Positions 1-64,000 of a DNA stretch of 64,000 nucleotides are shown piece by piece (within the stretch, counting starts at the first letter, position 1; every line of letters starts with the position of its first letter). A program made the position numbers and the translations under genes. The notes under the pieces are model-generated. The model searched no databases. It saw only the letters and a list, made by a program, of their open reading frames with translations, and had not been told where the DNA came from. Source of the stretch: Sulfuritalea sp. (lineage in GTDB: Bacteria > Pseudomonadota > Gammaproteobacteria > Burkholderiales > Rhodocyclaceae); contig JAMPYF010000001.1 of the NCBI GenBank assembly GCA_023700805.1, positions 124,001-188,000 on the forward strand, read 5' to 3'.

Positions 1-1803
1 GCCAACGGCTTCCCGAACGGCAACTGTCCGGCGATGCGCTACTGCGCGGCGGACAATTTCTGCTACCTGGCACCGGAATTCGACGACAACGCCCACGCCC
101 GACCGGCGACCGCCGATCCCACGGCGCCCACCAATCCGGCAGCCGTTTCGCCTTTTCCGTCCCCACCGCCTTACCCACCGTATGAACTGGCACCACTGCC
201 ACGTCTCGGCAGCACCATCACCAGCGATCGCGATTTCCACGTCCGCGTCGAACTGGCCCGCGCGCGCACGCCGGAAATCCGCGAAGTCCGCCTCCTTGCC
301 ACCGACGACAGCCTTGCCTTGAGCGGCCTGCCGACGCTCGACGGCGTCACCGTGGCGGCAGGCGACCGCATCCTCGTCGCCCGCAGCGGCAAGCCCTGGC
401 TCAACGGCGTGTATTCCGCGGCGGCCGGCGAGTGGACCCGCCACACATTGGAAGACGAGGCGCGCGAACTATTCACCGGCAACATGTGGATCGTACGCCA
501 GGAGCTGAAGGACGACGGCATCACCGCCTATCCCTACCGCAACACCGTATGGCGCGTCGGTTCGAGCTTTACCACCGACGGCGAACTGGCGCTCTCCCCC
601 GCGCGCCTGGGCGAGGCGGTGCGCGTGGTCGCCAGCAGCAACATTCCGCTCGCCAACCTGCCGGTCATCGACGGCGTGGCCCTGGTCAATGGCGACCGCG
701 TACTGGTCGCCGGTCAGAACGACAGTGCGAAGAACGGCGTGTATGTCGCAGGCAGCGGCGACTGGGCCCGGGCATCCGCCGAAAGCGCCATGTCCGGCCT
801 TGGGCACGGCGTGGCGTGGAGGGTGAGCGAGGGATCGAGCAACAAGGATTCGCTGTGGGTTGCGCTGAATGATTCCGGCCTGACGCTGGGCACCGCCGCA
901 CTGGCGTTCAGGCGCATGGATGTCGCCATCGCCAAATTGCGCGATCCGGTGCAAGCCGTCGCCACTGGCAACATCACGCTGTCCGGGCTGCAGACCGTCG
1001 ATGGCGTGGCGCTCGCCATCAACGACCGCGTGCTGGTCACCGCCCAGAGTGACCCGGCGCGCAACGGCGTCTATGCCGCAGGCCTCTTCTCCTGGTCGCG
1101 CACGACAGCCGAAGGCAGCGCTTCCGGCCTCGCTGCCGCCACCCCCTGGGTGGTCAACAATGGAACCGCCCACAAGAATTCGGTATGGATACTCTCGGCC
1201 AGCGACGAGATCACGCCCGACGTCAGCCCGCTCAGCTTCAAGCTGGACAGCTCGCCGTATGGCCTGCTGTCGGTCGTGACCACCCGCGCCTGGGTGATCC
1301 CGGAAGGAGCCAGCGATGCGAACTGGCTGCTGCAGCTGAAAGCCGTCAGTCGCTCCATGTCGAGCCAGACCGATGCCGCCGTCGTCCGCCTCGACCTGTG
1401 CGGCGCGGGCGATACCTGCACCACGGGCACCTGCGGCGGCACCGAGGCCGACGGCAACAAGTACTGCTACACCGGCATCAAGCAGCTGCCGACCAACACC
1501 GTCACGGTGCTGCACGACACCGCCGTGATCCACGACCTTCCCCAGGGCGCCTGCGATGCGAACAAGCGCTGCAGCGGGCCACCCTTGCTCAAGCACAGCA
1601 GCTGCGGCAGCGGCGGCAGCTGCCCCGGCGGCCAGGTCTGCGGCGCCGACAACTCCTGCTACGATGCGCTCCACAGCTGCGGTTCGGACAACATCTGCTA
1701 CGGCGAGTCCCTGCGCACCATGCGCCTGGGCTTCACCAATGGACAGGGAACCCAGGACCAGGTCGTCAACATTACGGATTTCGCCAGCACATGGCTGCCA
1801 TGA
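1..1803 (+). CDS. Secreted Cys-rich protein with phage-tail-like repeats, 5' partial
   Basis: The frame is open from the first base, so the N-terminus lies outside the window and about 600 residues are visible. The middle holds three tandem repeats of roughly 70-100 residues, starting near bases 286, 622 and 940, each built as VxxVAxxNIxLxxLxxxDGV, then DRVLV, then NGVY. This pattern is known from phage tail and tail-fibre proteins. The N-terminal part has a Pro-rich linker. The last 160 residues carry many Cys in spaced Cys/Gly motifs (such as CGSGGSCPGGQVCG), as in disulfide-rich extracellular proteins. The stop overlaps the start of a prepilin gene, so a pilus-tip or pilus-associated surface role is inferred. 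The exact function is not recognised. Confidence 0.7.
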   Translation, partial: ANGFPNGNCPAMRYCAADNFCYLAPEFDDNAHARPATADPTAPTNPAAVSPFPSPPPYPPYELAPLPRLGSTITSDRDFHVRVELARARTPEIREVRLLATDDSLALSGLPTLDGVTVAAGDRILVARSGKPWLNGVYSAAAGEWTRHTLEDEARELFTGNMWIVRQELKDDGITAYPYRNTVWRVGSSFTTDGELALSPARLGEAVRVVASSNIPLANLPVIDGVALVNGDRVLVAGQNDSAKNGVYVAGSGDWARASAESAMSGLGHGVAWRVSEGSSNKDSLWVALNDSGLTLGTAALAFRRMDVAIAKLRDPVQAVATGNITLSGLQTVDGVALAINDRVLVTAQSDPARNGVYAAGLFSWSRTTAEGSASGLAAATPWVVNNGTAHKNSVWILSASDEITPDVSPLSFKLDSSPYGLLSVVTTRAWVIPEGASDANWLLQLKAVSRSMSSQTDAAVVRLDLCGAGDTCTTGTCGGTEADGNKYCYTGIKQLPTNTVTVLHDTAVIHDLPQGACDANKRCSGPPLLKHSSCGSGGSCPGGQVCGADNSCYDALHSCGSDNICYGESLRTMRLGFTNGQGTQDQVVNITDFASTWLP

Positions 1804-2543
1804 TTCCCGCCGTCGCGCCAACGCCAACTTTCGCCCAGCGCGGCTTCACGCTGATCGAGCTCGCGATCGTGCTGTTCATCGTCGCGCTGCTGCTCGGCGG
1901 CATGCTGCTGCCGCTGTCGGCGCAGCAGGACATCCGGGCGCGCCAGGAAACGGAAAAACTGCTCGCCGAAACGCGCGATGCGCTGCTCGGCTATGTCGTG
2001 GTGAACGGGCGCCTGCCCTGCCCCGATACCGATGCCGACGGCGCCGAAAACGGTTCGTCGGGCGCCTGCACCGCGCAGGAAGGCGACTTCCCCTACCAGA
2101 CCGTCGGCACGACGCAATCCGACGGCTGGGGTTACCGCCTGCGCTATCGCGTGTCGTCGGCGTTCTCCGGCACCATCGCCCTGACCAGCACCGGCGACGT
2201 CTCGGTCGTCACCCGCGGCGACGATCCGACCACCGGAGGCAGCACCGAAGCAAAAAAGGAAAATGCGCTCGCCACCGCGCCGGCCGTGATTCTTTCCGTC
2301 GGCAAGAACGGCTACGGCGGCACGCCGCGCGGCGGCGGCACCGTCAGCTCGCCCACCGCGGGAACGGACGAAGCGCTGAACAACAGCGGCGCCAAGAAAG
2401 TCTCCCGTTCGCCGATGCCGATCACCTCGGGTTGTGCCGACAATGAAGTCGAAGGAACGCCGCTTTGCGAATTCGACGATCAGCTGGTCTGGCTCTCCGC
2501 CAACACGATCTTCAATCGCCTGGTTGCCGCCGGCAAGCTCTGA
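1800..2543 (+). CDS. Prepilin-type (type IV pilin / type II secretion) protein
   Basis: The 247-residue product has a short leader followed by GFTLIELAIVLFIVALLLGG, the class III signal cut by prepilin peptidase after Gly, with the conserved Glu at position +5 and a hydrophobic assembly helix. The rest is a globular domain with Cys pairs near CPDTDAD and GACTAQEGDFPYQ. The ATG overlaps the upstream stop (ATGA), so the two genes are probably co-translated; an in-frame ATG at 1791 is possible. The leader itself, AVAPTPTFAQR, is encoded by a copy of the dispersed 26-bp repeat. The stop codon is formed by the first bases of a second copy. It is a minor or pseudo-pilin; which system it serves cannot be told here. 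Confidence 0.85.
   Translation: MIPAVAPTPTFAQRGFTLIELAIVLFIVALLLGGMLLPLSAQQDIRARQETEKLLAETRDALLGYVVVNGRLPCPDTDADGAENGSSGACTAQEGDFPYQTVGTTQSDGWGYRLRYRVSSAFSGTIALTSTGDVSVVTRGDDPTTGGSTEAKKENALATAPAVILSVGKNGYGGTPRGGGTVSSPTAGTDEALNNSGAKKVSRSPMPITSGCADNEVEGTPLCEFDDQLVWLSANTIFNRLVAAGKL
1808..1833 (-). repeat. Dispersed 26-bp repeat, copy 1
   Basis: Reads CGAAAGTTGGCGTTGGCG then CGACGGCG on the minus strand. It lies inside the prepilin leader, where the antisense reading encodes AVAPTPTF. Confidence 0.85.
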
Positions 2544-2578
2544 AAGTTGGCGCTGGCGACGCGGTGACTCGCCTCAGG
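2541..2578 (+). repeat. Dispersed 26-bp repeat, copy 2
   Basis: Reads TGAAAGTTGGCGCTGGCG then ACGCGGTGACTCGCCTCAGG. It fills the junction between the convergent prepilin and galE genes: its first three bases are the prepilin stop, and its end contains the galE stop on the other strand. Confidence 0.85.
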
Positions 2579-3584
2579 CAAAGCCCTGCGGGTTCCGGCT
2601 TTGCCAGTTCCACGAATCGCGGCACATGTCTTCGAGCGTCCTGCGCGCGGTCCAGCCCAGGCGCTGCCGGGCCAGTGAAGGGTCGCCCCAGTAGGCGGCG
2701 ACGTCGCCGGCACGGCGCGCCACGATGCGGTAGGGAATCGCCCGTCCACTGGCCTGTTCGAAGCTCCGCACCACGTCCAGCACGCTGTAGCCCCGGCCGG
2801 TGCCGAGGTTCGCCGTCAGCACTTCGCGCGGATCGCGCAGAACCCAGTCCAGCGCCGCCCGGTGGCCGTCCGCCAGATCCATGACGTGGATGTAGTCGCG
2901 CACGCCCGAGCCGTCCGGCGTCGGGTAGTCGCCGCCGAAAACCTGGAGTTCCGGGCGGCGGCCGACCGCGACTTGCGTGACGAAGGGCATCAGGTTGTTG
3001 GGAATGCCGTTCGGGTCTTCGCCGATCAGGCCGGACGGATGCGCGCCGACCGGATTGAAATAACGCAGCAAGGCGACCGACCAGTCGGACGCGGCAAGCT
3101 GCAGGTCGCGCAGGATTTCCTCGACCATCAGCTTGGTGCGGCCGTAGGTGTTGGCCGGGCGCAGCGCGGCCGATTCGGCAATCGGGCTGGCATCCGGTTC
3201 GCCGTAGACGCAGGCCGACGAGCTGAAAACGATGCGCCTGACTTCCGCCCGCTGCATCGCTTCGAACAGGGCCAGGCTGCCGCAGACGTTGTTGTCGTAG
3301 TAGCGCAGCGGCTCGGCAGTCGATTCGCCGACCGCCTTCAGTCCGGCGAAGTGGATCACGGCATCGATCGAGTACTGGTCGAACAGGCCGTCCAGGTCGG
3401 TGCGCGAACGCACATCGCCCCTCACGCAGGGCACCGGCCGGCCGACGATCGCTGCCAGCCGCTCCACCGCCAGCGGCTTGCTGTTGCAGAAGTTGTCGAA
3501 CAGCACCACGTCGTGGCCCGTCTCGATCAGCACCGCGGCGGTGTGCAGCGCGATGTAACCGGCGCCGCCTGTCAGCAGAATCAT
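2574..3584 (-). CDS. galE: UDP-glucose 4-epimerase
   Basis: Interconverts UDP-glucose and UDP-galactose using bound NAD, feeding surface polysaccharide synthesis. The 336-residue length is normal. It is an extended short-chain dehydrogenase with N-terminal TGGAGYI, the GalE signature HFAGLKAVGES (79-89), a Ser cluster at 121-123 and the catalytic Y147-x3-K151 (YGRTK). The third Gly of the GxxGxxG nucleotide motif is Ala here (A12). The gene ends against the prepilin gene with a dispersed repeat at the junction, and its start faces rpe across about 120 bp. Confidence 0.95.
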   Translation of the reverse strand: MILLTGGAGYIALHTAAVLIETGHDVVLFDNFCNSKPLAVERLAAIVGRPVPCVRGDVRSRTDLDGLFDQYSIDAVIHFAGLKAVGESTAEPLRYYDNNVCGSLALFEAMQRAEVRRIVFSSSACVYGEPDASPIAESAALRPANTYGRTKLMVEEILRDLQLAASDWSVALLRYFNPVGAHPSGLIGEDPNGIPNNLMPFVTQVAVGRRPELQVFGGDYPTPDGSGVRDYIHVMDLADGHRAALDWVLRDPREVLTANLGTGRGYSVLDVVRSFEQASGRAIPYRIVARRAGDVAAYWGDPSLARQRLGWTARRTLEDMCRDSWNWQSRNPQGFA

Positions 3585-3706
3585 CTATGCAATCCCGTGG
3601 ATGGATGGCCGGGATTCTAGCCGCGCTTATGGCCGCCATCACAAATCCTGAATCCGCCGCGTTGCGCCGCCGGTAGAATCTTTCCATCCACTTTCGGGAG
3701 TTCACC

Positions 3707-4396
3707 GTGTCCAAGACGTTCAGGATCGCCCCCAGCATTCTTTCCGCCAATTTCGCCAAGCTCGGCGAGGAAGTCGACAACGTGCTCGCCGCGGGCGCCG
3801 ACATCGTGCATTTCGACGTCATGGACAACCATTACGTGCCGAACCTGACGATCGGCCCGCTGGTCTGCGAAGCGCTGAAGAAGCACGGCGTCACGGCGCC
3901 GATCGACGTGCACCTGATGGTCAAGCCGGTCGATCGCATCATCCCCGACTTCGCCAAGGCCGGCGCCACTTACATCACCTTCCACCCGGAAGCTTCCGAG
4001 CACATCGACCGCACCATCGGCCTGATCCGCGAATGCGGCTGCAAGCCGGGCCTGGTGTTCAACCCGGCGACGCCGCTCGACGTGCTCGAATACACGCTGG
4101 ACAAGCTCGACATGGTGCTGCTGATGTCGGTCAACCCCGGCTTCGGCGGCCAGAAATTCATTCCCTACGTGCTCGACAAGGCGCGCAAGGTCAGCCAGAT
4201 GATAGCCGCGCGCGGCTTGAACGTCAGCCTGGAAATCGACGGCGGCGTCGGCCCCGCGAACATCCGGGAAGTGGCGCAAGCCGGGGTCGATACCTTCGTC
4301 GCCGGCTCCGCCGTATTCGGCGCCGGCCGCGACGCCGATCCGCACCGTTACGACACGGTGATCGCCGCGCTGCGCGCCGAACTGGAAAAGGCCTGA
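3707..4396 (+). CDS. rpe: Ribulose-phosphate 3-epimerase
   Basis: Interconverts ribulose 5-phosphate and xylulose 5-phosphate in the pentose phosphate and Calvin pathways. The 229-residue TIM barrel is of normal length. It shows the start motif [32 protein letters not shown] with the metal-binding His and catalytic Asp, [17 protein letters not shown], and EIDGGVG with the second catalytic Asp. A GTG start is chosen because CGGGAG lies 7 bp before it and it gives the conserved N-terminus. In many betaproteobacteria rpe is followed by gph and trpE; here gph-trp lies 9.5 kb away, so the usual cluster is split by repair and acyl-CoA genes. Confidence 0.96.
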
Positions 4397-4412
4397 AGCG
4401 GGCCGCAAGCTC

Positions 4413-4895
4413 TCAGAGCACGCCTTCGAGTTTCAGCAGGAATTCCTTGCTGTCGATGCCGCCGGCGTAGCCGGCCATGCTGCCGTCGGCGCCGATCACG
4501 CGGTGGCAGGGCAGGACGATGCCGATCGGGTTCCTGCCGTTCGCCGCGCCGACCGCCCGCGCCGCATTCGGCCGCCCGATCGCACAAGCTTGCTGACCAT
4601 AGCTGCGCGTCTCGCCGAACGGAATCGCGGCGAGAAATGCCCAGGCCTGCTTCTGGAATGCCGTGCCCTGCGCCGCCAGCGCCACGCCGAAGCGGCGCAG
4701 GCGGCCGGCGAAATACGCATCCAGCTCGCGCCGCAACTGGTTCAGCACCGCGTCGTGCGGCCCGGGCACCCAATCGGGCCGAATTTCCGGCAAGTATTTC
4801 CCGGCACGCAGATGCACATCGGTGATCGCCTCGCCGCTGCCCGCCAGCAAGAGTTCGCCCAAGGGCGATTGATGCCATTGATAGTATTTTGTCAT
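4413..4895 (-). CDS. ogt: Methylated-DNA--protein-cysteine methyltransferase
   Basis: Suicide repair enzyme that transfers the alkyl group from O6-alkylguanine or O4-alkylthymine to its own cysteine. The 160-residue protein has the active-site motif LPCHRV with C130, the preceding arginine-finger region RAVGAANGRNP, and the helix-turn-helix segment around GETRSYGQQA. The start overlaps the stop of the upstream Ada-AlkA fusion gene by 4 bp (ATGA). The pair therefore forms a translationally coupled adaptive-response operon, with sensing and base excision in one protein and direct reversal in the other. Confidence 0.94.
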   Translation of the reverse strand: MTKYYQWHQSPLGELLLAGSGEAITDVHLRAGKYLPEIRPDWVPGPHDAVLNQLRRELDAYFAGRLRRFGVALAAQGTAFQKQAWAFLAAIPFGETRSYGQQACAIGRPNAARAVGAANGRNPIGIVLPCHRVIGADGSMAGYAGGIDSKEFLLKLEGVL

Positions 4896-6379
4896 CGCTG
4901 CTCCTTCGCTTCATTTACCGTTTCCAGCTTGCGCCAGGCATGCAGCACCGCATAGCTGCGCCACGGGCGCCACGCTTCTGCCATCGCGTCGGCGGCGCGC
5001 TGGCCTGGCGCGGTGTTCGGCAGCTGCAGGGCGCTTAGCAAAGCCACGTCCTGTGGCGGCCAGGCATCGGGCCACGCCAGCGCGCGCATGGCGATGTAAT
5101 GGGCAGTCCAAGGGCCGATGCCGCGGATGCGGCACAAGCTTTCGATCGTCTCTTCCGCTTCGCAGGCATGGCCCAGCACCAGCGTGCCGGCAAGCATCGC
5201 GCGGGCAAGCGCGATCATCGCGTCGGCGCGCTGGCCGACGATGCCGAGGCGGGCGATCTCGTCGCGCCGCAATTCCGCCACGCCTGACGGCAACGGAAAA
5301 GCCCGCGTCAGATCCGCAAACGGCGTCGTCACCGGTTCGCCATAAGGCTCGACAAAACGGCTCGCCAATGTGCGTGCCGCCTTCACGCTCACCTGCTGGC
5401 CGAGGATCGCCCGTAACGCCAATTCGAACGCATCGAATGCGCCGGGCAGACGCAATCCCTCGGCACCCTGCGCAAGCGCTCCGAGCACCGCGGCGATCTC
5501 CTGCGGATCGGCACCGACATCGAATGCCTGGCGGGTAAGTGACAGCAATTCCTGGCTCGCGGCGGCGAGCGTCGCGGAAAAACGCAACTGCAATGCGTGC
5601 CGCTGCGGAACCTGGCTCACTTCGAGCCAGCCGATCGCGGCAGGATTCGACGCGACCCGGACGACGCGGCGATACGCAAATTCGCCGACGGATTCGACGC
5701 CCGGCATCGCCCGCATGCCGAAGAACGCCAGCAGGCGCGGGAAATCGTAAGGCGGCCGGTACGGCAGGATGAAGCTCAGCGCATGCTGATCGACGCCGGC
5801 ATCATGCTGCCCGCCTTCCTTGCGCAGCCGTGTCGGGCTGAAACCGTAACGCTGCGCGAACAACGCATTCATGCGCCGGACGCTGGAAAAACCGCTGGCA
5901 AATGCGACATCGACGACCGGCAGCGGAGTATCGGTCAGCAAGCGCTTCGCCAGCAGCAAGCGGTGCGTCTGCGCATACTGGACCGGCGCCACGCCGAATT
6001 CGGCCGCGAATATTCTGCGCAAATGCCGGTCGCTGACGCCGATACGCCGCGCGACGAACGCGAGATCGACATCCGTGGCGACGCCGTCCTCGATCATCCG
6101 GGCGGCAGTTCGCGCGAGCTTTGCGCTCGCTTCGGTCGCCGCGAAACCGGGAGCGAGTTCGGGTCGGCAACGCAGGCAAGGACGAAATCCGGCCGCTTCC
6201 GCCGCTGCGGCGCTCGGATGGAACGAACAATTTCCGGGTTTCGGTAAACGTACGCGGCAAATCGGTCGGCAATACACGCCGGTGGTCGACACGCCGACGA
6301 AAAAATGTCCATCGAAGCGCGCATCGTGCGCTTTCATCGCCTGGTAGCAGGCCCTCGGATCGAGCTGGGTGAATTGCAT
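4892..6379 (-). CDS. Ada-AlkA fusion: methyl-phosphotriester sensor, AraC regulator and 3-methyladenine DNA glycosylase
   Basis: The 495-residue protein joins three parts. Residues 1-80 are the Ada zinc domain, with ligands C37, C41, C68 and C71; C37 corresponds to the Cys that takes methyl groups from phosphotriesters. Residues about 85-185 are an AraC-type DNA-binding region (SDRHLRRIFAAEFGVAP, VAFASGFSSVRRMNALF). Residues about 200-490 are an AlkA glycosylase with the helix-hairpin-helix CRIRGIGPWTAHYIAMRAL and a downstream Asp in PPQDVALL at the catalytic position. Methylated Ada domains activate repair genes, so this protein likely senses alkylation, induces its own operon and excises alkylated bases. 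It lies 4 bp upstream-overlapping with ogt. Confidence 0.92.
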   Translation of the reverse strand: MQFTQLDPRACYQAMKAHDARFDGHFFVGVSTTGVYCRPICRVRLPKPGNCSFHPSAAAAEAAGFRPCLRCRPELAPGFAATEASAKLARTAARMIEDGVATDVDLAFVARRIGVSDRHLRRIFAAEFGVAPVQYAQTHRLLLAKRLLTDTPLPVVDVAFASGFSSVRRMNALFAQRYGFSPTRLRKEGGQHDAGVDQHALSFILPYRPPYDFPRLLAFFGMRAMPGVESVGEFAYRRVVRVASNPAAIGWLEVSQVPQRHALQLRFSATLAAASQELLSLTRQAFDVGADPQEIAAVLGALAQGAEGLRLPGAFDAFELALRAILGQQVSVKAARTLASRFVEPYGEPVTTPFADLTRAFPLPSGVAELRRDEIARLGIVGQRADAMIALARAMLAGTLVLGHACEAEETIESLCRIRGIGPWTAHYIAMRALAWPDAWPPQDVALLSALQLPNTAPGQRAADAMAEAWRPWRSYAVLHAWRKLETVNEAKEQR

Positions 6380-6464
6380 GGCTGCAGTTTAGCCACGATG
6401 GGCGCGGACACTCGCCGTTTTCGGACCTCATGATCGGGGCCGGGGCGACCGCGGCCCGGCCGGT

Positions 6465-6944
6465 TCAGGCAGCTTTGCCGATCTTCTTGCCGCTGCGGCG
6501 CTTCGCCGCGAGCTCGCGCCGCAATTCGCCACGGACCACATCCAGTTCAGCCAGCATTGTCTCGATGTTACGTCGCCGCGTATCGAGCTCCGTCATTGCT
6601 TCATCGATGCGCCCGATCAGGTAATCGAGCTGCTTCGCGTGACCTTCGCCATGATCGCCGTACAAGGACAGGATGTGCTCGATTTCCGCCAGCGACATGC
6701 CGACCGCCCGCCCGCGCTGGATCAGCCCCAGGCGCACCCGGTCGCGCCGCGAGTAGGCGCGGCCGCCATTGATCCGGCGCGGCGCGAGCAGCCCTTTATC
6801 TTCGTAGAAACGTATCGCGCGCAGCGAAATTCCGAACTCGCGCGACAGCTCGGTGATGCCGAACAACTCGCCGTCCGCCGCCGGACGATGGCTGGCGACA
6901 AACGCCGCCGCATTCTTCGTTGCACATCTGCCTGGCTTCGTCAC
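6465..6944 (-). CDS. MerR-family regulator, LiuR-like
   Basis: The 159-residue protein has an N-terminal MerR winged helix (FGITELSREFGISLRAIRFY, then EDKGLLAPRR) after a 27-residue extension. A C-terminal coiled coil runs from about residue 95 to 145. It has none of the metal-binding Cys of MerR/CueR. The closest family by motif is LiuR, which controls branched-chain and acyl-CoA catabolism in proteobacteria. The gene is divergent from an acyl-CoA carboxylase operon, which fits that role, and a candidate operator lies between them. The ligand is unknown. Confidence 0.85.
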   Translation of the reverse strand: MTKPGRCATKNAAAFVASHRPAADGELFGITELSREFGISLRAIRFYEDKGLLAPRRINGGRAYSRRDRVRLGLIQRGRAVGMSLAEIEHILSLYGDHGEGHAKQLDYLIGRIDEAMTELDTRRRNIETMLAELDVVRGELRRELAAKRRSGKKIGKAA

Positions 6945-7045
6945 GCGCCGCTATCCTTTGCGTCCATTATCGATGGATGGTTTGCCGCCATCCTAGCAAG
7001 TGCAATTCGCGCATTCAAGATAATTCTTTCCTTTACGCGATCATG

Positions 7046-7060
7046 TTGACGTTAACGGCA
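7046..7060. promoter_or_regulatory. Candidate LiuR-type operator
   Basis: The sequence TTGACGTTAACGGCA contains the perfect palindrome CGTTAACG. It resembles the published LiuR consensus TTTACGTTAACGTAAA and sits between the divergent MerR-type regulator and the acyl-CoA operon. One half-site is imperfect. Confidence 0.45.
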
Positions 7061-7121
7061 GCTGCCGGTAGCATCGTCGCGAACTTGCCGATTCGGAGCG
7101 GCGATGCGCGAAGGAGTGCCG

Positions 7122-7997
7122 ATGAGCAGCAGACCTTACAGCAGCGTGTTACGCGCCGGCTTGTTCGCCGGCGAAGTGCATTGGATCACCGGCGGCGGCA
7201 GCGGCATCGGCCGCTGCGTCGCCCACGAACTGGCCTCGCTCGGCGCCACCGTGATCCTGACGGGCCGCAGCGCCGACAAACTGGAACGGGTGGCGGCCGA
7301 GATCGCCGAAGACGGCGGCCGCGCCGAGATTGCCGCATTCGACATTCGCGACGAAGACGCGCTGAAGGAAGCGATACAGCAGGCGGTGACACGCCACGGA
7401 CGCATCCACGGTCTGGTCAATAACGCCGGCGGCCAGTTTCCTTCGCCGCTCACCGCCATCAGCAAGAAAGGTTTCGAGACGGTGCTGGCCAACAACCTGA
7501 CCGGCGGCTTCCTGATGATGCGCGAGCTTTACCTGCAGACCATGCAGACGCACGGCGGCGCCATCGTGAACATGACCGCCGACATGTGGAACGGCATGCC
7601 CGGCATGGGCCATTCGGGCGCCGCGCGCGCCGGCATGGCGAATCTGACCAAGACCGCTGCGGTCGAATGGGCGGCCAGCGGCGTCCGCGTCAATGCCGTC
7701 GCGCCGGGCTGGATCGCGTCTTCGGGCATGGACACTTACAAAGGTCCGGTACGCGAAATGATTCCGAAGCTGAAGCAGCACGTGCCGCTGCGCCGCCTCG
7801 GCACCGAATCCGAAGTCAGCGCGACGATATGCTTTCTGCTCTCGAAAGGCGCGTCCTTCATCACCGGCGTCACGCTGGCGATCGACGGCGGCGCGCCGCT
7901 CGACACGCCGCTGTTCCCGATTCCCGACCACCGACGTGCCGAAGCATTCGATGGCTTCCATCGCAGCGTAAGGCCCGACGTGCTGAAGGAAACCTGA
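7122..7997 (+). CDS. SDR oxidoreductase of the trans-2-enoyl-CoA reductase (PECR) type
   Basis: The 291-residue protein has the nucleotide motif TGGGSGIGR and the NNAGG motif of short-chain dehydrogenases. The usual YxxxK catalytic pair is absent: where YSASK would stand, it reads HSGAARAGMANLTK. That replacement is typical of peroxisomal trans-2-enoyl-CoA reductase and 2,4-dienoyl-CoA reductase relatives, so an NADPH-dependent enoyl-CoA reductase is the best guess. The start at 7122 is chosen because AAGGAG precedes it by 6 bp; an ATG at 7104 lacks such a site. The stop overlaps the next ATG by one base (TGATG), making this the first gene of the acyl-CoA operon. Confidence 0.85.
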   Translation: MSSRPYSSVLRAGLFAGEVHWITGGGSGIGRCVAHELASLGATVILTGRSADKLERVAAEIAEDGGRAEIAAFDIRDEDALKEAIQQAVTRHGRIHGLVNNAGGQFPSPLTAISKKGFETVLANNLTGGFLMMRELYLQTMQTHGGAIVNMTADMWNGMPGMGHSGAARAGMANLTKTAAVEWAASGVRVNAVAPGWIASSGMDTYKGPVREMIPKLKQHVPLRRLGTESEVSATICFLLSKGASFITGVTLAIDGGAPLDTPLFPIPDHRRAEAFDGFHRSVRPDVLKET

Positions 7998-9607
7998 TGC
8001 CAGTGCTGAAATCGGCCATCGATACCGGCTCGGCCGCCTTCGCCGCCAACGTCGCGCGCATGTCCGAGCGGCTGGCCGAGGTGCGCGCGCTGGAACAGAA
8101 GGTGCGCGATGAGTCGGCTTCCAAGCGCGACAGGTTCGAGAAGCGCGGCCAGTTGCTGCCGCGCGAGCGCGTCGCGCGCCTGATCGACCGCGGCAGCGAT
8201 TTCGTCGAGTTCGCCACGCTGGCCGGACTCGGCATGCACGACGACGACGGCGACAAGTCGGTGCTCGGCGGCGGCTCCATCATCGGCATCGGCACGGTGG
8301 CCGGCAAACGCTGCGTGGTGCTGGCCAGCGACAGCGCGATCAAGGGCGGCACGATACCGCCGATGGGCCTCAGGAAAAGCCTGCGCGCGCAGGAGATCGC
8401 CCGCGACAACCGCCTGCCGTTGATTTACCTCGTGGAAAGCGGCGGCGCCAACCTGATCTACCAGTCGGAAATCTTCATCGAAGGCGGCCGCAGCTTCGCC
8501 AACCAGGCGCGCCTGTCGGCCGCCGGCATTCCGCAGATCGCCATCGTGCACGGCGCTTCCACGGCCGGCGGTGCTTACCTGCCGGGGCTCTCGGATTACG
8601 TGATCCTGGTGCGCGGCCGCTCCAGCATTTATCTCGCCGGCCCGCCGCTGGTCAAGGCCGCCATCGGCGAGGATGTCGACGAGGAAGCCCTGGGCGGCGC
8701 CGAGACCCATGCCGGCGTCACCGGCCTCGGCGAATACCTGTGCGAGAACGACGCCCATGCGATCGCCACGGCGCGCGAAGTCATGGACAAGCTGAACTGG
8801 AACGCCGTACCACCAGCGCCAACTCTTGTGCCTCCCCGCCATTCGCCCGAAGAGCTGCTCGGCCTGGTGCCCGCCGACGAGCGCGAACCTTACGATGTGC
8901 GCGACGTCATCGCGCGACTGGTCGATGCCTCCGACTTCCTCGAATTCAAGGCCGCCTACGGCAGCGACACGATCTGCGGCCACGCCCGTCTGCACGGCCA
9001 TACCGTGGGCATACTCGGCAACAACGGGCCGATCCAGCCCAATGGCTCGACCAAGGCCGCGCAGTTCATCCAGCTCTGCGACCAGAGCGCGACGCCCTTG
9101 ATCTTTTTGCAGAACACCACAGGCTACATGGTCGGCTCGGTGGCCGAACGCGCCGGCGCGATCAAGCACGGCTCGAAGATGATCCAGGCCGTGGCCAACG
9201 CCGGCGTGCCCAAGCTGACCATCGTGCTCGGCGGTTCCTACGGCGCCGGCAATTACGGCATGTGCGGGCGCGGCTTCGATCCGCGCTTCATCTTCGCCTG
9301 GCCCTCGGCGCGCACCGCCGTGATGGGCGCGGCGCAGGCGGCCAAGGTCATGGAAATCGTCGGCCGCGCCAAGCTCGAACGCGCCGGCCAGCCCGCCAAC
9401 GAAGCGGCGCTGGCGGCCATCAGCGAAGGACTGCGGCTGCGCCTGGAACAGGAATCGACCGCGCTGTTCGGCACCGCGCGCATGTGGGACGACGGCATCA
9501 TCGACCCGCGCGACACGCGCCGCATCCTCGGACTCTGCCTCGATATCGCCGCCGAAGGCGCTGCGCGCACGCTACGTCCCAACACCTTCGGCGTGGCGCG
9601 GCTGTAG
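7997..9607 (+). CDS. Acyl-CoA carboxylase, carboxyltransferase (beta) subunit
   Basis: The 536-residue protein is the carboxyltransferase half of a biotin-dependent acyl-CoA carboxylase of the methylcrotonyl-/geranyl-CoA type (LiuB/AtuC). Crotonase-fold motifs include KGGTIPPMGLRK, YLVESGGANLIYQ, GASTAGGAYLPG, NTTGYMVG and GGSYGAGNYGMCGRGFDPRF. It transfers carboxyl from biotin on the subunit encoded at 11042-13024. A dispersed repeat encodes AVPPAPTLV near residues 270-278, in the linker between the two crotonase halves. The gene order carboxyltransferase, acyl-CoA dehydrogenase, biotin carboxylase recalls atuC-D-F, but the substrate cannot be decided from sequence alone. Confidence 0.92.
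   Translation: MPVLKSAIDTGSAAFAANVARMSERLAEVRALEQKVRDESASKRDRFEKRGQLLPRERVARLIDRGSDFVEFATLAGLGMHDDDGDKSVLGGGSIIGIGTVAGKRCVVLASDSAIKGGTIPPMGLRKSLRAQEIARDNRLPLIYLVESGGANLIYQSEIFIEGGRSFANQARLSAAGIPQIAIVHGASTAGGAYLPGLSDYVILVRGRSSIYLAGPPLVKAAIGEDVDEEALGGAETHAGVTGLGEYLCENDAHAIATAREVMDKLNWNAVPPAPTLVPPRHSPEELLGLVPADEREPYDVRDVIARLVDASDFLEFKAAYGSDTICGHARLHGHTVGILGNNGPIQPNGSTKAAQFIQLCDQSATPLIFLQNTTGYMVGSVAERAGAIKHGSKMIQAVANAGVPKLTIVLGGSYGAGNYGMCGRGFDPRFIFAWPSARTAVMGAAQAAKVMEIVGRAKLERAGQPANEAALAAISEGLRLRLEQESTALFGTARMWDDGIIDPRDTRRILGLCLDIAAEGAARTLRPNTFGVARL
8803..8829 (-). repeat. Dispersed 26-bp repeat, copy 3
   Basis: Reads ACAAGAGTTGGCGCTGGTGG then TACGGCG on the minus strand. It is in frame inside the carboxyltransferase gene and encodes AVPPAPTL. 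Confidence 0.85.
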
Positions 9608-9630
9608 TTTCAGACAAGTTCAAATCTTTT

Positions 9631-9737
9631 TAACCACCAAGACACCAAGGACACCAAGATGCACCAAGAAAGGCAAGACCTGTTCAGGGTAAGGTTCTCT
9701 TGGTGCCCCTTTGTGTCCTTGGTGTCTTGGTGGTGAA
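9631..9737. mobile_element. Gene-less inverted-repeat (MITE-like) element related to the GxxExxY element
   Basis: The left arm (9631-9670) contains ACCACCAAGACACCAAGG then ACACCAAGATGCACCAAGA. The right arm (9695-9737) is its near-perfect inverse complement, and only about 24 bp lie between them. Both arms match those flanking the GxxExxY gene at 17999-18460, so this looks like a deleted, non-autonomous copy. It lies between the carboxyltransferase and acyl-CoA dehydrogenase genes and would form a strong hairpin in the operon mRNA. Confidence 0.8.
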
Positions 9738-9775
9738 TGCCTTTCCGCCTTGGAACTATCGCAATGGAGAGCCTC

Positions 9776-10924
9776 ATGCAATTCACCGCCGAACATCGCC
9801 AGCTCGCCGACACCGTCGCCCGCTTCGTGCGCGAGGAAATCAATCCGCATGTCGCCGCATGGGAAGAAGCCGAGCAGTTTCCTTCGCACCAGGTGTTCAA
9901 GAAGCTTGGCGACCTCGGCCTGTTGGGCCTCAAGTACCCTGCGGAATACGGCGGCCAGGAACTCGATTTCTCCTATTCGATGGTCATGGCCGAGGCGCTC
10001 GGCGATTGCGCCTGCGGCGGCGTGCCGATGGCCATCGGCGTGCAGACCGACATGTGCACCCCGGCGCTCGCCCGTTTCGGTTCCGAAGCGCTGAAGCGCG
10101 AGTTCCTCGCCCCGGCGATCGCCGGCGATAGGGTGGGCTGCATCGGCGTCTCCGAGCCCGGCGGCGGCTCGGACGTCGCGGCGCTGAAGACCACGGCAAG
10201 GAAGGACGGCGGCGACTACCTGATCAACGGCAGCAAGATGTGGATCACCAACGGCATGCAGGCCGACTGGTGCTGCCTGCTGGCCAACACCTCGGAAGGC
10301 GCGCCGCACAAGAACAAGTCGCTGATCATGGTGCCGATGGACACGCCCGGCATCAGCCGGCAGAAAATCATCAAGATCGGCATGGACGCCTCGGACACCG
10401 CGCAGATCTTCTTCGACGACGTGCGCGTGCCCCAGGCCAACGTCATCGGCGAGGTCGGCATGGGCTTCACCTACCAGATGCTGCAGTTCCAGGAGGAACG
10501 CCTGTGGGGCGCGGCGAGCAGCCTGCGCATGATGGACAACACGATCGACCAGACCATCGCCTACACGCGCGAGCGCCAGGCCTTCGGCAAGTCCATCCTC
10601 GACAACCAGGTGGTGCATTTCCGCCTGGCCGAACTGCGCACCGAAGTCGAGGCGCTGCGTTCGCTGACCTGGCGCGCCGTCGAGGAATACATCGCCGGCC
10701 GCGATGTGACGCGGCTGGCATCGATGGCCAAGTTGAAGTGCGGCCGGCTCGACCGCGAAGTGGCCGACGCTTGCCTGCAGTACTGGGGCGGCATGGGCTA
10801 CACCTGGGACAATCCCGTCTCGCGCGCCTGGCGCGACGGCCGCCTGGTGTCGATCGGCGGCGGCGCGGATGAGGTGATGCTCGGCATCATCTGCAAGCTG
10901 GAAGGAACCCTTCCCCGCCCATGA
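9776..10924 (+). CDS. Acyl-CoA dehydrogenase
   Basis: FAD enzyme that oxidises an acyl-CoA to the 2,3-enoyl-CoA and passes electrons to ETF. The 382-residue length is normal. Motifs are CIGVSEPGGGSDVAALKT (FAD and substrate contacts), WITNGMQADW, and the C-terminal ERQAFGKSI and QYWGGMGYTWDNPVSRAWRD. The start at 9776 has GGAG a few bases upstream and gives the usual N-terminus MQFTAEHRQLADTVARFV; an in-frame ATG at 9764 is less likely. In the isovaleryl/citronellyl-CoA type operons this enzyme supplies the enoyl-CoA that the carboxylase uses. The gene-less inverted-repeat element ends 38 bp upstream of the start. Confidence 0.93.
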   Translation: MQFTAEHRQLADTVARFVREEINPHVAAWEEAEQFPSHQVFKKLGDLGLLGLKYPAEYGGQELDFSYSMVMAEALGDCACGGVPMAIGVQTDMCTPALARFGSEALKREFLAPAIAGDRVGCIGVSEPGGGSDVAALKTTARKDGGDYLINGSKMWITNGMQADWCCLLANTSEGAPHKNKSLIMVPMDTPGISRQKIIKIGMDASDTAQIFFDDVRVPQANVIGEVGMGFTYQMLQFQEERLWGAASSLRMMDNTIDQTIAYTRERQAFGKSILDNQVVHFRLAELRTEVEALRSLTWRAVEEYIAGRDVTRLASMAKLKCGRLDREVADACLQYWGGMGYTWDNPVSRAWRDGRLVSIGGGADEVMLGIICKLEGTLPRP

Positions 10925-11049
10925 GCTTCAGCAAGATACTGGTGGCGAATCGCGGCGACCAGCCGCGCAGCGGCGCAGCGGCGAAGCCAAATCGCCTCGT
11001 GCGCGAAGCGCACTCAGGCGATCTCGCCGCGGAAGCTGCACATGTTTAG
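10921..11049 (+). pseudogene. Relic N-terminus of a biotin carboxylase gene with an inserted hairpin
   Basis: An ATG overlapping the acyl-CoA dehydrogenase stop (ATGA) begins MSFSKILVANRGD, the classic biotin carboxylase N-terminus. The frame then runs into unrelated sequence and stops after 42 codons. The functional gene begins again at 11042 with MFRKILIANRGE. The two starts are only about 70% identical at DNA level, so this is not a fresh duplication. The insert includes a 32-bp hairpin at 10991-11022 (ATCGCCT..GTGCGC, loop GAA, GCGCAC..AGGCGAT). Confidence 0.65.
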
Positions 11050-13024
11050 GAAAATTCTTATAGCGAACCGCGGCGAAATCGCCTGCCGCGTGATGCGCAC
11101 GGCGCGCACGCTGGGCTATCGCACGGTCGCCGTGTATTCAGACGCCGATGCCGGGGCACCGCATGTCGGCCTCGCCGACGAGGCGGTGCACATCGGCCCG
11201 CCTCCGGCGGCCGGGTCCTATCTGAACATCGCTGCGCTGCTCGCCGCCGCAGGGAAAACCGGTGCCAATGCCGTCCATCCCGGCTACGGCTTCCTCAGCG
11301 AGAACGCAGATTTCGCCCACGCCTGCGTCGAGGCCGGCCTGGTCTTCATCGGTCCGCCGGCCGCGGCGATCGCCGCGATGGGCGACAAGGCGGACGCCAA
11401 GCGGCGCATGATCGCCGCCGGCGTGCCGACGATACCCGGCTATCTAGGCGAGGACCAAAGCGACGAAGAACTGACGGCCGCTGCGCAGAAGCTCGGCTAT
11501 CCGCTGCTGGTCAAGGCCGTCGCCGGCGGCGGCGGGCGCGGCATGCGCCTCGCGCAGGCTAGCGCCGACCTGCCCGAGGCGCTGGCCGCTGCGCGGCGCG
11601 AGGCGCAGGCCGCCTTCGGCGACGCCACGCTGATGCTGGAACGCCTGATCGCGCACGGCCGGCATATCGAGATCCAGGTCTTCGCCGACGCCCACGGCAA
11701 TGCCGTGCATCTGGGCGAGCGCGACTGCACGACGCAAAGACGGCGGCAGAAAGTCATCGAGGAAGCGCCCTCGCCCATCGTCACTCCGGTCATGCGCGAA
11801 ACCATGGGACGCGATGCCGTGGCGGCCGCGCTGGCGGTCGGCTACCGCGGCGCCGGCACCGTCGAGTTCATCGTCGACCAGGAGCTGCGCCACTACTTCC
11901 TCGAAATGAACACGCGGCTGCAGGTCGAGCACCCGGTCACCGAAATGCTCACCGGACTGGATCTCGTCGAATGGCAGCTGCGCGTCGCGGCCGGCGAGCC
12001 GCTGCCGGCGCGCCAGGACGAAATCGTCTGGCGCGGCCATGCGATCGAGGCGCGGCTGTATGCCGAAGATCCCTATTCACCCGGGGCCGGCTTCGTCCCG
12101 CAGGCCGGTCCGGTGCTGCATTTCCGGCCCGAGGCCGCGTTGCGAGACGGCGTGCGCATCGACGCTGGCATCGCCGAAGGCGGCAGCGTAACGCCCTTCT
12201 ACGACCCGCTGCTGGCGAAAGTGATCGCCCACGGCAGCGATCGCACTGACGCGATCCGTCGCCTGATGGCGGCACTCGAAGACGCGCCGCTGCTGGGCCT
12301 GGCTACCAACGGCCGTTTCCTGCGCGACCTGCTCGACCACGAGCGCTTTCGCAGCGCCACGCTGCACACGACGCTGCTCGACGAATGGGCGGCAAGCGGC
12401 GCAGCCATCCTGCAGCGCCCGCAGCCGAACGATGGCGACTGGCAGCTTGCCGCCGCGATCTTTGCCGGCGCAACAGGGTGGCGTGCAAAGAGCGTCGCGG
12501 GCTTCGATCTGACGCTGATGTGCGGCGCTGAAACACGCAGGACAAGAGTTGGCGCTGACTCGCCTTGCGTACCTGGAACGCCGCTTCGCGGGCAGGTAAC
12601 GGCGATCGATGGGCGCATCGACGACAACGGCCGCCTGCGCTACACCATGGATGGCGTCACGCGCCACGCCATCGCCCACCGCGAGGGCGACCTGCTTCAC
12701 CTGGCGCGCGACGCCGCCGTCTTCGTCTTCCGCGAAGCTTCGCCCTTCCCCGCGACCGAGACCCGCCACGATCCGCTCACGGCACGCGCCGCCGTGGCCG
12801 GCACCGTGACCCGCCTCGAAGTCGGCGCCGGCGACACCGTGAGCGCCGGCCAGACCCTGGCCGTGATCGAAGCCATGAAAATGGAAATGCGCGTGACGGC
12901 GAACGCCGCCGGCATCGTCGCCGCGGTCCGCGTCCTGCTCGGCCAGCAGGTCGAGGCCGGCGCCATACTGGTCGAACTCAGCATCGAGGAAATGCCATGC
13001 CTGCCCACGACAAAGCCATCCTGA
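11042..13024 (+). CDS. Acyl-CoA carboxylase, biotin carboxylase/biotin carrier (alpha) subunit
   Basis: The 660-residue protein carboxylates its own biotin with ATP and bicarbonate. The N-terminal biotin carboxylase part shows KILIANRGEIACRV, AVHPGYGFLSEN, the ATP-grasp loop VKAVAGGGGRGMRL, and EMNTRLQVEHPVTE with catalytic Arg. The biotinyl domain at about 585-655 carries EAMKMEM with the biotinylated Lys. Length and layout match LiuD/AtuF-type subunits. A dispersed repeat encodes RVGAD near residues 503-507, in the linker between the two domains. The start has no strong ribosome binding site and follows a relic start region, so translation may depend on the operon. It overlaps the next gene by 28 bp. 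Confidence 0.93.
   Translation: MFRKILIANRGEIACRVMRTARTLGYRTVAVYSDADAGAPHVGLADEAVHIGPPPAAGSYLNIAALLAAAGKTGANAVHPGYGFLSENADFAHACVEAGLVFIGPPAAAIAAMGDKADAKRRMIAAGVPTIPGYLGEDQSDEELTAAAQKLGYPLLVKAVAGGGGRGMRLAQASADLPEALAAARREAQAAFGDATLMLERLIAHGRHIEIQVFADAHGNAVHLGERDCTTQRRRQKVIEEAPSPIVTPVMRETMGRDAVAAALAVGYRGAGTVEFIVDQELRHYFLEMNTRLQVEHPVTEMLTGLDLVEWQLRVAAGEPLPARQDEIVWRGHAIEARLYAEDPYSPGAGFVPQAGPVLHFRPEAALRDGVRIDAGIAEGGSVTPFYDPLLAKVIAHGSDRTDAIRRLMAALEDAPLLGLATNGRFLRDLLDHERFRSATLHTTLLDEWAASGAAILQRPQPNDGDWQLAAAIFAGATGWRAKSVAGFDLTLMCGAETRRTRVGADSPCVPGTPLRGQVTAIDGRIDDNGRLRYTMDGVTRHAIAHREGDLLHLARDAAVFVFREASPFPATETRHDPLTARAAVAGTVTRLEVGAGDTVSAGQTLAVIEAMKMEMRVTANAAGIVAAVRVLLGQQVEAGAILVELSIEEMPCLPTTKPS
12541..12564 (+). 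repeat. Dispersed 26-bp repeat, copy 4 (3' half shortened)
   Basis: Reads ACAAGAGTTGGCGCTGAC then TCGCC, so the CACGGCG part seems deleted. It is in frame inside the biotin carboxylase gene and encodes RVGADS. Confidence 0.7.
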
Positions 13025-13881
13025 CCTGCGCCCTGACCGGCGTGCTGACCGATCCAAAACAGCATCCGGTGCCGGTCACGCCGGCGCAGATGGCCGCCTC
13101 GGCGCGCGAGGCCTACGACGCCGGCGCCAGCATCATGCACGTGCATCTGCGCCAGCAGACGCCGGGCAAGGGCCATCTGCCCTCCTGGGACCCGGAAGTC
13201 GCCGCCGAAATCGTCGACGCGATCCGCGCCGCCTGCCCCGGCGTCATCATCAACCTCACCACCGGCGTCATCGGCGCCGACATCTCCGGCCCCGCCGCCT
13301 GCATCCGCCGCGTCAGGCCCGAGATCGCCGCCTGCAACGCCGGCACGCTGAACTACCTGAAGCTGCGCGAGGACGGCCGCTGGGCCTGGCCGCCGATGGT
13401 GTTCGACAATCCGGTGGAGAAGGTGCAGGCCTTCCTCGACGTGATGCAGGAAACCGGCACGCGACCCGAATTCGAATGTTTCGACGTCGGCATCGTGCGT
13501 TCGGTGGGCATGTACCGCATGGCCGGGATGTCATCCCAACTCGCGGACCACGCCGAATACAACTTCGTCATGGGCGTGGCCTCGGGCATGCCGGTCGACG
13601 CCGACCTGCTGGCCCTGCTGCTGCGCTGGATCGAGCCGGGTTCGCCATGGCAGGCGACGCTGATCGGCCGCCAGGAAATCTGGCCGCTGCACCAGCGCGT
13701 CGCCGAACTCGGCGGCATGCTGCGCACCGGCCTCGAAGACAGCTTCTACCTGCCCGACGGCAGCCGCGCCGCCGGCAACGGCGCGCTGATCGAAGCGCTC
13801 GCGGCCTGCGCGCGCAATGCCGGGCGCGCGATTGCCAGCCCCGCCGAAGCGCGCACCATGCTGAATCTGGCCAGCAGATGA
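12997..13881 (+). CDS. Beta-keto acid cleavage enzyme (BKACE, DUF849)
   Basis: The 294-residue TIM barrel belongs to the 3-keto-5-aminohexanoate cleavage enzyme family, which condenses a beta-keto acid with acetyl-CoA to give acetoacetate and a new acyl-CoA. Zn-ligand histidines are visible in MHVHLR near residue 48. Other family motifs are ILTCALTGVLTD at the start, INLTTG, CNAGTLNY and EFECFDVG. The start at 12997 has GAGGA 6 bp upstream and overlaps the biotin carboxylase gene. In liu operons this last place is held by HMG-CoA lyase, so here a BKACE may perform the terminal cleavage; the substrate is not known. Confidence 0.88.
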   Translation: MPAHDKAILTCALTGVLTDPKQHPVPVTPAQMAASAREAYDAGASIMHVHLRQQTPGKGHLPSWDPEVAAEIVDAIRAACPGVIINLTTGVIGADISGPAACIRRVRPEIAACNAGTLNYLKLREDGRWAWPPMVFDNPVEKVQAFLDVMQETGTRPEFECFDVGIVRSVGMYRMAGMSSQLADHAEYNFVMGVASGMPVDADLLALLLRWIEPGSPWQATLIGRQEIWPLHQRVAELGGMLRTGLEDSFYLPDGSRAAGNGALIEALAACARNAGRAIASPAEARTMLNLASR

Positions 13882-13971
13882 AACCCCTGGCCGAACGCCG
13901 ATAAATCCCGGCTATCGGGACATCCACGCCCCTTGGCGTGCGCCCCCGGCACTCATGCTATCGTCGCGCCG

Positions 13972-14646
13972 ATGAACACCATCCGCTCCGTCACCATCGA
14001 TCTCGATGGCACCCTGCTCGACACCGTTCCCGATCTCGCCGCGGCGGCGAATGCCATGCTGCGCGAAATGGGCCGCCCCGAATACCCGACAGCCACCATC
14101 GCCGCCTTCATCGGTCGCGGCATTCCCAAGCTCGTTGCGCGCTGCCTGCCCGACCTCGACGAGGCCGCGGTGGAACAGGCCCAGGCCATCTTCCGCCGCC
14201 ATTACGCGATCGAGAACGGCCGCCGCTCGACGCTGTTTCCCGGCGTGCTCGAAGGCCTGCAGGCTTTCCGCGCCGCCGGCCTGCCGCTGGCGGTGATCAC
14301 CAACAAGGCGGCGGCATTCACCGAGCCACTGCTGGTCGCCACGAAGCTCGGCATCTGGTTCAATTTCGCCGTTTCCGGCGACAGCCTGCCGGAGAAAAAG
14401 CCCCATCCCCTGCCCTTGCTCCACGCCTGCCAGCGCATGGGCACGCTGCCCGCCGAGAACCTGCACATCGGCGATTCGCGCCACGACGCCGCCGCGGCGC
14501 GCGCCGCCGGCTGTCCGGTGTTCCTCGTGCCTTACGGCTACAACGAGGGCGAGGATGTGCAAGGAATCGACTGCGATGCTATAGTCACATCGCTGGCGGA
14601 GGCGGCGCGCCGTGTCGCCAGCACCAACTTTCGAAAGATCGCCTGA
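13972..14646 (+). CDS. gph: Phosphoglycolate phosphatase (HAD family)
   Basis: Hydrolyses 2-phosphoglycolate formed by RuBisCO oxygenation or DNA repair. The 224-residue HAD protein has motif I DLDGTLLDT (D10 and D12), the helical cap domain, motif II in AVITNK, motif III Lys in LPEKKPHP and motif IV HIGDSRHDAAAARAAGC. The ATG at 13972 gives the family start just before motif I. The C-terminal tail RRVASTNFRKIA is encoded by a dispersed repeat, so the normal C-terminus was altered or extended. The gene stands directly before the trp genes, as in many betaproteobacteria. Confidence 0.92.
   Translation: MNTIRSVTIDLDGTLLDTVPDLAAAANAMLREMGRPEYPTATIAAFIGRGIPKLVARCLPDLDEAAVEQAQAIFRRHYAIENGRRSTLFPGVLEGLQAFRAAGLPLAVITNKAAAFTEPLLVATKLGIWFNFAVSGDSLPEKKPHPLPLLHACQRMGTLPAENLHIGDSRHDAAAARAAGCPVFLVPYGYNEGEDVQGIDCDAIVTSLAEAARRVASTNFRKIA
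14608..14633 (-). repeat. Dispersed 26-bp repeat, copy 5
   Basis: Reads CGAAAGTTGGTGCTGGCG then ACACGGCG on the minus strand. It encodes the C-terminal RRVASTNF of gph, a reading frame different from the one used by most antisense copies. Confidence 0.85.
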
Positions 14647-14651
14647 GCACC

Positions 14652-14741
14652 ATGCTCCACCGCAACCTGCAAATGACAAGGAAACACGCCCTCGGGGCGG
14701 AGGCCTGGCCCTGGCGGCCCTGGCTCGCCTGCGCTATCTGA
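14652..14741 (+). CDS. Candidate trp operon leader peptide (attenuator)
   Basis: A short frame between gph and trpE ends with AEAWPWRPWLACAI and has three Trp codons within six positions. From ATG 14652 it has 29 residues; from the in-frame ATG 14673 it has 22. Such Trp clusters just upstream of trpE are the mark of ribosome-mediated attenuation. The region after it has GC-rich hairpins (CGCCCTCGGGGCG at 14684-14696, GCGCT..AGCGC at 14731-14745) and a TTTT run at 14767-14770. I could not draw one clean terminator/antiterminator pair, and neither ATG has a strong ribosome binding site. Confidence 0.5.
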   Translation: MLHRNLQMTRKHALGAEAWPWRPWLACAI

Positions 14742-14819
14742 GCGCCTGATTTCCACCGCGCCGGGGTTTTCGATCCGCGCACCTTGTCCTTGCAGCACCC
14801 GTATCCGTGGAGTTTTCCC

Positions 14820-16307
14820 ATGACCGAATCCGATTTCAACCGGCTCGCCGCCGAGGGCTATAACCGCATCCCGGTGACGCTCGAAACCTTCGCCGACCTC
14901 GACACGCCGCTGTCGATCTACCTCAAGCTGGCCAACGATCCCTACTCCTACCTGCTCGAATCGGTGCAGGGCGGCGAGCGCTTCGGCCGCTATTCCTTCA
15001 TCGGCATGGCCGCCAGCACGCGCATCGCCGTGGTCGAGGGCGCGATCATGCTGCTGACCGGCAATCGCGTCGCCGAGCGGCGCGACCACACCAACCCGAT
15101 GAGCTACATCAGCGAGTTCATGGCCCGCTTCAAGGTGCCCGACCTGCCCGGCCTGCCGCGCTTCTGCGGCGGCCTGGTGGGCGCCTTCGGCTACGACACG
15201 GTGCGCTACATCGAAACCAAGCTGGCGCGCAGGAAAATGCCCGACCCGCTCGGCGTGCCCGACATCCTGCTGCTGCTGTCCGAGGAAATCGCCATCGTCG
15301 ACAACCTCTCGGGCAAGCTGACCCTCGTCGTCTATGCCGAACCGGGCTTTCCCGGCGCCTGGAAGCAGGCCCAGGCCCGGCTCAGGGAACTGCTGGCGAA
15401 GCTGCGTGCGCCGGTCGAGATTCCGCCCGAAGTGCGTGCCGCCTCGGCACCCGCAGTCTCGGAGTTCGGCGAGGAGGAATTCAAGGCCGCCGTGCGCCGC
15501 GCCAAGCAATACATCGTCGATGGCGACATCATGCAGGTGGTGCTCTCGCAGCGCATGAGCAAGCCTTTCGCCGCGAGCCCGCTGGCGCTGTATCGCGCGC
15601 TGCGCACGCTGAACCCGTCGCCCTACATGTTCTATTTCAACTTCGAGGACTTCCACGTCGTCGGCGCCTCGCCCGAGATCCTGGTGCGCCTCGAACATGC
15701 GGACGGCGCAAAGCGCGTCACCGTGCGGCCGATCGCCGGCACGCGCAAGCGCGGCGCCACGGCGATGGAAGACGAGGCGCTGGCCGCCGATCTGCTGGCC
15801 GATCCGAAGGAGCGCGCCGAGCACCTGATGCTGCTCGACCTCGGCCGCAACGACATCGGCCGCGTCGCCAAGACCGGCACGGTCAAGGTCACCGACCAGT
15901 TCATCATCGAACGCTACTCGCATGTGATGCACATCGTCTCCAATGTCGAGGCCGAACTGAAGGATGACGAGGGCGCGCCCGGCGTGCTCAAGGCCACCTT
16001 TCCGGCCGGCACGGTGTCCGGCGCGCCGAAGGTGCGCGCCATGGAAATCATCGACGAACTGGAACCCTCGAAGCGCGGCATCTACGCCGGCAGCGTCGGC
16101 TACCTGGGCTTCAACGGCGACATGGATCTGGCCATCGCGATCCGCACCGCGGTGATCAAGGACGGCCGGATCCATGTCCAGGCCGGCGCCGGTATCGTCG
16201 CCGACTCCGATCCCGATTCGGAATGGCAGGAAACGCTGAGCAAGGCAAGGGCGCAACTGCGCGCCGCCGAGATGGCCGAAGCCGGCCTCGATACGCGTTT
16301 CGACTAG
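14820..16307 (+). CDS. trpE: Anthranilate synthase component I
   Basis: Converts chorismate and ammonia to anthranilate, the first step of tryptophan synthesis. The 495-residue protein has the Trp feedback-binding motif [18 protein letters not shown] near residue 40. Its C-terminal chorismate-binding region is typical: [50 protein letters not shown] and [19 protein letters not shown]. The start at 14820 has GGAG 8 bp upstream. It acts with TrpG, whose gene follows after a hairpin repeat of about 80 bp. Feedback inhibition and possibly attenuation by the upstream leader peptide control it. Confidence 0.96.
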
Positions 16308-16312
16308 GGAAA

Positions 16313-16395
16313 TATATGGCCCCCACGCTCACTATGTTCGCTGCCCCCCAAGGGGGCTATGCCTCCCTCGGGACGGCCCTTCGGGAGTCATCGCC
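16313..16395. repeat. Hairpin intergenic repeat, copy A (supplies trpG ribosome binding site)
   Basis: Contains ATGTTCGCTGCCCCCC AAGGGGGC and ends CCTCGGGACGGCCCTTCGGG, then AG. The same end block occurs on the minus strand before pntB at 61863-61958. Its terminal GGGAG lies 8 bp before the trpG ATG, so the repeat provides the Shine-Dalgarno sequence. Confidence 0.7.
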
Positions 16396-16962
16396 ATGCT
16401 GCTGATGATCGACAACTACGACAGCTTCACCTACAACCTGGTGCAGTATTTCGGCGAGCTCGGCGAGGACGTCAAGGTGTTTCGCAATGACGCGATCACG
16501 CTGAAGGAAATCGCCGCGATGAATCCGGCGCGCATCGTGATCTCGCCCGGGCCCTGCTCGCCGGCCGAAGCCGGCATCTCGGTGGCCGCGATCCGGGAAT
16601 TCGCCGGCAAGATTCCGCTGCTCGGCGTCTGCCTCGGCCACCAGAGCATAGGCGCGGCCTTCGGCGGCGAGATCGTACATGCCAAGCAACTGATGCACGG
16701 CAAGACCTCGCCGGTGATCCACGAAGGCAAGGGCGTCTTCGCCGGCCTGCCGAATCCGCTGACCGTGACCCGCTACCATTCGCTGGCGATCCGCCGCGAG
16801 ACGCTGCCGGCCTGCCTGGAAATCACGGCCTGGACCGAGGACGGCGAAATCATGGGCGTACGCCATCGCGAACTCAATGTCGAGGGCGTGCAGTTCCACC
16901 CCGAATCGATACTGACCGAATGCGGCCACGAGCTGCTGAAAAATTTCTTGAAGGAAGCCTGA
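16396..16962 (+). CDS. trpG: Anthranilate synthase component II, glutamine amidotransferase
   Basis: Supplies ammonia from glutamine to TrpE. The 188-residue class I amidotransferase starts [19 protein letters not shown], carries the nucleophile motif [10 protein letters not shown] (C79), the oxyanion motif [11 protein letters not shown], and the His-Glu pair in VQFHPESI. In many bacteria the same subunit also serves aminodeoxychorismate synthase; no pabB is near, so this cannot be judged. It ends 2 bp before the trpD start. Confidence 0.96.
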
Positions 16963-16964
16963 TC

Positions 16965-17990
16965 ATGATCACCCCCCAGGAAGCGCTCCAGCGCACCATC
17001 GAACACCGCGAAATTTTCCACGACGAAATGCTGCACCTGATGCGGCAGATCATGAAGGGCGAAATCTCGCCGCTGATGGTCGCCGCCATTCTCACCGGCC
17101 TGCGCGTGAAGAAGGAAACCCTCGGCGAGATTTCGGCCGCGGCCATGGTCATGCGCGAACTGTCGACCAAGGTCGACACACCGCACAACCCGCACTTCGT
17201 GGACATCGTCGGCACCGGCGGCGATGGCGCGCATACCTTCAACATTTCCACCGCCTCGATGTTCGTCGCCGCCGCAGCCGGCGCCACGGTCGCCAAGCAC
17301 GGCAACCGCAGCGTGTCGTCGAAATCCGGCTCGGCCGACGTGCTCGAAGCGCTCGGCGCCAAGATCACCCTGAACCCGCAACAGGTCGGCGAATGCATCG
17401 AGACCATAGGCTGCGGCTTCATGTTCGCCCCCAACCATCATCCGGCGATGAAGAACGTCGCCCCGGTGCGGCGCGAAATGGGCGTGCGCACGATATTCAA
17501 CATCCTGGGCCCCCTGACCAACCCGGCCGGCGCGCCGAACACCCTGATGGGCGTGTTCCATCCCGACCTGGTCGGCATCCAGGTGCGCGTCATGCAGCGC
17601 CTGGGCGCCGATCACGTCATGGTGGTCTGGGGCAAGGACGGCATGGACGAGATTTCACTGGGCGCGGCGACCCTGGTCGGCGAACTCAAGGACGGCAAGA
17701 TCACCGAGTACGAAATCCATCCCGAGGATTTCGGCCTGGCCATGGTCTCCAACCGCAGCCTGCGCGTCGCCGACGCCACTGAATCGAAGACCATGCTGAT
17801 CGAGGCGCTGGAAAACAAGCCCGGCACGGCGCGCGAGATCGTCACGCTGAATGCCGGCGCCGCGCTCTACACCGCCAACCTGGAAGACTCGATCGGCGCC
17901 GGCATCGCCCGTGCGCGCGAAGCGATCGTCAGCGGCGCGGCGCGCAAGAAACTCGACGAGTTCATCGCCTTTACCAGCAAGTTCGAATAG
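16965..17990 (+). CDS. trpD: Anthranilate phosphoribosyltransferase
   Basis: Joins anthranilate to PRPP to form phosphoribosylanthranilate. The 341-residue protein has [17 protein letters not shown] (PRPP diphosphate loop), [21 protein letters not shown] (anthranilate site), [18 protein letters not shown] and [16 protein letters not shown]. The start at 16965 has AAGGAAG upstream and lies 2 bp after trpG, so the two are coupled. Downstream an inserted element of about 460 bp separates it from trpC, which would normally follow directly. Confidence 0.96.
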
Positions 17991-17998
17991 AGAACATC

Positions 17999-18460
17999 TT
18001 CACCACCAAGACACCAAGGACACCAAGGTGCACCAAGAGATCGACAGCGAACTCGATGAACTGGCGCGCGCGGTTGTGGATAGCGCGTTTACTGTTCATA
18101 AGATTCTTGGGCCCGGACTGCTTGAGTCTGCCTATTCGATCTGCCTTGGACTCGAACTGACCAAGCGCAAGATCCCTTTCGCTGCTGAAGTTCCAATGGA
18201 CGTGACCTATGAGCAGCAGCGTGTTGCCTCAGCGTATCGCCTTGACTTTTTGGTGGCGAATCGCCTTATCGTTGAACTCAAGTCAGTGGAGAAACTTCTC
18301 CCCGTTCACGAAGCACAGATCCTGACCTACTTGCGACTTTCAGGTCGTCGTCTCGGTCTGTTAGTCAATTTCAATGCGCCTCTTATCCGTGACGGCATCC
18401 GCCGTCTCGTGATCTGAATTTCTTGGTGCAGCTTGGTGTCCTTGGTGCCTTGGTGGTGAA
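17999..18460. mobile_element. Inverted-repeat element carrying a GxxExxY gene, inserted between trpD and trpC
   Basis: The left arm 17999-18039 begins TTCACCACCAAGACACCAAG and continues with GACACCAAGGTGCACCAAGA. The right arm 18420-18460 is its inverse complement with about three mismatches. The arms enclose one gene and nothing else. The same arms form the gene-less element at 9631-9737. No transposase is encoded, so the mode of movement is unknown. Confidence 0.75.
18028..18417 (+). CDS. GxxExxY family protein (PD-(D/E)XK-like fold)
   Basis: The name-giving motif is visible as GLLESAY near residue 30, preceded by HKILGPG. A later segment YRLDFLVANRLIVELKSVE has the D-x(8)-ELK spacing of PD-(D/E)XK nucleases, and Pfam places this family (PDDEXK_3) in that superfamily. 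Its biochemical role has not been settled. A GTG start at 18028, inside the left arm, gives 129 residues; the frame is also open upstream through the arm, where it reads HHQDTKDTKVHQE. The gene fills the element completely. Codon usage is less GC-biased than in the flanking trp genes, which fits acquisition. Confidence 0.85.
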   Translation: MHQEIDSELDELARAVVDSAFTVHKILGPGLLESAYSICLGLELTKRKIPFAAEVPMDVTYEQQRVASAYRLDFLVANRLIVELKSVEKLLPVHEAQILTYLRLSGRRLGLLVNFNAPLIRDGIRRLVI

Positions 18461-18465
18461 AAGAA

Positions 18466-19278
18466 ATGTCTGACATCCTCAATAAAATTCTCGCCGTCAA
18501 GCGCGAGGAAGTCGCGGCGGCTTCCGCTGCCAAGCCGCTGGCGGTCGTCCGCGCGGCAGCCGAAGCGCAGCTGACGGCACGCGATTTCGTCGGCGCCATA
18601 CGTTTGAAAGTTGGCGCTGGCGACACGGCGCGCAATGGAAAAATCGGCGCGGCGATCATCGCCGAAATCAAGAAGGCCAGCCCGTCGAAGGGCGTGATCC
18701 GCGCGGATTTTCGTCCGGCGGAGATCGCCGCGGATTACGAGCAGCACGGCGCCGCCTGCCTCTCGGTGCTGACCGACCAGCCCTTCTTCCAGGGCTCGGA
18801 AGCCTACCTGCGCGAGGCGCGCGCCGCCTGTTCGCTGCCGGTGCTGCGCAAGGATTTCCTGGTCGATTCCTACCAGGTCTATGAAGCCCGCGCCATGGGC
18901 GCCGACGCCATCCTGCTGATCGTCGCCGCACTGTCGCTGTCGCAGATGCAGGAGATGGAGGCCATCGCCCAGGCCTTGGGCATGGGCGTGCTGGTCGAGT
19001 GCCACGACGCCGCCGAACTCGACATCGCGTTGCAGTTGGCGACGCCTTTGATCGGCATCAACAACCGCAACCTGCGCACTTTCGAAGTCAGCCTCGATAC
19101 CACGCTGTCGCAGCTCGGTCGCATTCCGGCCGGGCGCATCGTCGTCACCGAATCGGGCATCCTCGCGCCGGCCGATGTGGCCCTGATGCGATCAAACGGT
19201 GTGCATGCCTTCCTCGTCGGCGAAGCCTTCATGCGCGCCCCTTCGCCGGGCGCGGAGCTCGCCAGACTTTTCGCTTAA
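18466..19278 (+). CDS. trpC: Indole-3-glycerol phosphate synthase
   Basis: Closes the indole ring of CdRP to give indole-3-glycerol phosphate. The 270-residue TIM barrel has [33 protein letters not shown] with the catalytic Lys, [45 protein letters not shown] and TESGI. Just before the first barrel strand lies an extra segment, [15 protein letters not shown], about 7-8 residues longer than expected for the family; it is encoded by a dispersed repeat. The start is 5 bp after the right arm of the GxxExxY element. The stop overlaps the convergent DUF2892 gene by 3 bp. Confidence 0.95.
18604..18630 (+). repeat. Dispersed 26-bp repeat, copy 6
   Basis: Reads TTGAAAGTTGGCGCTGGCG then ACACGGCG, the closest copy to the consensus. 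It is in frame in trpC and encodes LKVGAGDTA. Confidence 0.9.
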
Positions 19279-19502
19279 GCGCAGCTGTTGCCGGTCGATT
19301 CCGGCACGCCCAGCTTCTTCAGGATCGAATCCAGCGGGCAGAACTTGGTGAATCCGCTCTGGAACAGGTTGGCGCCGACGAAGGCGGTGAACCACAGCCA
19401 GGACAGATTGCTCATGTCGACCTGGCCCATTGCGTGGGCGAGGCCGAGCGAAGCCATGATGAAGAAGCCGGCGACGATGCGGACGATTTGATTGACGGTC
19501 AT
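19275..19502 (-). CDS. DUF2892 (YgaP-type) small inner-membrane protein
   Basis: The 75-residue protein [20 protein letters not shown] has two membrane segments (about 5-25 and 33-50) and a short Cys-containing tail with [12 protein letters not shown]. This fits the DUF2892 family, found alone or fused to rhodanese domains as in YgaP. The ATG at 19502 has CAGGAG 8 bp upstream. It is the last gene of the minus-strand group with the RND pump and sulfide:quinone oxidoreductase, so a link to sulfur stress is plausible but unproven. Confidence 0.8.
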
Positions 19503-19536
19503 CTGAAACACTCCTGATTAATGGTAGGTTGGGAAA

Positions 19537-22500
19537 TCAACTGGGCCGGATGCGATCTTTCATCGCGGCGTAGTACAGCACCGGGATCACCACCAGCGTC
19601 AGCAGGGTGGAGACGAAGATGCCGAAGATCAGCGACAGCGCGAGGCCGGCGAAGATCGGGTCGTCGACGATGAACAGGGCGCCGAGCATGGCCGCCAGCC
19701 CGGTCAGCACGATGGGCTTGGCGCGGATCGCCGCGGCCTGGATCACGGCTTCGGCGAAGTCCATGCCGTCGGCCACCTGCTCGTTGATGAAGTCGACCAG
19801 CAGGATGGAATTGCGCACGATGATGCCGGCCAGCGCGATCATGCCGATCATCGAGGTGGCCGTGTACTGCGCGCCGAACAAGGCGTGGCCGGGCATCACG
19901 CCGATGATGGTGAGCGGAATCGGCGCCATGATGACCAGCGGCACGAGGTAGGACTTGAACTGCGCGACGACCAGCAGGTAGATCAGGATCAGGCCGACCG
20001 CATAGGCGGCGCCCATGTCGCGGAAGGTCTCGAAGGTCACCTGCCATTCGCCGTCCCACTTCAGCGAGTACTGGGCGTAGGGATCCCTGGGCTGTTTGAA
20101 GAAGTATTCGCCCAGCGTGCCGCCCTGTGGCAGGGCGACACCGGCCAGCTTGTTGCGGATGTCGAACATGCCGTAGAGCGGCGAATCGAGCTTGCCGCCC
20201 ATGTCGCCGGTGACGAAGACGACCGGCAACAGGTCCTTGTGATAGATGACCTTCTCGCGCAGCATGCGCTTGACCTCGACCACTTCCGAGACCGGCACCA
20301 GCGCGCCGTCGCGGCCGCGCAGCTTGAGCTTGAGCAGCTGGTCGATGTTGTTCTGGCGCTCGGCCGGCAGCACGATGCGCACCGGTATTTCGTACTTCGC
20401 GTCGCCGTCATGGACGGGGGTCACATCCTCGCCGGACAGACCCATGCGCACCACCTCGACGATGTCCTTCTGTGCCACACCGAGCAGCGCCGCCTTGGCC
20501 TGGGACACGCGCAGCACCAGTTTGTCGGCGTCTTCATCGACGGTATCGTCGACGCCGATGATGTCTGCGGTGCTTTCGAATGCGGCGCGCACCTGCTTGG
20601 CCACCGCGATCTGGCCGGCGTAATCCGGACCGTAGATTTCGGCGACGATCGGCGACATCACGGGCGGACCCGGCGGCACTTCGACCACCTTGACGTTGCC
20701 GCCATGCTTTTTCGCCACAGCGACCACGCGATCGCGCACCGACACGGCGATCTCGTGGCTCTGCCGGTCGCGGTGCTTCTTGTCGACGAGATTGACCTGG
20801 ATGTCGCCCATTTCCGGCGCGCTGCGCAGGTAGTACTGGCGCACCAGGCCGTTGAAGTTGATCGGGCTGGCGGTGCCGGCATAGGCCTGGTAGTCGGCGA
20901 CTTCAGGAACTTGCGCGATCTCGGCCGAAATCTCGCGCAACACTTTCGCGGTTTCCTCGAGCGGAGTGCCGACCGGCATGTCGAGCACGATCTGGAATTC
21001 GCTCTTGTTGTCGAAAGGCAGCATCTTCAGCACCACGAGCTTGAAGAAGCCGAGACTGACCGAGGCCAGGATCGCGACCAGGATGCCGAGCCACAGCTTG
21101 CGCCGCGCCGCCCTGCCGGTCTGCGGGTCGAGCAGCGGTGTCATCAGGCGGCGGAAGAAGCGGTCGAGCTTGCCCGTCAGCGGATCGGCGTGGGCACCGC
21201 CGCCGTGGCCGGCCGGCTTCATCATCTTGAGCGCGAGCCAGGGCGTGATGACGAAGGCGATCGCCAGCGAAATGAACATGCCCATCGAGGCATTGATCGG
21301 GATCGGACTCATGTAGGGGCCCATCAGGCCGGTGACGAAGGCCATCGGCAGCAGCGCGGCGATCACGGTGAAGGTGGCGAGTATGGTCGGCCCGCCGACT
21401 TCATCGACGGCGGGCGGGATGATCTGCCACAGCGGCTTGTCCGGTTCCAGCAAATGCCAGCGATGGATGTTCTCGACCACCACGATCGCGTCGTCGACCA
21501 GGATGCCGATCGAGAAGATCAGGGCGAACAGCGAGACGCGATTCAGCGTGAAGCCCCAGGCCCAGGAGGCAAACAGCGTGGCGGCAAGCGTCAGCGTCAC
21601 CGCCGCGCCGACGATCACCGCCTCGCGCCGGCCCAGCGCGAACAGCACCAGCAGCACGACGAACATCGTGGCGAAAACCAGCTTGCCGATCAGCTTCTGC
21701 GCCTTGTCGGTTGCCGTCGCGCCATAGTTGCGCGTGACCGTGAATTGGACGCCCTCGGGGATCACCGTGCCCTTGAGCGCCTCGGCGCGGGCGATCACGG
21801 CTTCGGCGACGTCGGCGGCATTGACGCCGGGCTTCTTCGACACCGAGAGCGTCACCGCCGGGAACTCACCCTTGCGATCGCCGTGCCAGACATAGCGCGA
21901 AGGCTGGTCGGCGCCGTCGACGACCTGGGCGACATCGGCCAGGTAGACCGGCCTCTTCTCGAAGACGCCGACCACCAGACGCTTCACGTCGGCCGCGGAC
22001 TCGATGTAGGTGCCGGTCTGCACCAGGATCTCGCGGTTGCCGGCAACCAGGGCACCGGCCGGCTGCGAGGCGTTCGACACCTGCAAGGCGGCCTTGAGGT
22101 CCTGCGCGGTGATGCCGTGCGCGTTCATGCGGTCGGCGTCCATGACGACGCGTATCACGTGGCCGGGGCCGCCGATGGTGGCGACGTCGCGCGTGCCGGC
22201 GATGCGCTTCAGGTCGATCTCGGCGGCGCGCGCCACCTGCTGCATCTCGAAGGCCGACTTCTCAGGATCGGTGCTGTGGAAGGTCAGCGTGACGATGGGC
22301 ACGTCGTCGATGCCCTTCGGCTTGATGATCGGTTCCATGACGCCGAGGTTGGGCGAGAGCCAGTCGCGGTGCGAATTGATCGTGTCGTAGAGCCGCACCA
22401 GGGCCTGGATCGGGTCCTCGCCGACCTCGTACTGCACGGTGATCACGGCCATGCCGGGGCGCGAAACGGAATAGACGTGCTCGATGCCGGCGATGCGCGA

Positions 22501-22722
22501 CAGCACCTGCTCCGCCGGGCGTGCCACCAGCGCCTCGACATCGCGCGCCGACGCGCCCGGGAAGGGCACGAAGACGTTCGCCATGGTGACGTTGATCTGC
22601 GGCTCTTCCTCGCGCGGCGTGATCAGCGTCGCGCCGATGCCCAGCAGCAGCGCGATCAATGCGATCAGCGGCGTCAGCGAGTTTCTGAGAAAGTATTCCG
22701 CGATGCGACCCGATATGCCCAC
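19537..22722 (-). CDS. RND efflux transporter permease (HAE1-like)
   Basis: Proton-driven inner-membrane pump of about 1061 residues. It has one N-terminal membrane helix, two large periplasmic loops and two six-helix bundles. The proton-relay Asp pair is present in FSIGILVDDAIVVVENIHRW. The N-terminus PREEEPQINVTMANVFVPFP and AEQVLSRIAGIEHVYSVSRP are typical of this RND branch. GTG at 22722 is chosen because GAGG lies 6 bp upstream and gives MGISGRIAEYFLRNSLTPL; a TTG 39 bp further upstream is possible. Its adaptor is encoded two genes upstream (24238-25278). No outer-membrane channel gene is present, so a shared TolC-like protein must be used. Confidence 0.92.
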   Translation of the reverse strand: MGISGRIAEYFLRNSLTPLIALIALLLGIGATLITPREEEPQINVTMANVFVPFPGASARDVEALVARPAEQVLSRIAGIEHVYSVSRPGMAVITVQYEVGEDPIQALVRLYDTINSHRDWLSPNLGVMEPIIKPKGIDDVPIVTLTFHSTDPEKSAFEMQQVARAAEIDLKRIAGTRDVATIGGPGHVIRVVMDADRMNAHGITAQDLKAALQVSNASQPAGALVAGNREILVQTGTYIESAADVKRLVVGVFEKRPVYLADVAQVVDGADQPSRYVWHGDRKGEFPAVTLSVSKKPGVNAADVAEAVIARAEALKGTVIPEGVQFTVTRNYGATATDKAQKLIGKLVFATMFVVLLVLFALGRREAVIVGAAVTLTLAATLFASWAWGFTLNRVSLFALIFSIGILVDDAIVVVENIHRWHLLEPDKPLWQIIPPAVDEVGGPTILATFTVIAALLPMAFVTGLMGPYMSPIPINASMGMFISLAIAFVITPWLALKMMKPAGHGGGAHADPLTGKLDRFFRRLMTPLLDPQTGRAARRKLWLGILVAILASVSLGFFKLVVLKMLPFDNKSEFQIVLDMPVGTPLEETAKVLREISAEIAQVPEVADYQAYAGTASPINFNGLVRQYYLRSAPEMGDIQVNLVDKKHRDRQSHEIAVSVRDRVVAVAKKHGGNVKVVEVPPGPPVMSPIVAEIYGPDYAGQIAVAKQVRAAFESTADIIGVDDTVDEDADKLVLRVSQAKAALLGVAQKDIVEVVRMGLSGEDVTPVHDGDAKYEIPVRIVLPAERQNNIDQLLKLKLRGRDGALVPVSEVVEVKRMLREKVIYHKDLLPVVFVTGDMGGKLDSPLYGMFDIRNKLAGVALPQGGTLGEYFFKQPRDPYAQYSLKWDGEWQVTFETFRDMGAAYAVGLILIYLLVVAQFKSYLVPLVIMAPIPLTIIGVMPGHALFGAQYTATSMIGMIALAGIIVRNSILLVDFINEQVADGMDFAEAVIQAAAIRAKPIVLTGLAAMLGALFIVDDPIFAGLALSLIFGIFVSTLLTLVVIPVLYYAAMKDRIRPS

Positions 22723-22856
22723 TATGACCTCATCTGAAACTACCGAAAAAAACCGGCGCAAGGATGCGGAAGAACAGCAGGGAGTCAGGGTCCGTTTCGG
22801 TCAGGCCTCTCCGTTTGTCTATCCGCAGCGTTCTCGTCCTTGCGTCGGCAGTCTGC

Positions 22857-24131
22857 TTACTTGTCCTTCAACTTCATGATGCCCAGCGAATTGAGCACCA
22901 TCTTTTCGAAAACATGCTCGCTGGTGCCCTTCTTGATCTTGCGCATGTAGAACTTCTCGAAGGCGATCTTGGCCAGGTGCACCCACTTGCCCTGGGAGAA
23001 CCAACTCACGTTGCGCGGCGGAATCTGCGGCAGGGCGACGAAAGCCGCGCCGTTGTCGCCGAAGTCGGCCAGGCACACGGCATTCCAGGTCGCCTTGTGG
23101 CTCGGCTCCTTGCCTTCCAGCGCTTCGCGGATGTTATGCACCGTGGCGCTGACCATGGACTCGATCATGTAGCCGGTCTTCGGCGCACCGGTCGGCACCG
23201 GGGTTGCCTCCACCGGCGGAATCGCGACGCAGACGCCGACCGAATAGATGTTCTTGAATTTCGGATTGCGCTGGAAGGCGTCGATCAGGATGAAGCCGCG
23301 CGGATTGGTCAGGCCCTCGATGCCGATGACGGCGTCGATGCCCTTGAAGGCCGGCAGCATCATCGAGTACTTGAACTCGAGCACATGTTCCTTTTTCGGC
23401 GTGCCGTCGTCATTGTGTTCCGTGACGTACATCTTGCCGGCCTCGACCTTGGTGGTCTTGGCGTTGCAGATCCACTTGATGTGGCGGTCGCGCATGACGG
23501 ATTCCATCAGTCCCTTGGAATCGCCGACGCCACCCAGGCCGAGGTGCCCGATGTAGGGTTCGGCGGTGACGAAGGTCATCGGCACCTTGTCGCGGATCTT
23601 GCGCCGGCGCAGATCGGTATCCATGATCATGGCGAACTCGTAGGCCGGGCCGTAGCATGAGGCCATCTGCACCGCGCCCACCACGATGTGGCCGGGGTCC
23701 TTGACGAATGCCTGCCAGGCGACCTCGGCCTCGACCGCGTGATCGACGTGGCAAATCGAATGCGTATGACCCTTCGGTCCCAGGCCTTCGACTTCCTCGA
23801 AAGCCAGCTTGGGCCCGGTGGCGATGACGAGGAAGTCGTAGTCGACGCTGCGACCGTCGTCCAGCTCGATCTGGTTTTTTTCCGGATGGACCCGCTTGGC
23901 GCCGACCGGGATGAAGTCGATGCCCTTCTTCGCCAGCAAGGGACCGATTTCCACCTCGATTGCGTCGCGCTTGCGCCAATCGACGGCAACCCAGGGGTTC
24001 GAGGGCGTGAAGTGATGCTTCGGATTATTCGAAATCACCGTCAGCTTGTCGCCGGGACGAAGCATTTCACGCATCTCGTATGCCGCAGGCATGCCGCCGA
24101 TGCCGGCGCCGAGAATTACGATATGGGCCAT
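22857..24131 (-). CDS. Sulfide:quinone oxidoreductase-like flavoprotein
   Basis: Membrane-associated FAD enzyme that oxidises sulfide and reduces quinone. The 424-residue protein has the N-terminal dinucleotide motif ILGAGIGGMPAAYEM and the second motif DFLVIATGPKLAFEEVEG. Three Cys at positions 127 (HSICHVD), 159 (ASCYGPAYE) and 353 (NAVCLADFG) match the redox Cys triad of characterised SQRs (128, 160, 356). The quinone-region motif VCVAIPPVEATPVPTGAPKTG is also present. The gene sits between the RND adaptor and pump genes, an arrangement that ties efflux to sulfide handling. Confidence 0.87.
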   Translation of the reverse strand: MAHIVILGAGIGGMPAAYEMREMLRPGDKLTVISNNPKHHFTPSNPWVAVDWRKRDAIEVEIGPLLAKKGIDFIPVGAKRVHPEKNQIELDDGRSVDYDFLVIATGPKLAFEEVEGLGPKGHTHSICHVDHAVEAEVAWQAFVKDPGHIVVGAVQMASCYGPAYEFAMIMDTDLRRRKIRDKVPMTFVTAEPYIGHLGLGGVGDSKGLMESVMRDRHIKWICNAKTTKVEAGKMYVTEHNDDGTPKKEHVLEFKYSMMLPAFKGIDAVIGIEGLTNPRGFILIDAFQRNPKFKNIYSVGVCVAIPPVEATPVPTGAPKTGYMIESMVSATVHNIREALEGKEPSHKATWNAVCLADFGDNGAAFVALPQIPPRNVSWFSQGKWVHLAKIAFEKFYMRKIKKGTSEHVFEKMVLNSLGIMKLKDK

Positions 24132-24237
24132 GTTGTCTGCTCCAGAGTCTGGTTATGAATGAACCGGAGAGTATCGGACCATCTCAGGAAAATGGTTATT
24201 ACTCCCGCGATTGCAGGCATGACTGAAATTTATGGGA

Positions 24238-25278
24238 TCAGTGGGCGGCCAGGGCCTTAAGGTCGATGCCGGTTTTCAACGGCACCAGACTGACCCGCTC
24301 GCCGGAACTGAGGCCGGCCAGCACTTCGAGTTCTCCGCCTGCCAGCGGCTCGCCGAGACGCACCTGGCGCAGGCTCGCGGCGCCCTTGTCGTCGAGCACA
24401 TAGATCGCGGTCACCTCGCCCCGACGCAGGACCGCCGCCGCCGGCACGGTGAGCTTCTTGGCCTGGCCGATGGTGAAATGCGCCCGCGCGTACAAGCCCG
24501 GTACCACGCCCTCGATGTTTTCAGGCAGGTAAAGACGCGCCGTCGCGGTGCGGCTGCGCGCGTCCACCGTCGGCAGGATTTCGACCCGCTGCACGTCGAT
24601 CCACTTTCCGGTTTCAGGAAATTCGACACGGGCGCGACCGGCCTTTCTGAGTTCGGCAAGCTTGTATTGGGGTAGGCTGGCAATCACGCGCATGCCCCTG
24701 GGGTCGAACAGCGTAATCAGCGGCAGTCCCGGCGTCGCCATCTCGCCGGGTTCGACATGGCGTTGCGCCACCACGCCGGCGATGGGCGCCGTCACCACGC
24801 CATGCGAGGCGCCGGCCCCCGTGGCGGCGGCCGCACCCTGGGCGGCCTTGAAGGCGGCCGCGGCCTGGTCGAGCGCGGCCTGGCTGATGAATTTCTGGGC
24901 ATGCAGGTTCCTGCTCCGTTCATAGGCGGCACTGGCCTGCGCCAGCGTGGCCCGGGCGCTGGCGTCGGAACCGGCGGCTTCGCGCGCGTCGAGACGCATC
25001 AGGAGTTCGCCCTGCTTCACGCGCTGTCCGGCATCGACGCGAACCTCAAGCACGCGGCCGGCAATTTGAGCGGCCACCGTGGCCTGGCGCACGGCTTCGA
25101 CCGTCGCCTCGACCGGGAAACTCAAATCGACGTCATGCAATTGCACCACAACACTATTCGCCGCGGCGTCGGCAGCGAAAGACCTGCTCGCCGGCATGAG
25201 GCCGGCGAGCAAGGAAACAAGGGCCGTCAGGAGGAGGAGAAGACCCTTGTGGAGGAAACGCTTGTCTGTCTGTGTCAT
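24238..25278 (-). CDS. RND efflux periplasmic adaptor (membrane fusion protein)
   Basis: The 346-residue protein connects the pump to an outer-membrane channel. It has an N-terminal membrane/signal segment (KGLLLLLTALVSLLAGLMPA), a split lipoyl domain (VAAQIAGRVLEVRVDAGQRV and VTAPIAGVVAQRHVEPGE), a short alpha-hairpin rich in Ala, and a beta-barrel domain. The ATG at 25278 has no ribosome binding site. A promoter with TTGATT and TATACT at 25289-25316 would start transcription only about 4 bases upstream, so the mRNA may be leaderless. It heads the group adaptor, SQR, pump, DUF2892. Confidence 0.9.
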   Translation of the reverse strand: MTQTDKRFLHKGLLLLLTALVSLLAGLMPASRSFAADAAANSVVVQLHDVDLSFPVEATVEAVRQATVAAQIAGRVLEVRVDAGQRVKQGELLMRLDAREAAGSDASARATLAQASAAYERSRNLHAQKFISQAALDQAAAAFKAAQGAAAATGAGASHGVVTAPIAGVVAQRHVEPGEMATPGLPLITLFDPRGMRVIASLPQYKLAELRKAGRARVEFPETGKWIDVQRVEILPTVDARSRTATARLYLPENIEGVVPGLYARAHFTIGQAKKLTVPAAAVLRRGEVTAIYVLDDKGAASLRQVRLGEPLAGGELEVLAGLSSGERVSLVPLKTGIDLKALAAH

Positions 25279-25288
25279 CAGATGTATC

Positions 25289-25316
25289 AGTATATGCTTA
25301 TATTCAAAAAAATCAA
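25289..25316 (-). promoter_or_regulatory. Sigma70-like promoter with AT-rich dyad before the RND adaptor
   Basis: On the minus strand TTGATT and TATACT are separated by 16 bp. The spacer holds an AT-rich sequence, GAATATAAGCATATAC. ArsR-type sulfide repressors such as BigR/SqrR bind AT-rich dyads at this place; whether one does so here is inference. Confidence 0.5.
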
Positions 25317-25461
25317 GCGTCCTAGTCTGAAACTTCCGGAAAATGCACCATCCTTGGCTCTGCGCCTGGCTTCGCCGGAAGCGCATTGAACCAAACCAAT
25401 TTCAACCTCAACCGTTGCGAAATCCGATCGATATCATGAACTTGGCGCCTGCCAGCGCGAA

Positions 25462-25475
25462 TTGACACGCATCAA
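25462..25475. promoter_or_regulatory. FNR/DNR-type box upstream of nirS
   Basis: TTGACACGCATCAA matches TTGAT-N4-ATCAA at 9 of 10 positions. Its centre would be at -41.5 for a transcript starting near 25510, the usual position for activation by FNR/ANR/DNR proteins under low oxygen or nitric oxide. Confidence 0.7.
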
Positions 25476-25539
25476 GGACTTTCCAATGGATGTCGGGCAT
25501 GTTCCGCGCTCACAATAAATCTTATCGATGGATCAATAG

Positions 25540-27294
<1,755 letters not shown>

Positions 27295-27318
27295 ATCGGT
27301 CCATCTGCCACAAGTGAA

Positions 27319-27345
27319 ACGGGGGCCCGCGGGCCCCCGTTTTCT
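27319..27345 (+). terminator. Factor-independent terminator after nirS
   Basis: A perfect GC stem, GGGGGCCCGCGGGCCCCC flanked by AC and GT, is followed by TTTCT, 24 bp after the nirS stop. Confidence 0.88.
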
Positions 27346-27363
27346 ATGCTCGCATCGCGGAGT

Positions 27364-27735
27364 TCACGCGTCGGGCTGCGCCTTCAGCGCATAGTCGGCC
27401 ATCGCCGCAAGAACGGAATCCGCCTCGCCCACCGGCGCGGCGAGCTTGATGACCAGGCCCGGGTGACGGTCCATGGCATTCGCCGCCAGTTGCGGCAGAT
27501 CCTTCTTCACATGGCTGCCTGCGGCCATGAATATCGGCACCACGACGATCAGCGTCGCGCCTTGGTCCACGAGGCAGGCAACGCCCTCATCGAAGCTCGG
27601 CCGCATCAGTTCGAGGAAGCCCGGCTCGACCAAAGCCTTCGGGTCGCGCGCCTTGATCGCGGCGCGGATGCGATGAAAAGGCTCAGCCCACTCCCGATTG
27701 CGCGCGCCATGGCCATAGAGCAGGATTGCCTTCAC
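27364..27735 (-). CDS. CbiX-like sirohydrochlorin chelatase family protein
   Basis: The 123-residue protein matches the small single-domain CbiX class that inserts metal into sirohydrochlorin-type rings. It begins VKAILLYGHGARNREWAEPF, where the His of GHG is the family's catalytic/metal residue. VPIFMAAGSHVKKDLPQL carries the second conserved His. The GTG start overlaps the stop of the MFS gene (GTGA). Its place next to nirS suggests a link to siroheme or heme d1 supply, but it is co-transcribed with the transporter rather than with nirS. Confidence 0.8.
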   Translation of the reverse strand: MKAILLYGHGARNREWAEPFHRIRAAIKARDPKALVEPGFLELMRPSFDEGVACLVDQGATLIVVVPIFMAAGSHVKKDLPQLAANAMDRHPGLVIKLAAPVGEADSVLAAMADYALKAQPDA

Positions 27736-29006
27736 TTCTTGTTCCCAGTTATCCAGATGTTGCGGCAGCCGGTTTCCCGGACGAACAGCGTTGCGACCCA
27801 GCCGGCGGCGGCGGCAGCCGTCAATAACAGCATGCCGTTGCGCCAGTCGCCCGCCGAATATATACGCACGCCGGCCTCCATTCTGCCATCCCAGGTCCGC
27901 TCCATGAGCCAGCCAACCATAGGCTGCAGGATTGCCGGGCCGAGAAAGATGCCGACATTCACCACGCTGGTGGCCATGCCGGAAAGCTGCGGCGGATTGA
28001 CTTCCTTGGCGCTGGCCCAGGACAGCGTGAAGCCGGCCGTGGCCAAGCCCATCGTGACGCACAGGCCATAGGTCGCCGCCAGCGGCAAGACTCCGTCGGC
28101 GCGCCAGGTCGCCCACAACCAGACACCCCAGCCCAGCACGTGCAGGCCGGAAACCGCCAGGGCGACCGCCTTGCGCCGTCCCACGGCGTCGGAAACGCGG
28201 CCCCACAAGGCAGAGCCGACAGCGAAGCCGAGGAAGTAAATGCTCACATGATTGGAGGCGACCGCGCGCGACATCGCATGCATCTGCGTCAGGTAGGGCA
28301 CGGCCCAGAGTCCGGCGAAAGTGAAGAAGGCGCCCGACAGCCCGGCGTTGGCGAAGAAGCCGGGCCAGGTCGCGCGGTTCTTCAGCACCGAAACCAGACC
28401 GGACAGCCAGGCCGTGCGATCCACCTTGCCGGCCGGGGTTTCGATGACCCAGGCGCGGCTGGCGAAGGCCAGCGCGAAGGACAGCAGGCCGACCACGACG
28501 AAGACCTGGCGCCAGCCCGCGGCCTGGGTCGCCCAGGCCAGCGGTGCGCCGGCCAGGATCGAACCCAGATTGCCGATCAGCATGCACAGGCCGGTCAGCG
28601 TGGCGAAGCGGCGTTCGTCGAAACCGATCGCCAGCAGCTTCAGCATGGCGATGAAGGTCACCGACACGCCGAGGCCGACCAGGGTGCGGCCGACGAAGGC
28701 CAGCTCGAAGCTCGGCGCCAGACCGAACAGGATCGCGCCGACGCCGGCCACCAACCCCCCCCACCAGAGGATGCGGCGCGGGCCGAGGGTATCGGCCAGC
28801 ACCCCGGTCGGGATCTGCATCAGCGTGTAGACGTAGAAGTAGGTGGCCGCCAGCGTGCCGAGTTGCGCGCCGCCAATGGCGAAGCTGACCTGCAGGTCGC
28901 CCGAAATCGCCGCCGGGGCGACGCGGTGGAAGAAGGACAGCAGGTAGGCGGCAATCGCCACGCCGAGGCCGAGCAGCACGGCCGGCCGGGTGGCGGAGCC
29001 GGTCAT
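27732..29006 (-). CDS. MFS transporter
   Basis: The 424-residue integral membrane protein has about 12 predicted helices and the MFS signature between helices 2 and 3, GVLADTLGPRRILWWGG. A second loop reads GRVSDAVGRRKAVAL. Its substrate is not evident. Its start overlaps the stop of the hydroxyacid dehydrogenase gene (ATGA) and its stop overlaps the CbiX-like gene, so all three are coupled. Transport of a 2-hydroxy or 2-keto acid related to the dehydrogenase is a reasonable guess only. Confidence 0.87.
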   Translation of the reverse strand: MTGSATRPAVLLGLGVAIAAYLLSFFHRVAPAAISGDLQVSFAIGGAQLGTLAATYFYVYTLMQIPTGVLADTLGPRRILWWGGLVAGVGAILFGLAPSFELAFVGRTLVGLGVSVTFIAMLKLLAIGFDERRFATLTGLCMLIGNLGSILAGAPLAWATQAAGWRQVFVVVGLLSFALAFASRAWVIETPAGKVDRTAWLSGLVSVLKNRATWPGFFANAGLSGAFFTFAGLWAVPYLTQMHAMSRAVASNHVSIYFLGFAVGSALWGRVSDAVGRRKAVALAVSGLHVLGWGVWLWATWRADGVLPLAATYGLCVTMGLATAGFTLSWASAKEVNPPQLSGMATSVVNVGIFLGPAILQPMVGWLMERTWDGRMEAGVRIYSAGDWRNGMLLLTAAAAAGWVATLFVRETGCRNIWITGNKK

Positions 29007-29977
29007 CGCAGCACTTCGGGGTTGAGCAGATTCGGCGGCCGCTGGCCTCCGAGGGCGGCGATCAGGTTGTCGGCCGCCGTCATCGCCATGGCCATGCGCG
29101 TCGCCCGCGAACTGGAGCCGATGTGCGGCGTCAGCGCGACGTTGTCGAGTTCGAGGAAGCCGGGATTGAACTTCGGCTCGCCCTCGAACACGTCTAGCCC
29201 GGCACCCGCCAGGCGCCCCTCGCGCAAGGCCGCAATCAGCGCCTCGTCATCGACAATGCCGCCGCGCGCGACATTGATCAGGTGCGCCGTCGGCTTCATC
29301 AGCGCCAGTTCGGCGGCGCCGATGGTGTGATGGCTTTCCGGCGAATAGGGCAGCAGCAGTACCAGGAAATCGGCTTCGCGCAGCAGGGTCTGCTTGTCCA
29401 CCCATTTCGCGCGGCATTCGGCCTCGCGCTCGGCCGGCAGCGGCGTGCGCTTGTGGTAGATCACCTTCATGTCGAAGCCCAGCGCGCGCCGCGCCACGGT
29501 CTGGCCGATGCGCCCCATGCCGAGGATGCCGAGCGTGGCGTGATGCACGTCCGTGCCCAGCCACTGAATGAACTGCCAGCCCTTCCACTCTCCATTGCGC
29601 AGCCAGCGTTCCGCCGCCGGCAGGCGACGCGCGCTGGCCATCAGCAGCGCCCAGGCGAGATCGGCCGTGGTGTCGTCGAGCACGCCGGGCGTGTTGGTCG
29701 CCATCACGCCCGCCTTTGAGCAGGCGGCGAGGTCGATATTGTTGTAGCCGACGGCGAAATTGCAGATCGCTTTGAGCCCCGGCGCGGCGGCGATGACCTC
29801 GGCCGTGATCGGATCGGTGGCTGCGGTCAGGGCGCCGGCCTTGCCGGCCAGGCGTGCCTTGAGCCCTGCCACGCCGAGTACCGCATCCGCCTGATTGTCA
29901 TCGACCTCGAAGTGCTGGCGCAGGCGCTCCAGCACTTCGGGAAAGACTTCGCGCGCGACAAGAATTCTCGGTTTCAT
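29003..29977 (-). CDS. D-2-hydroxyacid dehydrogenase (glyoxylate/hydroxypyruvate reductase type)
   Basis: NAD(P)-dependent enzyme of 324 residues. It shows the nucleotide motif LGILGMGRIGQTVARRA, the catalytic Arg in INVARGGIVDDEAL, the Glu in LDVFEGEP and the His in TPHIGSSSRATR. The N-terminal CNFAVGYNNIDLAACSKAGV is typical of the glyoxylate reductase/GyaR group. It probably reduces glyoxylate or hydroxypyruvate, or oxidises a 2-hydroxy acid. The TRAP transporter genes lie just upstream on the same strand, 12 bp away, so the imported acid may be its substrate. Confidence 0.9.
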   Translation of the reverse strand: MKPRILVAREVFPEVLERLRQHFEVDDNQADAVLGVAGLKARLAGKAGALTAATDPITAEVIAAAPGLKAICNFAVGYNNIDLAACSKAGVMATNTPGVLDDTTADLAWALLMASARRLPAAERWLRNGEWKGWQFIQWLGTDVHHATLGILGMGRIGQTVARRALGFDMKVIYHKRTPLPAEREAECRAKWVDKQTLLREADFLVLLLPYSPESHHTIGAAELALMKPTAHLINVARGGIVDDEALIAALREGRLAGAGLDVFEGEPKFNPGFLELDNVALTPHIGSSSRATRMAMAMTAADNLIAALGGQRPPNLLNPEVLR

Positions 29978-29989
29978 GATCCTTCCCGC

Positions 29990-32023
29990 TCAGTTTGCAT
30001 AGAGCACGCCGGGCAGCCACATGCCGATCTCGGGGAAGATGTAGAGCAGCGCCAGGGCAAACACCTGAATGACCATGAACGGCATCATGCCGGCGAATAT
30101 CTGGTTCAGGCTCACGTGTGGCGGCGACACCCCCTTCAGATAGAAGGCCGCCATCGCCACCGGCGGCGACAGGAAGGCCGTTTGCAGGTTGAGTGCGACC
30201 AGCAGCCCGAAGAACAGCGGATCGACGTGGAAATGCGGCAACAGGGGAATGAAAATCGGCATGAAGATGACGATGATCTCGGTCCATTCCAGCGGCCAGC
30301 CGAGGATGAAGATGATGAACTGGGACAGCAGCATGAACTGCAGGGGCGTCATGTTGAGCGACAGCACCCATTGCTCGACCAGATTCTGCCCGCCCAGAAG
30401 CGCGAAGGCTGCGGAAAAGATCGAGGAGCCGACAAACAGCCAGCAGACCATGGCCGAGGTCTTGGCCGTGAGGAAGACCGACTCCTTGACCACGGCGAAG
30501 TTGAGCTGCTTGTAGGCCGCGGCAAGAATGAAACCACCCGCCGAGCCGAGAGCGGCCGCCTCCGTCGGCGTCGCGAAGCCGAAGACGATACTGCCCAGCA
30601 CCGCAAGAATCATCAGCGCCAGCGGGAAGAAAGATCCCAACAGCATCTTGAACACTTCGAGGCGAACGAAGGTAAATATGGCGTAGAAGCCCACCGCACT
30701 GGTGACGCTGACGCCGAGCACGATCCAGTACCAGAGGGGAATCGGCCGACGCTCCGCGTCAGGAGTTGTGCCTCCGGCAGCGCCGGAGGCGGTATCCCCT
30801 GCGGATGGCGCTGACGGTGCGGCGGCAGTTGCCGACTTGACCGGCTCCGCAGCGGAGTTGGCCGCTGGCGGCTCCTTGACGCCGTCCGCGGGAGGTTCCT
30901 TGAGGTCGCCATCGGCAGGCGGCTCCTTGAGATCGCCGCCCTCGTCCTTGGGTTCGGCCAGGCCGCCCTCTTCCTTGGGCTCGTCGAGCCCGCCGGGGGT
31001 TCCCTCGGCCGCCTCTTCGACGACGCCGCCGCCCATTTCGACCAGGCCAGCGGCTTCGTTCGTAAGCACGGGCTTGGTCGCCAGGTGCCAGGTGAAGCCC
31101 AGGAACAGTACCAGCGCCATCGCCGGCAGCAGCGCCACGAATCCCTGTTTGGCAATCACTCCAGTACTGATGCCCAGGTTGCGCGAGCCCTTCAGGGCGC
31201 CGATCAGGCCCGGCAATACGCGATGGCTGATCGCATCGCGCATCTTTTCGTTGGCCGCCGGCAGGTCGACGTGGCGTTCCTCCATCGGCAGTGGCGGCGC
31301 CAGGTGGGGCTTCCACTTGGCGACGATGATCACGTAACCGATATAAAGGCTGGCCAGCATAATGCCAGGGAAGAAGGCGCCGGCGTAGAGCTGCACCACC
31401 GATACACCCGCCGTGGCGCCATAGACGATCAGCAGCACCGAGGGCGGGATCAGGATGCCTAGGCAGCCGCCGGCGGTGATCACGCCGGCCGAAAGCCGCA
31501 CGTCATAGCCGGACTTGAGCATGGCCGGCAAGGCCAGCAGGCCCATCAGCGTCACCACGGCACCGACGATGCCGGTGGCCGTGGCAAAGATCGCGCAAGT
31601 CACCAGCGTCGCCACGGCCAGTGCGCCGGGCAGGCGCGCCAATGCCAGTTCCAACGCACGGAACAGCTTGGCGATCAGGTTGGCGCGCTCGACCAGGTAG
31701 CCCATGAAGACGAACAGCGGAATCGAGATCAGCACGTCGTTGGACATCACCGAATAGGCACGCTGCACCATCAGGTCCAGCGTCTGCCTCACGGCAAGAT
31801 CCGGGTTGCCGCTGCGATAGGCCAGCCAGGCGAAGAACACGCCCATGCCCATCAGGGTGAAAGCGGTCGGAAAGCCGAGCATGATCGCGACCACCACCAG
31901 CGAGAGCATCAGCAGGCCGATATGGCCGTTCTGCATGTTGCTCCAGGGCATGAAGATGACGGTGACGGTTAGGATCGCCGCCATCAGCGAGAAACCGAAC
32001 CAGAGTTCCTTCCTGATCTTCAT
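29990..32023 (-). CDS. TRAP transporter large permease (DctM) with a long acidic insertion
   Basis: Membrane subunit that drives uptake of an organic acid by the sodium gradient. Typical members have about 430 residues; this one has 677. The N-terminal half is normal (FPTAFTLMGMGVFFAWLAYR, GGCLGILIPPSVLLIVYG) and the C-terminal half resumes with FGFATPTEAAALGSAGG. Between them, residues about 240-470 form an insertion. It has two extra membrane segments around a low-complexity part (331-425) made of imperfect repeats of DLKEPPADG and EPKEEGGLA. The start overlaps the small-permease stop (ATGA). Confidence 0.92.
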   Translation of the reverse strand: MKIRKELWFGFSLMAAILTVTVIFMPWSNMQNGHIGLLMLSLVVVAIMLGFPTAFTLMGMGVFFAWLAYRSGNPDLAVRQTLDLMVQRAYSVMSNDVLISIPLFVFMGYLVERANLIAKLFRALELALARLPGALAVATLVTCAIFATATGIVGAVVTLMGLLALPAMLKSGYDVRLSAGVITAGGCLGILIPPSVLLIVYGATAGVSVVQLYAGAFFPGIMLASLYIGYVIIVAKWKPHLAPPLPMEERHVDLPAANEKMRDAISHRVLPGLIGALKGSRNLGISTGVIAKQGFVALLPAMALVLFLGFTWHLATKPVLTNEAAGLVEMGGGVVEEAAEGTPGGLDEPKEEGGLAEPKDEGGDLKEPPADGDLKEPPADGVKEPPAANSAAEPVKSATAAAPSAPSAGDTASGAAGGTTPDAERRPIPLWYWIVLGVSVTSAVGFYAIFTFVRLEVFKMLLGSFFPLALMILAVLGSIVFGFATPTEAAALGSAGGFILAAAYKQLNFAVVKESVFLTAKTSAMVCWLFVGSSIFSAAFALLGGQNLVEQWVLSLNMTPLQFMLLSQFIIFILGWPLEWTEIIVIFMPIFIPLLPHFHVDPLFFGLLVALNLQTAFLSPPVAMAAFYLKGVSPPHVSLNQIFAGMMPFMVIQVFALALLYIFPEIGMWLPGVLYAN

Positions 32024-32676
32024 TTGGCCGCTCCACCGTGAGCCGAGGGATGAGCCCCTTCCTGGGCGACGACAAAGCGGTCGAGGGCGGCGATATCTTC
32101 GTCCTTGACGTGCACCATTTCCTTGAGTTTCTTGAGGTCGACTTCCTCGACGTCCTGCTCGCGCGACGGCCATTCGCCGTCACGGATGCAGATGATGCAG
32201 CGAATGATCTCGACCACCCCCTGCAGCAGCAGGAAAGCGCCGGCCACGGGAAGCACGGTCTTGAACGGGTAGACCGGCGGACCGTCGGCGGTGACGTTCG
32301 AATGCTCGTTGATGGCCCAGGCCTCGTCGGCGAAATTGTAGCCGGCCCAGGCCAGTGCGAACACGCCAGGAATGAAAAACAGGAAATACAGCAGCAGGTC
32401 CAGGCTGGCCTGGACCCGCGGCGAAAAGAATCCATACAGAACGTCGCCGCGCACGTGGCCATTCTTGGACAGGGTATAGGCGCCGGCCATCATGAACACG
32501 GTGCCGTACATCATGATCATGACGTCGAAGGCCCAAGGGTGCGGGTTATCGAAGGCATAACGCGAAACCACCTCCCAGGTGATCATGAAGGTAAGCGACA
32601 CAATCAGCCAGGAAAAGGCCTGGCCGACAAAGGTGCTGATCTTGTCTATCGTCAGCAGAATATTCTGGATTTGCAT
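32020..32676 (-). CDS. TRAP transporter small permease (DctQ)
   Basis: The 218-residue membrane protein has four helices, with the family motifs VVSRYAFDNPHPWAFDVMIM and AGAYTLSKNGHVRGDVLYG. An extended hydrophilic C-terminal tail (about 170-218) contains VDLKKLKEMVHVKDEDI, which is longer than usual. It pairs with the large permease encoded immediately downstream, with which it overlaps by 4 bp. Confidence 0.92.
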   Translation of the reverse strand: MQIQNILLTIDKISTFVGQAFSWLIVSLTFMITWEVVSRYAFDNPHPWAFDVMIMMYGTVFMMAGAYTLSKNGHVRGDVLYGFFSPRVQASLDLLLYFLFFIPGVFALAWAGYNFADEAWAINEHSNVTADGPPVYPFKTVLPVAGAFLLLQGVVEIIRCIICIRDGEWPSREQDVEEVDLKKLKEMVHVKDEDIAALDRFVVAQEGAHPSAHGGAAK

Positions 32677-32753
32677 AACTTGGCCTGCTGAAAAAAATCA
32701 ACCACCCGGAGCCCGTCCGGATGGTTGATGGATGATCATGGTACGGGAACTTC

Positions 32754-33920
32754 TCAACCCTTCTTCTTGGGTGCAGCGGCCGCCTTCTTGCCTCCGAAGA
32801 AATGGCTCACCGCCATACGACGGCTGACATAGGTGTCCTGGTCCCATTTCACCGCGCGCTCGGCGAACGCTCTTTGCGATGCGGCGATTTCCTTGAACAG
32901 GGGGTTTTCCGCCGACTTCTTGTCCATGATCTCGGACCACAGCGTCAGCTGCTTCTGCAGCACCGCATCCGGGGTCTTGTAGAACTTGACCTTGTCCTTG
33001 GTCTGGAGCTCGATGTAGTCCTTGGAATAGCGATCGATCGCCTTCCAGGACATGTCGGCCGACGCCGCTTCCACCGCACCGGCGATGATCGCCCTCATTT
33101 TCGCCGGCAAAGCATCGTACTTCGGCTTGTTGAACATGATCTCGAAGGTCTCGGCGCTCTGGTGGTAGCTCTGCAGCATGCAGACTTTGGACACGTCGGC
33201 GAAGCCGAGCAGGCGGTCCGAGGTGGCATTGTTGAACTCGGCCGCATCGAGCAGGCCGCGATCCATGGCCGGCACGATCTCGCCGCCGGGCAGCGCATTC
33301 ACCGCGGCGCCCATGGCCGTGAACAAGTCGATGGCGAGGCCGTTGGTGCGGAACTTGAGGCCCTTGAAGTCTTCCGGCTTGGTAACCGGCTTCTTGAACC
33401 AGCCCAAGGGCTGCGTCGCCATCGGACCGTAGAGGAAGGACTGCACCGTGGTGATGCCGATCGACGCATACAGCTTGGCCAGCAATTCGGCGCCGCCGCC
33501 GTACTTGTGCCAGGCCAGCAGCATGTTGGCGTCCATGCCGAAGGCCGGACCGGAGTTCCACAGCGCCAGCGCGTTCTGCTTGCCGTAGTGGTAGCCCAGC
33601 ACGCCGTGGCCGCCGTCCAGCGTGCCCTTGGACACGGCCTCGAGCAGACCGAAGGCGGGAACCACCGCACCGGCGGGCAGCACTTCGATCTTGAGGTCGC
33701 CGCCGGTCATGTCGTTGACCTTCTTGGCGAAGTCCAGCGCGTATTCGTGAAAAATGTCCTTGGCCGGCCAGGTGCTCTGCCAGCGCATGCTGATCGGCCC
33801 GGCCTGGGCCGCGGCGATCATCGGGAAACCCGCTGCTACGGCGCCCACTGTGCCGGTGGCGGCAGCAGCGAGGAACTTGCGGCGGGACGGTTTTTGCTCG
33901 GTCTGCTTGGTGTCGGACAT
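32754..33920 (-). CDS. TRAP transporter substrate-binding protein (DctP)
   Basis: Periplasmic receptor of the TRAP system, 388 residues. It has a Tat-type signal, SRRKFLAAAATGTVGAVAAG, ending near AAAQA. The conserved segment KFRTNGLAIDLFTAMGAA includes the Arg that binds the substrate carboxylate. FNNATSDRLLGF and YHQSAETFEIMFNK are like those of the 2-keto-acid/lactate binders (TakP group), so a 2-keto or 2-hydroxy acid is the likely ligand. The ATG at 33920 has a perfect AGGAGG 5 bp upstream. It is the first gene of the TRAP operon and is divergent from a FadR-type regulator. Confidence 0.92.
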   Translation of the reverse strand: MSDTKQTEQKPSRRKFLAAAATGTVGAVAAGFPMIAAAQAGPISMRWQSTWPAKDIFHEYALDFAKKVNDMTGGDLKIEVLPAGAVVPAFGLLEAVSKGTLDGGHGVLGYHYGKQNALALWNSGPAFGMDANMLLAWHKYGGGAELLAKLYASIGITTVQSFLYGPMATQPLGWFKKPVTKPEDFKGLKFRTNGLAIDLFTAMGAAVNALPGGEIVPAMDRGLLDAAEFNNATSDRLLGFADVSKVCMLQSYHQSAETFEIMFNKPKYDALPAKMRAIIAGAVEAASADMSWKAIDRYSKDYIELQTKDKVKFYKTPDAVLQKQLTLWSEIMDKKSAENPLFKEIAASQRAFAERAVKWDQDTYVSRRMAVSHFFGGKKAAAAPKKKG

Positions 33921-34041
33921 AGTCTCCTCCTGGGAAAATTTGAGATCTGGCAGTCGCCGGACTATTGCCATGGCGAGCTGCGATCCTGTTTTTGAACCAA
34001 CGGTGCTGCAACTGACGAAGGCACTTTACCAGAAAGAGAAT

Positions 34042-34052
34042 TTGTCTGACAA
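34042..34052. promoter_or_regulatory. FadR/GntR-type operator overlapping the regulator's -35
   Basis: TTGTCTGACAA is a perfect palindrome with one central base. Its left half is also a -35 (TTGTCT), 17 bp before a -10 (TAATAT, 34065-34070). The regulator probably represses itself and the divergent TRAP operon here. Confidence 0.65.
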
Positions 34053-34076
34053 TAGGACAACTATTAATATTTATCC

Positions 34077-34871
34077 ATGCCGACCACACCTTCGAAAACT
34101 GCGGAACCGGGCACCGAACTGAGCCGCATCGCTCGGCCCTTGCGCCTTTCCGAAGAGGTTTCCGGTGATCTGCAGCGTCGTATCGCACGCGCCGAGCTGA
34201 AACCGGGAGACCGGCTGCCGACCGAAAAGGCGTTGGGCGACGCTTTTGGCGTCAGTCGCGCCGTGGTGCGCGAGGCGATTGCGCGGCTCAAGGCTGATGG
34301 CCTGATCGAAACCCGCCAGGGCTCGGGGGCCTTTGTCGTCGAGGCGCCCAAAACCATCAACCTGCGCTTCTGGCAGGGCGCGGGGCCGGAACTCGACGAA
34401 CTGCGCGACATCTTCGAACTGCGGGCCATGGTCGAAGGCGCCGTGGCCGAGTTGGCGGCGCAGCGCCGCGATGAAAGCGACCTGAAGACCATGGCCGAAC
34501 ATCTGCAGGCGATGGACGAAGCAATGGCCGCCGGCCGCGACGGCACGGAAGCGGACGACAATTTTCACATCGCGCTGGCCAGGGCAACGCACAATGCCTA
34601 CGTCAGCCAGCTGGTGGAATTTCTTGGGCGCCATTTTTCCGATTCGCGCAAGCTCTCCTGGCAGGGAACGCGGCGCGAACTGGCTCACCCGCACGAAGCC
34701 CAGAATGAGCATCGCGCCCTCTTCGATGCCATTTCGCGTGGCGACGCCGAAGCGGCGCGCCGCTGTGCACAGGAGCATCTGCGCGGCACCGCCGGCCGCT
34801 TCGGCATCAAGCTGGCACTCGATCTCGACAGAAACCCGCCAATGGCGGAAAAAATCCCTCGCAAACGCTAA
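34077..34871 (+). CDS. FadR/GntR-family transcriptional regulator (FCD domain)
   Basis: The 264-residue protein has an N-terminal GntR winged helix (LKPGDRLPTEKALGDAFGVS, then RAVVREAIARLKADGLI). Its C-terminal FCD helical domain has His at the usual metal sites (DDNFHIALARATHN, HPHEAQNEH, AQEHL). FCD regulators sense small organic acids, which fits the divergent TRAP uptake operon. A promoter with TTGTCT and TAATAT places the transcription start at or within a base or two of the ATG, so the mRNA may be leaderless; no ribosome binding site is present. Confidence 0.92.
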   Translation: MPTTPSKTAEPGTELSRIARPLRLSEEVSGDLQRRIARAELKPGDRLPTEKALGDAFGVSRAVVREAIARLKADGLIETRQGSGAFVVEAPKTINLRFWQGAGPELDELRDIFELRAMVEGAVAELAAQRRDESDLKTMAEHLQAMDEAMAAGRDGTEADDNFHIALARATHNAYVSQLVEFLGRHFSDSRKLSWQGTRRELAHPHEAQNEHRALFDAISRGDAEAARRCAQEHLRGTAGRFGIKLALDLDRNPPMAEKIPRKR

Positions 34872-34915
34872 ACTGGCGGCCGCGCCCATCCCAGCATAAC
34901 CACGTCCCCACCTCC

Positions 34916-35632
34916 ATGCTCGATATTTCGACCGCCGCATTCTGGATCGCCGTACTGCAAATAATCCTGATCGACATCCTGCTCGGCGGCGATAATGCCG
35001 TAGTCATCGCGCTAGCCTGCCGCAAGCTGCCCGACGAGCAGCGCAAAAAGGGCATTTTCTGGGGCGTCGTGGGCGCCATCGGCCTGCGCATCGTGCTGAT
35101 CTTCTTCGCCCTGCAGCTTTTGGCCGTGCCCTGGCTCAAGATCGTCGGCGCCCTGCTGCTGTTCTGGATCGGCGTCAAGCTGTTGCTACCCGAAGATGAC
35201 GGGCATGGCGAGGTCGCCGCATCGACCTCGCTGGCCGGCGCGATCAAGACCATCATCGTCGCCGACGCGGTGATGAGCCTGGACAACGTCATCGCCGTGG
35301 CCGGCGCCGCCAACGGCAGCATGCTGCTGGTGGTGTTCGGCATCCTGGTCTCGATCCCGATCGTGGTCTGGGGCAGCCAACTGGTGCTGAAGCTGATGGA
35401 CCGCTATCCCGTAGTGATCACGGCCGGCGGCGCCCTGCTCGGCTGGATCGGTGGCGGCATGATGGTTTCCGATCCGGCCTTGCCGGCCGGGCTGCTCGAC
35501 GGCATACCCTATGTCAAGACGATTGCGGCGACGATCGGCGCCGCGCTGGTGGTCGCCATCGGCAAATGGCTGTCGCTGCGCGCCACGCCGCGCGCCGCAG
35601 TCGAACTTACCACCGAGGACAAGAAATCATGA
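34916..35632 (+). CDS. TerC family membrane protein (YjbE-like)
   Basis: The 238-residue integral membrane protein has seven hydrophobic segments and the two paired TerC motifs, IDILLGGDNAVVIALACR and VADAVMSLDNVIAVAGAANG, whose Asp residues are thought to bind metal. TerC relatives take part in manganese efflux or metal loading of secreted proteins. No riboswitch fits into the 44 bp before it. The stop overlaps the start of the UspA gene (ATGA). Confidence 0.92.
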   Translation: MLDISTAAFWIAVLQIILIDILLGGDNAVVIALACRKLPDEQRKKGIFWGVVGAIGLRIVLIFFALQLLAVPWLKIVGALLLFWIGVKLLLPEDDGHGEVAASTSLAGAIKTIIVADAVMSLDNVIAVAGAANGSMLLVVFGILVSIPIVVWGSQLVLKLMDRYPVVITAGGALLGWIGGGMMVSDPALPAGLLDGIPYVKTIAATIGAALVVAIGKWLSLRATPRAAVELTTEDKKS

Positions 35633-36057
35633 CCCAAAAATGGCTGGTACCGGTCGACGGCTCAGAGATCGCGTTGCACTCGATAGACTGGATCATCAAG
35701 CACGCCGCGGATTGTCGCGAGCCGCCGCAGATCCTGCTGATCAACGTCCAGATGTCGCTGCCCAACGATATCGGCCGCTTCATCAACGCCGACACGCTGC
35801 GCGAGTTTCACCTTGAAACCGGCATGGCGGCACTCGCCGCGGCGCGCGACCGGCTGACGGCAGCCGGCTTCGCCGCCGAGTTGCACGTCCTGGTGGGCGA
35901 CCCGGCATCGACCATCACGGAATTTGCCGACAGCCATGGCTGCAGCCAGATCCTGATCGGTACCCACGGCAACAGCGGGCTCACGGGCAGCTTGCTCGGA
36001 TCGGTGGCGATGAAAGTGGTGCACCGGGCGAAATTGCCGGTGCTGTTGATCCGCTGA
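35629..36057 (+). CDS. Universal stress protein (UspA family)
   Basis: The 142-residue cytoplasmic protein starts WLVPVDGSEIALHSIDWII and ends with the ATP-binding motif GTHGNSGLTGSLLGSVAMKV, which fits G-2x-G-9x-G-(S/T). It is therefore of the ATP-binding Usp class. It overlaps terC by 4 bp and is likely cotranslated with it. Confidence 0.93.
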   Translation: MTQKWLVPVDGSEIALHSIDWIIKHAADCREPPQILLINVQMSLPNDIGRFINADTLREFHLETGMAALAAARDRLTAAGFAAELHVLVGDPASTITEFADSHGCSQILIGTHGNSGLTGSLLGSVAMKVVHRAKLPVLLIR

Positions 36058-36142
36058 GCCCCGCCCCGCGGCCAAACCGGCTGCAGTCACCGGTCGCTTC
36101 GGCGTCGAACGGCCATGCGAACTCCGCTTGGTCGGCACATGC

Positions 36143-36985
36143 CTAGAAAAGCTTTATGGCGATCGCACCCGCGCATACGGTAATTATCGACACGTAGCGG
36201 ATTCGGGTGATCGGTTCTTTCAGGAAGGACGCCGCGATGATCGCGGCAAAGACCACCGAGGTTTCCCGCAGCGCCGCGACAAGCGCTATCGGGGCGCGGG
36301 TCATGGCCCAGAGCGCCAGTCCATAGGACGCCAGCGTGCAGGCGCCGCCGAGCAGGCCCATGCGCCAGCCGCTCCGGATGCGATGCACGATCCCCCGACC
36401 TTGACCAACTGCCGCTATCGCAAGCAGCAAGGGCGCTGTCAGCAGGAACATCCAGCCGGTGTAGCTGATCGCGTGCCCGGACAGCCGTGCGCCCTGGCCG
36501 TCGATCAGGGTGTATATGACAATCACACCGGCGTTGCTCAACGCGAACGCTGCGGAAGCGGCGCGAAATGTTCCCAATCGCAGGGAATCGCCGGCGAGAA
36601 CCAGCACACCGCACGATATGAGCACCACGCCGGCCCAGCCGCCCGGCGAGGGCGACTCGTTGATCAGCAGCAATCCGGCAACTGCAGTCAGCGCGGGGGC
36701 GGAGCCCCTCATCAGCGGATAGACGAAACTCAGCTCTCCACTTCGATACGAAACGGCGACGAGGACAAAATAGGCGACATGTATCAACACCGACGCCGCG
36801 AGGTACGGCCAGCTTTCCACGGCGGGGCTCGGCATCAGGGGCAGCAGGGCAGCAGTCCACACCCCGGCGCCGAGGACGATCAGGACCGTATCCAGGAACT
36901 TGTCCGCGGAGGCGCGAACCAACGCGTTCCACGCGGCATGCAGCGCCGCGGCAAACAACACGATAGCCATCACGTCGAGTGACAA
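36143..36985 (-). CDS. EamA/DMT-family transporter
   Basis: The 280-residue protein has ten hydrophobic segments in two EamA repeats (FAAALHAAWNALVRAS at the start; ALRETSVVFAAIIAASFLKEP near the end). Substrates of this family are diverse metabolites, and none can be assigned. A TTG start at 36985 is chosen because a perfect AGGAGG lies 6 bp upstream; an ATG 15 bp downstream would leave the site too far away. It is convergent with the UspA gene. Confidence 0.85.
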   Translation of the reverse strand: MSLDVMAIVLFAAALHAAWNALVRASADKFLDTVLIVLGAGVWTAALLPLMPSPAVESWPYLAASVLIHVAYFVLVAVSYRSGELSFVYPLMRGSAPALTAVAGLLLINESPSPGGWAGVVLISCGVLVLAGDSLRLGTFRAASAAFALSNAGVIVIYTLIDGQGARLSGHAISYTGWMFLLTAPLLLAIAAVGQGRGIVHRIRSGWRMGLLGGACTLASYGLALWAMTRAPIALVAALRETSVVFAAIIAASFLKEPITRIRYVSIITVCAGAIAIKLF

Positions 36986-37122
36986 GACTTGCCTCCTGTA
37001 TGCGGCCCACCGCCTGACCAGGGCCGATGTTAAGGCCTTCCTCCGCGCGGTGAGGTGGCGGCGTTGCGGCGGAAGCCGCCAGCGCAGCGGCCGGCCCATT
37101 TGCCGGCCTGACGAGAACGGGT

Positions 37123-37624
37123 GGGAAGTCCGCCGATAAGCCGGGTTCTGTCGTGGGCAACCATTCCTCTGGGACCGCCGTTACCGACGGCCTCTAGCAG
37201 CCTACCCGGGAGCGACGCGAGCCACGCCAATGCTCCCCTATTTGGCCTTGCCCCGAATGAGGTTTGCCGTGCCGTCCGTGTTACCACGTCCGCGGTGGGC
37301 TCTTACCCCAAGGCCGCTTGCGCGGCCTTGGCGCACCTCGCGGCATCGCTTTCGCGACGCAACAAGCCACGCCACCATTTCACCCTTACCGGCCCTTCCA
37401 TTCCTTCATCGCAGCGAACTGCGCTTCAGAAAGGGACTTTGCCGCCTCGCGGCGTCAAAGTCGGGCTTAGGCGGTATCTTTCTGTTGCACTGTCTGTCGC
37501 CTTGGGTCGGGCGGCTTGCGCCACCCGACTTATAGCGCCCGGCCGTTAGCCGGCATTCCGCTCTATGGGGCCCGGACTTTCCTCCAAGCACTTGCGTGCT
37601 CAGCGGTTGCCTGGCGAACTTCCC
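37123..37624 (-). ncRNA. rnpB: RNase P RNA (type A), enlarged
   Basis: Catalytic RNA that removes tRNA 5' leaders. The 5' and 3' ends pair over 12 bp to form P1 (GGGAAGTTCGCC with GGCGGACTTCCC, one G-U pair). Conserved blocks are GGAGGAAAGTCCGGGC, GCAACAGAAAGATACCGCC, GGTAAGGGTGAAA, GGTAAGAGCCCACCGCG and the 3' block AGAACCCGGCTTATCGG. The RNA is about 500 nt, clearly longer than the usual 350-400. The extra length sits in the P12 region, which carries additional hairpins such as GACGCCGCGAGGCGGC and GCGCAGTTCGCTGCG. Its 5' end overlaps the 3' end of the DUF3025 gene. Confidence 0.95.
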
Positions 37625-38400
37625 GGGCGCATTGTACGCGCCGGGCGGAACTGCCGCGTGTCGTCGTAGTAATCGGCATGCTGATTCTCCGTCGTCGCGC
37701 CGGGTATGCCGAGCAGGGGCAGCGGCCGCCAGTCGTGCGGCGAAAAACTGCCGCTGTCGAACAAGTTCGCCAGACGCCTGTCGAGCGAGGCCGGTGCCGC
37801 CGTTTCCGGCAATTCCAGCCATGCCGCGTCGACCTCGACGAACAGCGCCTTGCCGCACAGCCCGACAAAGGGCGCCGCCAGTGCGTCGTGACTGGCATGG
37901 CCGAAGACCAGGAAACGCGTGCTGCGCATCAGTTCCGCACGCCGTTCGACGAAGACCTCGCGCCAGCGGTGCGCGCACAGGCCCTGCCAAAGTTCGGGAG
38001 AGGATCCGGCGACCACCACGCCGCATTCGTCGAACTGGGTCAGCGCGTCGCGCAGCGCGCCGCGTTCTGCGCGGCCCTGGCGACGTGCGTCGGTGAGCGC
38101 GGCAAAATGGCGCCGGTTGAGCGCCGCCTTGCTCAACGGGAAGGCCAGCCAGATCAGCGCATTGAACAAGTCATGGCGATTGCCGGGCCGCGTTGCGACC
38201 TCGCCGGCGAGGTAAGCCCGCTCCTCGTAGCCCTGCGCGCCGCTCGACGGCTCGACGAAGCGCAAGGCAGCGCCCTTGCCCGTCACCAGCCCGCGCTCGC
38301 GGGCCATGGCATTGAGCCGGGGCAGATCGGGCACGCCGTCCGCGAACCAAGCTTGCAGGAACGCCGACAGCGGATGCAGCCCTGCGCCGGGCAGATTCAC
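37600..38400 (-). CDS. DUF3025 protein
   Basis: The 266-residue protein fits the DUF3025 family of unknown function: RHDLFNALIWLAFPLSKAAL is its most typical stretch, followed by ERGALRDALTQFDECGVVV. No signal peptide or membrane segment is seen. A GTG start at 38400 lies 16 bp after the pyrC stop, so it is probably cotranscribed with pyrC; the ribosome binding site is poor. Its last eight codons and stop lie within the RNase P RNA gene. Confidence 0.85.
   Translation of the reverse strand: MNLPGAGLHPLSAFLQAWFADGVPDLPRLNAMARERGLVTGKGAALRFVEPSSGAQGYEERAYLAGEVATRPGNRHDLFNALIWLAFPLSKAALNRRHFAALTDARRQGRAERGALRDALTQFDECGVVVAGSSPELWQGLCAHRWREVFVERRAELMRSTRFLVFGHASHDALAAPFVGLCGKALFVEVDAAWLELPETAAPASLDRRLANLFDSGSFSPHDWRPLPLLGIPGATTENQHADYYDDTRQFRPARTMRPGSSPGNR
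37631..37636 (-). promoter_or_regulatory. -10 element of rnpB
   Basis: TACAAT on the minus strand ends 6 bp before the predicted 5' end. It lies within the DUF3025 coding region. No good -35 was found. Confidence 0.5.
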
Positions 38401-38416
38401 GGCCCGCTGCGGCGAA

Positions 38417-39451
38417 TCAGGCCAGGCGCCAGGCCACCGACTCGCCCGCGCGCAAGGGCACCAGGCGGTCGCCGGCCAGATAGGCCAGGCTCGCCGGCAC
38501 CGCCGCGGCCTCGCGCCGCAGCGTGATGGTTTCCGTATTGCGCGGCAGCCCGTACCAGTCCGGGCCATGGAAACTGGCGAAGCCTTCGAGCCTGTCCAGC
38601 GCCCCGGCCGCCTCGAAGGCTTCGGCATACAGTTCTATGCCGGCATGGGCGGTGTAGCAGCCGGCGCAGCCGCAGGCCGCCTCCTTGGTGCTCTGCCCAT
38701 GCGGCGCCGAATCGGTGCCGAGGAAATACTTCGGACTGCCCGAGATCGCCGCCGCGACGAGAGCCTGGCGGTGGCTCTCGCGCTTCAACACCGGCAGGCA
38801 GTAGTTGTGCGGCCGTATGCCGCCGGCGAAGATCGCATTGCGATTGAGCAGCAGGTGGTGGGCGGTCAGCGTGCCCGCCACGTTGGCGCCGCCGTCGCGC
38901 ACGAACTCGATGCCGTCGCGGGTCGTGATGTGTTCGAGCACCACTTTCAGCGCCGGGAAGTCGCGCAGCAGCGGCACCAGCACGGTGTCGATGAACACCG
39001 CCTCGCGATCGAAGATGTCGACGGTCGGATCGGTGACTTCGCCATGCACCAGCAGCGGCACGCCGAGTTGTTCCATGCGCGCCAGGGTCGCCGCGCATTT
39101 CTTCAAGCCGGTGACGCCGGCGTCCGAGTTGGTCGTGGCGCCTGCGGGGTAGAGCTTGATGGCATGGACGAAGCCGCTGGCCTTGACGGCATCGATCTCG
39201 GCCGCAGGCATGTTGTCGGTCAAATACAGGGTCATCAGCGGCGTGAAATCCATGCCGGCCGGCAGCGCCGCGAGGATCCGCTCGCGGTAGGCCGCCGCCA
39301 GCGCCACCGTGGTCACCGGCGGCTTCAGGTTGGGCATGACGATGGCGCGGGCGAAGCGTCGCGCGGTGTCGGGCAGCACGGCGGCCAACGCCGCGCCGTC
39401 GCGCAGGTGCAAATGCCAGTCGTCGGGGCGGGTGATGGTGAGTGTTTGCAT
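38417..39451 (-). CDS. pyrC: Dihydroorotase
   Basis: Third step of pyrimidine synthesis: cyclises carbamoyl aspartate to dihydroorotate. The 344-residue protein is of the E. coli PyrC type. It has [10 protein letters not shown] with the first metal His pair, the carbamylated Lys in [17 protein letters not shown], further metal His in LLVHGEVTD and [10 protein letters not shown], and the catalytic Asp in [17 protein letters not shown]3025 follows. Confidence 0.96.
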
Positions 39452-39458
39452 GGGTGGA

Positions 39459-40298
39459 TTATAAAGGGCGGGCCTTCAGCTCCAGCGCCCGCGCGTAGAG
39501 CGCGTTCTTCGGCTGGCCGGTGATTTCGGCGGCGAGCTTGGCCGCCTGTTTGACCGGCAGTTCGGCCAGCAAGACGGCCAGCACGCGCTCGGTCTCGGCA
39601 TCCATGCCCTCGCGCGGCGGCGGCGCCGAGACCACCAGCACGAATTCGCCGCGCTGATGGTTGGCGTCGGCCGCAAGCCAGGCCGGCGCCTGCGCCAGCG
39701 GCATGCTGACGATCTGCTCGAACAGCTTGGTCAATTCGCGGGCGATGACCAGCGTGCGCTGCGGCTCCAGCAGCGCGACCAGCTCGGCCACCGTTTCCAC
39801 CACCCGATGCGGCGCCTCGTAGAACACCAGCGCCGCATCGACGCCCGCGAGTTCCTGAATCGCCGTCCTGCGAGCGCCAACTCTTGCAGGCAGGAAGCCG
39901 ACGAACAGAAAGCGCGGATCGGCAAGGCCGGCCGCCGACAGCGCGGCAATCGCCGCGCTCGGTCCCGGCAGCGGGATCACCCGGAAGCCGGCAGCGCGTA
40001 CCGCCGCCACCGCCCGCGCGCCCGGATCGGAGACGCCAGGCGTGCCGGCGTCGGACACCAGCGCCACGCGCCGGCCCTCGCCCAGCAGCCGGACCAGCTT
40101 TTCCGCCGCCTGGTTCTCGTTGTGCTGGTGCAGGGCCAGCGTCGGCACCTTGATGCCATGGTGATCGAGCAGCTGGCGCGCATGGCGGGTGTCTTCGCAG
40201 GCCACCAGATCGACGCCGCGCAGGGTTTCCAGCGCGCGCAGGCTGATGTCCCCCAGATTCCCGATCGGCGTGGCGACGACATACAATGCATTTTCCAT
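39459..40298 (-). CDS. rsmI: 16S rRNA (cytidine1402-2'-O)-methyltransferase
   Basis: Methylates C1402 in the ribosomal decoding centre with SAM. The 279-residue protein begins [20 protein letters not shown] and carries [33 protein letters not shown] and [17 protein letters not shown]. The segment ARVGARRTA, between FLPxR and AIQEL, is encoded by a dispersed repeat; in other RsmI proteins this loop reads roughly FLPRK..R. The ATG shares two bases with the opposite-strand ATG of yraN. Confidence 0.94.
39861..39887 (-). repeat. Dispersed 26-bp repeat, copy 7
   Basis: Reads GCAAGAGTTGGCGCTCGC then AGGACGGCG on the minus strand. It is in frame in rsmI and encodes ARVGARRTA, using the same reading frame as the trpC copy. 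Confidence 0.8.
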
Positions 40299-40669
40299 GT
40301 CCGGCATTCTAGAGCCTAGAGCCCCCAGCGGCCCGCTGAGCACACGCCAAGCCCGCGGCGCCGCGGCCGAGCAGCTGGCGGCCGATTACCTTGCGCAGCG
40401 CGGCCTTGCCGTCATCGCACGCAACTTCCGCGTGAAGGGCGGCGAGATCGACCTGATCTGCCGCGACGGCAGGACCACGGTGTTTGTCGAGGTGCGGCTG
40501 CGCAGCCGCAGCGATTTCGGCGGTGCCGCCGCCAGCATCACCGCCGCCAAGCAGGCGCGCCTGATCCTCGCCGCGCGGCACTGGCTGCTGCGCCACGGCG
40601 AAACGCCCTGCCGCTTCGACTGCATCCTGCTCGACGGTCTCGAAACAAAAAACATCGAATGGCTGCGCA

Positions 40670-40689
<20 letters not shown>
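40297..40689 (+). CDS. yraN: YraN/UPF0102 family protein
   Basis: The 130-residue protein has [20 protein letters not shown] and the nuclease-like core [22 protein letters not shown], a PD-(D/E)XK-type arrangement. The function of this widespread family is unsettled. The ATG at 40297 overlaps the rsmI ATG on the other strand, so the promoters of both genes must lie inside the other gene. The stop is overlapped by the HIRAN gene by 20 bp. It belongs to the conserved rsmI/yraN/diaA/BON cluster. Confidence 0.9.
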
Positions 40690-42394
<1,705 letters not shown>

Positions 42395-42415
42395 GCGGCG
42401 TTGCGCTTGAGGTAT

Positions 42416-42895
42416 ATGCCGCCGGCCTTCGAGGCCAAGATCACCGCGCCCGCCGATCTGGCGCAGCGCATCGCGCTGCTGCCGCGACCGCTGGTGTTCA
42501 CCAACGGCTGCTTCGACATCCTGCATCGCGGCCATGTCACCTATCTGGCGCAGGCGCGCAGTCTAGGCGCCGCGCTGATCGTCGCCGCCAACTCGGATGC
42601 CTCGGTCAAGCGCCTGGGCAAGGGCGACGATCGCCCGGTCAATCCTCTGGCCGACCGCATGGCGCTGCTCGCTGCGCTGGAGTGCGTGTCCCTGGTGACC
42701 TGGTTCGACGAGGACACGCCGCTGGCCCGCATCCTCGACTGCCGGCCGGACGTGCTGGTCAAGGGCGGCGACTGGCCCGTGGACAAAATCGTCGGCTACC
42801 GCGAAGTCAGCGACTGGGGCGGCAGCGTGCATTCGATCCCGTTCATTCACGAGCGCTCGACCACGGCGCTGATGGAGAAGATCCGCCGACTCTGA
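42416..42895 (+). CDS. rfaE2: D-glycero-beta-D-manno-heptose 1-phosphate adenylyltransferase
   Basis: Activates heptose 1-phosphate to ADP-heptose for the lipopolysaccharide core. The 159-residue protein corresponds to the C-terminal domain of HldE alone. The nucleotidyltransferase motif is FTNGCFDILHRGHVTYL; NSDASVKRLGKGDDRPVNPL and LVKGGDW are also typical. The start is uncertain: ATG 42416 has GAGG very close, and TTG 42401 is in frame. The stop is followed at once by a dispersed repeat. Confidence 0.92.
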   Translation: MPPAFEAKITAPADLAQRIALLPRPLVFTNGCFDILHRGHVTYLAQARSLGAALIVAANSDASVKRLGKGDDRPVNPLADRMALLAALECVSLVTWFDEDTPLARILDCRPDVLVKGGDWPVDKIVGYREVSDWGGSVHSIPFIHERSTTALMEKIRRL

Positions 42896-42896
42896 A

Positions 42897-42928
42897 TCAA
42901 GAGTTGGCGCTGACGGCACGGCGACTCA
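42897..42928 (+). repeat. Dispersed 26-bp repeat, copy 8
   Basis: Reads TCAAGAGTTGGCGCTGACG then GCACGGCGACTCA. It fills the junction between convergent rfaE2 and the TAXI gene, beginning 1 bp after one stop and containing the other stop. Confidence 0.88.
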
Positions 42929-44239
42929 GGCCGTGGTTCGCCGCAAAATCATGTCGCGCACCAGGTCGATATGCACGCGCAAGGTGTAGAGCATGTCGGA
43001 AAATGTCAGCGGCGTGCGTATGTGGCTGGCATCGTCCTCGATGCGGTCGAGCTTCTCCAGCCATTCCGCCCGCGTGTGCGCGGCGGGATTTTCATTGACC
43101 TCGTTTTCGAGGAACTTCAGTTCGCCGTAGCGCCGGTAGATGCGCGAGCGCACCCGCCAGCCATAGAGCTGCGGCGCAAATTTGAGCAGCGGCAGCAGCA
43201 CCACGAGCAGCGGCAGCGCCATCACCACCATGCGGTCGATCAGCGTCGCCGCCCAGAACGGCAGGTAGCGCTGCAGCAAGGGCTTGCCGGACTTGTAGTA
43301 ACGCTCGGCTTCCTTCGACAGCGGAAACCCATTGTGCCCGGCGCGCGGAAATTCATTGGGCTTCTGGAACACCCCGGGTTCGCCATGGACTTCGGCCGCG
43401 GCCTGCATCAGCAGGTCGATCAGCGCCGGATGCGTGTCCTCGCGCACTAACAGCGTCGCCAGCGGCGACACCAGTTGTATGTCACGCGGCGGAATGTCCA
43501 GGGGCAGGTCGATGGCCCCGCGCGGCAGCAGCAGCCGCGTCAGGTAAGGAAAGCGCCGCGTGTAGGCTTCGGCATGGCTCAGGCTCATCAGGCGGACGCC
43601 CGGCGTATAGAGCAGCGACCAGACCAGTGCGGACTGCGTCGGGCCGACCGCGAATACGGCATCGATCTGCCGCTGCTGCAGCCGCTCGACCAGATCCATG
43701 CCACCCGCTTCGATCAATTTCGTGTTTTTGGCGTCGATGCCGTTGGCCGCCAACAGTTCCATCGCGAGCTGCCGGGTGCCGCTGCCGGCGCCGCCGACGG
43801 CGATGCGCATGCCCTTGAGGTCGAGCAGCTTGTCGCCGCCGCGCAGCGCCGCCTCGCGGTAGAAGATCCACAGCGGCTCATGGTAGAAGTCGCCCAGCGA
43901 AACCAGTTCGTCGTCCTCGCCCGGACGCGCCGTGCCGCCCTGAATGAAGGCGGCATCGACTTCGAACCCCGGATCGCGCATGCGCTGCAGGTTTTCCGTC
44001 GATCCGGCGGAAGTCTTCGCCACCAGCTCGATGCCGTAGCGCGCCAGCACATCCTTGTAGCGTGCGGCGAAGCGCTGATAGGCGCCGCTCTCGCTTCCGG
44101 TGCTGACGATCAACCGGTCCGGCGGCGCCGGCTGGATGAACTGCGCCGCCAGCCAGAACGCGCCGACGGCCAGCAACAGCGACGGCAGTGCGACGAAGAC
44201 GATGTCGCGCCAGGAAAGCAGTTTCAGTTTTTCGGGCAT
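42926..44239 (-). CDS. TAXI-family TRAP solute receptor, membrane-anchored
   Basis: The 437-residue protein has an N-terminal membrane segment (IVFVALPSLLLAVGAFWLAA) and then the TAXI receptor domain with VSTGSESGAYQRFAARY and DAAFIQGGTA. After residue 330 there is a second membrane segment (MVVMALPLLVVLLPLLKF) and a cytoplasmic helical tail. TAXI receptors often bind glutamate or dicarboxylates. No TRAP permease is next to it. This double-anchored form may be a sensor or scaffold rather than a transport receptor; that is inference. Confidence 0.85.
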   Translation of the reverse strand: MPEKLKLLSWRDIVFVALPSLLLAVGAFWLAAQFIQPAPPDRLIVSTGSESGAYQRFAARYKDVLARYGIELVAKTSAGSTENLQRMRDPGFEVDAAFIQGGTARPGEDDELVSLGDFYHEPLWIFYREAALRGGDKLLDLKGMRIAVGGAGSGTRQLAMELLAANGIDAKNTKLIEAGGMDLVERLQQRQIDAVFAVGPTQSALVWSLLYTPGVRLMSLSHAEAYTRRFPYLTRLLLPRGAIDLPLDIPPRDIQLVSPLATLLVREDTHPALIDLLMQAAAEVHGEPGVFQKPNEFPRAGHNGFPLSKEAERYYKSGKPLLQRYLPFWAATLIDRMVVMALPLLVVLLPLLKFAPQLYGWRVRSRIYRRYGELKFLENEVNENPAAHTRAEWLEKLDRIEDDASHIRTPLTFSDMLYTLRVHIDLVRDMILRRTTA

Positions 44240-44456
44240 GCTGGCTCACGGTGGCTCGGTCCGCGGACATTATAGACAGCCGCCCGCCGGCCTCCCCGGC
44301 AGCGGCACCTCGGTGCTGCCGACAGAGGCCGGAACCACCGTCGACTCGCCGCGGTCTATGTACGGTGTCGCACCGAGCGGCCCGGCCCGGCCGCGGATAA
44401 TTGCGGCAACGTCCCGCCTGGGCTGGGCAAGCATCTCCTGCTCTCAATACACCATC

Positions 44457-46412
44457 ATGACACTGCCACGTTCGCTCAAATGGACAGCCGGAATTCTGCT
44501 GGCGCCTGTCGCCCTGGCCGTACTGTTCATCGCCATTTTCGGCTGGAACTGGTTGCGCGCTCCCATCGAACGCATGACCGCGGAGCGCACCGGCCGCGTG
44601 CTGGCCATCAACGGCGATCTGACCGTGGCATTGGGCTGGCCCTCGCCGCACATTCGCGCCACTGCAGTGAGCTTCGCCAATCCGGCCTGGGCCAAGGAAA
44701 AGCAGATGATCACCGCCGATGCGGTGGACGTCGCCATCCACCTGCCGCAGTTGCTGGCGCGCAACATCGTGCTGCCCGAAGTGCGTCTCGAACGCCCTGT
44801 CGTTTTCCTCGAACAAGCCAGCGACGGCCGCCGCAACTGGTTGTTGGACCTGGATCAACAGGATGAGCAAGCGCGCATCCGCATCGACCGCCTGACCCTC
44901 GACCAGGGCCGGCTCGGCTATGACGATGCCGGACAGAAGACCAGCATCCGCGCCGAGCTGTCGACCTCAAGCAGCCAGACGGATGTCGCCGGAATCAGCT
45001 TCAGCGCACAAGGCCAGTACAAGGGCATGCGGCTCAAGGGCAGCGGCACAGGCGGGCCGGTGCTCGGCCTGCGCGACGAAGCCACACCCTATCCGCTGCA
45101 AACCGAGTTCAGCGTCGGACATACCATCGTCAAGGCCGCCGGCACGATTACCAGCCTGCTGAAGTTTTCCGCGGTGGACATGCGCCTCGCCCTTCGCGGC
45201 GACAGCCTGGCTCAGCTTTTCCCCCTGCTCGGCATCGCCTTTCCCGAAACCCGCGCCTACGCCACCGAAGGGCACCTGCTGCACCAGACGAATAGCTGGC
45301 GCTACGATAAATTCTCGGGCCGCATCGGCGGCAGCGACATCGCCGGGTCGCTCCAGGTCGACACCGGCGGCAAGCGCCCGGCAATGAAAGCCGACCTGGT
45401 GTCCAAGGTCCTCGATATCGCCGACCTGGGCCCCCTGATCGGCGCAAAGCCCGGCAGCGTGCAGGCCGCCAGGCAGGCGGCGCCAGTTGCCACGGCCGCG
45501 CCGACGCCGGTGCTGGCGCGCGTGCTGCCCGACCTGCCGTTCAACACCGATCGCTGGGACAGCGTCGATGCCGAGGTGACGCTGAAGGCCAAGACCTTCC
45601 GCCACGCCAGGGAATTGCCACTGGAAGACCTGGTGACCCATCTGAGCCTGCGCGATTCCGTGCTGAAGCTCGATCCGCTGGATTTCGGCGTCGCCGGCGG
45701 CCAGCTCAATGCCGTGATTTCACTGGACGGACGCAGCGACCCGATCGAGGCCCACGCCAGGATCAAGGCAAGGAAAATTCTGCTGTCCAAGTTGTTCCCG
45801 ACGTCGGAGCTGGGCAAGGCCAGCATCGGCCAGCTCAACGGCGACTTCGACCTGAAGGGCAAGGGCGGCTCGGTGCGGCAAATGCTGGCGAGTTCCGCGG
45901 GCAAGGTCGATCTCGTCGTCGCCGGCGGCAAGGTCAGCAAAATGATGATGGAAAAGGCCGGCCTTCACCTCTGGGAAATACTCGAGCTGAGCGTGACCGG
46001 CGATCGACTCGTCACCCTGCGTTGCGCGGTGGCCGGCTTCGACGTCAAGCAAGGCAGCATGCAGGCCAACGCGCTGATTTTCGACACCGAGGTCACCACC
46101 ATCGTCGGTACCGGCAGCATTGATCTGGGCGCGGAAAAACTCGATCTGACGCTCAACCAGAAAACCAAATACACCAGCCCGGTGGCCTTGCGCAGCCCGA
46201 TCTACATTCGCGGCAGCTTTGCCAAACCGGCGGTATCGGTCGACAAGGGGCGTGTCGCCGTGCGCGCGCTCGGCGCACTGGCGCTCGGCCTGGTCAATCC
46301 GCTGCTGACGCTGATCCCCCTGATCGATGCCGGTCCGGGCAAGGACAGCGATTGCGGCGAGTTGGTGCGGCAGGCAAAAGCCTTGCCGCGGGCACCGAAC
46401 AAGAACCCCTGA
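44457..46412 (+). CDS. AsmA-family protein
   Basis: The 651-residue protein has one N-terminal membrane helix (WTAGILLAPVALAVLFIAIF) and a long periplasmic beta-rich region. AsmA features are RTGRVLAINGDLTVALGWPS near the start and LNGDFDLKGKGGSVRQMLAS, with DLGAEKLDLTLNQKTKYT, near the end. AsmA-like proteins are thought to bridge the periplasm and move phospholipids to the outer membrane. It is divergent from the TAXI gene (217 bp, no clear promoter seen) and convergent with ssb. Confidence 0.92.
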   Translation: MTLPRSLKWTAGILLAPVALAVLFIAIFGWNWLRAPIERMTAERTGRVLAINGDLTVALGWPSPHIRATAVSFANPAWAKEKQMITADAVDVAIHLPQLLARNIVLPEVRLERPVVFLEQASDGRRNWLLDLDQQDEQARIRIDRLTLDQGRLGYDDAGQKTSIRAELSTSSSQTDVAGISFSAQGQYKGMRLKGSGTGGPVLGLRDEATPYPLQTEFSVGHTIVKAAGTITSLLKFSAVDMRLALRGDSLAQLFPLLGIAFPETRAYATEGHLLHQTNSWRYDKFSGRIGGSDIAGSLQVDTGGKRPAMKADLVSKVLDIADLGPLIGAKPGSVQAARQAAPVATAAPTPVLARVLPDLPFNTDRWDSVDAEVTLKAKTFRHARELPLEDLVTHLSLRDSVLKLDPLDFGVAGGQLNAVISLDGRSDPIEAHARIKARKILLSKLFPTSELGKASIGQLNGDFDLKGKGGSVRQMLASSAGKVDLVVAGGKVSKMMMEKAGLHLWEILELSVTGDRLVTLRCAVAGFDVKQGSMQANALIFDTEVTTIVGTGSIDLGAEKLDLTLNQKTKYTSPVALRSPIYIRGSFAKPAVSVDKGRVAVRALGALALGLVNPLLTLIPLIDAGPGKDSDCGELVRQAKALPRAPNKNP

Positions 46413-46436
46413 CCCCCCGCCGCGCAGCAGCCTGGG

Positions 46437-46907
46437 TCAGAACGGGATGTCGTCCTCAAAATCATTGAAGCTGCCGCCGGCCGGCTGCGGCGCCGCTGCC
46501 GGACGACCGCCGCCGCCACTGCCAGCCGCCGCTGCGCCGGCGCTGTCGCGCGGCGGCGCATCGCTCATGCCCTCGCGTGAGCCGAGCATTTTCATCTCGT
46601 TGGCGACAATCTCGGTGGTGTAGCGCTCCTGGCCTTCCTTGTCCTGCCACTTGCGCGTGCGCAAGGCGCCTTCGACATACACCTGGCGGCCCTTTTTCAG
46701 GTACTGCCCGGCGATCTCGGCCAGCTTGCCGAAGAACACCACACGATGCCATTCCGTGGCTTCCTTTTTCTCGCCGGTCGCCTTGTCCTTCCAGGTATCT
46801 GTGGTGGCGATCGTGACATTGGTGATCGAGTCGCCATTCGGCGTGTAGCGCACTTCCGGATCGCGGCCCAGATTGCCTACGATGATGACCTTGTTGACTG
46901 ACGCCAT
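46437..46907 (-). CDS. ssb: Single-stranded DNA-binding protein
   Basis: The 156-residue protein protects single-stranded DNA and recruits repair enzymes. The OB-fold part begins [20 protein letters not shown] and includes [21 protein letters not shown] Gly/Ala-rich linker (about 118-145) leads to the acidic tip DFEDDIPF, which binds partner proteins. It follows the MFS gene by 12 bp. In related bacteria the MFS-ssb pair is divergent from uvrA. Confidence 0.97.
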
Positions 46908-46919
46908 GCCTATTCCTCC

Positions 46920-48155
46920 TCAGGTTTTTGCTTCAAGTATGCCATGCGCTGATGGCGCTGTCGCGCCGGTCCGGCGCAACGGTACGGGCGGCATGGTGGC
47001 GGCCGCCACCAGCCAGAGCGCGGCCATCGCGGCGCCGCCTATGAATACGGCGCCCGCATCGAAATTCTTCACCAGCCAGCCGCCCATGGCGCCGCCGACG
47101 AACAGGCCGAGCGCCTGGGTCGTGTTGTAAACCCCCAGCGCGGCGCCCTTGGCGTTCGGCGGCGCGATGCGCGAAATCAGCGAGGGCAGCATGGCTTCGA
47201 GGATATTGAAGGCGACGAAGAAACTCAGCAGGCCGCCCGCCACCACGATGAAACTCATGCTGCCCAGCCACATCGCCAGCAGCGTCGCGAGCAGCAGGCC
47301 GATGGCCGTGACGAACACCGCCTGCACCTTGTTGCGCTTCTCGGCGACGATGATCGCCGGCACCATCAGGACGAACGAGGCCAGCACCGCCGGCAGGTAG
47401 ATCTTCCAGTGCGAGGCCAGGGGCAGATCGCCATAGCGGATCAGCAGACCGGGAACCACGACGAACATCGCCATCTGCACCATGTGCAGGGTAAAAATCC
47501 CGAAGTTGAGCCGCAACAACTGCGTATTGAACAACACGTCGCGAAACGGCGGCCTGGGGCCGGCCGGCAAGGGCGGCGCCGGGGGCACGACATGGGTGAC
47601 GAGGCCGATGGCGGCAACCGCCAGGATTGCCGTCAGCCAGAAAATCCCGCTCATGCCGATCGCGGCGTATAGCGCCGGCGCGGCGACCAGGGACAGGGCG
47701 AACACCAGCCCGATCGAGGAGCCGATCATGGCCATCACCTTGGTCCGGTGCTGGTCGCGCGTCAGGTCGGCGGCGAGCGCCGTGACGGCGGCCGATATCG
47801 CCCCGGCGCCCTGCAGCACCCGGCCGAAAATGGTCCACCAGATATCCCCCGCGAGGGCCGCGACCGCCGAGCCGACGGCAAACAGCAGCAGACCGAAGAC
47901 GATCACGCGCTTGCGCCCGAAGCTGTCGGCCGCCATGCCGAAGGGGATCTGGAACATCGCCTGGGTCAGGCCGTAAGCGCCCAGCGCGATGCCGACCAGG
48001 GTCAGGTCGTCGCCGCCGGGTATGGTCTGGGCGTGGATCGCGAACACCGGCAGGATCAGGAACAGCCCGAGCATGCGCAGCGCGAAAATGGAAGCGAGGG
48101 AAACGCCGGCACGCTTTTCGTCGCGGCTCATGGCGTCTGGAGTGGGGGAAAGCAT
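46920..48155 (-). CDS. MFS transporter upstream of ssb
   Basis: The protein of about 411 residues has 12 helices and the MFS loop GMAADSFGRKRVIVFGLLLF. ASIFALRMLGLFLILPVFAIH near the N-terminus is typical of the YajR-like group that accompanies ssb in betaproteobacteria, though it lacks the C-terminal YAM domain of E. coli YajR. Starts at 48203, 48155 and 48131 are all in frame; 48155 is chosen as a compromise. The substrate is unknown. Confidence 0.87.
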   Translation of the reverse strand: MLSPTPDAMSRDEKRAGVSLASIFALRMLGLFLILPVFAIHAQTIPGGDDLTLVGIALGAYGLTQAMFQIPFGMAADSFGRKRVIVFGLLLFAVGSAVAALAGDIWWTIFGRVLQGAGAISAAVTALAADLTRDQHRTKVMAMIGSSIGLVFALSLVAAPALYAAIGMSGIFWLTAILAVAAIGLVTHVVPPAPPLPAGPRPPFRDVLFNTQLLRLNFGIFTLHMVQMAMFVVVPGLLIRYGDLPLASHWKIYLPAVLASFVLMVPAIIVAEKRNKVQAVFVTAIGLLLATLLAMWLGSMSFIVVAGGLLSFFVAFNILEAMLPSLISRIAPPNAKGAALGVYNTTQALGLFVGGAMGGWLVKNFDAGAVFIGGAAMAALWLVAAATMPPVPLRRTGATAPSAHGILEAKT

Positions 48156-48430
48156 GGGGTCGGTCGGTATTGCGGAAGATCGTGGATGGTCGGCAATGAA
48201 CAAATGCAGCGGCGGGCAGCCACGAGGCAGGCGGCGGCGCGAAACCGTGCATTAGAGCACGAATAGGCGGGCGTCGCCATTCGCCGCACAGGCCAAGCCT
48301 GGTCCGTCGCACGCGTTTGCTGCAGCGCAACAGCAGCCGCTTGCATTCCGTCGGCATTAGGTGTCCAATACGCGACTTATGCGAATCGCCTAACCGACAG
48401 CACCCTGCCGACAACCAGGAGACCCTCGCC

Positions 48431-50323
48431 ATGCCGAAGAAGACCGCCGCCCGGCCCTCGATCCCCCGCCGCAGCGTCGTGCCCGACGCCCTCGATCTGC
48501 GCGACCGGCCCTACCAGCCGTCGATCGCCGTCGCGCCAGCGCCAACTCTCAAGCCGCAGATCGCCCTGCCGGTACTCAACCAGGAGGACAGCAGCGCCTG
48601 CACCGGCTTTGCGCTGGCCAGCGTGGTGCACCATCTGCAGCGCCGGCGCGAGCCGAAGGCCAAGCCGGTCTCGCCCTGGATGATCTACTCGATGGCGCGG
48701 CGCTACGACGAATTTCCCGGCGCCGCCGCGGACACCGGCTCCAGCCTGCGCGGGGCGATGAAAGGCTGGTACAAGCACGGCGTCTGCCGCGACGAGCTGT
48801 GGCAGTTCATCGACATGCCGCCTGCCGCCAAACGCGCCGCGGACGACTGGTGGCTCGACGCCGCGACGCGGCCGCTGGGCGCCTACTACCGCGTCGAATC
48901 GCGCTCGATCACCGACATGCACGTCGCGCTCAACGAAGTCGGCATCCTCTATGCGAGCGCGGTCTGCCATGCCGGCTGGAACGAGGGCCTGGGCGCGGCC
49001 AGGGCCGGCGGCAGCTGGTGGCAGATCCCGCCGCGCCAAGCCGCGCCCGACGATGGCGGCCACGCCTTCGTCATCGTCGGCTACACCGGCGAGGGCTTCA
49101 TCATCCAGAACTCCTGGGGCGAAACCTGGGGCAGCGGCGGCCTCGCGGTGCTGAGCTACGAGGACTGGATCGCCAATGCCATGGACTGCTGGGTGGCCCA
49201 GCTCGGCGTGGTCACCGAGCAGCACCTTGAAATCGCCGATGCCGTCTCGCTGCGCGTCGACCGCGGCAGAGTGCGCCTCGCCACCGATCTGGTGCTGCGC
49301 GATCGCGAGATCTCGCCCTTCATCATCGACATGGAAAACAACGGGCGGCTTTCGGCCAGCGGGCGCTTCCGCACCCAGCCCGGCGACGTCGCGGCGCTGG
49401 TCGGCCCGCAACTCGCCGCGGCGCGCAGGAACTGGGGCCTGGCGGCGGACGCCGCCGTAGACATCGCGATCTACGCCCACGGCGGACTGGTCGGCGAGGA
49501 TGACGCCGCCGCCACCGCGGCCGCCTGGATTCCGGCGCTCTACGAAGCGAAGATCTTCCCGATCTTCCTGATGTGGGAGACCGACCTGATGTCCACCTTG
49601 AAGAACCGCCTCGAAGATCTGATCACGGGCCAGCCGCGCCTCACCGCCGGCCTCGGCGACCAGCTCAAGCATTTCTGGAACCAGCGCGTCGAACGCCTGC
49701 TGGCTGGGCCGGGCAGCGTGGTCTGGGGCGAGATGAAGCAGAACGCCGACGCCATCTCCGCCGCGCCCAACAGCGGCGGGCGCCTGCTCTACGAAGCGGC
49801 GAGGGCTTCGCCGGTGTTCTCCCGGTCGCCGGTGCGGCTGCACCTGATCGGCCATTCCGCCGGTTCCATCGTGCATAGCCATATCGTCGATCGGCTGTGC
49901 GGGCTGGGCTGGAACTTCGAGACCCTGAACCTGATGGCGCCGGCGGTCACCGTCGATCTCTTCAATCGCTGCGTGCTGCCGCGCCTGACGCGGAACGACG
50001 GCCAGGGCAGGGTCAAGCAGCTCAACCAGTTCCACCTCGGCGACAGGCAGGAGCAGGCCGACCCGAGCTGCAAGCCCATTCTCTACTACACGCGCTCGCT
50101 GCTCTACCTGGTGTCGGAATCCTTCGAAGGCGGCAAGCGCACGCCGCTCCTGGGCATGGAGAAATACTGGCAGCAGGCCATCGCCGCGCTGAACCTGCCC
50201 AACGCGCGCGCCTGGGCTTCGCCCGGAGCCGAGAGCCAGAGCGCGACGCACGGCGGCTTCGACAATGACGAGGCGACGTGCAAGAGCGTGATCGCCCTGA
50301 TCAAGGGCGTCGCACCGAATTAG
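48431..50323 (+). CDS. Fusion of a papain-like (C1) cysteine peptidase and a serine hydrolase
   Basis: The 630-residue protein has two enzymatic parts. Residues about 25-260 are a C1-type peptidase with the oxyanion Gln and nucleophile in NQEDSSACTGFALASVVHH (Q51, C57), the His in GGHAFVIVGY (H211) and the Asn in IQNSWGETWG (N227). Residues about 340-600 are an alpha/beta hydrolase with AHGGLV (349-354) and the nucleophile elbow IGHSAGS (S476). No signal peptide, propeptide or membrane segment is visible, so it may act in the cytoplasm or be exported in another way. A dispersed repeat encodes VAPAPTL (34-40). Small exported proteins follow. The role is unknown. Confidence 0.87.
   Translation: MPKKTAARPSIPRRSVVPDALDLRDRPYQPSIAVAPAPTLKPQIALPVLNQEDSSACTGFALASVVHHLQRRREPKAKPVSPWMIYSMARRYDEFPGAAADTGSSLRGAMKGWYKHGVCRDELWQFIDMPPAAKRAADDWWLDAATRPLGAYYRVESRSITDMHVALNEVGILYASAVCHAGWNEGLGAARAGGSWWQIPPRQAAPDDGGHAFVIVGYTGEGFIIQNSWGETWGSGGLAVLSYEDWIANAMDCWVAQLGVVTEQHLEIADAVSLRVDRGRVRLATDLVLRDREISPFIIDMENNGRLSASGRFRTQPGDVAALVGPQLAAARRNWGLAADAAVDIAIYAHGGLVGEDDAAATAAAWIPALYEAKIFPIFLMWETDLMSTLKNRLEDLITGQPRLTAGLGDQLKHFWNQRVERLLAGPGSVVWGEMKQNADAISAAPNSGGRLLYEAARASPVFSRSPVRLHLIGHSAGSIVHSHIVDRLCGLGWNFETLNLMAPAVTVDLFNRCVLPRLTRNDGQGRVKQLNQFHLGDRQEQADPSCKPILYYTRSLLYLVSESFEGGKRTPLLGMEKYWQQAIAALNLPNARAWASPGAESQSATHGGFDNDEATCKSVIALIKGVAPN
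48526..48552 (-). repeat. Dispersed 26-bp repeat, copy 9
   Basis: Reads TTGAGAGTTGGCGCTGGCG then CGACGGCG on the minus strand. It is in frame near the N-terminus of the peptidase fusion and encodes AVAPAPTL. Confidence 0.85.
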
Positions 50324-50364
50324 CCGCAAGGCGAACTCCGGCAACCGGGCAAGGAGAACAACTG

Positions 50365-50664
50365 ATGAAGACACGATTCGCAATGCCGCTGCGCCTCTGC
50401 GCGCTTCTCCTGTGCGCAGGCGCCCTGCTGCCGGTTCCGGTCGGCGCGCAGGATGCGGCACCGGCAAAGCCGGCAGTCCAGGAAAAGAAAGCCGTAGCAG
50501 CACCGAAGCCGGCAGCGGCGCCCAAGCCGAAAAAGAAAAGCGATGAAGCCGCCAAGCAGTATGAAGAGGCCATGGCAGCGGACGCCAAAAAGCCTGCTGG
50601 CGAGCCGGTACAAGCCGTTCCGGTTTGCGCGACGAAGCCCTTTCTGTGCAACGACCCGCTGTAG
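50365..50664 (+). CDS. Small exported Ala/Lys/Pro-rich protein
   Basis: The 99-residue product has a signal peptide (LRLCALLLCAGALLPVPVGA, cleavage near AQD). A low-complexity Ala/Pro/Lys region and a C-terminal pair of Cys in VCATKPFLCND follow. The start at 50365 has AAGGAG 8 bp upstream. It lies 41 bp after the peptidase fusion and 8 bp before the next gene, probably in one transcript. No family is recognised. Confidence 0.7.
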   Translation: MKTRFAMPLRLCALLLCAGALLPVPVGAQDAAPAKPAVQEKKAVAAPKPAAAPKPKKKSDEAAKQYEEAMAADAKKPAGEPVQAVPVCATKPFLCNDPL

Positions 50665-50672
50665 GAGCGATC

Positions 50673-51215
50673 ATGGAAGACTGGCTCCGTCGCAACGAGC
50701 ATGGCGTAAAAATGCTGGCTGCCGCGGCCGCGGCCGTATTTACGCTGATCCAGTACTTCGGCCACTTGAAGGAAGTGCGGGTCGAGAAGACGCTGGGTTT
50801 TTATGAGCGGTTTTCCACCGAGCCGATCTTTGCCGCACGCACAGGAGTTCTGAAAAAATGGGAGTCGCTGGAGCCGAAACTGGCGCAGTTGCCCACACCC
50901 GCCACGCGGGAAGAAGCCATCGCGCTGCGCAAACAGTGGCAGGCAATCGTGGTGGCCGCAATCAAAGGCGACGCAGATTTTGTCGCCAGCACCGACATCA
51001 TGGTCGACTTCTTCGACGCCCTGCAGGTCTGCATCGAGAACGACATCTGCGACAGGAAATCGGCACAGGAACTGATGCAGGGGGCGGCGACCATTTTCGT
51101 CGGCAACAACTGCCCCTACGTCGCCCATGCCCGCTTCGATCAGAAGATCGCGAACTACGGCGTCAAGGCAGCGACCTTCGCCGGACAGCCCTGCAAGGTC
51201 GAAATCTACAAGTAG
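50673..51215 (+). CDS. Membrane-anchored protein of unknown function
   Basis: The 180-residue protein has one membrane segment near the N-terminus (VKMLAAAAAAVFTLIQYFG). A helical domain follows with ERFSTEPIFAARTGVLKKWE and, further on, several Cys (VCIENDICDRK, NNCPYVAHARF, QPCKVEIYK). The start has TAGGAG 5 bp upstream, which overlaps the previous stop. Probably part of the peptidase-fusion operon. A dispersed repeat begins exactly at its stop. Confidence 0.72.
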   Translation: MEDWLRRNEHGVKMLAAAAAAVFTLIQYFGHLKEVRVEKTLGFYERFSTEPIFAARTGVLKKWESLEPKLAQLPTPATREEAIALRKQWQAIVVAAIKGDADFVASTDIMVDFFDALQVCIENDICDRKSAQELMQGAATIFVGNNCPYVAHARFDQKIANYGVKAATFAGQPCKVEIYK

Positions 51216-51240
51216 CCGTGGCGCCAACGCCAGCTTTCGT
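51213..51240 (-). repeat. Dispersed 26-bp repeat, copy 10
   Basis: Reads CGAAAGCTGGCGTTGGCG then CCACGGC on the minus strand. It lies directly after the stop of the membrane-anchored protein gene. Confidence 0.75.
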
Positions 51241-51327
51241 GCAAGAGACATTTCTTGAATTGTCGACTATCGTGTTTTAAACTGCGCCAAGTCGAAGCAG
51301 ACTGGCAAATCGCGAAAGGAAGTGCAA

Positions 51328-51654
51328 ATGAAAAAGATCAGCATGTTCTTGGCAGGACTGCTCGCCCTGGCGCCGGCGGCCTACGCCGCGAGCCCGTCTT
51401 CGGTCGCCGCCACGGGCGGCATCAATCCCTCCTCGGTGTACGACAACGGCGGCTTCGACTTCGGCGCCCGCGACAACGGCAAGCACACCGGCTGGTGCAA
51501 GGGCCGGGGCCATCTCGCCCCCCCGGGCAACGCCGCATCCGGCCATCGCAATCACTGGACTTGCGACAGCGACGATGGCGGTGAGGGCGGCGGTGGCGAT
51601 GACGGCGGCGACCTCGAAGAATGCGAACTGCTCGGCATCAGTTGCGATAGCTAG
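51328..51654 (+). CDS. Small secreted protein with acidic Gly/Asp tail
   Basis: The 108-residue product has a signal peptide (MKKISMFLAGLLALAPAAYA). A short domain with DNGGFDFGARDNGKHTGWCK follows, then a Gly/Asp-rich acidic tail with DDGGEGGGGDDGGDLEECE. Four Cys could form disulfides. GAAAGGA precedes the ATG. No family is recognised. It ends before a perfect 22-bp palindrome. Confidence 0.65.
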   Translation: MKKISMFLAGLLALAPAAYAASPSSVAATGGINPSSVYDNGGFDFGARDNGKHTGWCKGRGHLAPPGNAASGHRNHWTCDSDDGGEGGGGDDGGDLEECELLGISCDS

Positions 51655-51672
51655 ACCCCACGGCTGATCCTC

Positions 51673-51694
51673 GGCTGGTCCCGCGGGACCAGCC
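51673..51694. terminator. Perfect 22-bp palindrome, terminator-like without T-run
   Basis: GGCTGGTCCCG and its exact complement CGGGACCAGCC are adjacent, 19 bp after the stop of the small secreted protein gene. No T-run follows on either strand, so termination is uncertain. Confidence 0.45.
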
Positions 51695-51885
51695 GCCGCA
51701 GCGCGCCTGCCCAGAGGCACGACGCCCGCCATCCGTATTGCCGCGCCCGAACGGGCAGCAAATTCGGCGGCAGCTGCGGAATATCTCCAAGCACCAATCA
51801 CAATTGCAGCTTCGAGGATTGCCCGGCCTCCGGCGCTCACGATAGTTTCGCCATCCCAAGTCGGAACCCGCCGATCCGGCGCTGA

Positions 51886-51912
51886 TCGGGAGTTGGCGCT
51901 TGCCGGCCCGCG
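51886..51912 (+). repeat. Dispersed 26-bp repeat, copy 11 (diverged)
   Basis: Reads TCGGGAGTTGGCGCTTGCC then GGCCCGCGG. It is intergenic, upstream of uvrA. Confidence 0.6.
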
Positions 51913-52072
51913 GTCTCGACACACCCGGAATTCCGCTTCGCGGCGGGCGAGCGGAATTCCCGGCAGACAGAGTCCGGCACGGCGACCCTGGCCGTGGCAG
52001 GGTGGGGACGCGTTGGCTATCGACTCCGCGCCGGGGTATAGTCTTCGGTTGCTCCAACCTCGACCATGCACC

Positions 52073-54955
<2,883 letters not shown>

Positions 54956-54956
54956 G

Positions 54957-55062
54957 CACCCCGCACGGCCGCCCGAAGAGGCGCCGGTCACCACACGGAG
55001 CCGCGCAGCGGCGAACCACTGTCACCCCCTCGCTTGGCGAGGGGCGGAGGGGAGGGTAGTCC
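54957..55062. repeat. Hairpin intergenic repeat, copy B
   Basis: Contains CCCGAAGAGGCGCCGG, GAGCCGCGCAGCGGCGAAC and GTCACCCCCTCGC, then a hairpin CCCCTCGCTTGGCGAGGGG and GGAGGGGAGGG. The order of blocks matches copy C (61863-61958). The purine-rich end precedes the next start codon. Confidence 0.6.
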
Positions 55063-55063
55063 A

Positions 55064-55390
55064 GTGAGCGGCTTTGAAAACTACACGCGCGAGGCGAGCC
55101 AGCTCGATCGCGAAATCGAACGCAAAGGCGTGATTCTGGGCATCGACTGGAACGATCAGGCGCAGGTGCGCGCACTGGCGCGCGAAGCCCTCGACTGCAA
55201 GATCGACGAGGCGAACTGCGACCCGAGCGATCCGCATGACCGCATCCGCGTCGAACTCTTCGGCCTGGCGCAGCTGATGCTGACGGTCATGAAGGAAAGC
55301 GCCCGCGTCGATATGCATACCCACGGCGGCGCGGCATGGAAGGCCTTCGCCACTGCGCTGTGGGCGGAGCATGAGGCCCGGCATTCCTGA
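55064..55390 (+). CDS. Small conserved-looking cytoplasmic protein, function unknown
   Basis: The 108-residue protein begins MSGFENYTREASQLDREIER with a GTG start. GGAGGG upstream, provided by the hairpin repeat, supports this start. The body is helical and charged, with a His-containing segment RVDMHTHGGAAWKAF. No signal peptide, membrane segment or known family is seen. Confidence 0.65.
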   Translation: MSGFENYTREASQLDREIERKGVILGIDWNDQAQVRALAREALDCKIDEANCDPSDPHDRIRVELFGLAQLMLTVMKESARVDMHTHGGAAWKAFATALWAEHEARHS

Positions 55391-55523
55391 CCCGACCCAG
55401 CCAGTGGGCGGCCAATGGACAGCCAAGCGCCTTGCTTGCCGTGGCGTAGCGTGCCATGGTGGAATTGACAGGCCGCCCGACCTGGGGCGGACGGATTAAT
55501 CACCGTTCAGGGGAATACCCATC

Positions 55524-55880
55524 ATGAAGCGATCACTGCCCACGCTTGCCTTGTTGCTCGCGCTGACTGGCGCCGCCAGCGCCCAATCGCCTGCCGAATC
55601 GGTTGCCACCGATGGTTCCGGAGAACTCAGGAGGGCTTCCGAAGCCATGATCACGCCGAAGATGGCGAACATGTCGATCGGCATTCCCGGCGTGGTAAGC
55701 AAGGGTGAGGTCATCTATATCCAGTACGAAGCCGACGGCAACAAGGTTGCCGACAGTTTCATGGTCACCGGCATCACGATGCAGGCCGAGGGCTGCGCGA
55801 TCGAAAGCCGGCGCACCGCGCCGGATGGTCCGGCCGTCAGCGACGTGATTCAGGTCAGGTCCTGCCGGAAACTGAAGTGA
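55524..55880 (+). CDS. Small exported protein, function unknown
   Basis: The 118-residue protein has a signal peptide (LPTLALLLALTGAASAQ). The mature part has two Cys (EGCAIESRR and RSCRKLK) likely to form a disulfide. Hydrophobic strands such as EVIYIQYEADGNKVADSFMV suggest a small beta protein. AGGGGA precedes the start. Not recognised. Confidence 0.68.
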   Translation: MKRSLPTLALLLALTGAASAQSPAESVATDGSGELRRASEAMITPKMANMSIGIPGVVSKGEVIYIQYEADGNKVADSFMVTGITMQAEGCAIESRRTAPDGPAVSDVIQVRSCRKLK

Positions 55881-55906
55881 CTGCCGGGGGCCCGCTCAGG
55901 CGCTGA

Positions 55907-57028
55907 TCAGCCGCTGATCAACTTCACGTCGAAGGCGCGTTCGACGAACCACAGCAGGGCGATCGCCAGGGTTGCCAACGAGCCGCCCATGAACACCACA
56001 CGGCGATAAAAGCCGGTGCCGCGCAGCGCATAGGCCAGCGGCAGAAAGGCCGCGACGATGGCCAGTTGGCCGGTTTCCACGCCCAGATTGAAACCGAGCA
56101 GGGACAGCACCAGCGTCTCCCGCGGCAGCCCGAGTTCCGCCAGCACGCTGGCAAAACCGAAACCGTGGATCAGGCCGAAGCCGAAAGCCACCATCCAGCG
56201 CCGCCGCTCGACCAGCGGCTTCAGGTTGTTCGCCGCGGCCAGCACCACCGAAGCGGCGATCGCCGATTCCACCAGCCGCGAAGGCAAGGCGACGAGGCCC
56301 AGGGCCGCGAGCGACAGCGTGATCGAATGCGCGACGGTGAAGGCGGTCACCACCCAGAGCACCTCGACCAGGGCCTGGCGAAAATTGGCGACGCCGCGCC
56401 AGCGCCGCGCCTCATGCACCAGTACCGCCGGCAGCAGCAGCGCGAGCAGGAACAGGATGTGGTCGAAGCCGATCCAGATATGCCAGATGCCTTCGACCAG
56501 GTATTGGCCGAAAGCCGCCAGGCGCGAGACCTCGCCGGCGGCGAAGCGCTGCTCGGCACGCTGCGGCGAAAGCACCGCGGTCTGCGTGCTGCCGTCCAGC
56601 CCCAGGCGCAGGAGGCCGCGATGCAGGGCGTCGAGTTCGAACAGCAGGCTGTAGTCGAGCGCCAGTTCGCCGCCGGCGGACGGGCAGCTGCCGGCCAGTC
56701 GCAGCACGGCGTAGCTGCCGTCGCTGTGGCTGTCGATCAGGTGGTCGGCAACCGCCAGCCGGCACTCGCCGCCGCGCCGCAACGCGAGGCGGCCCAGCGA
56801 CCAGGCGGCGATCTCGGCGTGGCGGGCGCGGACTTCGCCCCAGGTGATGCCGCCATCGCCGTCGGCATCGAGGCCGAGGGCGAAATCGATGTCGCGCAGC
56901 GCGATGTCCCATTGCCCCGTGACTTCCCTGCCCTGGACGTCGAGCACCAGATAGCTGTCGCTGGCCTTGTGCGCCAGCGCCGGCAGCGCCAGCAGCAGCA
57001 ACAGCAGGCACAGGGCGCGACGCAGCAT
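55907..57028 (-). CDS. HupE/UreJ-family membrane protein with N-terminal exported domain
   Basis: The 373-residue protein has a signal peptide (LCLLLLLLALPALAHK) and a periplasmic domain with an EF-hand-like loop, DADGDGGITWGEV. A HupE/UreJ-like membrane part (about 175-365) follows, with WIGFDHILFLLALLLP, HSITLSLAALGLV, ANNLKPL and FGFGLIHGFGFASVLAELGL. HupE relatives transport nickel or cobalt; this longer subfamily has no firm substrate. The start overlaps the stop of the TPR gene by one base. Confidence 0.82.
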   Translation of the reverse strand: MLRRALCLLLLLLALPALAHKASDSYLVLDVQGREVTGQWDIALRDIDFALGLDADGDGGITWGEVRARHAEIAAWSLGRLALRRGGECRLAVADHLIDSHSDGSYAVLRLAGSCPSAGGELALDYSLLFELDALHRGLLRLGLDGSTQTAVLSPQRAEQRFAAGEVSRLAAFGQYLVEGIWHIWIGFDHILFLLALLLPAVLVHEARRWRGVANFRQALVEVLWVVTAFTVAHSITLSLAALGLVALPSRLVESAIAASVVLAAANNLKPLVERRRWMVAFGFGLIHGFGFASVLAELGLPRETLVLSLLGFNLGVETGQLAIVAAFLPLAYALRGTGFYRRVVFMGGSLATLAIALLWFVERAFDVKLISG

Positions 57029-58254
57029 CAGCGCCCCGTTCCGCCAGGGCTTGCCGCGCGCCGTGTCACCAGCGCCAACTCTTGGCCGAGGCGGCGCAGC
57101 CGGGCGTCCTCGAAGCCGCTGGCCGCCAGCCAGTCGCGCGCCGGCTGGGCGGCGGCGGCATCGCTGGCGGCGAGCGCGGCTTCGAGCAGGATGAGGGCAT
57201 CGCGCGGCTCGCGCTGGACGCGGTAGTTCTCGGCCGCCAGACGCAGCGCGGCGCCGGCATCGCCGCGCAGGCGCAGGCGGTAGCGCGCCTCCTCGGCGCG
57301 ATGCGTGGTGTCGCCGCGCAAGCCGGCGGCGGCGAAACGTTCGCCGAGGGCCTGCGCCAGCCGCGCCGCCTCCGGCCGCCGCAGCGCCGCCGCGGCCTCG
57401 GCCAGGCGCAGCAGCAGGTTGTCGGCGGACTCCCAGCCGGCCAGCGCGACGAGCACTTCGGCAGGGCGGTTCTGGTCGAGCAGGAAGTCGCCCCAGGCGG
57501 CGAGCAGGTAGCCGTCGTCGCGGCCCAGCGCCAGGGCGGCGCGATAGTGGCTTTCCGCCAGCGCCGGCTGGCCGCGCCAGGCGGCGACTTCGCCGAGCCG
57601 GGTCAGCAGCCAGAGCCGGTTGCCGGCATCGCCGGTCGTCGCCAGGGCCTGCTGCAGGGTCCGGTAACCGGCATCGAGATGGCCACCGTAGGCCTGCACC
57701 AGGCCGCTGCAGCCGCCGAATAGCGTCGCCCGGCCGAGACCCTGCAAGGCCGCGCACTCCTGTTGCGCCGCCGCATAATCGGCCTGCACCAGGAAGATCG
57801 CGGCGCGCCAGGCATGGGCCGCGGCGAAATCGGGATCGAGCGCCAGGGCCGCGGCAAAATCATCGAGGGCGCCGCCGAAATCGTGGCGATATTGCCGCAG
57901 CAGACCGCGAACGACGCGCAAGGAAGCTGTCCTGGGCTCGCCAAAGCGAGCGATCACTGCCTCGGCATAGCCCACATAGCGAGGGTCTCCACGCGCCATC
58001 GCAAGATCGAAATAGGCCTGCGCCAACAAGGCCGCGGGCCCCGCTGCGCCGGGTGCGGCCAGCATGGCGGCGCGCAGTGCCGCCAGTTCGCGCGCGCTGC
58101 CGTCGCCGGCGCGCAGGGGCAGGCGCTCCAGCAACTCGCCGTCGTCCAGCGGTTTGCGCGGCGCAGCAAGGGCGGACGCGGCCAGCGCAGCCACGACAAG
58201 CGGCAGCACAAACACGCGGATAGTGCGAATACAGGTCAACTCGCGGAATGTCAT
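57028..58254 (-). CDS. Exported TPR-repeat protein
   Basis: The 408-residue protein has a signal peptide (VFVLPLVVAALAASALA) and several tetratricopeptide-like repeats between about 80 and 360, such as ALDPDFAAAHAWRAAIFLVQ and PALAESHYRAALALGRDDGY. These form a helical scaffold for protein contacts. The tail QELALVTRRAAS is encoded by a dispersed repeat. It is coupled to the HupE-like gene, so the two probably act together. Confidence 0.82.
   Translation of the reverse strand: MTFRELTCIRTIRVFVLPLVVAALAASALAAPRKPLDDGELLERLPLRAGDGSARELAALRAAMLAAPGAAGPAALLAQAYFDLAMARGDPRYVGYAEAVIARFGEPRTASLRVVRGLLRQYRHDFGGALDDFAAALALDPDFAAAHAWRAAIFLVQADYAAAQQECAALQGLGRATLFGGCSGLVQAYGGHLDAGYRTLQQALATTGDAGNRLWLLTRLGEVAAWRGQPALAESHYRAALALGRDDGYLLAAWGDFLLDQNRPAEVLVALAGWESADNLLLRLAEAAAALRRPEAARLAQALGERFAAAGLRGDTTHRAEEARYRLRLRGDAGAALRLAAENYRVQREPRDALILLEAALAASDAAAAQPARDWLAASGFEDARLRRLGQELALVTRRAASPGGTGR
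57059..57085 (-). repeat. Dispersed 26-bp repeat, copy 12
   Basis: Reads CCAAGAGTTGGCGCTGGTG then ACACGGCG on the minus strand. It encodes QELALVTRR near the C-terminus of the TPR protein, a reading frame unlike the trpC, rsmI and biotin carboxylase copies. Confidence 0.85.
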
Positions 58255-58325
58255 GGGCGTTATAGGTGGTTCGTGCGCGCCATATCGGCCGTTGCGAACC
58301 TCAACAACATATCGAAGGAGTCTAC

Positions 58326-58541
58326 ATGAGCAAGCTACTGTCCATCCTGATCGCTGCCGCTTTTGCCGCCGTTTCCGCCGGTTCCTTCGCTGCCTCGCAT
58401 GGCGGCGCCATGAAGGACGACAAGAAGATGGAGAAGAAGGACGAGAAGGCCGCCAAGAAAGACGCAAAGGCCGAGAAGAAGGAAGAGAAGAAGGACGCCA
58501 AGGCCGAGAAGAAGGAAGAAAAGAAGGCCGAGAAGAAGTAA
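58326..58541 (+). CDS. Small exported Lys/Glu-rich protein, paralog 1
   Basis: The 71-residue product has a signal peptide (MSKLLSILIAAAFAAVSAGS) cleaved near FAAS. The mature part is almost entirely Lys, Glu, Asp and Ala in repeats of the type AEKKEEKKDAK, likely a charged helix. GAAGGAG lies 7 bp before the ATG and a strong terminator follows. Its neighbour at 58752 is a clear duplicate. Confidence 0.78.
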   Translation: MSKLLSILIAAAFAAVSAGSFAASHGGAMKDDKKMEKKDEKAAKKDAKAEKKEEKKDAKAEKKEEKKAEKK

Positions 58542-58562
58542 TCCGGACTATCCGCATGACCC

Positions 58563-58587
58563 AAAGCGGGCTCCGGCCCGCTTTTTT
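58563..58587 (+). terminator. Factor-independent terminator after Lys/Glu paralog 1
   Basis: AAAGCGGG, CTCCGG loop region, then CCCGCTTTTTT. Confidence 0.85.
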
Positions 58588-58751
58588 ATTGCATAAAACA
58601 TAGGCTTGCTTCGCCATCCGGAGCGCAGCGGGAATAACCATGATTGCAGGCGGAGAATTTGTGCTCAAGGCGTCAACCCGGCAGCACGCAATGGCGTTAT
58701 GCAGCGGGTGCGCCATCCGGCGTCACGCCTAAAACATTCAAGGAGTCTTAC

Positions 58752-58949
58752 ATGAGCAAGCTGCTTTCCATCCTCGTCGCCGCCCTGTTCGCCACCGTTT
58801 CCGCCGCTTCCTTCGCCGCCGACGCGCCGAAGAAGGAAGAGAAGAAGGCCGAAAAGGTCGAGAAGAAGGAAGAGAAGAAGGCTGAAAAGGCCGAGAAGAA
58901 GGAAGAGAAGAAAGACGCGAAGGCCGAGAAGAAAGAAGCGAAGAAGTAA
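58752..58949 (+). CDS. Small exported Lys/Glu-rich protein, paralog 2
   Basis: The 65-residue product starts MSKLLSILVAALFATVSAAS, cleaved near FAADA, and continues with AEKKEEKK-type repeats. It is a tandem duplicate of the gene at 58326. Ribosome binding site, spacing and terminator are nearly the same (AAGGAGTCTTACATGAG against GAAGGAGTCTACATGAG). Confidence 0.78.
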   Translation: MSKLLSILVAALFATVSAASFAADAPKKEEKKAEKVEKKEEKKAEKAEKKEEKKDAKAEKKEAKK

Positions 58950-58965
58950 ATCGCAGCTTCCCAGC

Positions 58966-58992
58966 AAAAAGCGGGCTTCGGCCCGCTTTTTC
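58966..58992 (+). terminator. Factor-independent terminator after Lys/Glu paralog 2
   Basis: AAAAAGCGGGC, TTCG loop, GCCCGCTTTTTC. Confidence 0.88.
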
Positions 58993-59001
58993 TTTGCCCG
59001 T

Positions 59002-59640
59002 TCACCCCTGGCCGGCGGGGTGGGCGGCGAACATGGCCGCGCGCAGGCCGAGCACCCAGCAGGCGGCGACCAGCATTCCCGCCAGGACATCGCTGGGGTA
59101 ATGCGCCTGCAGGTAGATCCGCGACAGACCGACCACTATAACCACCAGCGCCAGCAAGCAGCCCGCCGCAGCGCGCCGGCGCCAGCCGCGACGCGCCAGC
59201 AGCACGAACACGGCAAGCGCCACGGCGGTGATTTGCAGCGCATGCGCGCTGGGGAAGGAAAGGCTGGAAACCACCGGGCTCAGGCCCGGCACCGCGTCCG
59301 GCCGCGGGCGGGCAAACAACTCCTTGGCCAGATGCGCCAGGGCCGCCGCGCCGACCAGGGCCAGCGCGAGGAAACCCGCCTCGGCCCACGAGCCCCGGCG
59401 CCACAGCAGGATCGCGGCAGCCGACACCGGCGGCAGCAGCACGATCAGCGAGCCGAGCCAGGTCAGGCCGAGGAATGCCGCGTCGAGCACCGGCCCGCGC
59501 CAGGCACCGGCGAGTTCCAGACCCTGACGATCGAGCGGGGGAAGGCCGGCCCCGTCGGCGCCGATCCAGACCGCAGCCGCCGCCAGGATTGCCAGCGCCG
59601 CAAGCCACCATGCGGCGGCCTGAAGCGCGCCGCGCCTCAA
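59002..59640 (-). CDS. PAP2-family phosphatase
   Basis: The 212-residue membrane protein has six hydrophobic segments and the three phosphatase motifs KELFARPRPD, SFPSAHA and SRIYLQAHYPSDVLAG. Its probable substrates are lipid phosphates such as undecaprenyl diphosphate or phosphatidate. It lies 13 bp downstream of the methyltransferase gene. Confidence 0.92.
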   Translation of the reverse strand: MRRGALQAAAWWLAALAILAAAAVWIGADGAGLPPLDRQGLELAGAWRGPVLDAAFLGLTWLGSLIVLLPPVSAAAILLWRRGSWAEAGFLALALVGAAALAHLAKELFARPRPDAVPGLSPVVSSLSFPSAHALQITAVALAVFVLLARRGWRRRAAAGCLLALVVIVVGLSRIYLQAHYPSDVLAGMLVAACWVLGLRAAMFAAHPAGQG

Positions 59641-59653
59641 GCCCTGCGCCTAT

Positions 59654-60289
59654 TCACGTCGGCTCCTCGCGGCGCCAGACGCTGGCCAGCCAGGGCTGCT
59701 GCTCGCGGGGCAGGCCCGGCGGGCGGTAGTAATGTTCGAGTTCGGCGAAGCCCGCGGCGGCCAGGTAGCCACGCCATGCCGCAAGATCGTAATAGGCGCC
59801 GTAGCGCTCGCCGCCGATGCTCTCCTGGTTGTCGCCGCGCGGATTCGAGCTGAACAGCACGCCGCCCGGCTTCAGCGTCGCATGCAGTTGGCGCAGCACC
59901 CGCGGCAGTTCCTGCATCGGCACGTGGAACAGCGAGGCATTGGCGAACACGCCGTCGAAGCGGGCCGGCGGCAGGTCCAACGCCAGAAAATCCTGCTGCC
60001 AGACTTCGCCGACGGCGTGGGCGCGCGCCATGTCGGCCAGCGCCGGCGCGCCCTCGAGGCCGATCACGCAATGCCCGCGACGGGCGAAGGCCAGCAGGTC
60101 GCGGCCCGGTCCGCAGCCGAAATCCAGGATGGTGAAGGGCGGCGCAGCCTGGATATGGCGCAGCAGCGCCTCGATGTTCTGCGCCACGTCGTGGTCGCGG
60201 GTGCCTTCCCAGAAGGCCTGGGCGCGCGTCTGGTAGTGCCCCAGCGTGCGGGCGACCAACTGCTGCAGGGTGTCGGGATCGAGTTTCAT
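59654..60289 (-). CDS. Class I SAM-dependent methyltransferase
   Basis: The 211-residue protein has the SAM motif FTILDFGCGPGRDLLAFARR, an acidic residue after it (VIGLEGAPALADMAR) and FDGVFANASLFHVP. N-terminal VARTLGHYQTRAQAFWEGTR is found in many small methyltransferases of proteobacteria. The substrate is unknown. ATG 60289 gives this usual start; a GTG at 60316 is in frame. Confidence 0.87.
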   Translation of the reverse strand: MKLDPDTLQQLVARTLGHYQTRAQAFWEGTRDHDVAQNIEALLRHIQAAPPFTILDFGCGPGRDLLAFARRGHCVIGLEGAPALADMARAHAVGEVWQQDFLALDLPPARFDGVFANASLFHVPMQELPRVLRQLHATLKPGGVLFSSNPRGDNQESIGGERYGAYYDLAAWRGYLAAAGFAELEHYYRPPGLPREQQPWLASVWRREEPT

Positions 60290-60328
60290 GTCTGGCGCGG
60301 GAGGCAGAGGCGACACAGCTTACCTCTT

Positions 60329-60356
60329 CGCCGTGCCGCCAGCACCAACTCTTGCG
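60329..60356 (-). repeat. Dispersed 26-bp repeat, copy 13
   Basis: Reads CGCAAGAGTTGGTGCTGGCG then GCACGGCG on the minus strand. It is intergenic, between the methyltransferase and pntB. Confidence 0.85.
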
Positions 60357-60393
60357 TCGCGGGCCGGGCTACTCGGGATGCCGTCCGCGCGGG

Positions 60394-60424
60394 CAAAAAA
60401 AACGCCACGGCGAACCGTGGCGTT
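60394..60424 (-). terminator. Factor-independent terminator of the pnt operon
   Basis: Stem AACGCCACGG with CCGTGGCGTT and loop CGAA. On the minus strand it is followed by a run of eight T, 20 bp after the pntB stop. Confidence 0.9.
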
Positions 60425-60443
60425 TTGCGCAGCGCCGCAGCCG

Positions 60444-61856
60444 TCAGGACTTCAGCGCGACCAGCACCTCGTCCAGCATCTTCTTCGCATCGCCGAACAG
60501 CATGCGGTTGTTTTCCTTGTAGAAGAGCGGATTGTCGACCCCGGCGTAGCCCGAGGCCATCGAGCGCTTCATGACGATCGAGGTCTTGGCCTTCCAGACT
60601 TCGAGCACCGGCATGCCGGCGATCGGGCTGGTCGGATCGTCCTGCGCCGCCGGATTCACGATGTCGTTGGCGCCGATCACCATGGCGACGTCGGTGCCCG
60701 GGAAGTCGTCGTTCAACTCGTCCATTTCCATCACGATGTCGTAGGGCACCTTGGCTTCGGCCAGCAGCACGTTCATGTGGCCAGGCATGCGCCCCGCCAC
60801 CGGGTGGATCCCGAAGCGGATATTGACGCCCTTCTCGCGCAGGTGCTTGGTGATTTCATACACCGTGTGCTGGGCCTGCGCCACTGCCATGCCGTAGCCG
60901 GGAACGATGATCACGCTCTTGGCATCCTTGAGCAGTTCGGCCGTCTCGGTGGCGCTGATCGGCACCACCTCGCCGACCGGCGCGGCTGCGTCGCCCTTGG
61001 CCGCCGGCGTGCCGCCGCCGGTACCGAAGCCGCCGGCAATCACGCTGATGAAATTGCGGTTCATGGCGCGGCACATGATGTAGGACAGGATCGCGCCGGA
61101 GGAACCGACCAGCGCGCCGACCACGATCAGCAGGTCATTCGACAACATGAAGCCGGTCGCCGCAGCGGCCCAGCCGGAATAGCTGTTGAGCATCGAGACC
61201 ACCACCGGCATGTCGGCACCGCCGATCGCCATCACCATGTGGATGCCGAACAGCAGCGCGATCACGGTCATCACGATCAGCGGCGTCATGCCCTCGCTGA
61301 TGGAATGGGCGCGGATGAACTCGCCGCCGAACCAGATCACCAGCAGCAGGCCCGCCAGATTCATCCAGTGCCGCCCCGGCAGCAGCATCGGCGAACCGCC
61401 GATCTTGGCCGACAGCTTGCCGAAGGCGATCAGCGAACCCGAGAAGGTGATCGCACCGATCAGGATGCCGATGTAGATCTCCAGCTCGTGGATGGTCTTC
61501 TCGGCGCCGGCCAAGGGAGCCGAGGTGTCGATGTAGCTGGCGAAGCCGACCAGGCAGGCGGCGAGGCCGACCAGGCTGTGCATCAGGGCGACGAGCTCAG
61601 GCATCTGCGTCATCTTGACGACCCTGGCTGCATACAGGCCGACGGCGCCGCCGACCACCATGGCGCCGATGATCCAGGGGTAGCCTGCCGCGGTGACGCG
61701 CGGGCCGAACACCGTGGCCAGCACGGCGATGGTCATGCCAATCATGCCGAACAGGTTGCCGCGGCGCGAAGTCTCGGGATTCGAAAGGCCGCCGAGGCTG
61801 AGGATGAAGAGGATGGTTGCTCCGATATAGGAGACGGTTGCCAAGTTACCAGACAT
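60444..61856 (-). CDS. pntB: NAD(P) transhydrogenase subunit beta
   Basis: Part of the proton-pumping transhydrogenase that makes NADPH from NADH. The 470-residue protein has nine or so membrane helices and a C-terminal NADP domain with [38 protein letters not shown] and [12 protein letters not shown]. The start at 61856 has GGAG 6 bp upstream, from the end of a hairpin repeat that fills the gap to pntA. Confidence 0.96.
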
Positions 61857-61862
61857 GTTTTT

Positions 61863-61958
61863 CTCCGAAGGGCCGTCCCGAGGAGAAACGGCCAAAACAA
61901 ATTGAGCGCAGCGAACAATAGTCACCCCCTTTCCGGGAAAGGGGGCTGGGGGAATAGC
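61863..61958. repeat. Hairpin intergenic repeat, copy C (supplies pntB ribosome binding site)
   Basis: On the plus strand: CCGAAGGGCCGTCCCGAGG, GAGCGCAGCGAACAATAG, TCACCCCCTTTCCGGGAAAG, GGGGCTGGGGG. Block order matches copy B, and the inverse matches copy A. Between pntA and pntB; its terminal GGAG on the minus strand precedes the pntB ATG. Confidence 0.7.
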
Positions 61959-61975
61959 GCATCATAAGTTCCTGG

Positions 61976-63568
61976 TTATTTGCGGAACATGTCCAGCATG
62001 CGCTGGGTCACGGCGAAGCCGCCGAACATGTTGACGGCGGTAAGCGCGATGCCGCCGACGGCCAGCCAGCGTATCCACTGGTCGGGCGGCAGGCCGCCGG
62101 CCAAGGGTGGCGCGATCTGCACCAGGGCGCCGATGGCGATGATGCTGGAGATCGCGTTGGTCACGCTCATCAGCGGCGTGTGCAGCGCCGGCGTCACGTT
62201 CCACACCACCATGTAGCCGACGAAGCAGGCCAGCACGAAGACCGTGAAATGGGCGAGGAAGGCGCCCGGCGCATTGGCGCCGACGAACCAGAACAGCGCG
62301 GCGGCGACGCCGAACATGATGGCCAGCTTGTTGCCCGCCATCGGTTCGCTGGCGGCGCCGTGGCCGCCCTTCTTCGCCTGCACCACGGGTGCCGCCGGCT
62401 TCGCCGGCGGGGCGGCGGCCGGCTTGGGCGCCGGAGGCGGCCAGGTGACCTCGCCGTTCTTGATCACGGTCAGGCCGCGGATGGCCTCGTCTTCCATGTT
62501 GACGTCGAGGGTGCCGTCCTCTTTGACGCTTTGCGTCTTGCACAGCTCCTCGGCCAGGCGGAACAGGTTGGTCGCATACAGCGTCGACGATTGCTTGGAC
62601 AGGCGCGAGGTCAGGTCGGTGTAGCCGACGATAGTCACGCCGTGCTTGACCACGGCCTTGCCGGGCTCGGTCAGTTCGCAGTTGCCGCCTCGCTCGGCCG
62701 CCATGTCGACGATCACGCTGCCCGGGCGCATCGACTGCACCATCTCGGCGGTGATCAGCCGCGGCGCGGGCTTGCCGGGAATCAGCGCGGTGGTGATGAT
62801 GATGTCCACCTCCCTCGCCTGCTTGGCGTACATCTCGCGCTGGGCCTGCTGGAAGCCCTCGCTCATGACTTTGGCGTAACCGCCGCCGCCGGAACCTTCC
62901 TCCTCGTAATCGACCTTGACGAATTCGCCGCCCAGCGACACGACCTGGTCGGCCACTTCGGCACGCGTGTCGTTGGCGCGCACGATCGCGCCCAGGCCGG
63001 CGGCGGTGCCGATCGCCGCGAGGCCGGCGACGCCGGCGCCGGCGATGAAGACCTTGGCCGGCGGCACCTTGCCCGCGGCGGTGATCTGGCCGTTGAAGAA
63101 GCGGCCGAAGGCATTGGCAGCCTCGATCACGGCACGGTAGCCGGCGACGCCGGCCTGGGAAGTCAGCGCGTCCATCTTCTGGGCGCGGGAGAGCGTGCGC
63201 GGCAGCGAGTCGATGGCCAGCACGGTGGCCTTTTTGGCAGCGAGCTGCTGCATCAGTTCCGGGTTCTGCGCCGGCCAGACGAAGCCGATCAGGGCGCCGC
63301 CTTCGCGCATCAGGCCGACTTCCTCGGTCGTCGGCACGCCGACCTTGAACACGATGTCGGACGCGGCCCACAAGTTGGCGGCGCCCTCGATGACCTCGGC
63401 GCCGGCGGCGCGATAGGTATCGTCGCTGCAATTCGCCGCATCCCCAGCGCCGGATTCGACGGCGACCCTGAAGCCCAGCTTGATGAGTTTTTCGACGACT
63501 TCGGGTACCGTGGCCACGCGTTTTTCGCCAGCCAGCGTTTCCCGGGGAACTCCAATTGTTAGCGCCAT
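61976..63568 (-). CDS. pntA: NAD(P) transhydrogenase subunit alpha (fused)
   Basis: The 530-residue protein has the NAD-binding part ([20 protein letters not shown]; dinucleotide motif [28 protein letters not shown]) and then a Pro/Ala/Lys-rich linker (about 385-415). A C-terminal membrane part with [14 protein letters not shown] follows. This is the one-chain alpha form, as in E. coli, rather than split PntAA/PntAB. An FNR-type box lies 136 bp upstream of the start. Confidence 0.96.
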
Positions 63569-63703
63569 GATTCTCCCATTTGCATGTCCATTGATGGCCC
63601 GCTCGACGAACGCCTGTTGTTGTCGTTTTCGTCCCAGCCTTGTGCGCGTTTGCCAACCCAGAGGGCGCGCCGCCGGTATGATACGCCTTCCTTATTAGTC
63701 CAT

Positions 63704-63717
63704 TTGATCGATATCAA
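63704..63717. promoter_or_regulatory. Perfect FNR/ANR-type box between pntA and corA
   Basis: TTGATCGATATCAA matches TTGAT-N4-ATCAA exactly. Its centre is about 39 bp before a likely pntA start near 63672 (minus-strand -10 TATCAT at 63679-63684). For corA the site is only 20 bp before the ATG, a position that suggests repression. Confidence 0.7.
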
Positions 63718-63737
63718 TCGTCTTTCGATCGCCCGAC

Positions 63738-64000
63738 ATGACCAGTTCAAAACCCGGCCGCCATCGCGCCCACGGCGCCAAACGCCTCTCGCCAGCCGCC
63801 AAGGTCGGCCTGGCGCCGGGCGCGCTGATCCACCTCGGCGAGCGCAAGACCGAGCAGGCCGCGATCTCGCTGATCGAGTACGGCGATGCCGACTTGACCG
63901 AGCGCCAATTCAGCTCGCTGGCCGAGGCCCATACCTACCAGCCGAAGCTGCCGGTGCTCTGGCTCAACGTCCATGGCCTGCACGAACCCGAGGTGATGGC
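63738..64000 (+). CDS. corA: CorA-type magnesium/cobalt channel, 3' partial
   Basis: The gene runs off the window end after 87 codons. The visible N-terminal cytoplasmic part contains PGALIHLGERKTEQAAISLI and LPVLWLNVHGLHEPEVM, which match the CorA soluble domain (typically PGTLVHVG and WINVDGLHD). The membrane part and GMN selectivity motif are outside the window. No strong ribosome binding site is visible. Confidence 0.8.
   Translation, partial: MTSSKPGRHRAHGAKRLSPAAKVGLAPGALIHLGERKTEQAAISLIEYGDADLTERQFSSLAEAHTYQPKLPVLWLNVHGLHEPEVM

Follow-up and report, generated by a model that had tools for sequence, protein, structure and literature searches.

A candidate DNA uptake sequence: a GC-rich repeat with lineage dialects, shared by Sulfuritalea and betaproteobacterial relatives

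According to the published accounts cited here, DNA uptake sequences are known from just two families, Neisseriaceae and Pasteurellaceae. Those of the Neisseriaceae (DUS) are described as present in hundreds to thousands of copies, as forming dialects that follow phylogeny, as occupying permissive sites and as absent from some relatives (PMC3630211, PMC2397512); the dialects are given as 10-12-mers with an invariant CTG core (PMC3630211). Those of the Pasteurellaceae (USS) are described as extended, asymmetric motifs with clade dialects, in which a 9-nt core holding GCGG is accompanied by AT-rich extensions (PMC12616744), and Pasteurellaceae phages are said to carry them too (PMC6776037). Among open-licence PMC papers, searches turned up none on an uptake sequence in Rhodocyclaceae, Rhodocyclales or Sulfuritalea and none on natural transformation of Sulfuritalea, and the motif described here is unreported among the matches listed, as judged by title and start of abstract.

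The window (the whole stretch analysed, 64,000 nucleotides of the Sulfuritalea genome G000) carries dispersed copies of a motif whose full form is RARAGTYGGCGCTGGCGNNACGGYG. Its ends are sharp and it extends over about 25 bp (22-25 bp or so); for scoring we used the consensus AGTYGGCGCTGGCGNNACGGYG, which has 20 specified positions. The motif resembles DUS, whose receptor is ComP, in its high copy number, its dialects, its permissive sites and its absence from some relatives, and differs from them in its length of about 22-25 bp with 20 specified bases, its sparser occurrence (one per 5.5-6.3 kb) and its few inverted pairs. With USS, for which ComN/PpdA is the candidate receptor, it shares an extended, asymmetric form, clade dialects and presence in phages. 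It nevertheless belongs to neither class when compared by eye with their descriptions: the CTG found among the letters of the consensus is not set in a DUS-type 10-mer, and the motif is GC-rich, with neither the GCGG-holding 9-nt core nor the AT-rich extension of USS. From the analysis that follows we consider the motif to be probably a DNA uptake sequence. Such a role was one of three proposed in the earlier note, and is now the best supported of them; a protein-binding site is retained as a possible though doubtful second, and a tiny selfish insertion is unsupported.

All 13 copies listed in that note were found where it placed them, five on the plus strand and eight on the minus. Scored against the 20 specified positions, ten of them reach 18-20, the copy at 51214-51235 scores 17, and those at 51891 (16) and 12547 (13) are both split by an inserted palindrome; one further copy, at 12820-12841, scores 18/20. 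Eight of the 13 lie in coding sequence, four sense and four antisense, as had been claimed; the gene calls are our own, genes being delimited with our own codon-usage script and no standard gene finder. The copies in the window are:

1808..1829, minus strand: copy scoring 19/20, antisense, at the start of the pilin-like gene 1791-2543
2545..2566, plus strand: copy scoring 19/20, directly past the stop codon of the pilin-like gene 1791-2543
8803..8824, minus strand: copy scoring 19/20, antisense in gene 7997-9607, which from sequence and recall we take to be carboxyltransferase-like; the G002 counterpart is split by a palindromic insert
12544..12608, plus strand: split copy, AAGAGTTGGCGCTG / REP-like palindromic insert / ACGGCG, in gene 11042-13024, presumably of biotin-carboxylase type
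12820..12841, plus strand: copy scoring 18/20, with C at position 4, as also in G002; unlisted in the earlier note
14608..14629, minus strand: copy scoring 19/20, antisense at the 3' end of gene 13972-14646, which we assume to be phosphatase-like
18609..18630, plus strand: copy scoring 20/20, sense in trpC 18466-19278; eight extra residues adjoin
39861..39882, minus strand: copy scoring 18/20, sense in rsmI 39459-40307
42902..42923, plus strand: copy scoring 19/20, directly past the stop codon of gene 42416-42895
48526..48547, minus strand: copy scoring 20/20, antisense in gene 48431-50323
51214..51235, minus strand: copy scoring 17/20, at the end of gene 50673-51215
51891..51980, plus strand: split copy, AGTTGGCGCT / palindromic insert / GGCACGGCG; right half and end point taken from the sequence itself
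57059..57080, minus strand: copy scoring 19/20, sense, near the 3' end of gene 57028-58254
60329..60350, minus strand: copy scoring 19/20, intergenic, between genes 59654-60289 and 60444-61856

Scans of the window for Rfam families, tRNAs and tandem repeats returned nothing related to the motif.

Over-representation is strong and affects both strands, as expected of a functional uptake sequence. The exact core occurs 354 times in the 4,156,694 bases of G000, 182 times forward and 172 reverse, in agreement with the lack of strand bias first remarked in the window, and the strands of G002 are likewise balanced (196/189); the reversed core pattern, used as a control, has no match in the whole G000 genome. 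Within the window the 14-mer core with up to two mismatches has 19 matches against 1.85 expected (100 shuffles, largest 6). In 464 kb of G000, 74 sites score at least 18/20, which corrects the original density of about one per 5 kb to nearer one per 6 kb. Sense copies frequently translate to one and the same peptide, xVGAGxTA, as they might if codon and amino-acid usage had produced the motif, but the called genes of these 464 kb hold 27 exact cores, where 20 synonymous codon shuffles gave 0.25 on average and 2 at most, the reversed control is empty, and 42 of 145 copies in two genomes are intergenic; such an origin is refuted, and we allow it next to no probability. Codon use had been put forward in the earlier note as a test by which the motif might be dismissed, and the counts exceed what it predicts.

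Copies within genes show no clear preference for sense (sense and antisense copies number 28 and 24 in G000, and 27 and 24 in G002). The frames used, xVGAGxTA, ELALxxRR, AVxPAPT and RRxASAN, fit tolerated amino acids, since sense frame 0 is absent from the 103 intragenic copies of the two genomes. The motif is enriched between genes, where 22 of 74 copies in G000 and 20 of 71 in G002 are found, noncoding DNA amounting to 11% and 8%; 9 of these 22 and 10 of these 20 lie within 40 bp of a stop codon, against fractions of 0.21 and 0.24 for random intergenic points. Spacing in G002 (800 kb, 145 copies) has a CV of 0.76 where 0.98 is expected, and none of 2000 simulations was as even; in G000 alone evenness is not significant (P 0.15), a result we counted against a role in uptake. 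Inverted pairs serving as terminators are common in DUS and USS though unnecessary in an uptake sequence; here a single inverted pair closer than 150 bp was seen among 145 copies (G000, 74 copies, none; G002, 71 copies, one). This scarcity, like the greater length and lower density of the motif relative to DUS, was counted against uptake.

Miniature repeats such as REP/BIME and RPE are short, dispersed and in many cases located in genes. The motif is like them in these respects and unlike them in being non-palindromic and in showing no clean insertion. Were it itself a very small element, mobile or REP-like, that spread by self-copying while keeping frame, its hundreds of near-identical copies, its variable presence between species and the insertion of other small palindromic repeats in the same genomes would all be in favour. 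The hallmark of a mobile miniature repeat, however, is clean insertion relative to empty orthologous sites, and none of 31 sites compared between two genomes displays a clean 25-bp insertion: 15 are shared ungapped, seven differ by substitution alone, and the only gap of 24 bp reflects a palindrome inserted within a copy. In RsmI the motif sits at ancestral length, ungapped against the solved chains 9pzg and 5hw4. TrpC is divided, with ancestral length in 6 of 14 motif-bearing rows and 4-11 extra residues beside the motif in the other 8, the window's own included; small indels near copies are therefore common, a point in favour of a mobile repeat and counted against uptake. Differences between C and T arising in place at shared sites, detailed below, are unexplained by transposition, and on this evidence we consider self-copying very unlikely. 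Among the insertions that do exist is a second repeat, palindromic, which sits inside some motif copies; in G002 such palindromes, which do resemble REP-like repeats, are often nested within copies.

Six related genera have the motif at high copy, in dialects, and some 55 motif-rich genomes were encountered in all. Most Sulfuritalea genomes read AGTCGG, and three, among them the window's own, AGTTGG. Of the 31 genomes of the genus, these three have 276-354 copies of the T core each and the remaining 28 have 0-6, while the C core numbers 38-47 in the three, 52-393 in 27 of the 28 others and 9 in G017. The core as first given is real, but its T at position 4 is confined to a lineage and varies a more widespread form with C. 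Elsewhere the last base is A, giving a GGCA ending, in 24 of 29 copies from a sampled genome of genus g43 (G132), and position 7 is T in 6 of 9 copies of G061 (g32). To compare G000 with G002 we took best non-overlapping alignments that exceeded 300 bp in length and 74% in identity, leaving aside sites less than 15 bp or so from where an alignment stops: of 15 shared ungapped sites, position 4 reads T/C in 13, T/T in one and C/C in one. The copies at shared sites have changed together, as clade dialects would, T and C being compared in this one genome pair. The change is specific to the motif. Where both genomes have the motif, 15 of 16 GTCGGC contexts show T in place of the C, compared with 11 of 421 in other places (Fisher p 5e-20); contexts outnumber sites because the hexamer count kept those near alignment ends. 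Requiring the motif in G002 only, on a smaller alignment, gave 12 of 17 and 9 of 323. Since the change lies between C and T, the T dialect might be a mutational effect, such as deamination of methylated C, on a motif kept for some other reason. Change in the same hexamer elsewhere is rare, however; a modification would have to recognise most of the motif, and other dialects alter other bases; a mutational cause appears highly improbable. The T dialect looks derived: a tree of the single gene ComEC, with 15 rows, joins G000, which has T, to G023, which has C, with support of 100/99.

As an uptake sequence, the motif would serve as a double-stranded self tag on extracellular DNA. A receptor at the cell surface, which analogy suggests to be a minor type IV pilin, would recognise it, and import through ComEC and then recombination would follow. 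Biased uptake would lead better-matching alleles to replace worse ones at the same locus; in this way near-perfect copies would arise and persist in place wherever a site is permissive, on both strands, and a change in receptor preference would convert most copies together. What is observed is genome-wide enrichment, copies of the same length at tested sites, dialects, the motif-specific C/T difference at shared sites, the distribution, and the presence of ComEC and DprA; the receptor, the uptake bias and transformation are inferred. The chances are perhaps even that Sulfuritalea and related betaproteobacteria possess a third system of DNA self-recognition in natural transformation, evolved independently of the other two; its tag would be GC-rich, have 20 specified bases and come in three or more dialects, phages would bear it, and a family of palindromic mini-elements would insert preferentially inside it. 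If so, a third independent case would be to hand among bacteria that have numerous sequenced relatives and have lately changed dialect; it would render the debate on the origin and spread of uptake sequences (selection for sex versus molecular drive) directly testable, and would provide a natural dialect series against which to find the receptor.

ComEC scores above its cut-off in 29 of the 31 genomes of the genus, and DprA is present in 21 of 22 genomes checked. For ComEA, TIGR00426 gave no match over cut-off in 22 genomes, the sub-cut-off matches listed lying in open frames of 781-1723 aa, mostly of about 800, which we read as Tex-like; a regular-expression scan for ComEA in G000 (464 kb) and G002 (800 kb) found none. 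The N_methyl model matched 11-26 pilin-like genes per genome in five genomes. Among the pilins of G000, G002, G005, G016 and G017, none clearly followed the motif by occurring in the genomes that bear it and being absent from G017, in a partial comparison that took in part of the G005 and G016 matches and minor pilin clusters too divergent to call. G017 and G293 are without the motif (11 and 0 exact AGTN cores) yet keep ComEC and DprA, which was counted against uptake, and no alternative dialect appeared in the 152,580 and 77,909 bases, some of them N, sampled from the two. In the ComEC tree G017 falls among motif-bearing relatives, at a fork drawn open (86/94); nested loss of the motif there is likely, if not firm.

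That ComEC and DprA do not track the motif would also suit the binding site of an intracellular DNA protein (a nucleoid organiser, a segregation or recombination factor, something Chi-like) whose specificity drifted with its hundreds of sites, as would an asymmetric, genome-wide, in-place motif with lineage dialects that occurs in phages too. Chi, KOPS and HIP1 are genome-wide over-represented signals of about 8 bp, either strand-biased or palindromic, the polar ones (Chi, KOPS) being short and strand-biased. The motif is like them in its over-representation and unlike them in being long, asymmetric and balanced between strands in both G000 and G002, these being total counts unmapped to leading and lagging strands. 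Ordinary selection on some 700 mostly intragenic sites would, moreover, be hard to square with a near-complete one-base difference, and we judge an intracellular site to be the less probable, at perhaps one chance among several.

Recently acquired DNA would be expected to be poor in an uptake sequence, but depletion in non-syntenic DNA was not seen, densities there being 1.15 and 2.69 per 10 kb against 1.44 and 1.32 in syntenic DNA; the numbers are small, and were counted against the uptake role. The reverse strand of the g43 dialect presumably shares TGCCGTC with AT-DUS, which may be chance. Phages carry the motif: in 80 motif-positive viral loci it occurs about once per 23 kb, after removal of one ascertained copy per locus.

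All 13 copies of the motif that the earlier note had reported are present in the window where it placed them, and a genome-wide count puts the core, its 14-mer, well above chance: there are 354 exact copies in the 4,156,694 bases of G000, the genome of the window (182 forward, 172 reverse), and none of the same pattern read backwards, our control for chance. Codon use is insufficient to explain this enrichment, called genes holding 27 exact cores against a mean of 0.25 after synonymous codon shuffles. With a site defined by at least 18 matches to the 20 specified positions of AGTYGGCGCTGGCGNNACGGYG, 74 are found in 464 kb of G000 and 71 in 400 kb of G002, a relative; neither stretch yields a site in the reversed control. 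Of the 74, 62 score 19 or 20, as do 60 of the 71, and most copies are therefore near perfect.

Intragenic copies run sense and antisense in 28 and 24 cases respectively in G000, and in 27 and 24 in G002, with sense frame 0 unused in both genomes. Intergenic copies make up 22 of 74 in G000, where 11% of the DNA is noncoding, and 20 of 71 in G002 (8% noncoding); a stop codon is no more than 40 bp away from 9 of these 22 and 10 of these 20, compared with fractions of 0.21 and 0.24 for random points. Spacing over 800 kb of G002 has a CV of 0.76, compared with 0.98 for random placement (0 of 2000 simulations were as low); that in G000 is not significantly more even than random (P 0.15).

The idea that copies are clean insertions relative to orthologs, raised in the earlier note, found no example among the 31 motif sites compared in 146.7 kb of G000-G002 alignment at 84.5% identity. 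Fifteen sites are shared ungapped and 4 shared with an indel nearby; 7 are confined to G002 and show no gap, and 5 are confined to one of the two genomes and show an indel. None corresponds to a clean 25-bp insertion, and the sole 24-bp gap is a palindrome within a copy. Individual proteins were also compared. In the 58 TrpC rows scored, the conserved blocks flanking the site are most often 17 residues apart (41 rows), and outgroups, Aromatoleum, Thauera and Zoogloea among them, have KIAAGxAA or similar there. The motif is present at 18/20 or above in 14 rows: 6 keep exactly the 17-residue spacing (SRVGAGETAIIAE is an example), and the remaining 8, among which is the TrpC of the window, are longer by 4-11 residues. 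In several other rows the motif itself contains a longer insert. The RsmI copy aligns ungapped with the solved chains 9pzg and 5hw4, and in the gene at 11042-13024 diverged orthologs that lack the motif equal some motif-bearing ones in site length.

The motif dialects of G000 and G002 differ at position 4: of the 15 ungapped sites common to the two, 13 pair a T in G000 with a C in G002, 1 has T in both and 1 has C in both; the other specified positions differ at 0-20% of these sites, the two free positions at 27-33% and the flanks at 15-24%. Where GTCGGC in G002 belongs to a motif present in both genomes, T replaces C in G000 in 15 of 16 contexts, compared with 11 of 421 other occurrences (Fisher p 5e-20), so that nearly every shared copy has acquired a point change that its context has not. 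A looser count, requiring the motif in G002 only and made on a smaller alignment, gives 12 of 17 against 9 of 323. The direction of change is likely from C to T, since a one-gene ComEC tree places G000 beside a C-dialect genome.

For a tag to stay near perfect, to occupy permissive sites on both strands and to change as a set within one lineage, some process must act on alleles according to how well they match. The one we propose is biased uptake followed by recombination, which is the explanation given for the Neisseria and Haemophilus tags (PMC2397512, PMC3630211), and for these reasons an uptake sequence is the reading that we rank first and, on balance, favour. Of the roles suggested in the earlier note, the uptake-like signal thus takes the lead, and protein binding, within the cell, stands as its main rival, the motif then being the site of a binding protein whose specificity drifts. 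By sequence the motif is neither the Neisseriaceae DUS nor the Pasteurellaceae USS; a candidate uptake sequence of this kind may work like them, yet it is a member of neither. Its densities in syntenic and non-syntenic DNA show no clear difference (1.44 and 1.32 vs 1.15 and 2.69 per 10 kb), which is not what a DUS would predict, though the numbers are small.

Of the 31 genomes in the genus, 29 score above the cut-off for ComEC and two have a fragment or a weak match; all 20 of a wider set also pass. DprA passes in 21 of 22, and ComEA gives no match above its cut-off in 22 genomes. ComEC and DprA are also present in G017 (same genus) and G293 (genus g43), which lack the motif, and these genes therefore do not explain it. 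Five genomes have 11-26 type IV pilin-like genes each, none clearly tracking the motif within the part compared.

Some copies are interrupted by a second repeat, a REP-like palindrome around GAAGCGG(A/T)ATCC, 24 to ~40 bp long in the cases read. Two such copies lie in the window:

12544-12608, motif copy split by a palindrome
51891-51980, motif copy split by a palindrome

In 800 kb of G002 there are 14 palindrome clusters, 9 with a left motif half nearby by script (random places, 206 of 3000) and 12 within a motif copy when 3 judged by eye are added; in G000 1 of 4 was flagged near a left half (random, 536 of 6000). Where in the motif the palindrome sits varies (after AGT in one example, around GGCGCTGG in another), and both orientations occur.

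Among named records, trpE is matched best by Sulfuritalea metagenome genomes, at up to 97% identity. This genus is classified by NCBI under Sterolibacteriaceae, Betaproteobacteria; several record titles give Rhodocyclaceae. Only 3 of its 31 genomes are rich in the T-form core (276, 312 and 354 copies), the remainder having 0-6; the C form numbers 38-47 in the three T-rich genomes, 52-393 in 27 of the 28 others and 9 in G017. Across 297 genomes of the family, counts of AGTNGGCGCTGGCG are high in six genera, Sulfuritalea and the related g32, g43, g62, g70 and g88, and 0-11 in other genera, save one genome with 16. Ten of 11 g43 genomes have 45-317 copies, and G293 has 0. Further variants appear in g43, with A at the last motif base in 24 of 29 copies (100 kb of one genome), and in g32, with T at position 7 in 6 of 9 (40 kb of one genome). 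Of 399 genomes of the order, 15 contain the full motif exactly, 13 of them in 1-3 copies, and none contains its reverse. Eleven of these 15 fall outside the family, and there the motif may reflect transferred DNA or assembly contamination. Genomes from other families with 1-3 exact motifs each include G348, G356, G395, G456, G459 and G510 (loci L224-L227, L230-L236), possibly by the same routes; in G348 two lie ~4.6 kb apart. An apparently distinct repeat, the 12-mer CCGCCTGAAGAA, was counted 12 times in a 60-kb sample of another genome, G022 (L173-L175).

Viral DNA also carries the motif. An exact scan of IMG/VR returned at least 120 stretches, of which 80 (720,906 bases, some sharing a contig or repeating one site) hold 111 sites at 18 or above, 110 in the C form, and 0 in the reversed control. 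Once one copy in each locus is discounted as ascertained, 31 remain, roughly 1 per 23 kb, a density lower than that of the host. Eight of nine proteins from two loci match phage families, including an anti-repressor, an endolysin, a tail protein and a primase, and the carriage of USS by Pasteurellaceae phages (PMC6776037) offers a precedent. Viral contig L313 has five copies at 884-2239, four exactly 316 bp apart and the fifth 385 bp further, as part of a longer repeat unit. Viral loci L297, L298, L306, L311 and L318 share a longer block, the motif followed by GTGCAG(G/A)GCGA, in differing surroundings; in 4 of the 5 it also has CATGCTTTTGCCTGC(T/C)AACG.

Elsewhere in the window, two genes close to each other (58326-58541 and 58752-58949) encode short lysine-/glutamate-rich repeat proteins with secretion-type starts, and the minus strand at 37121-37622 carries a bacterial RNase P RNA of class A.
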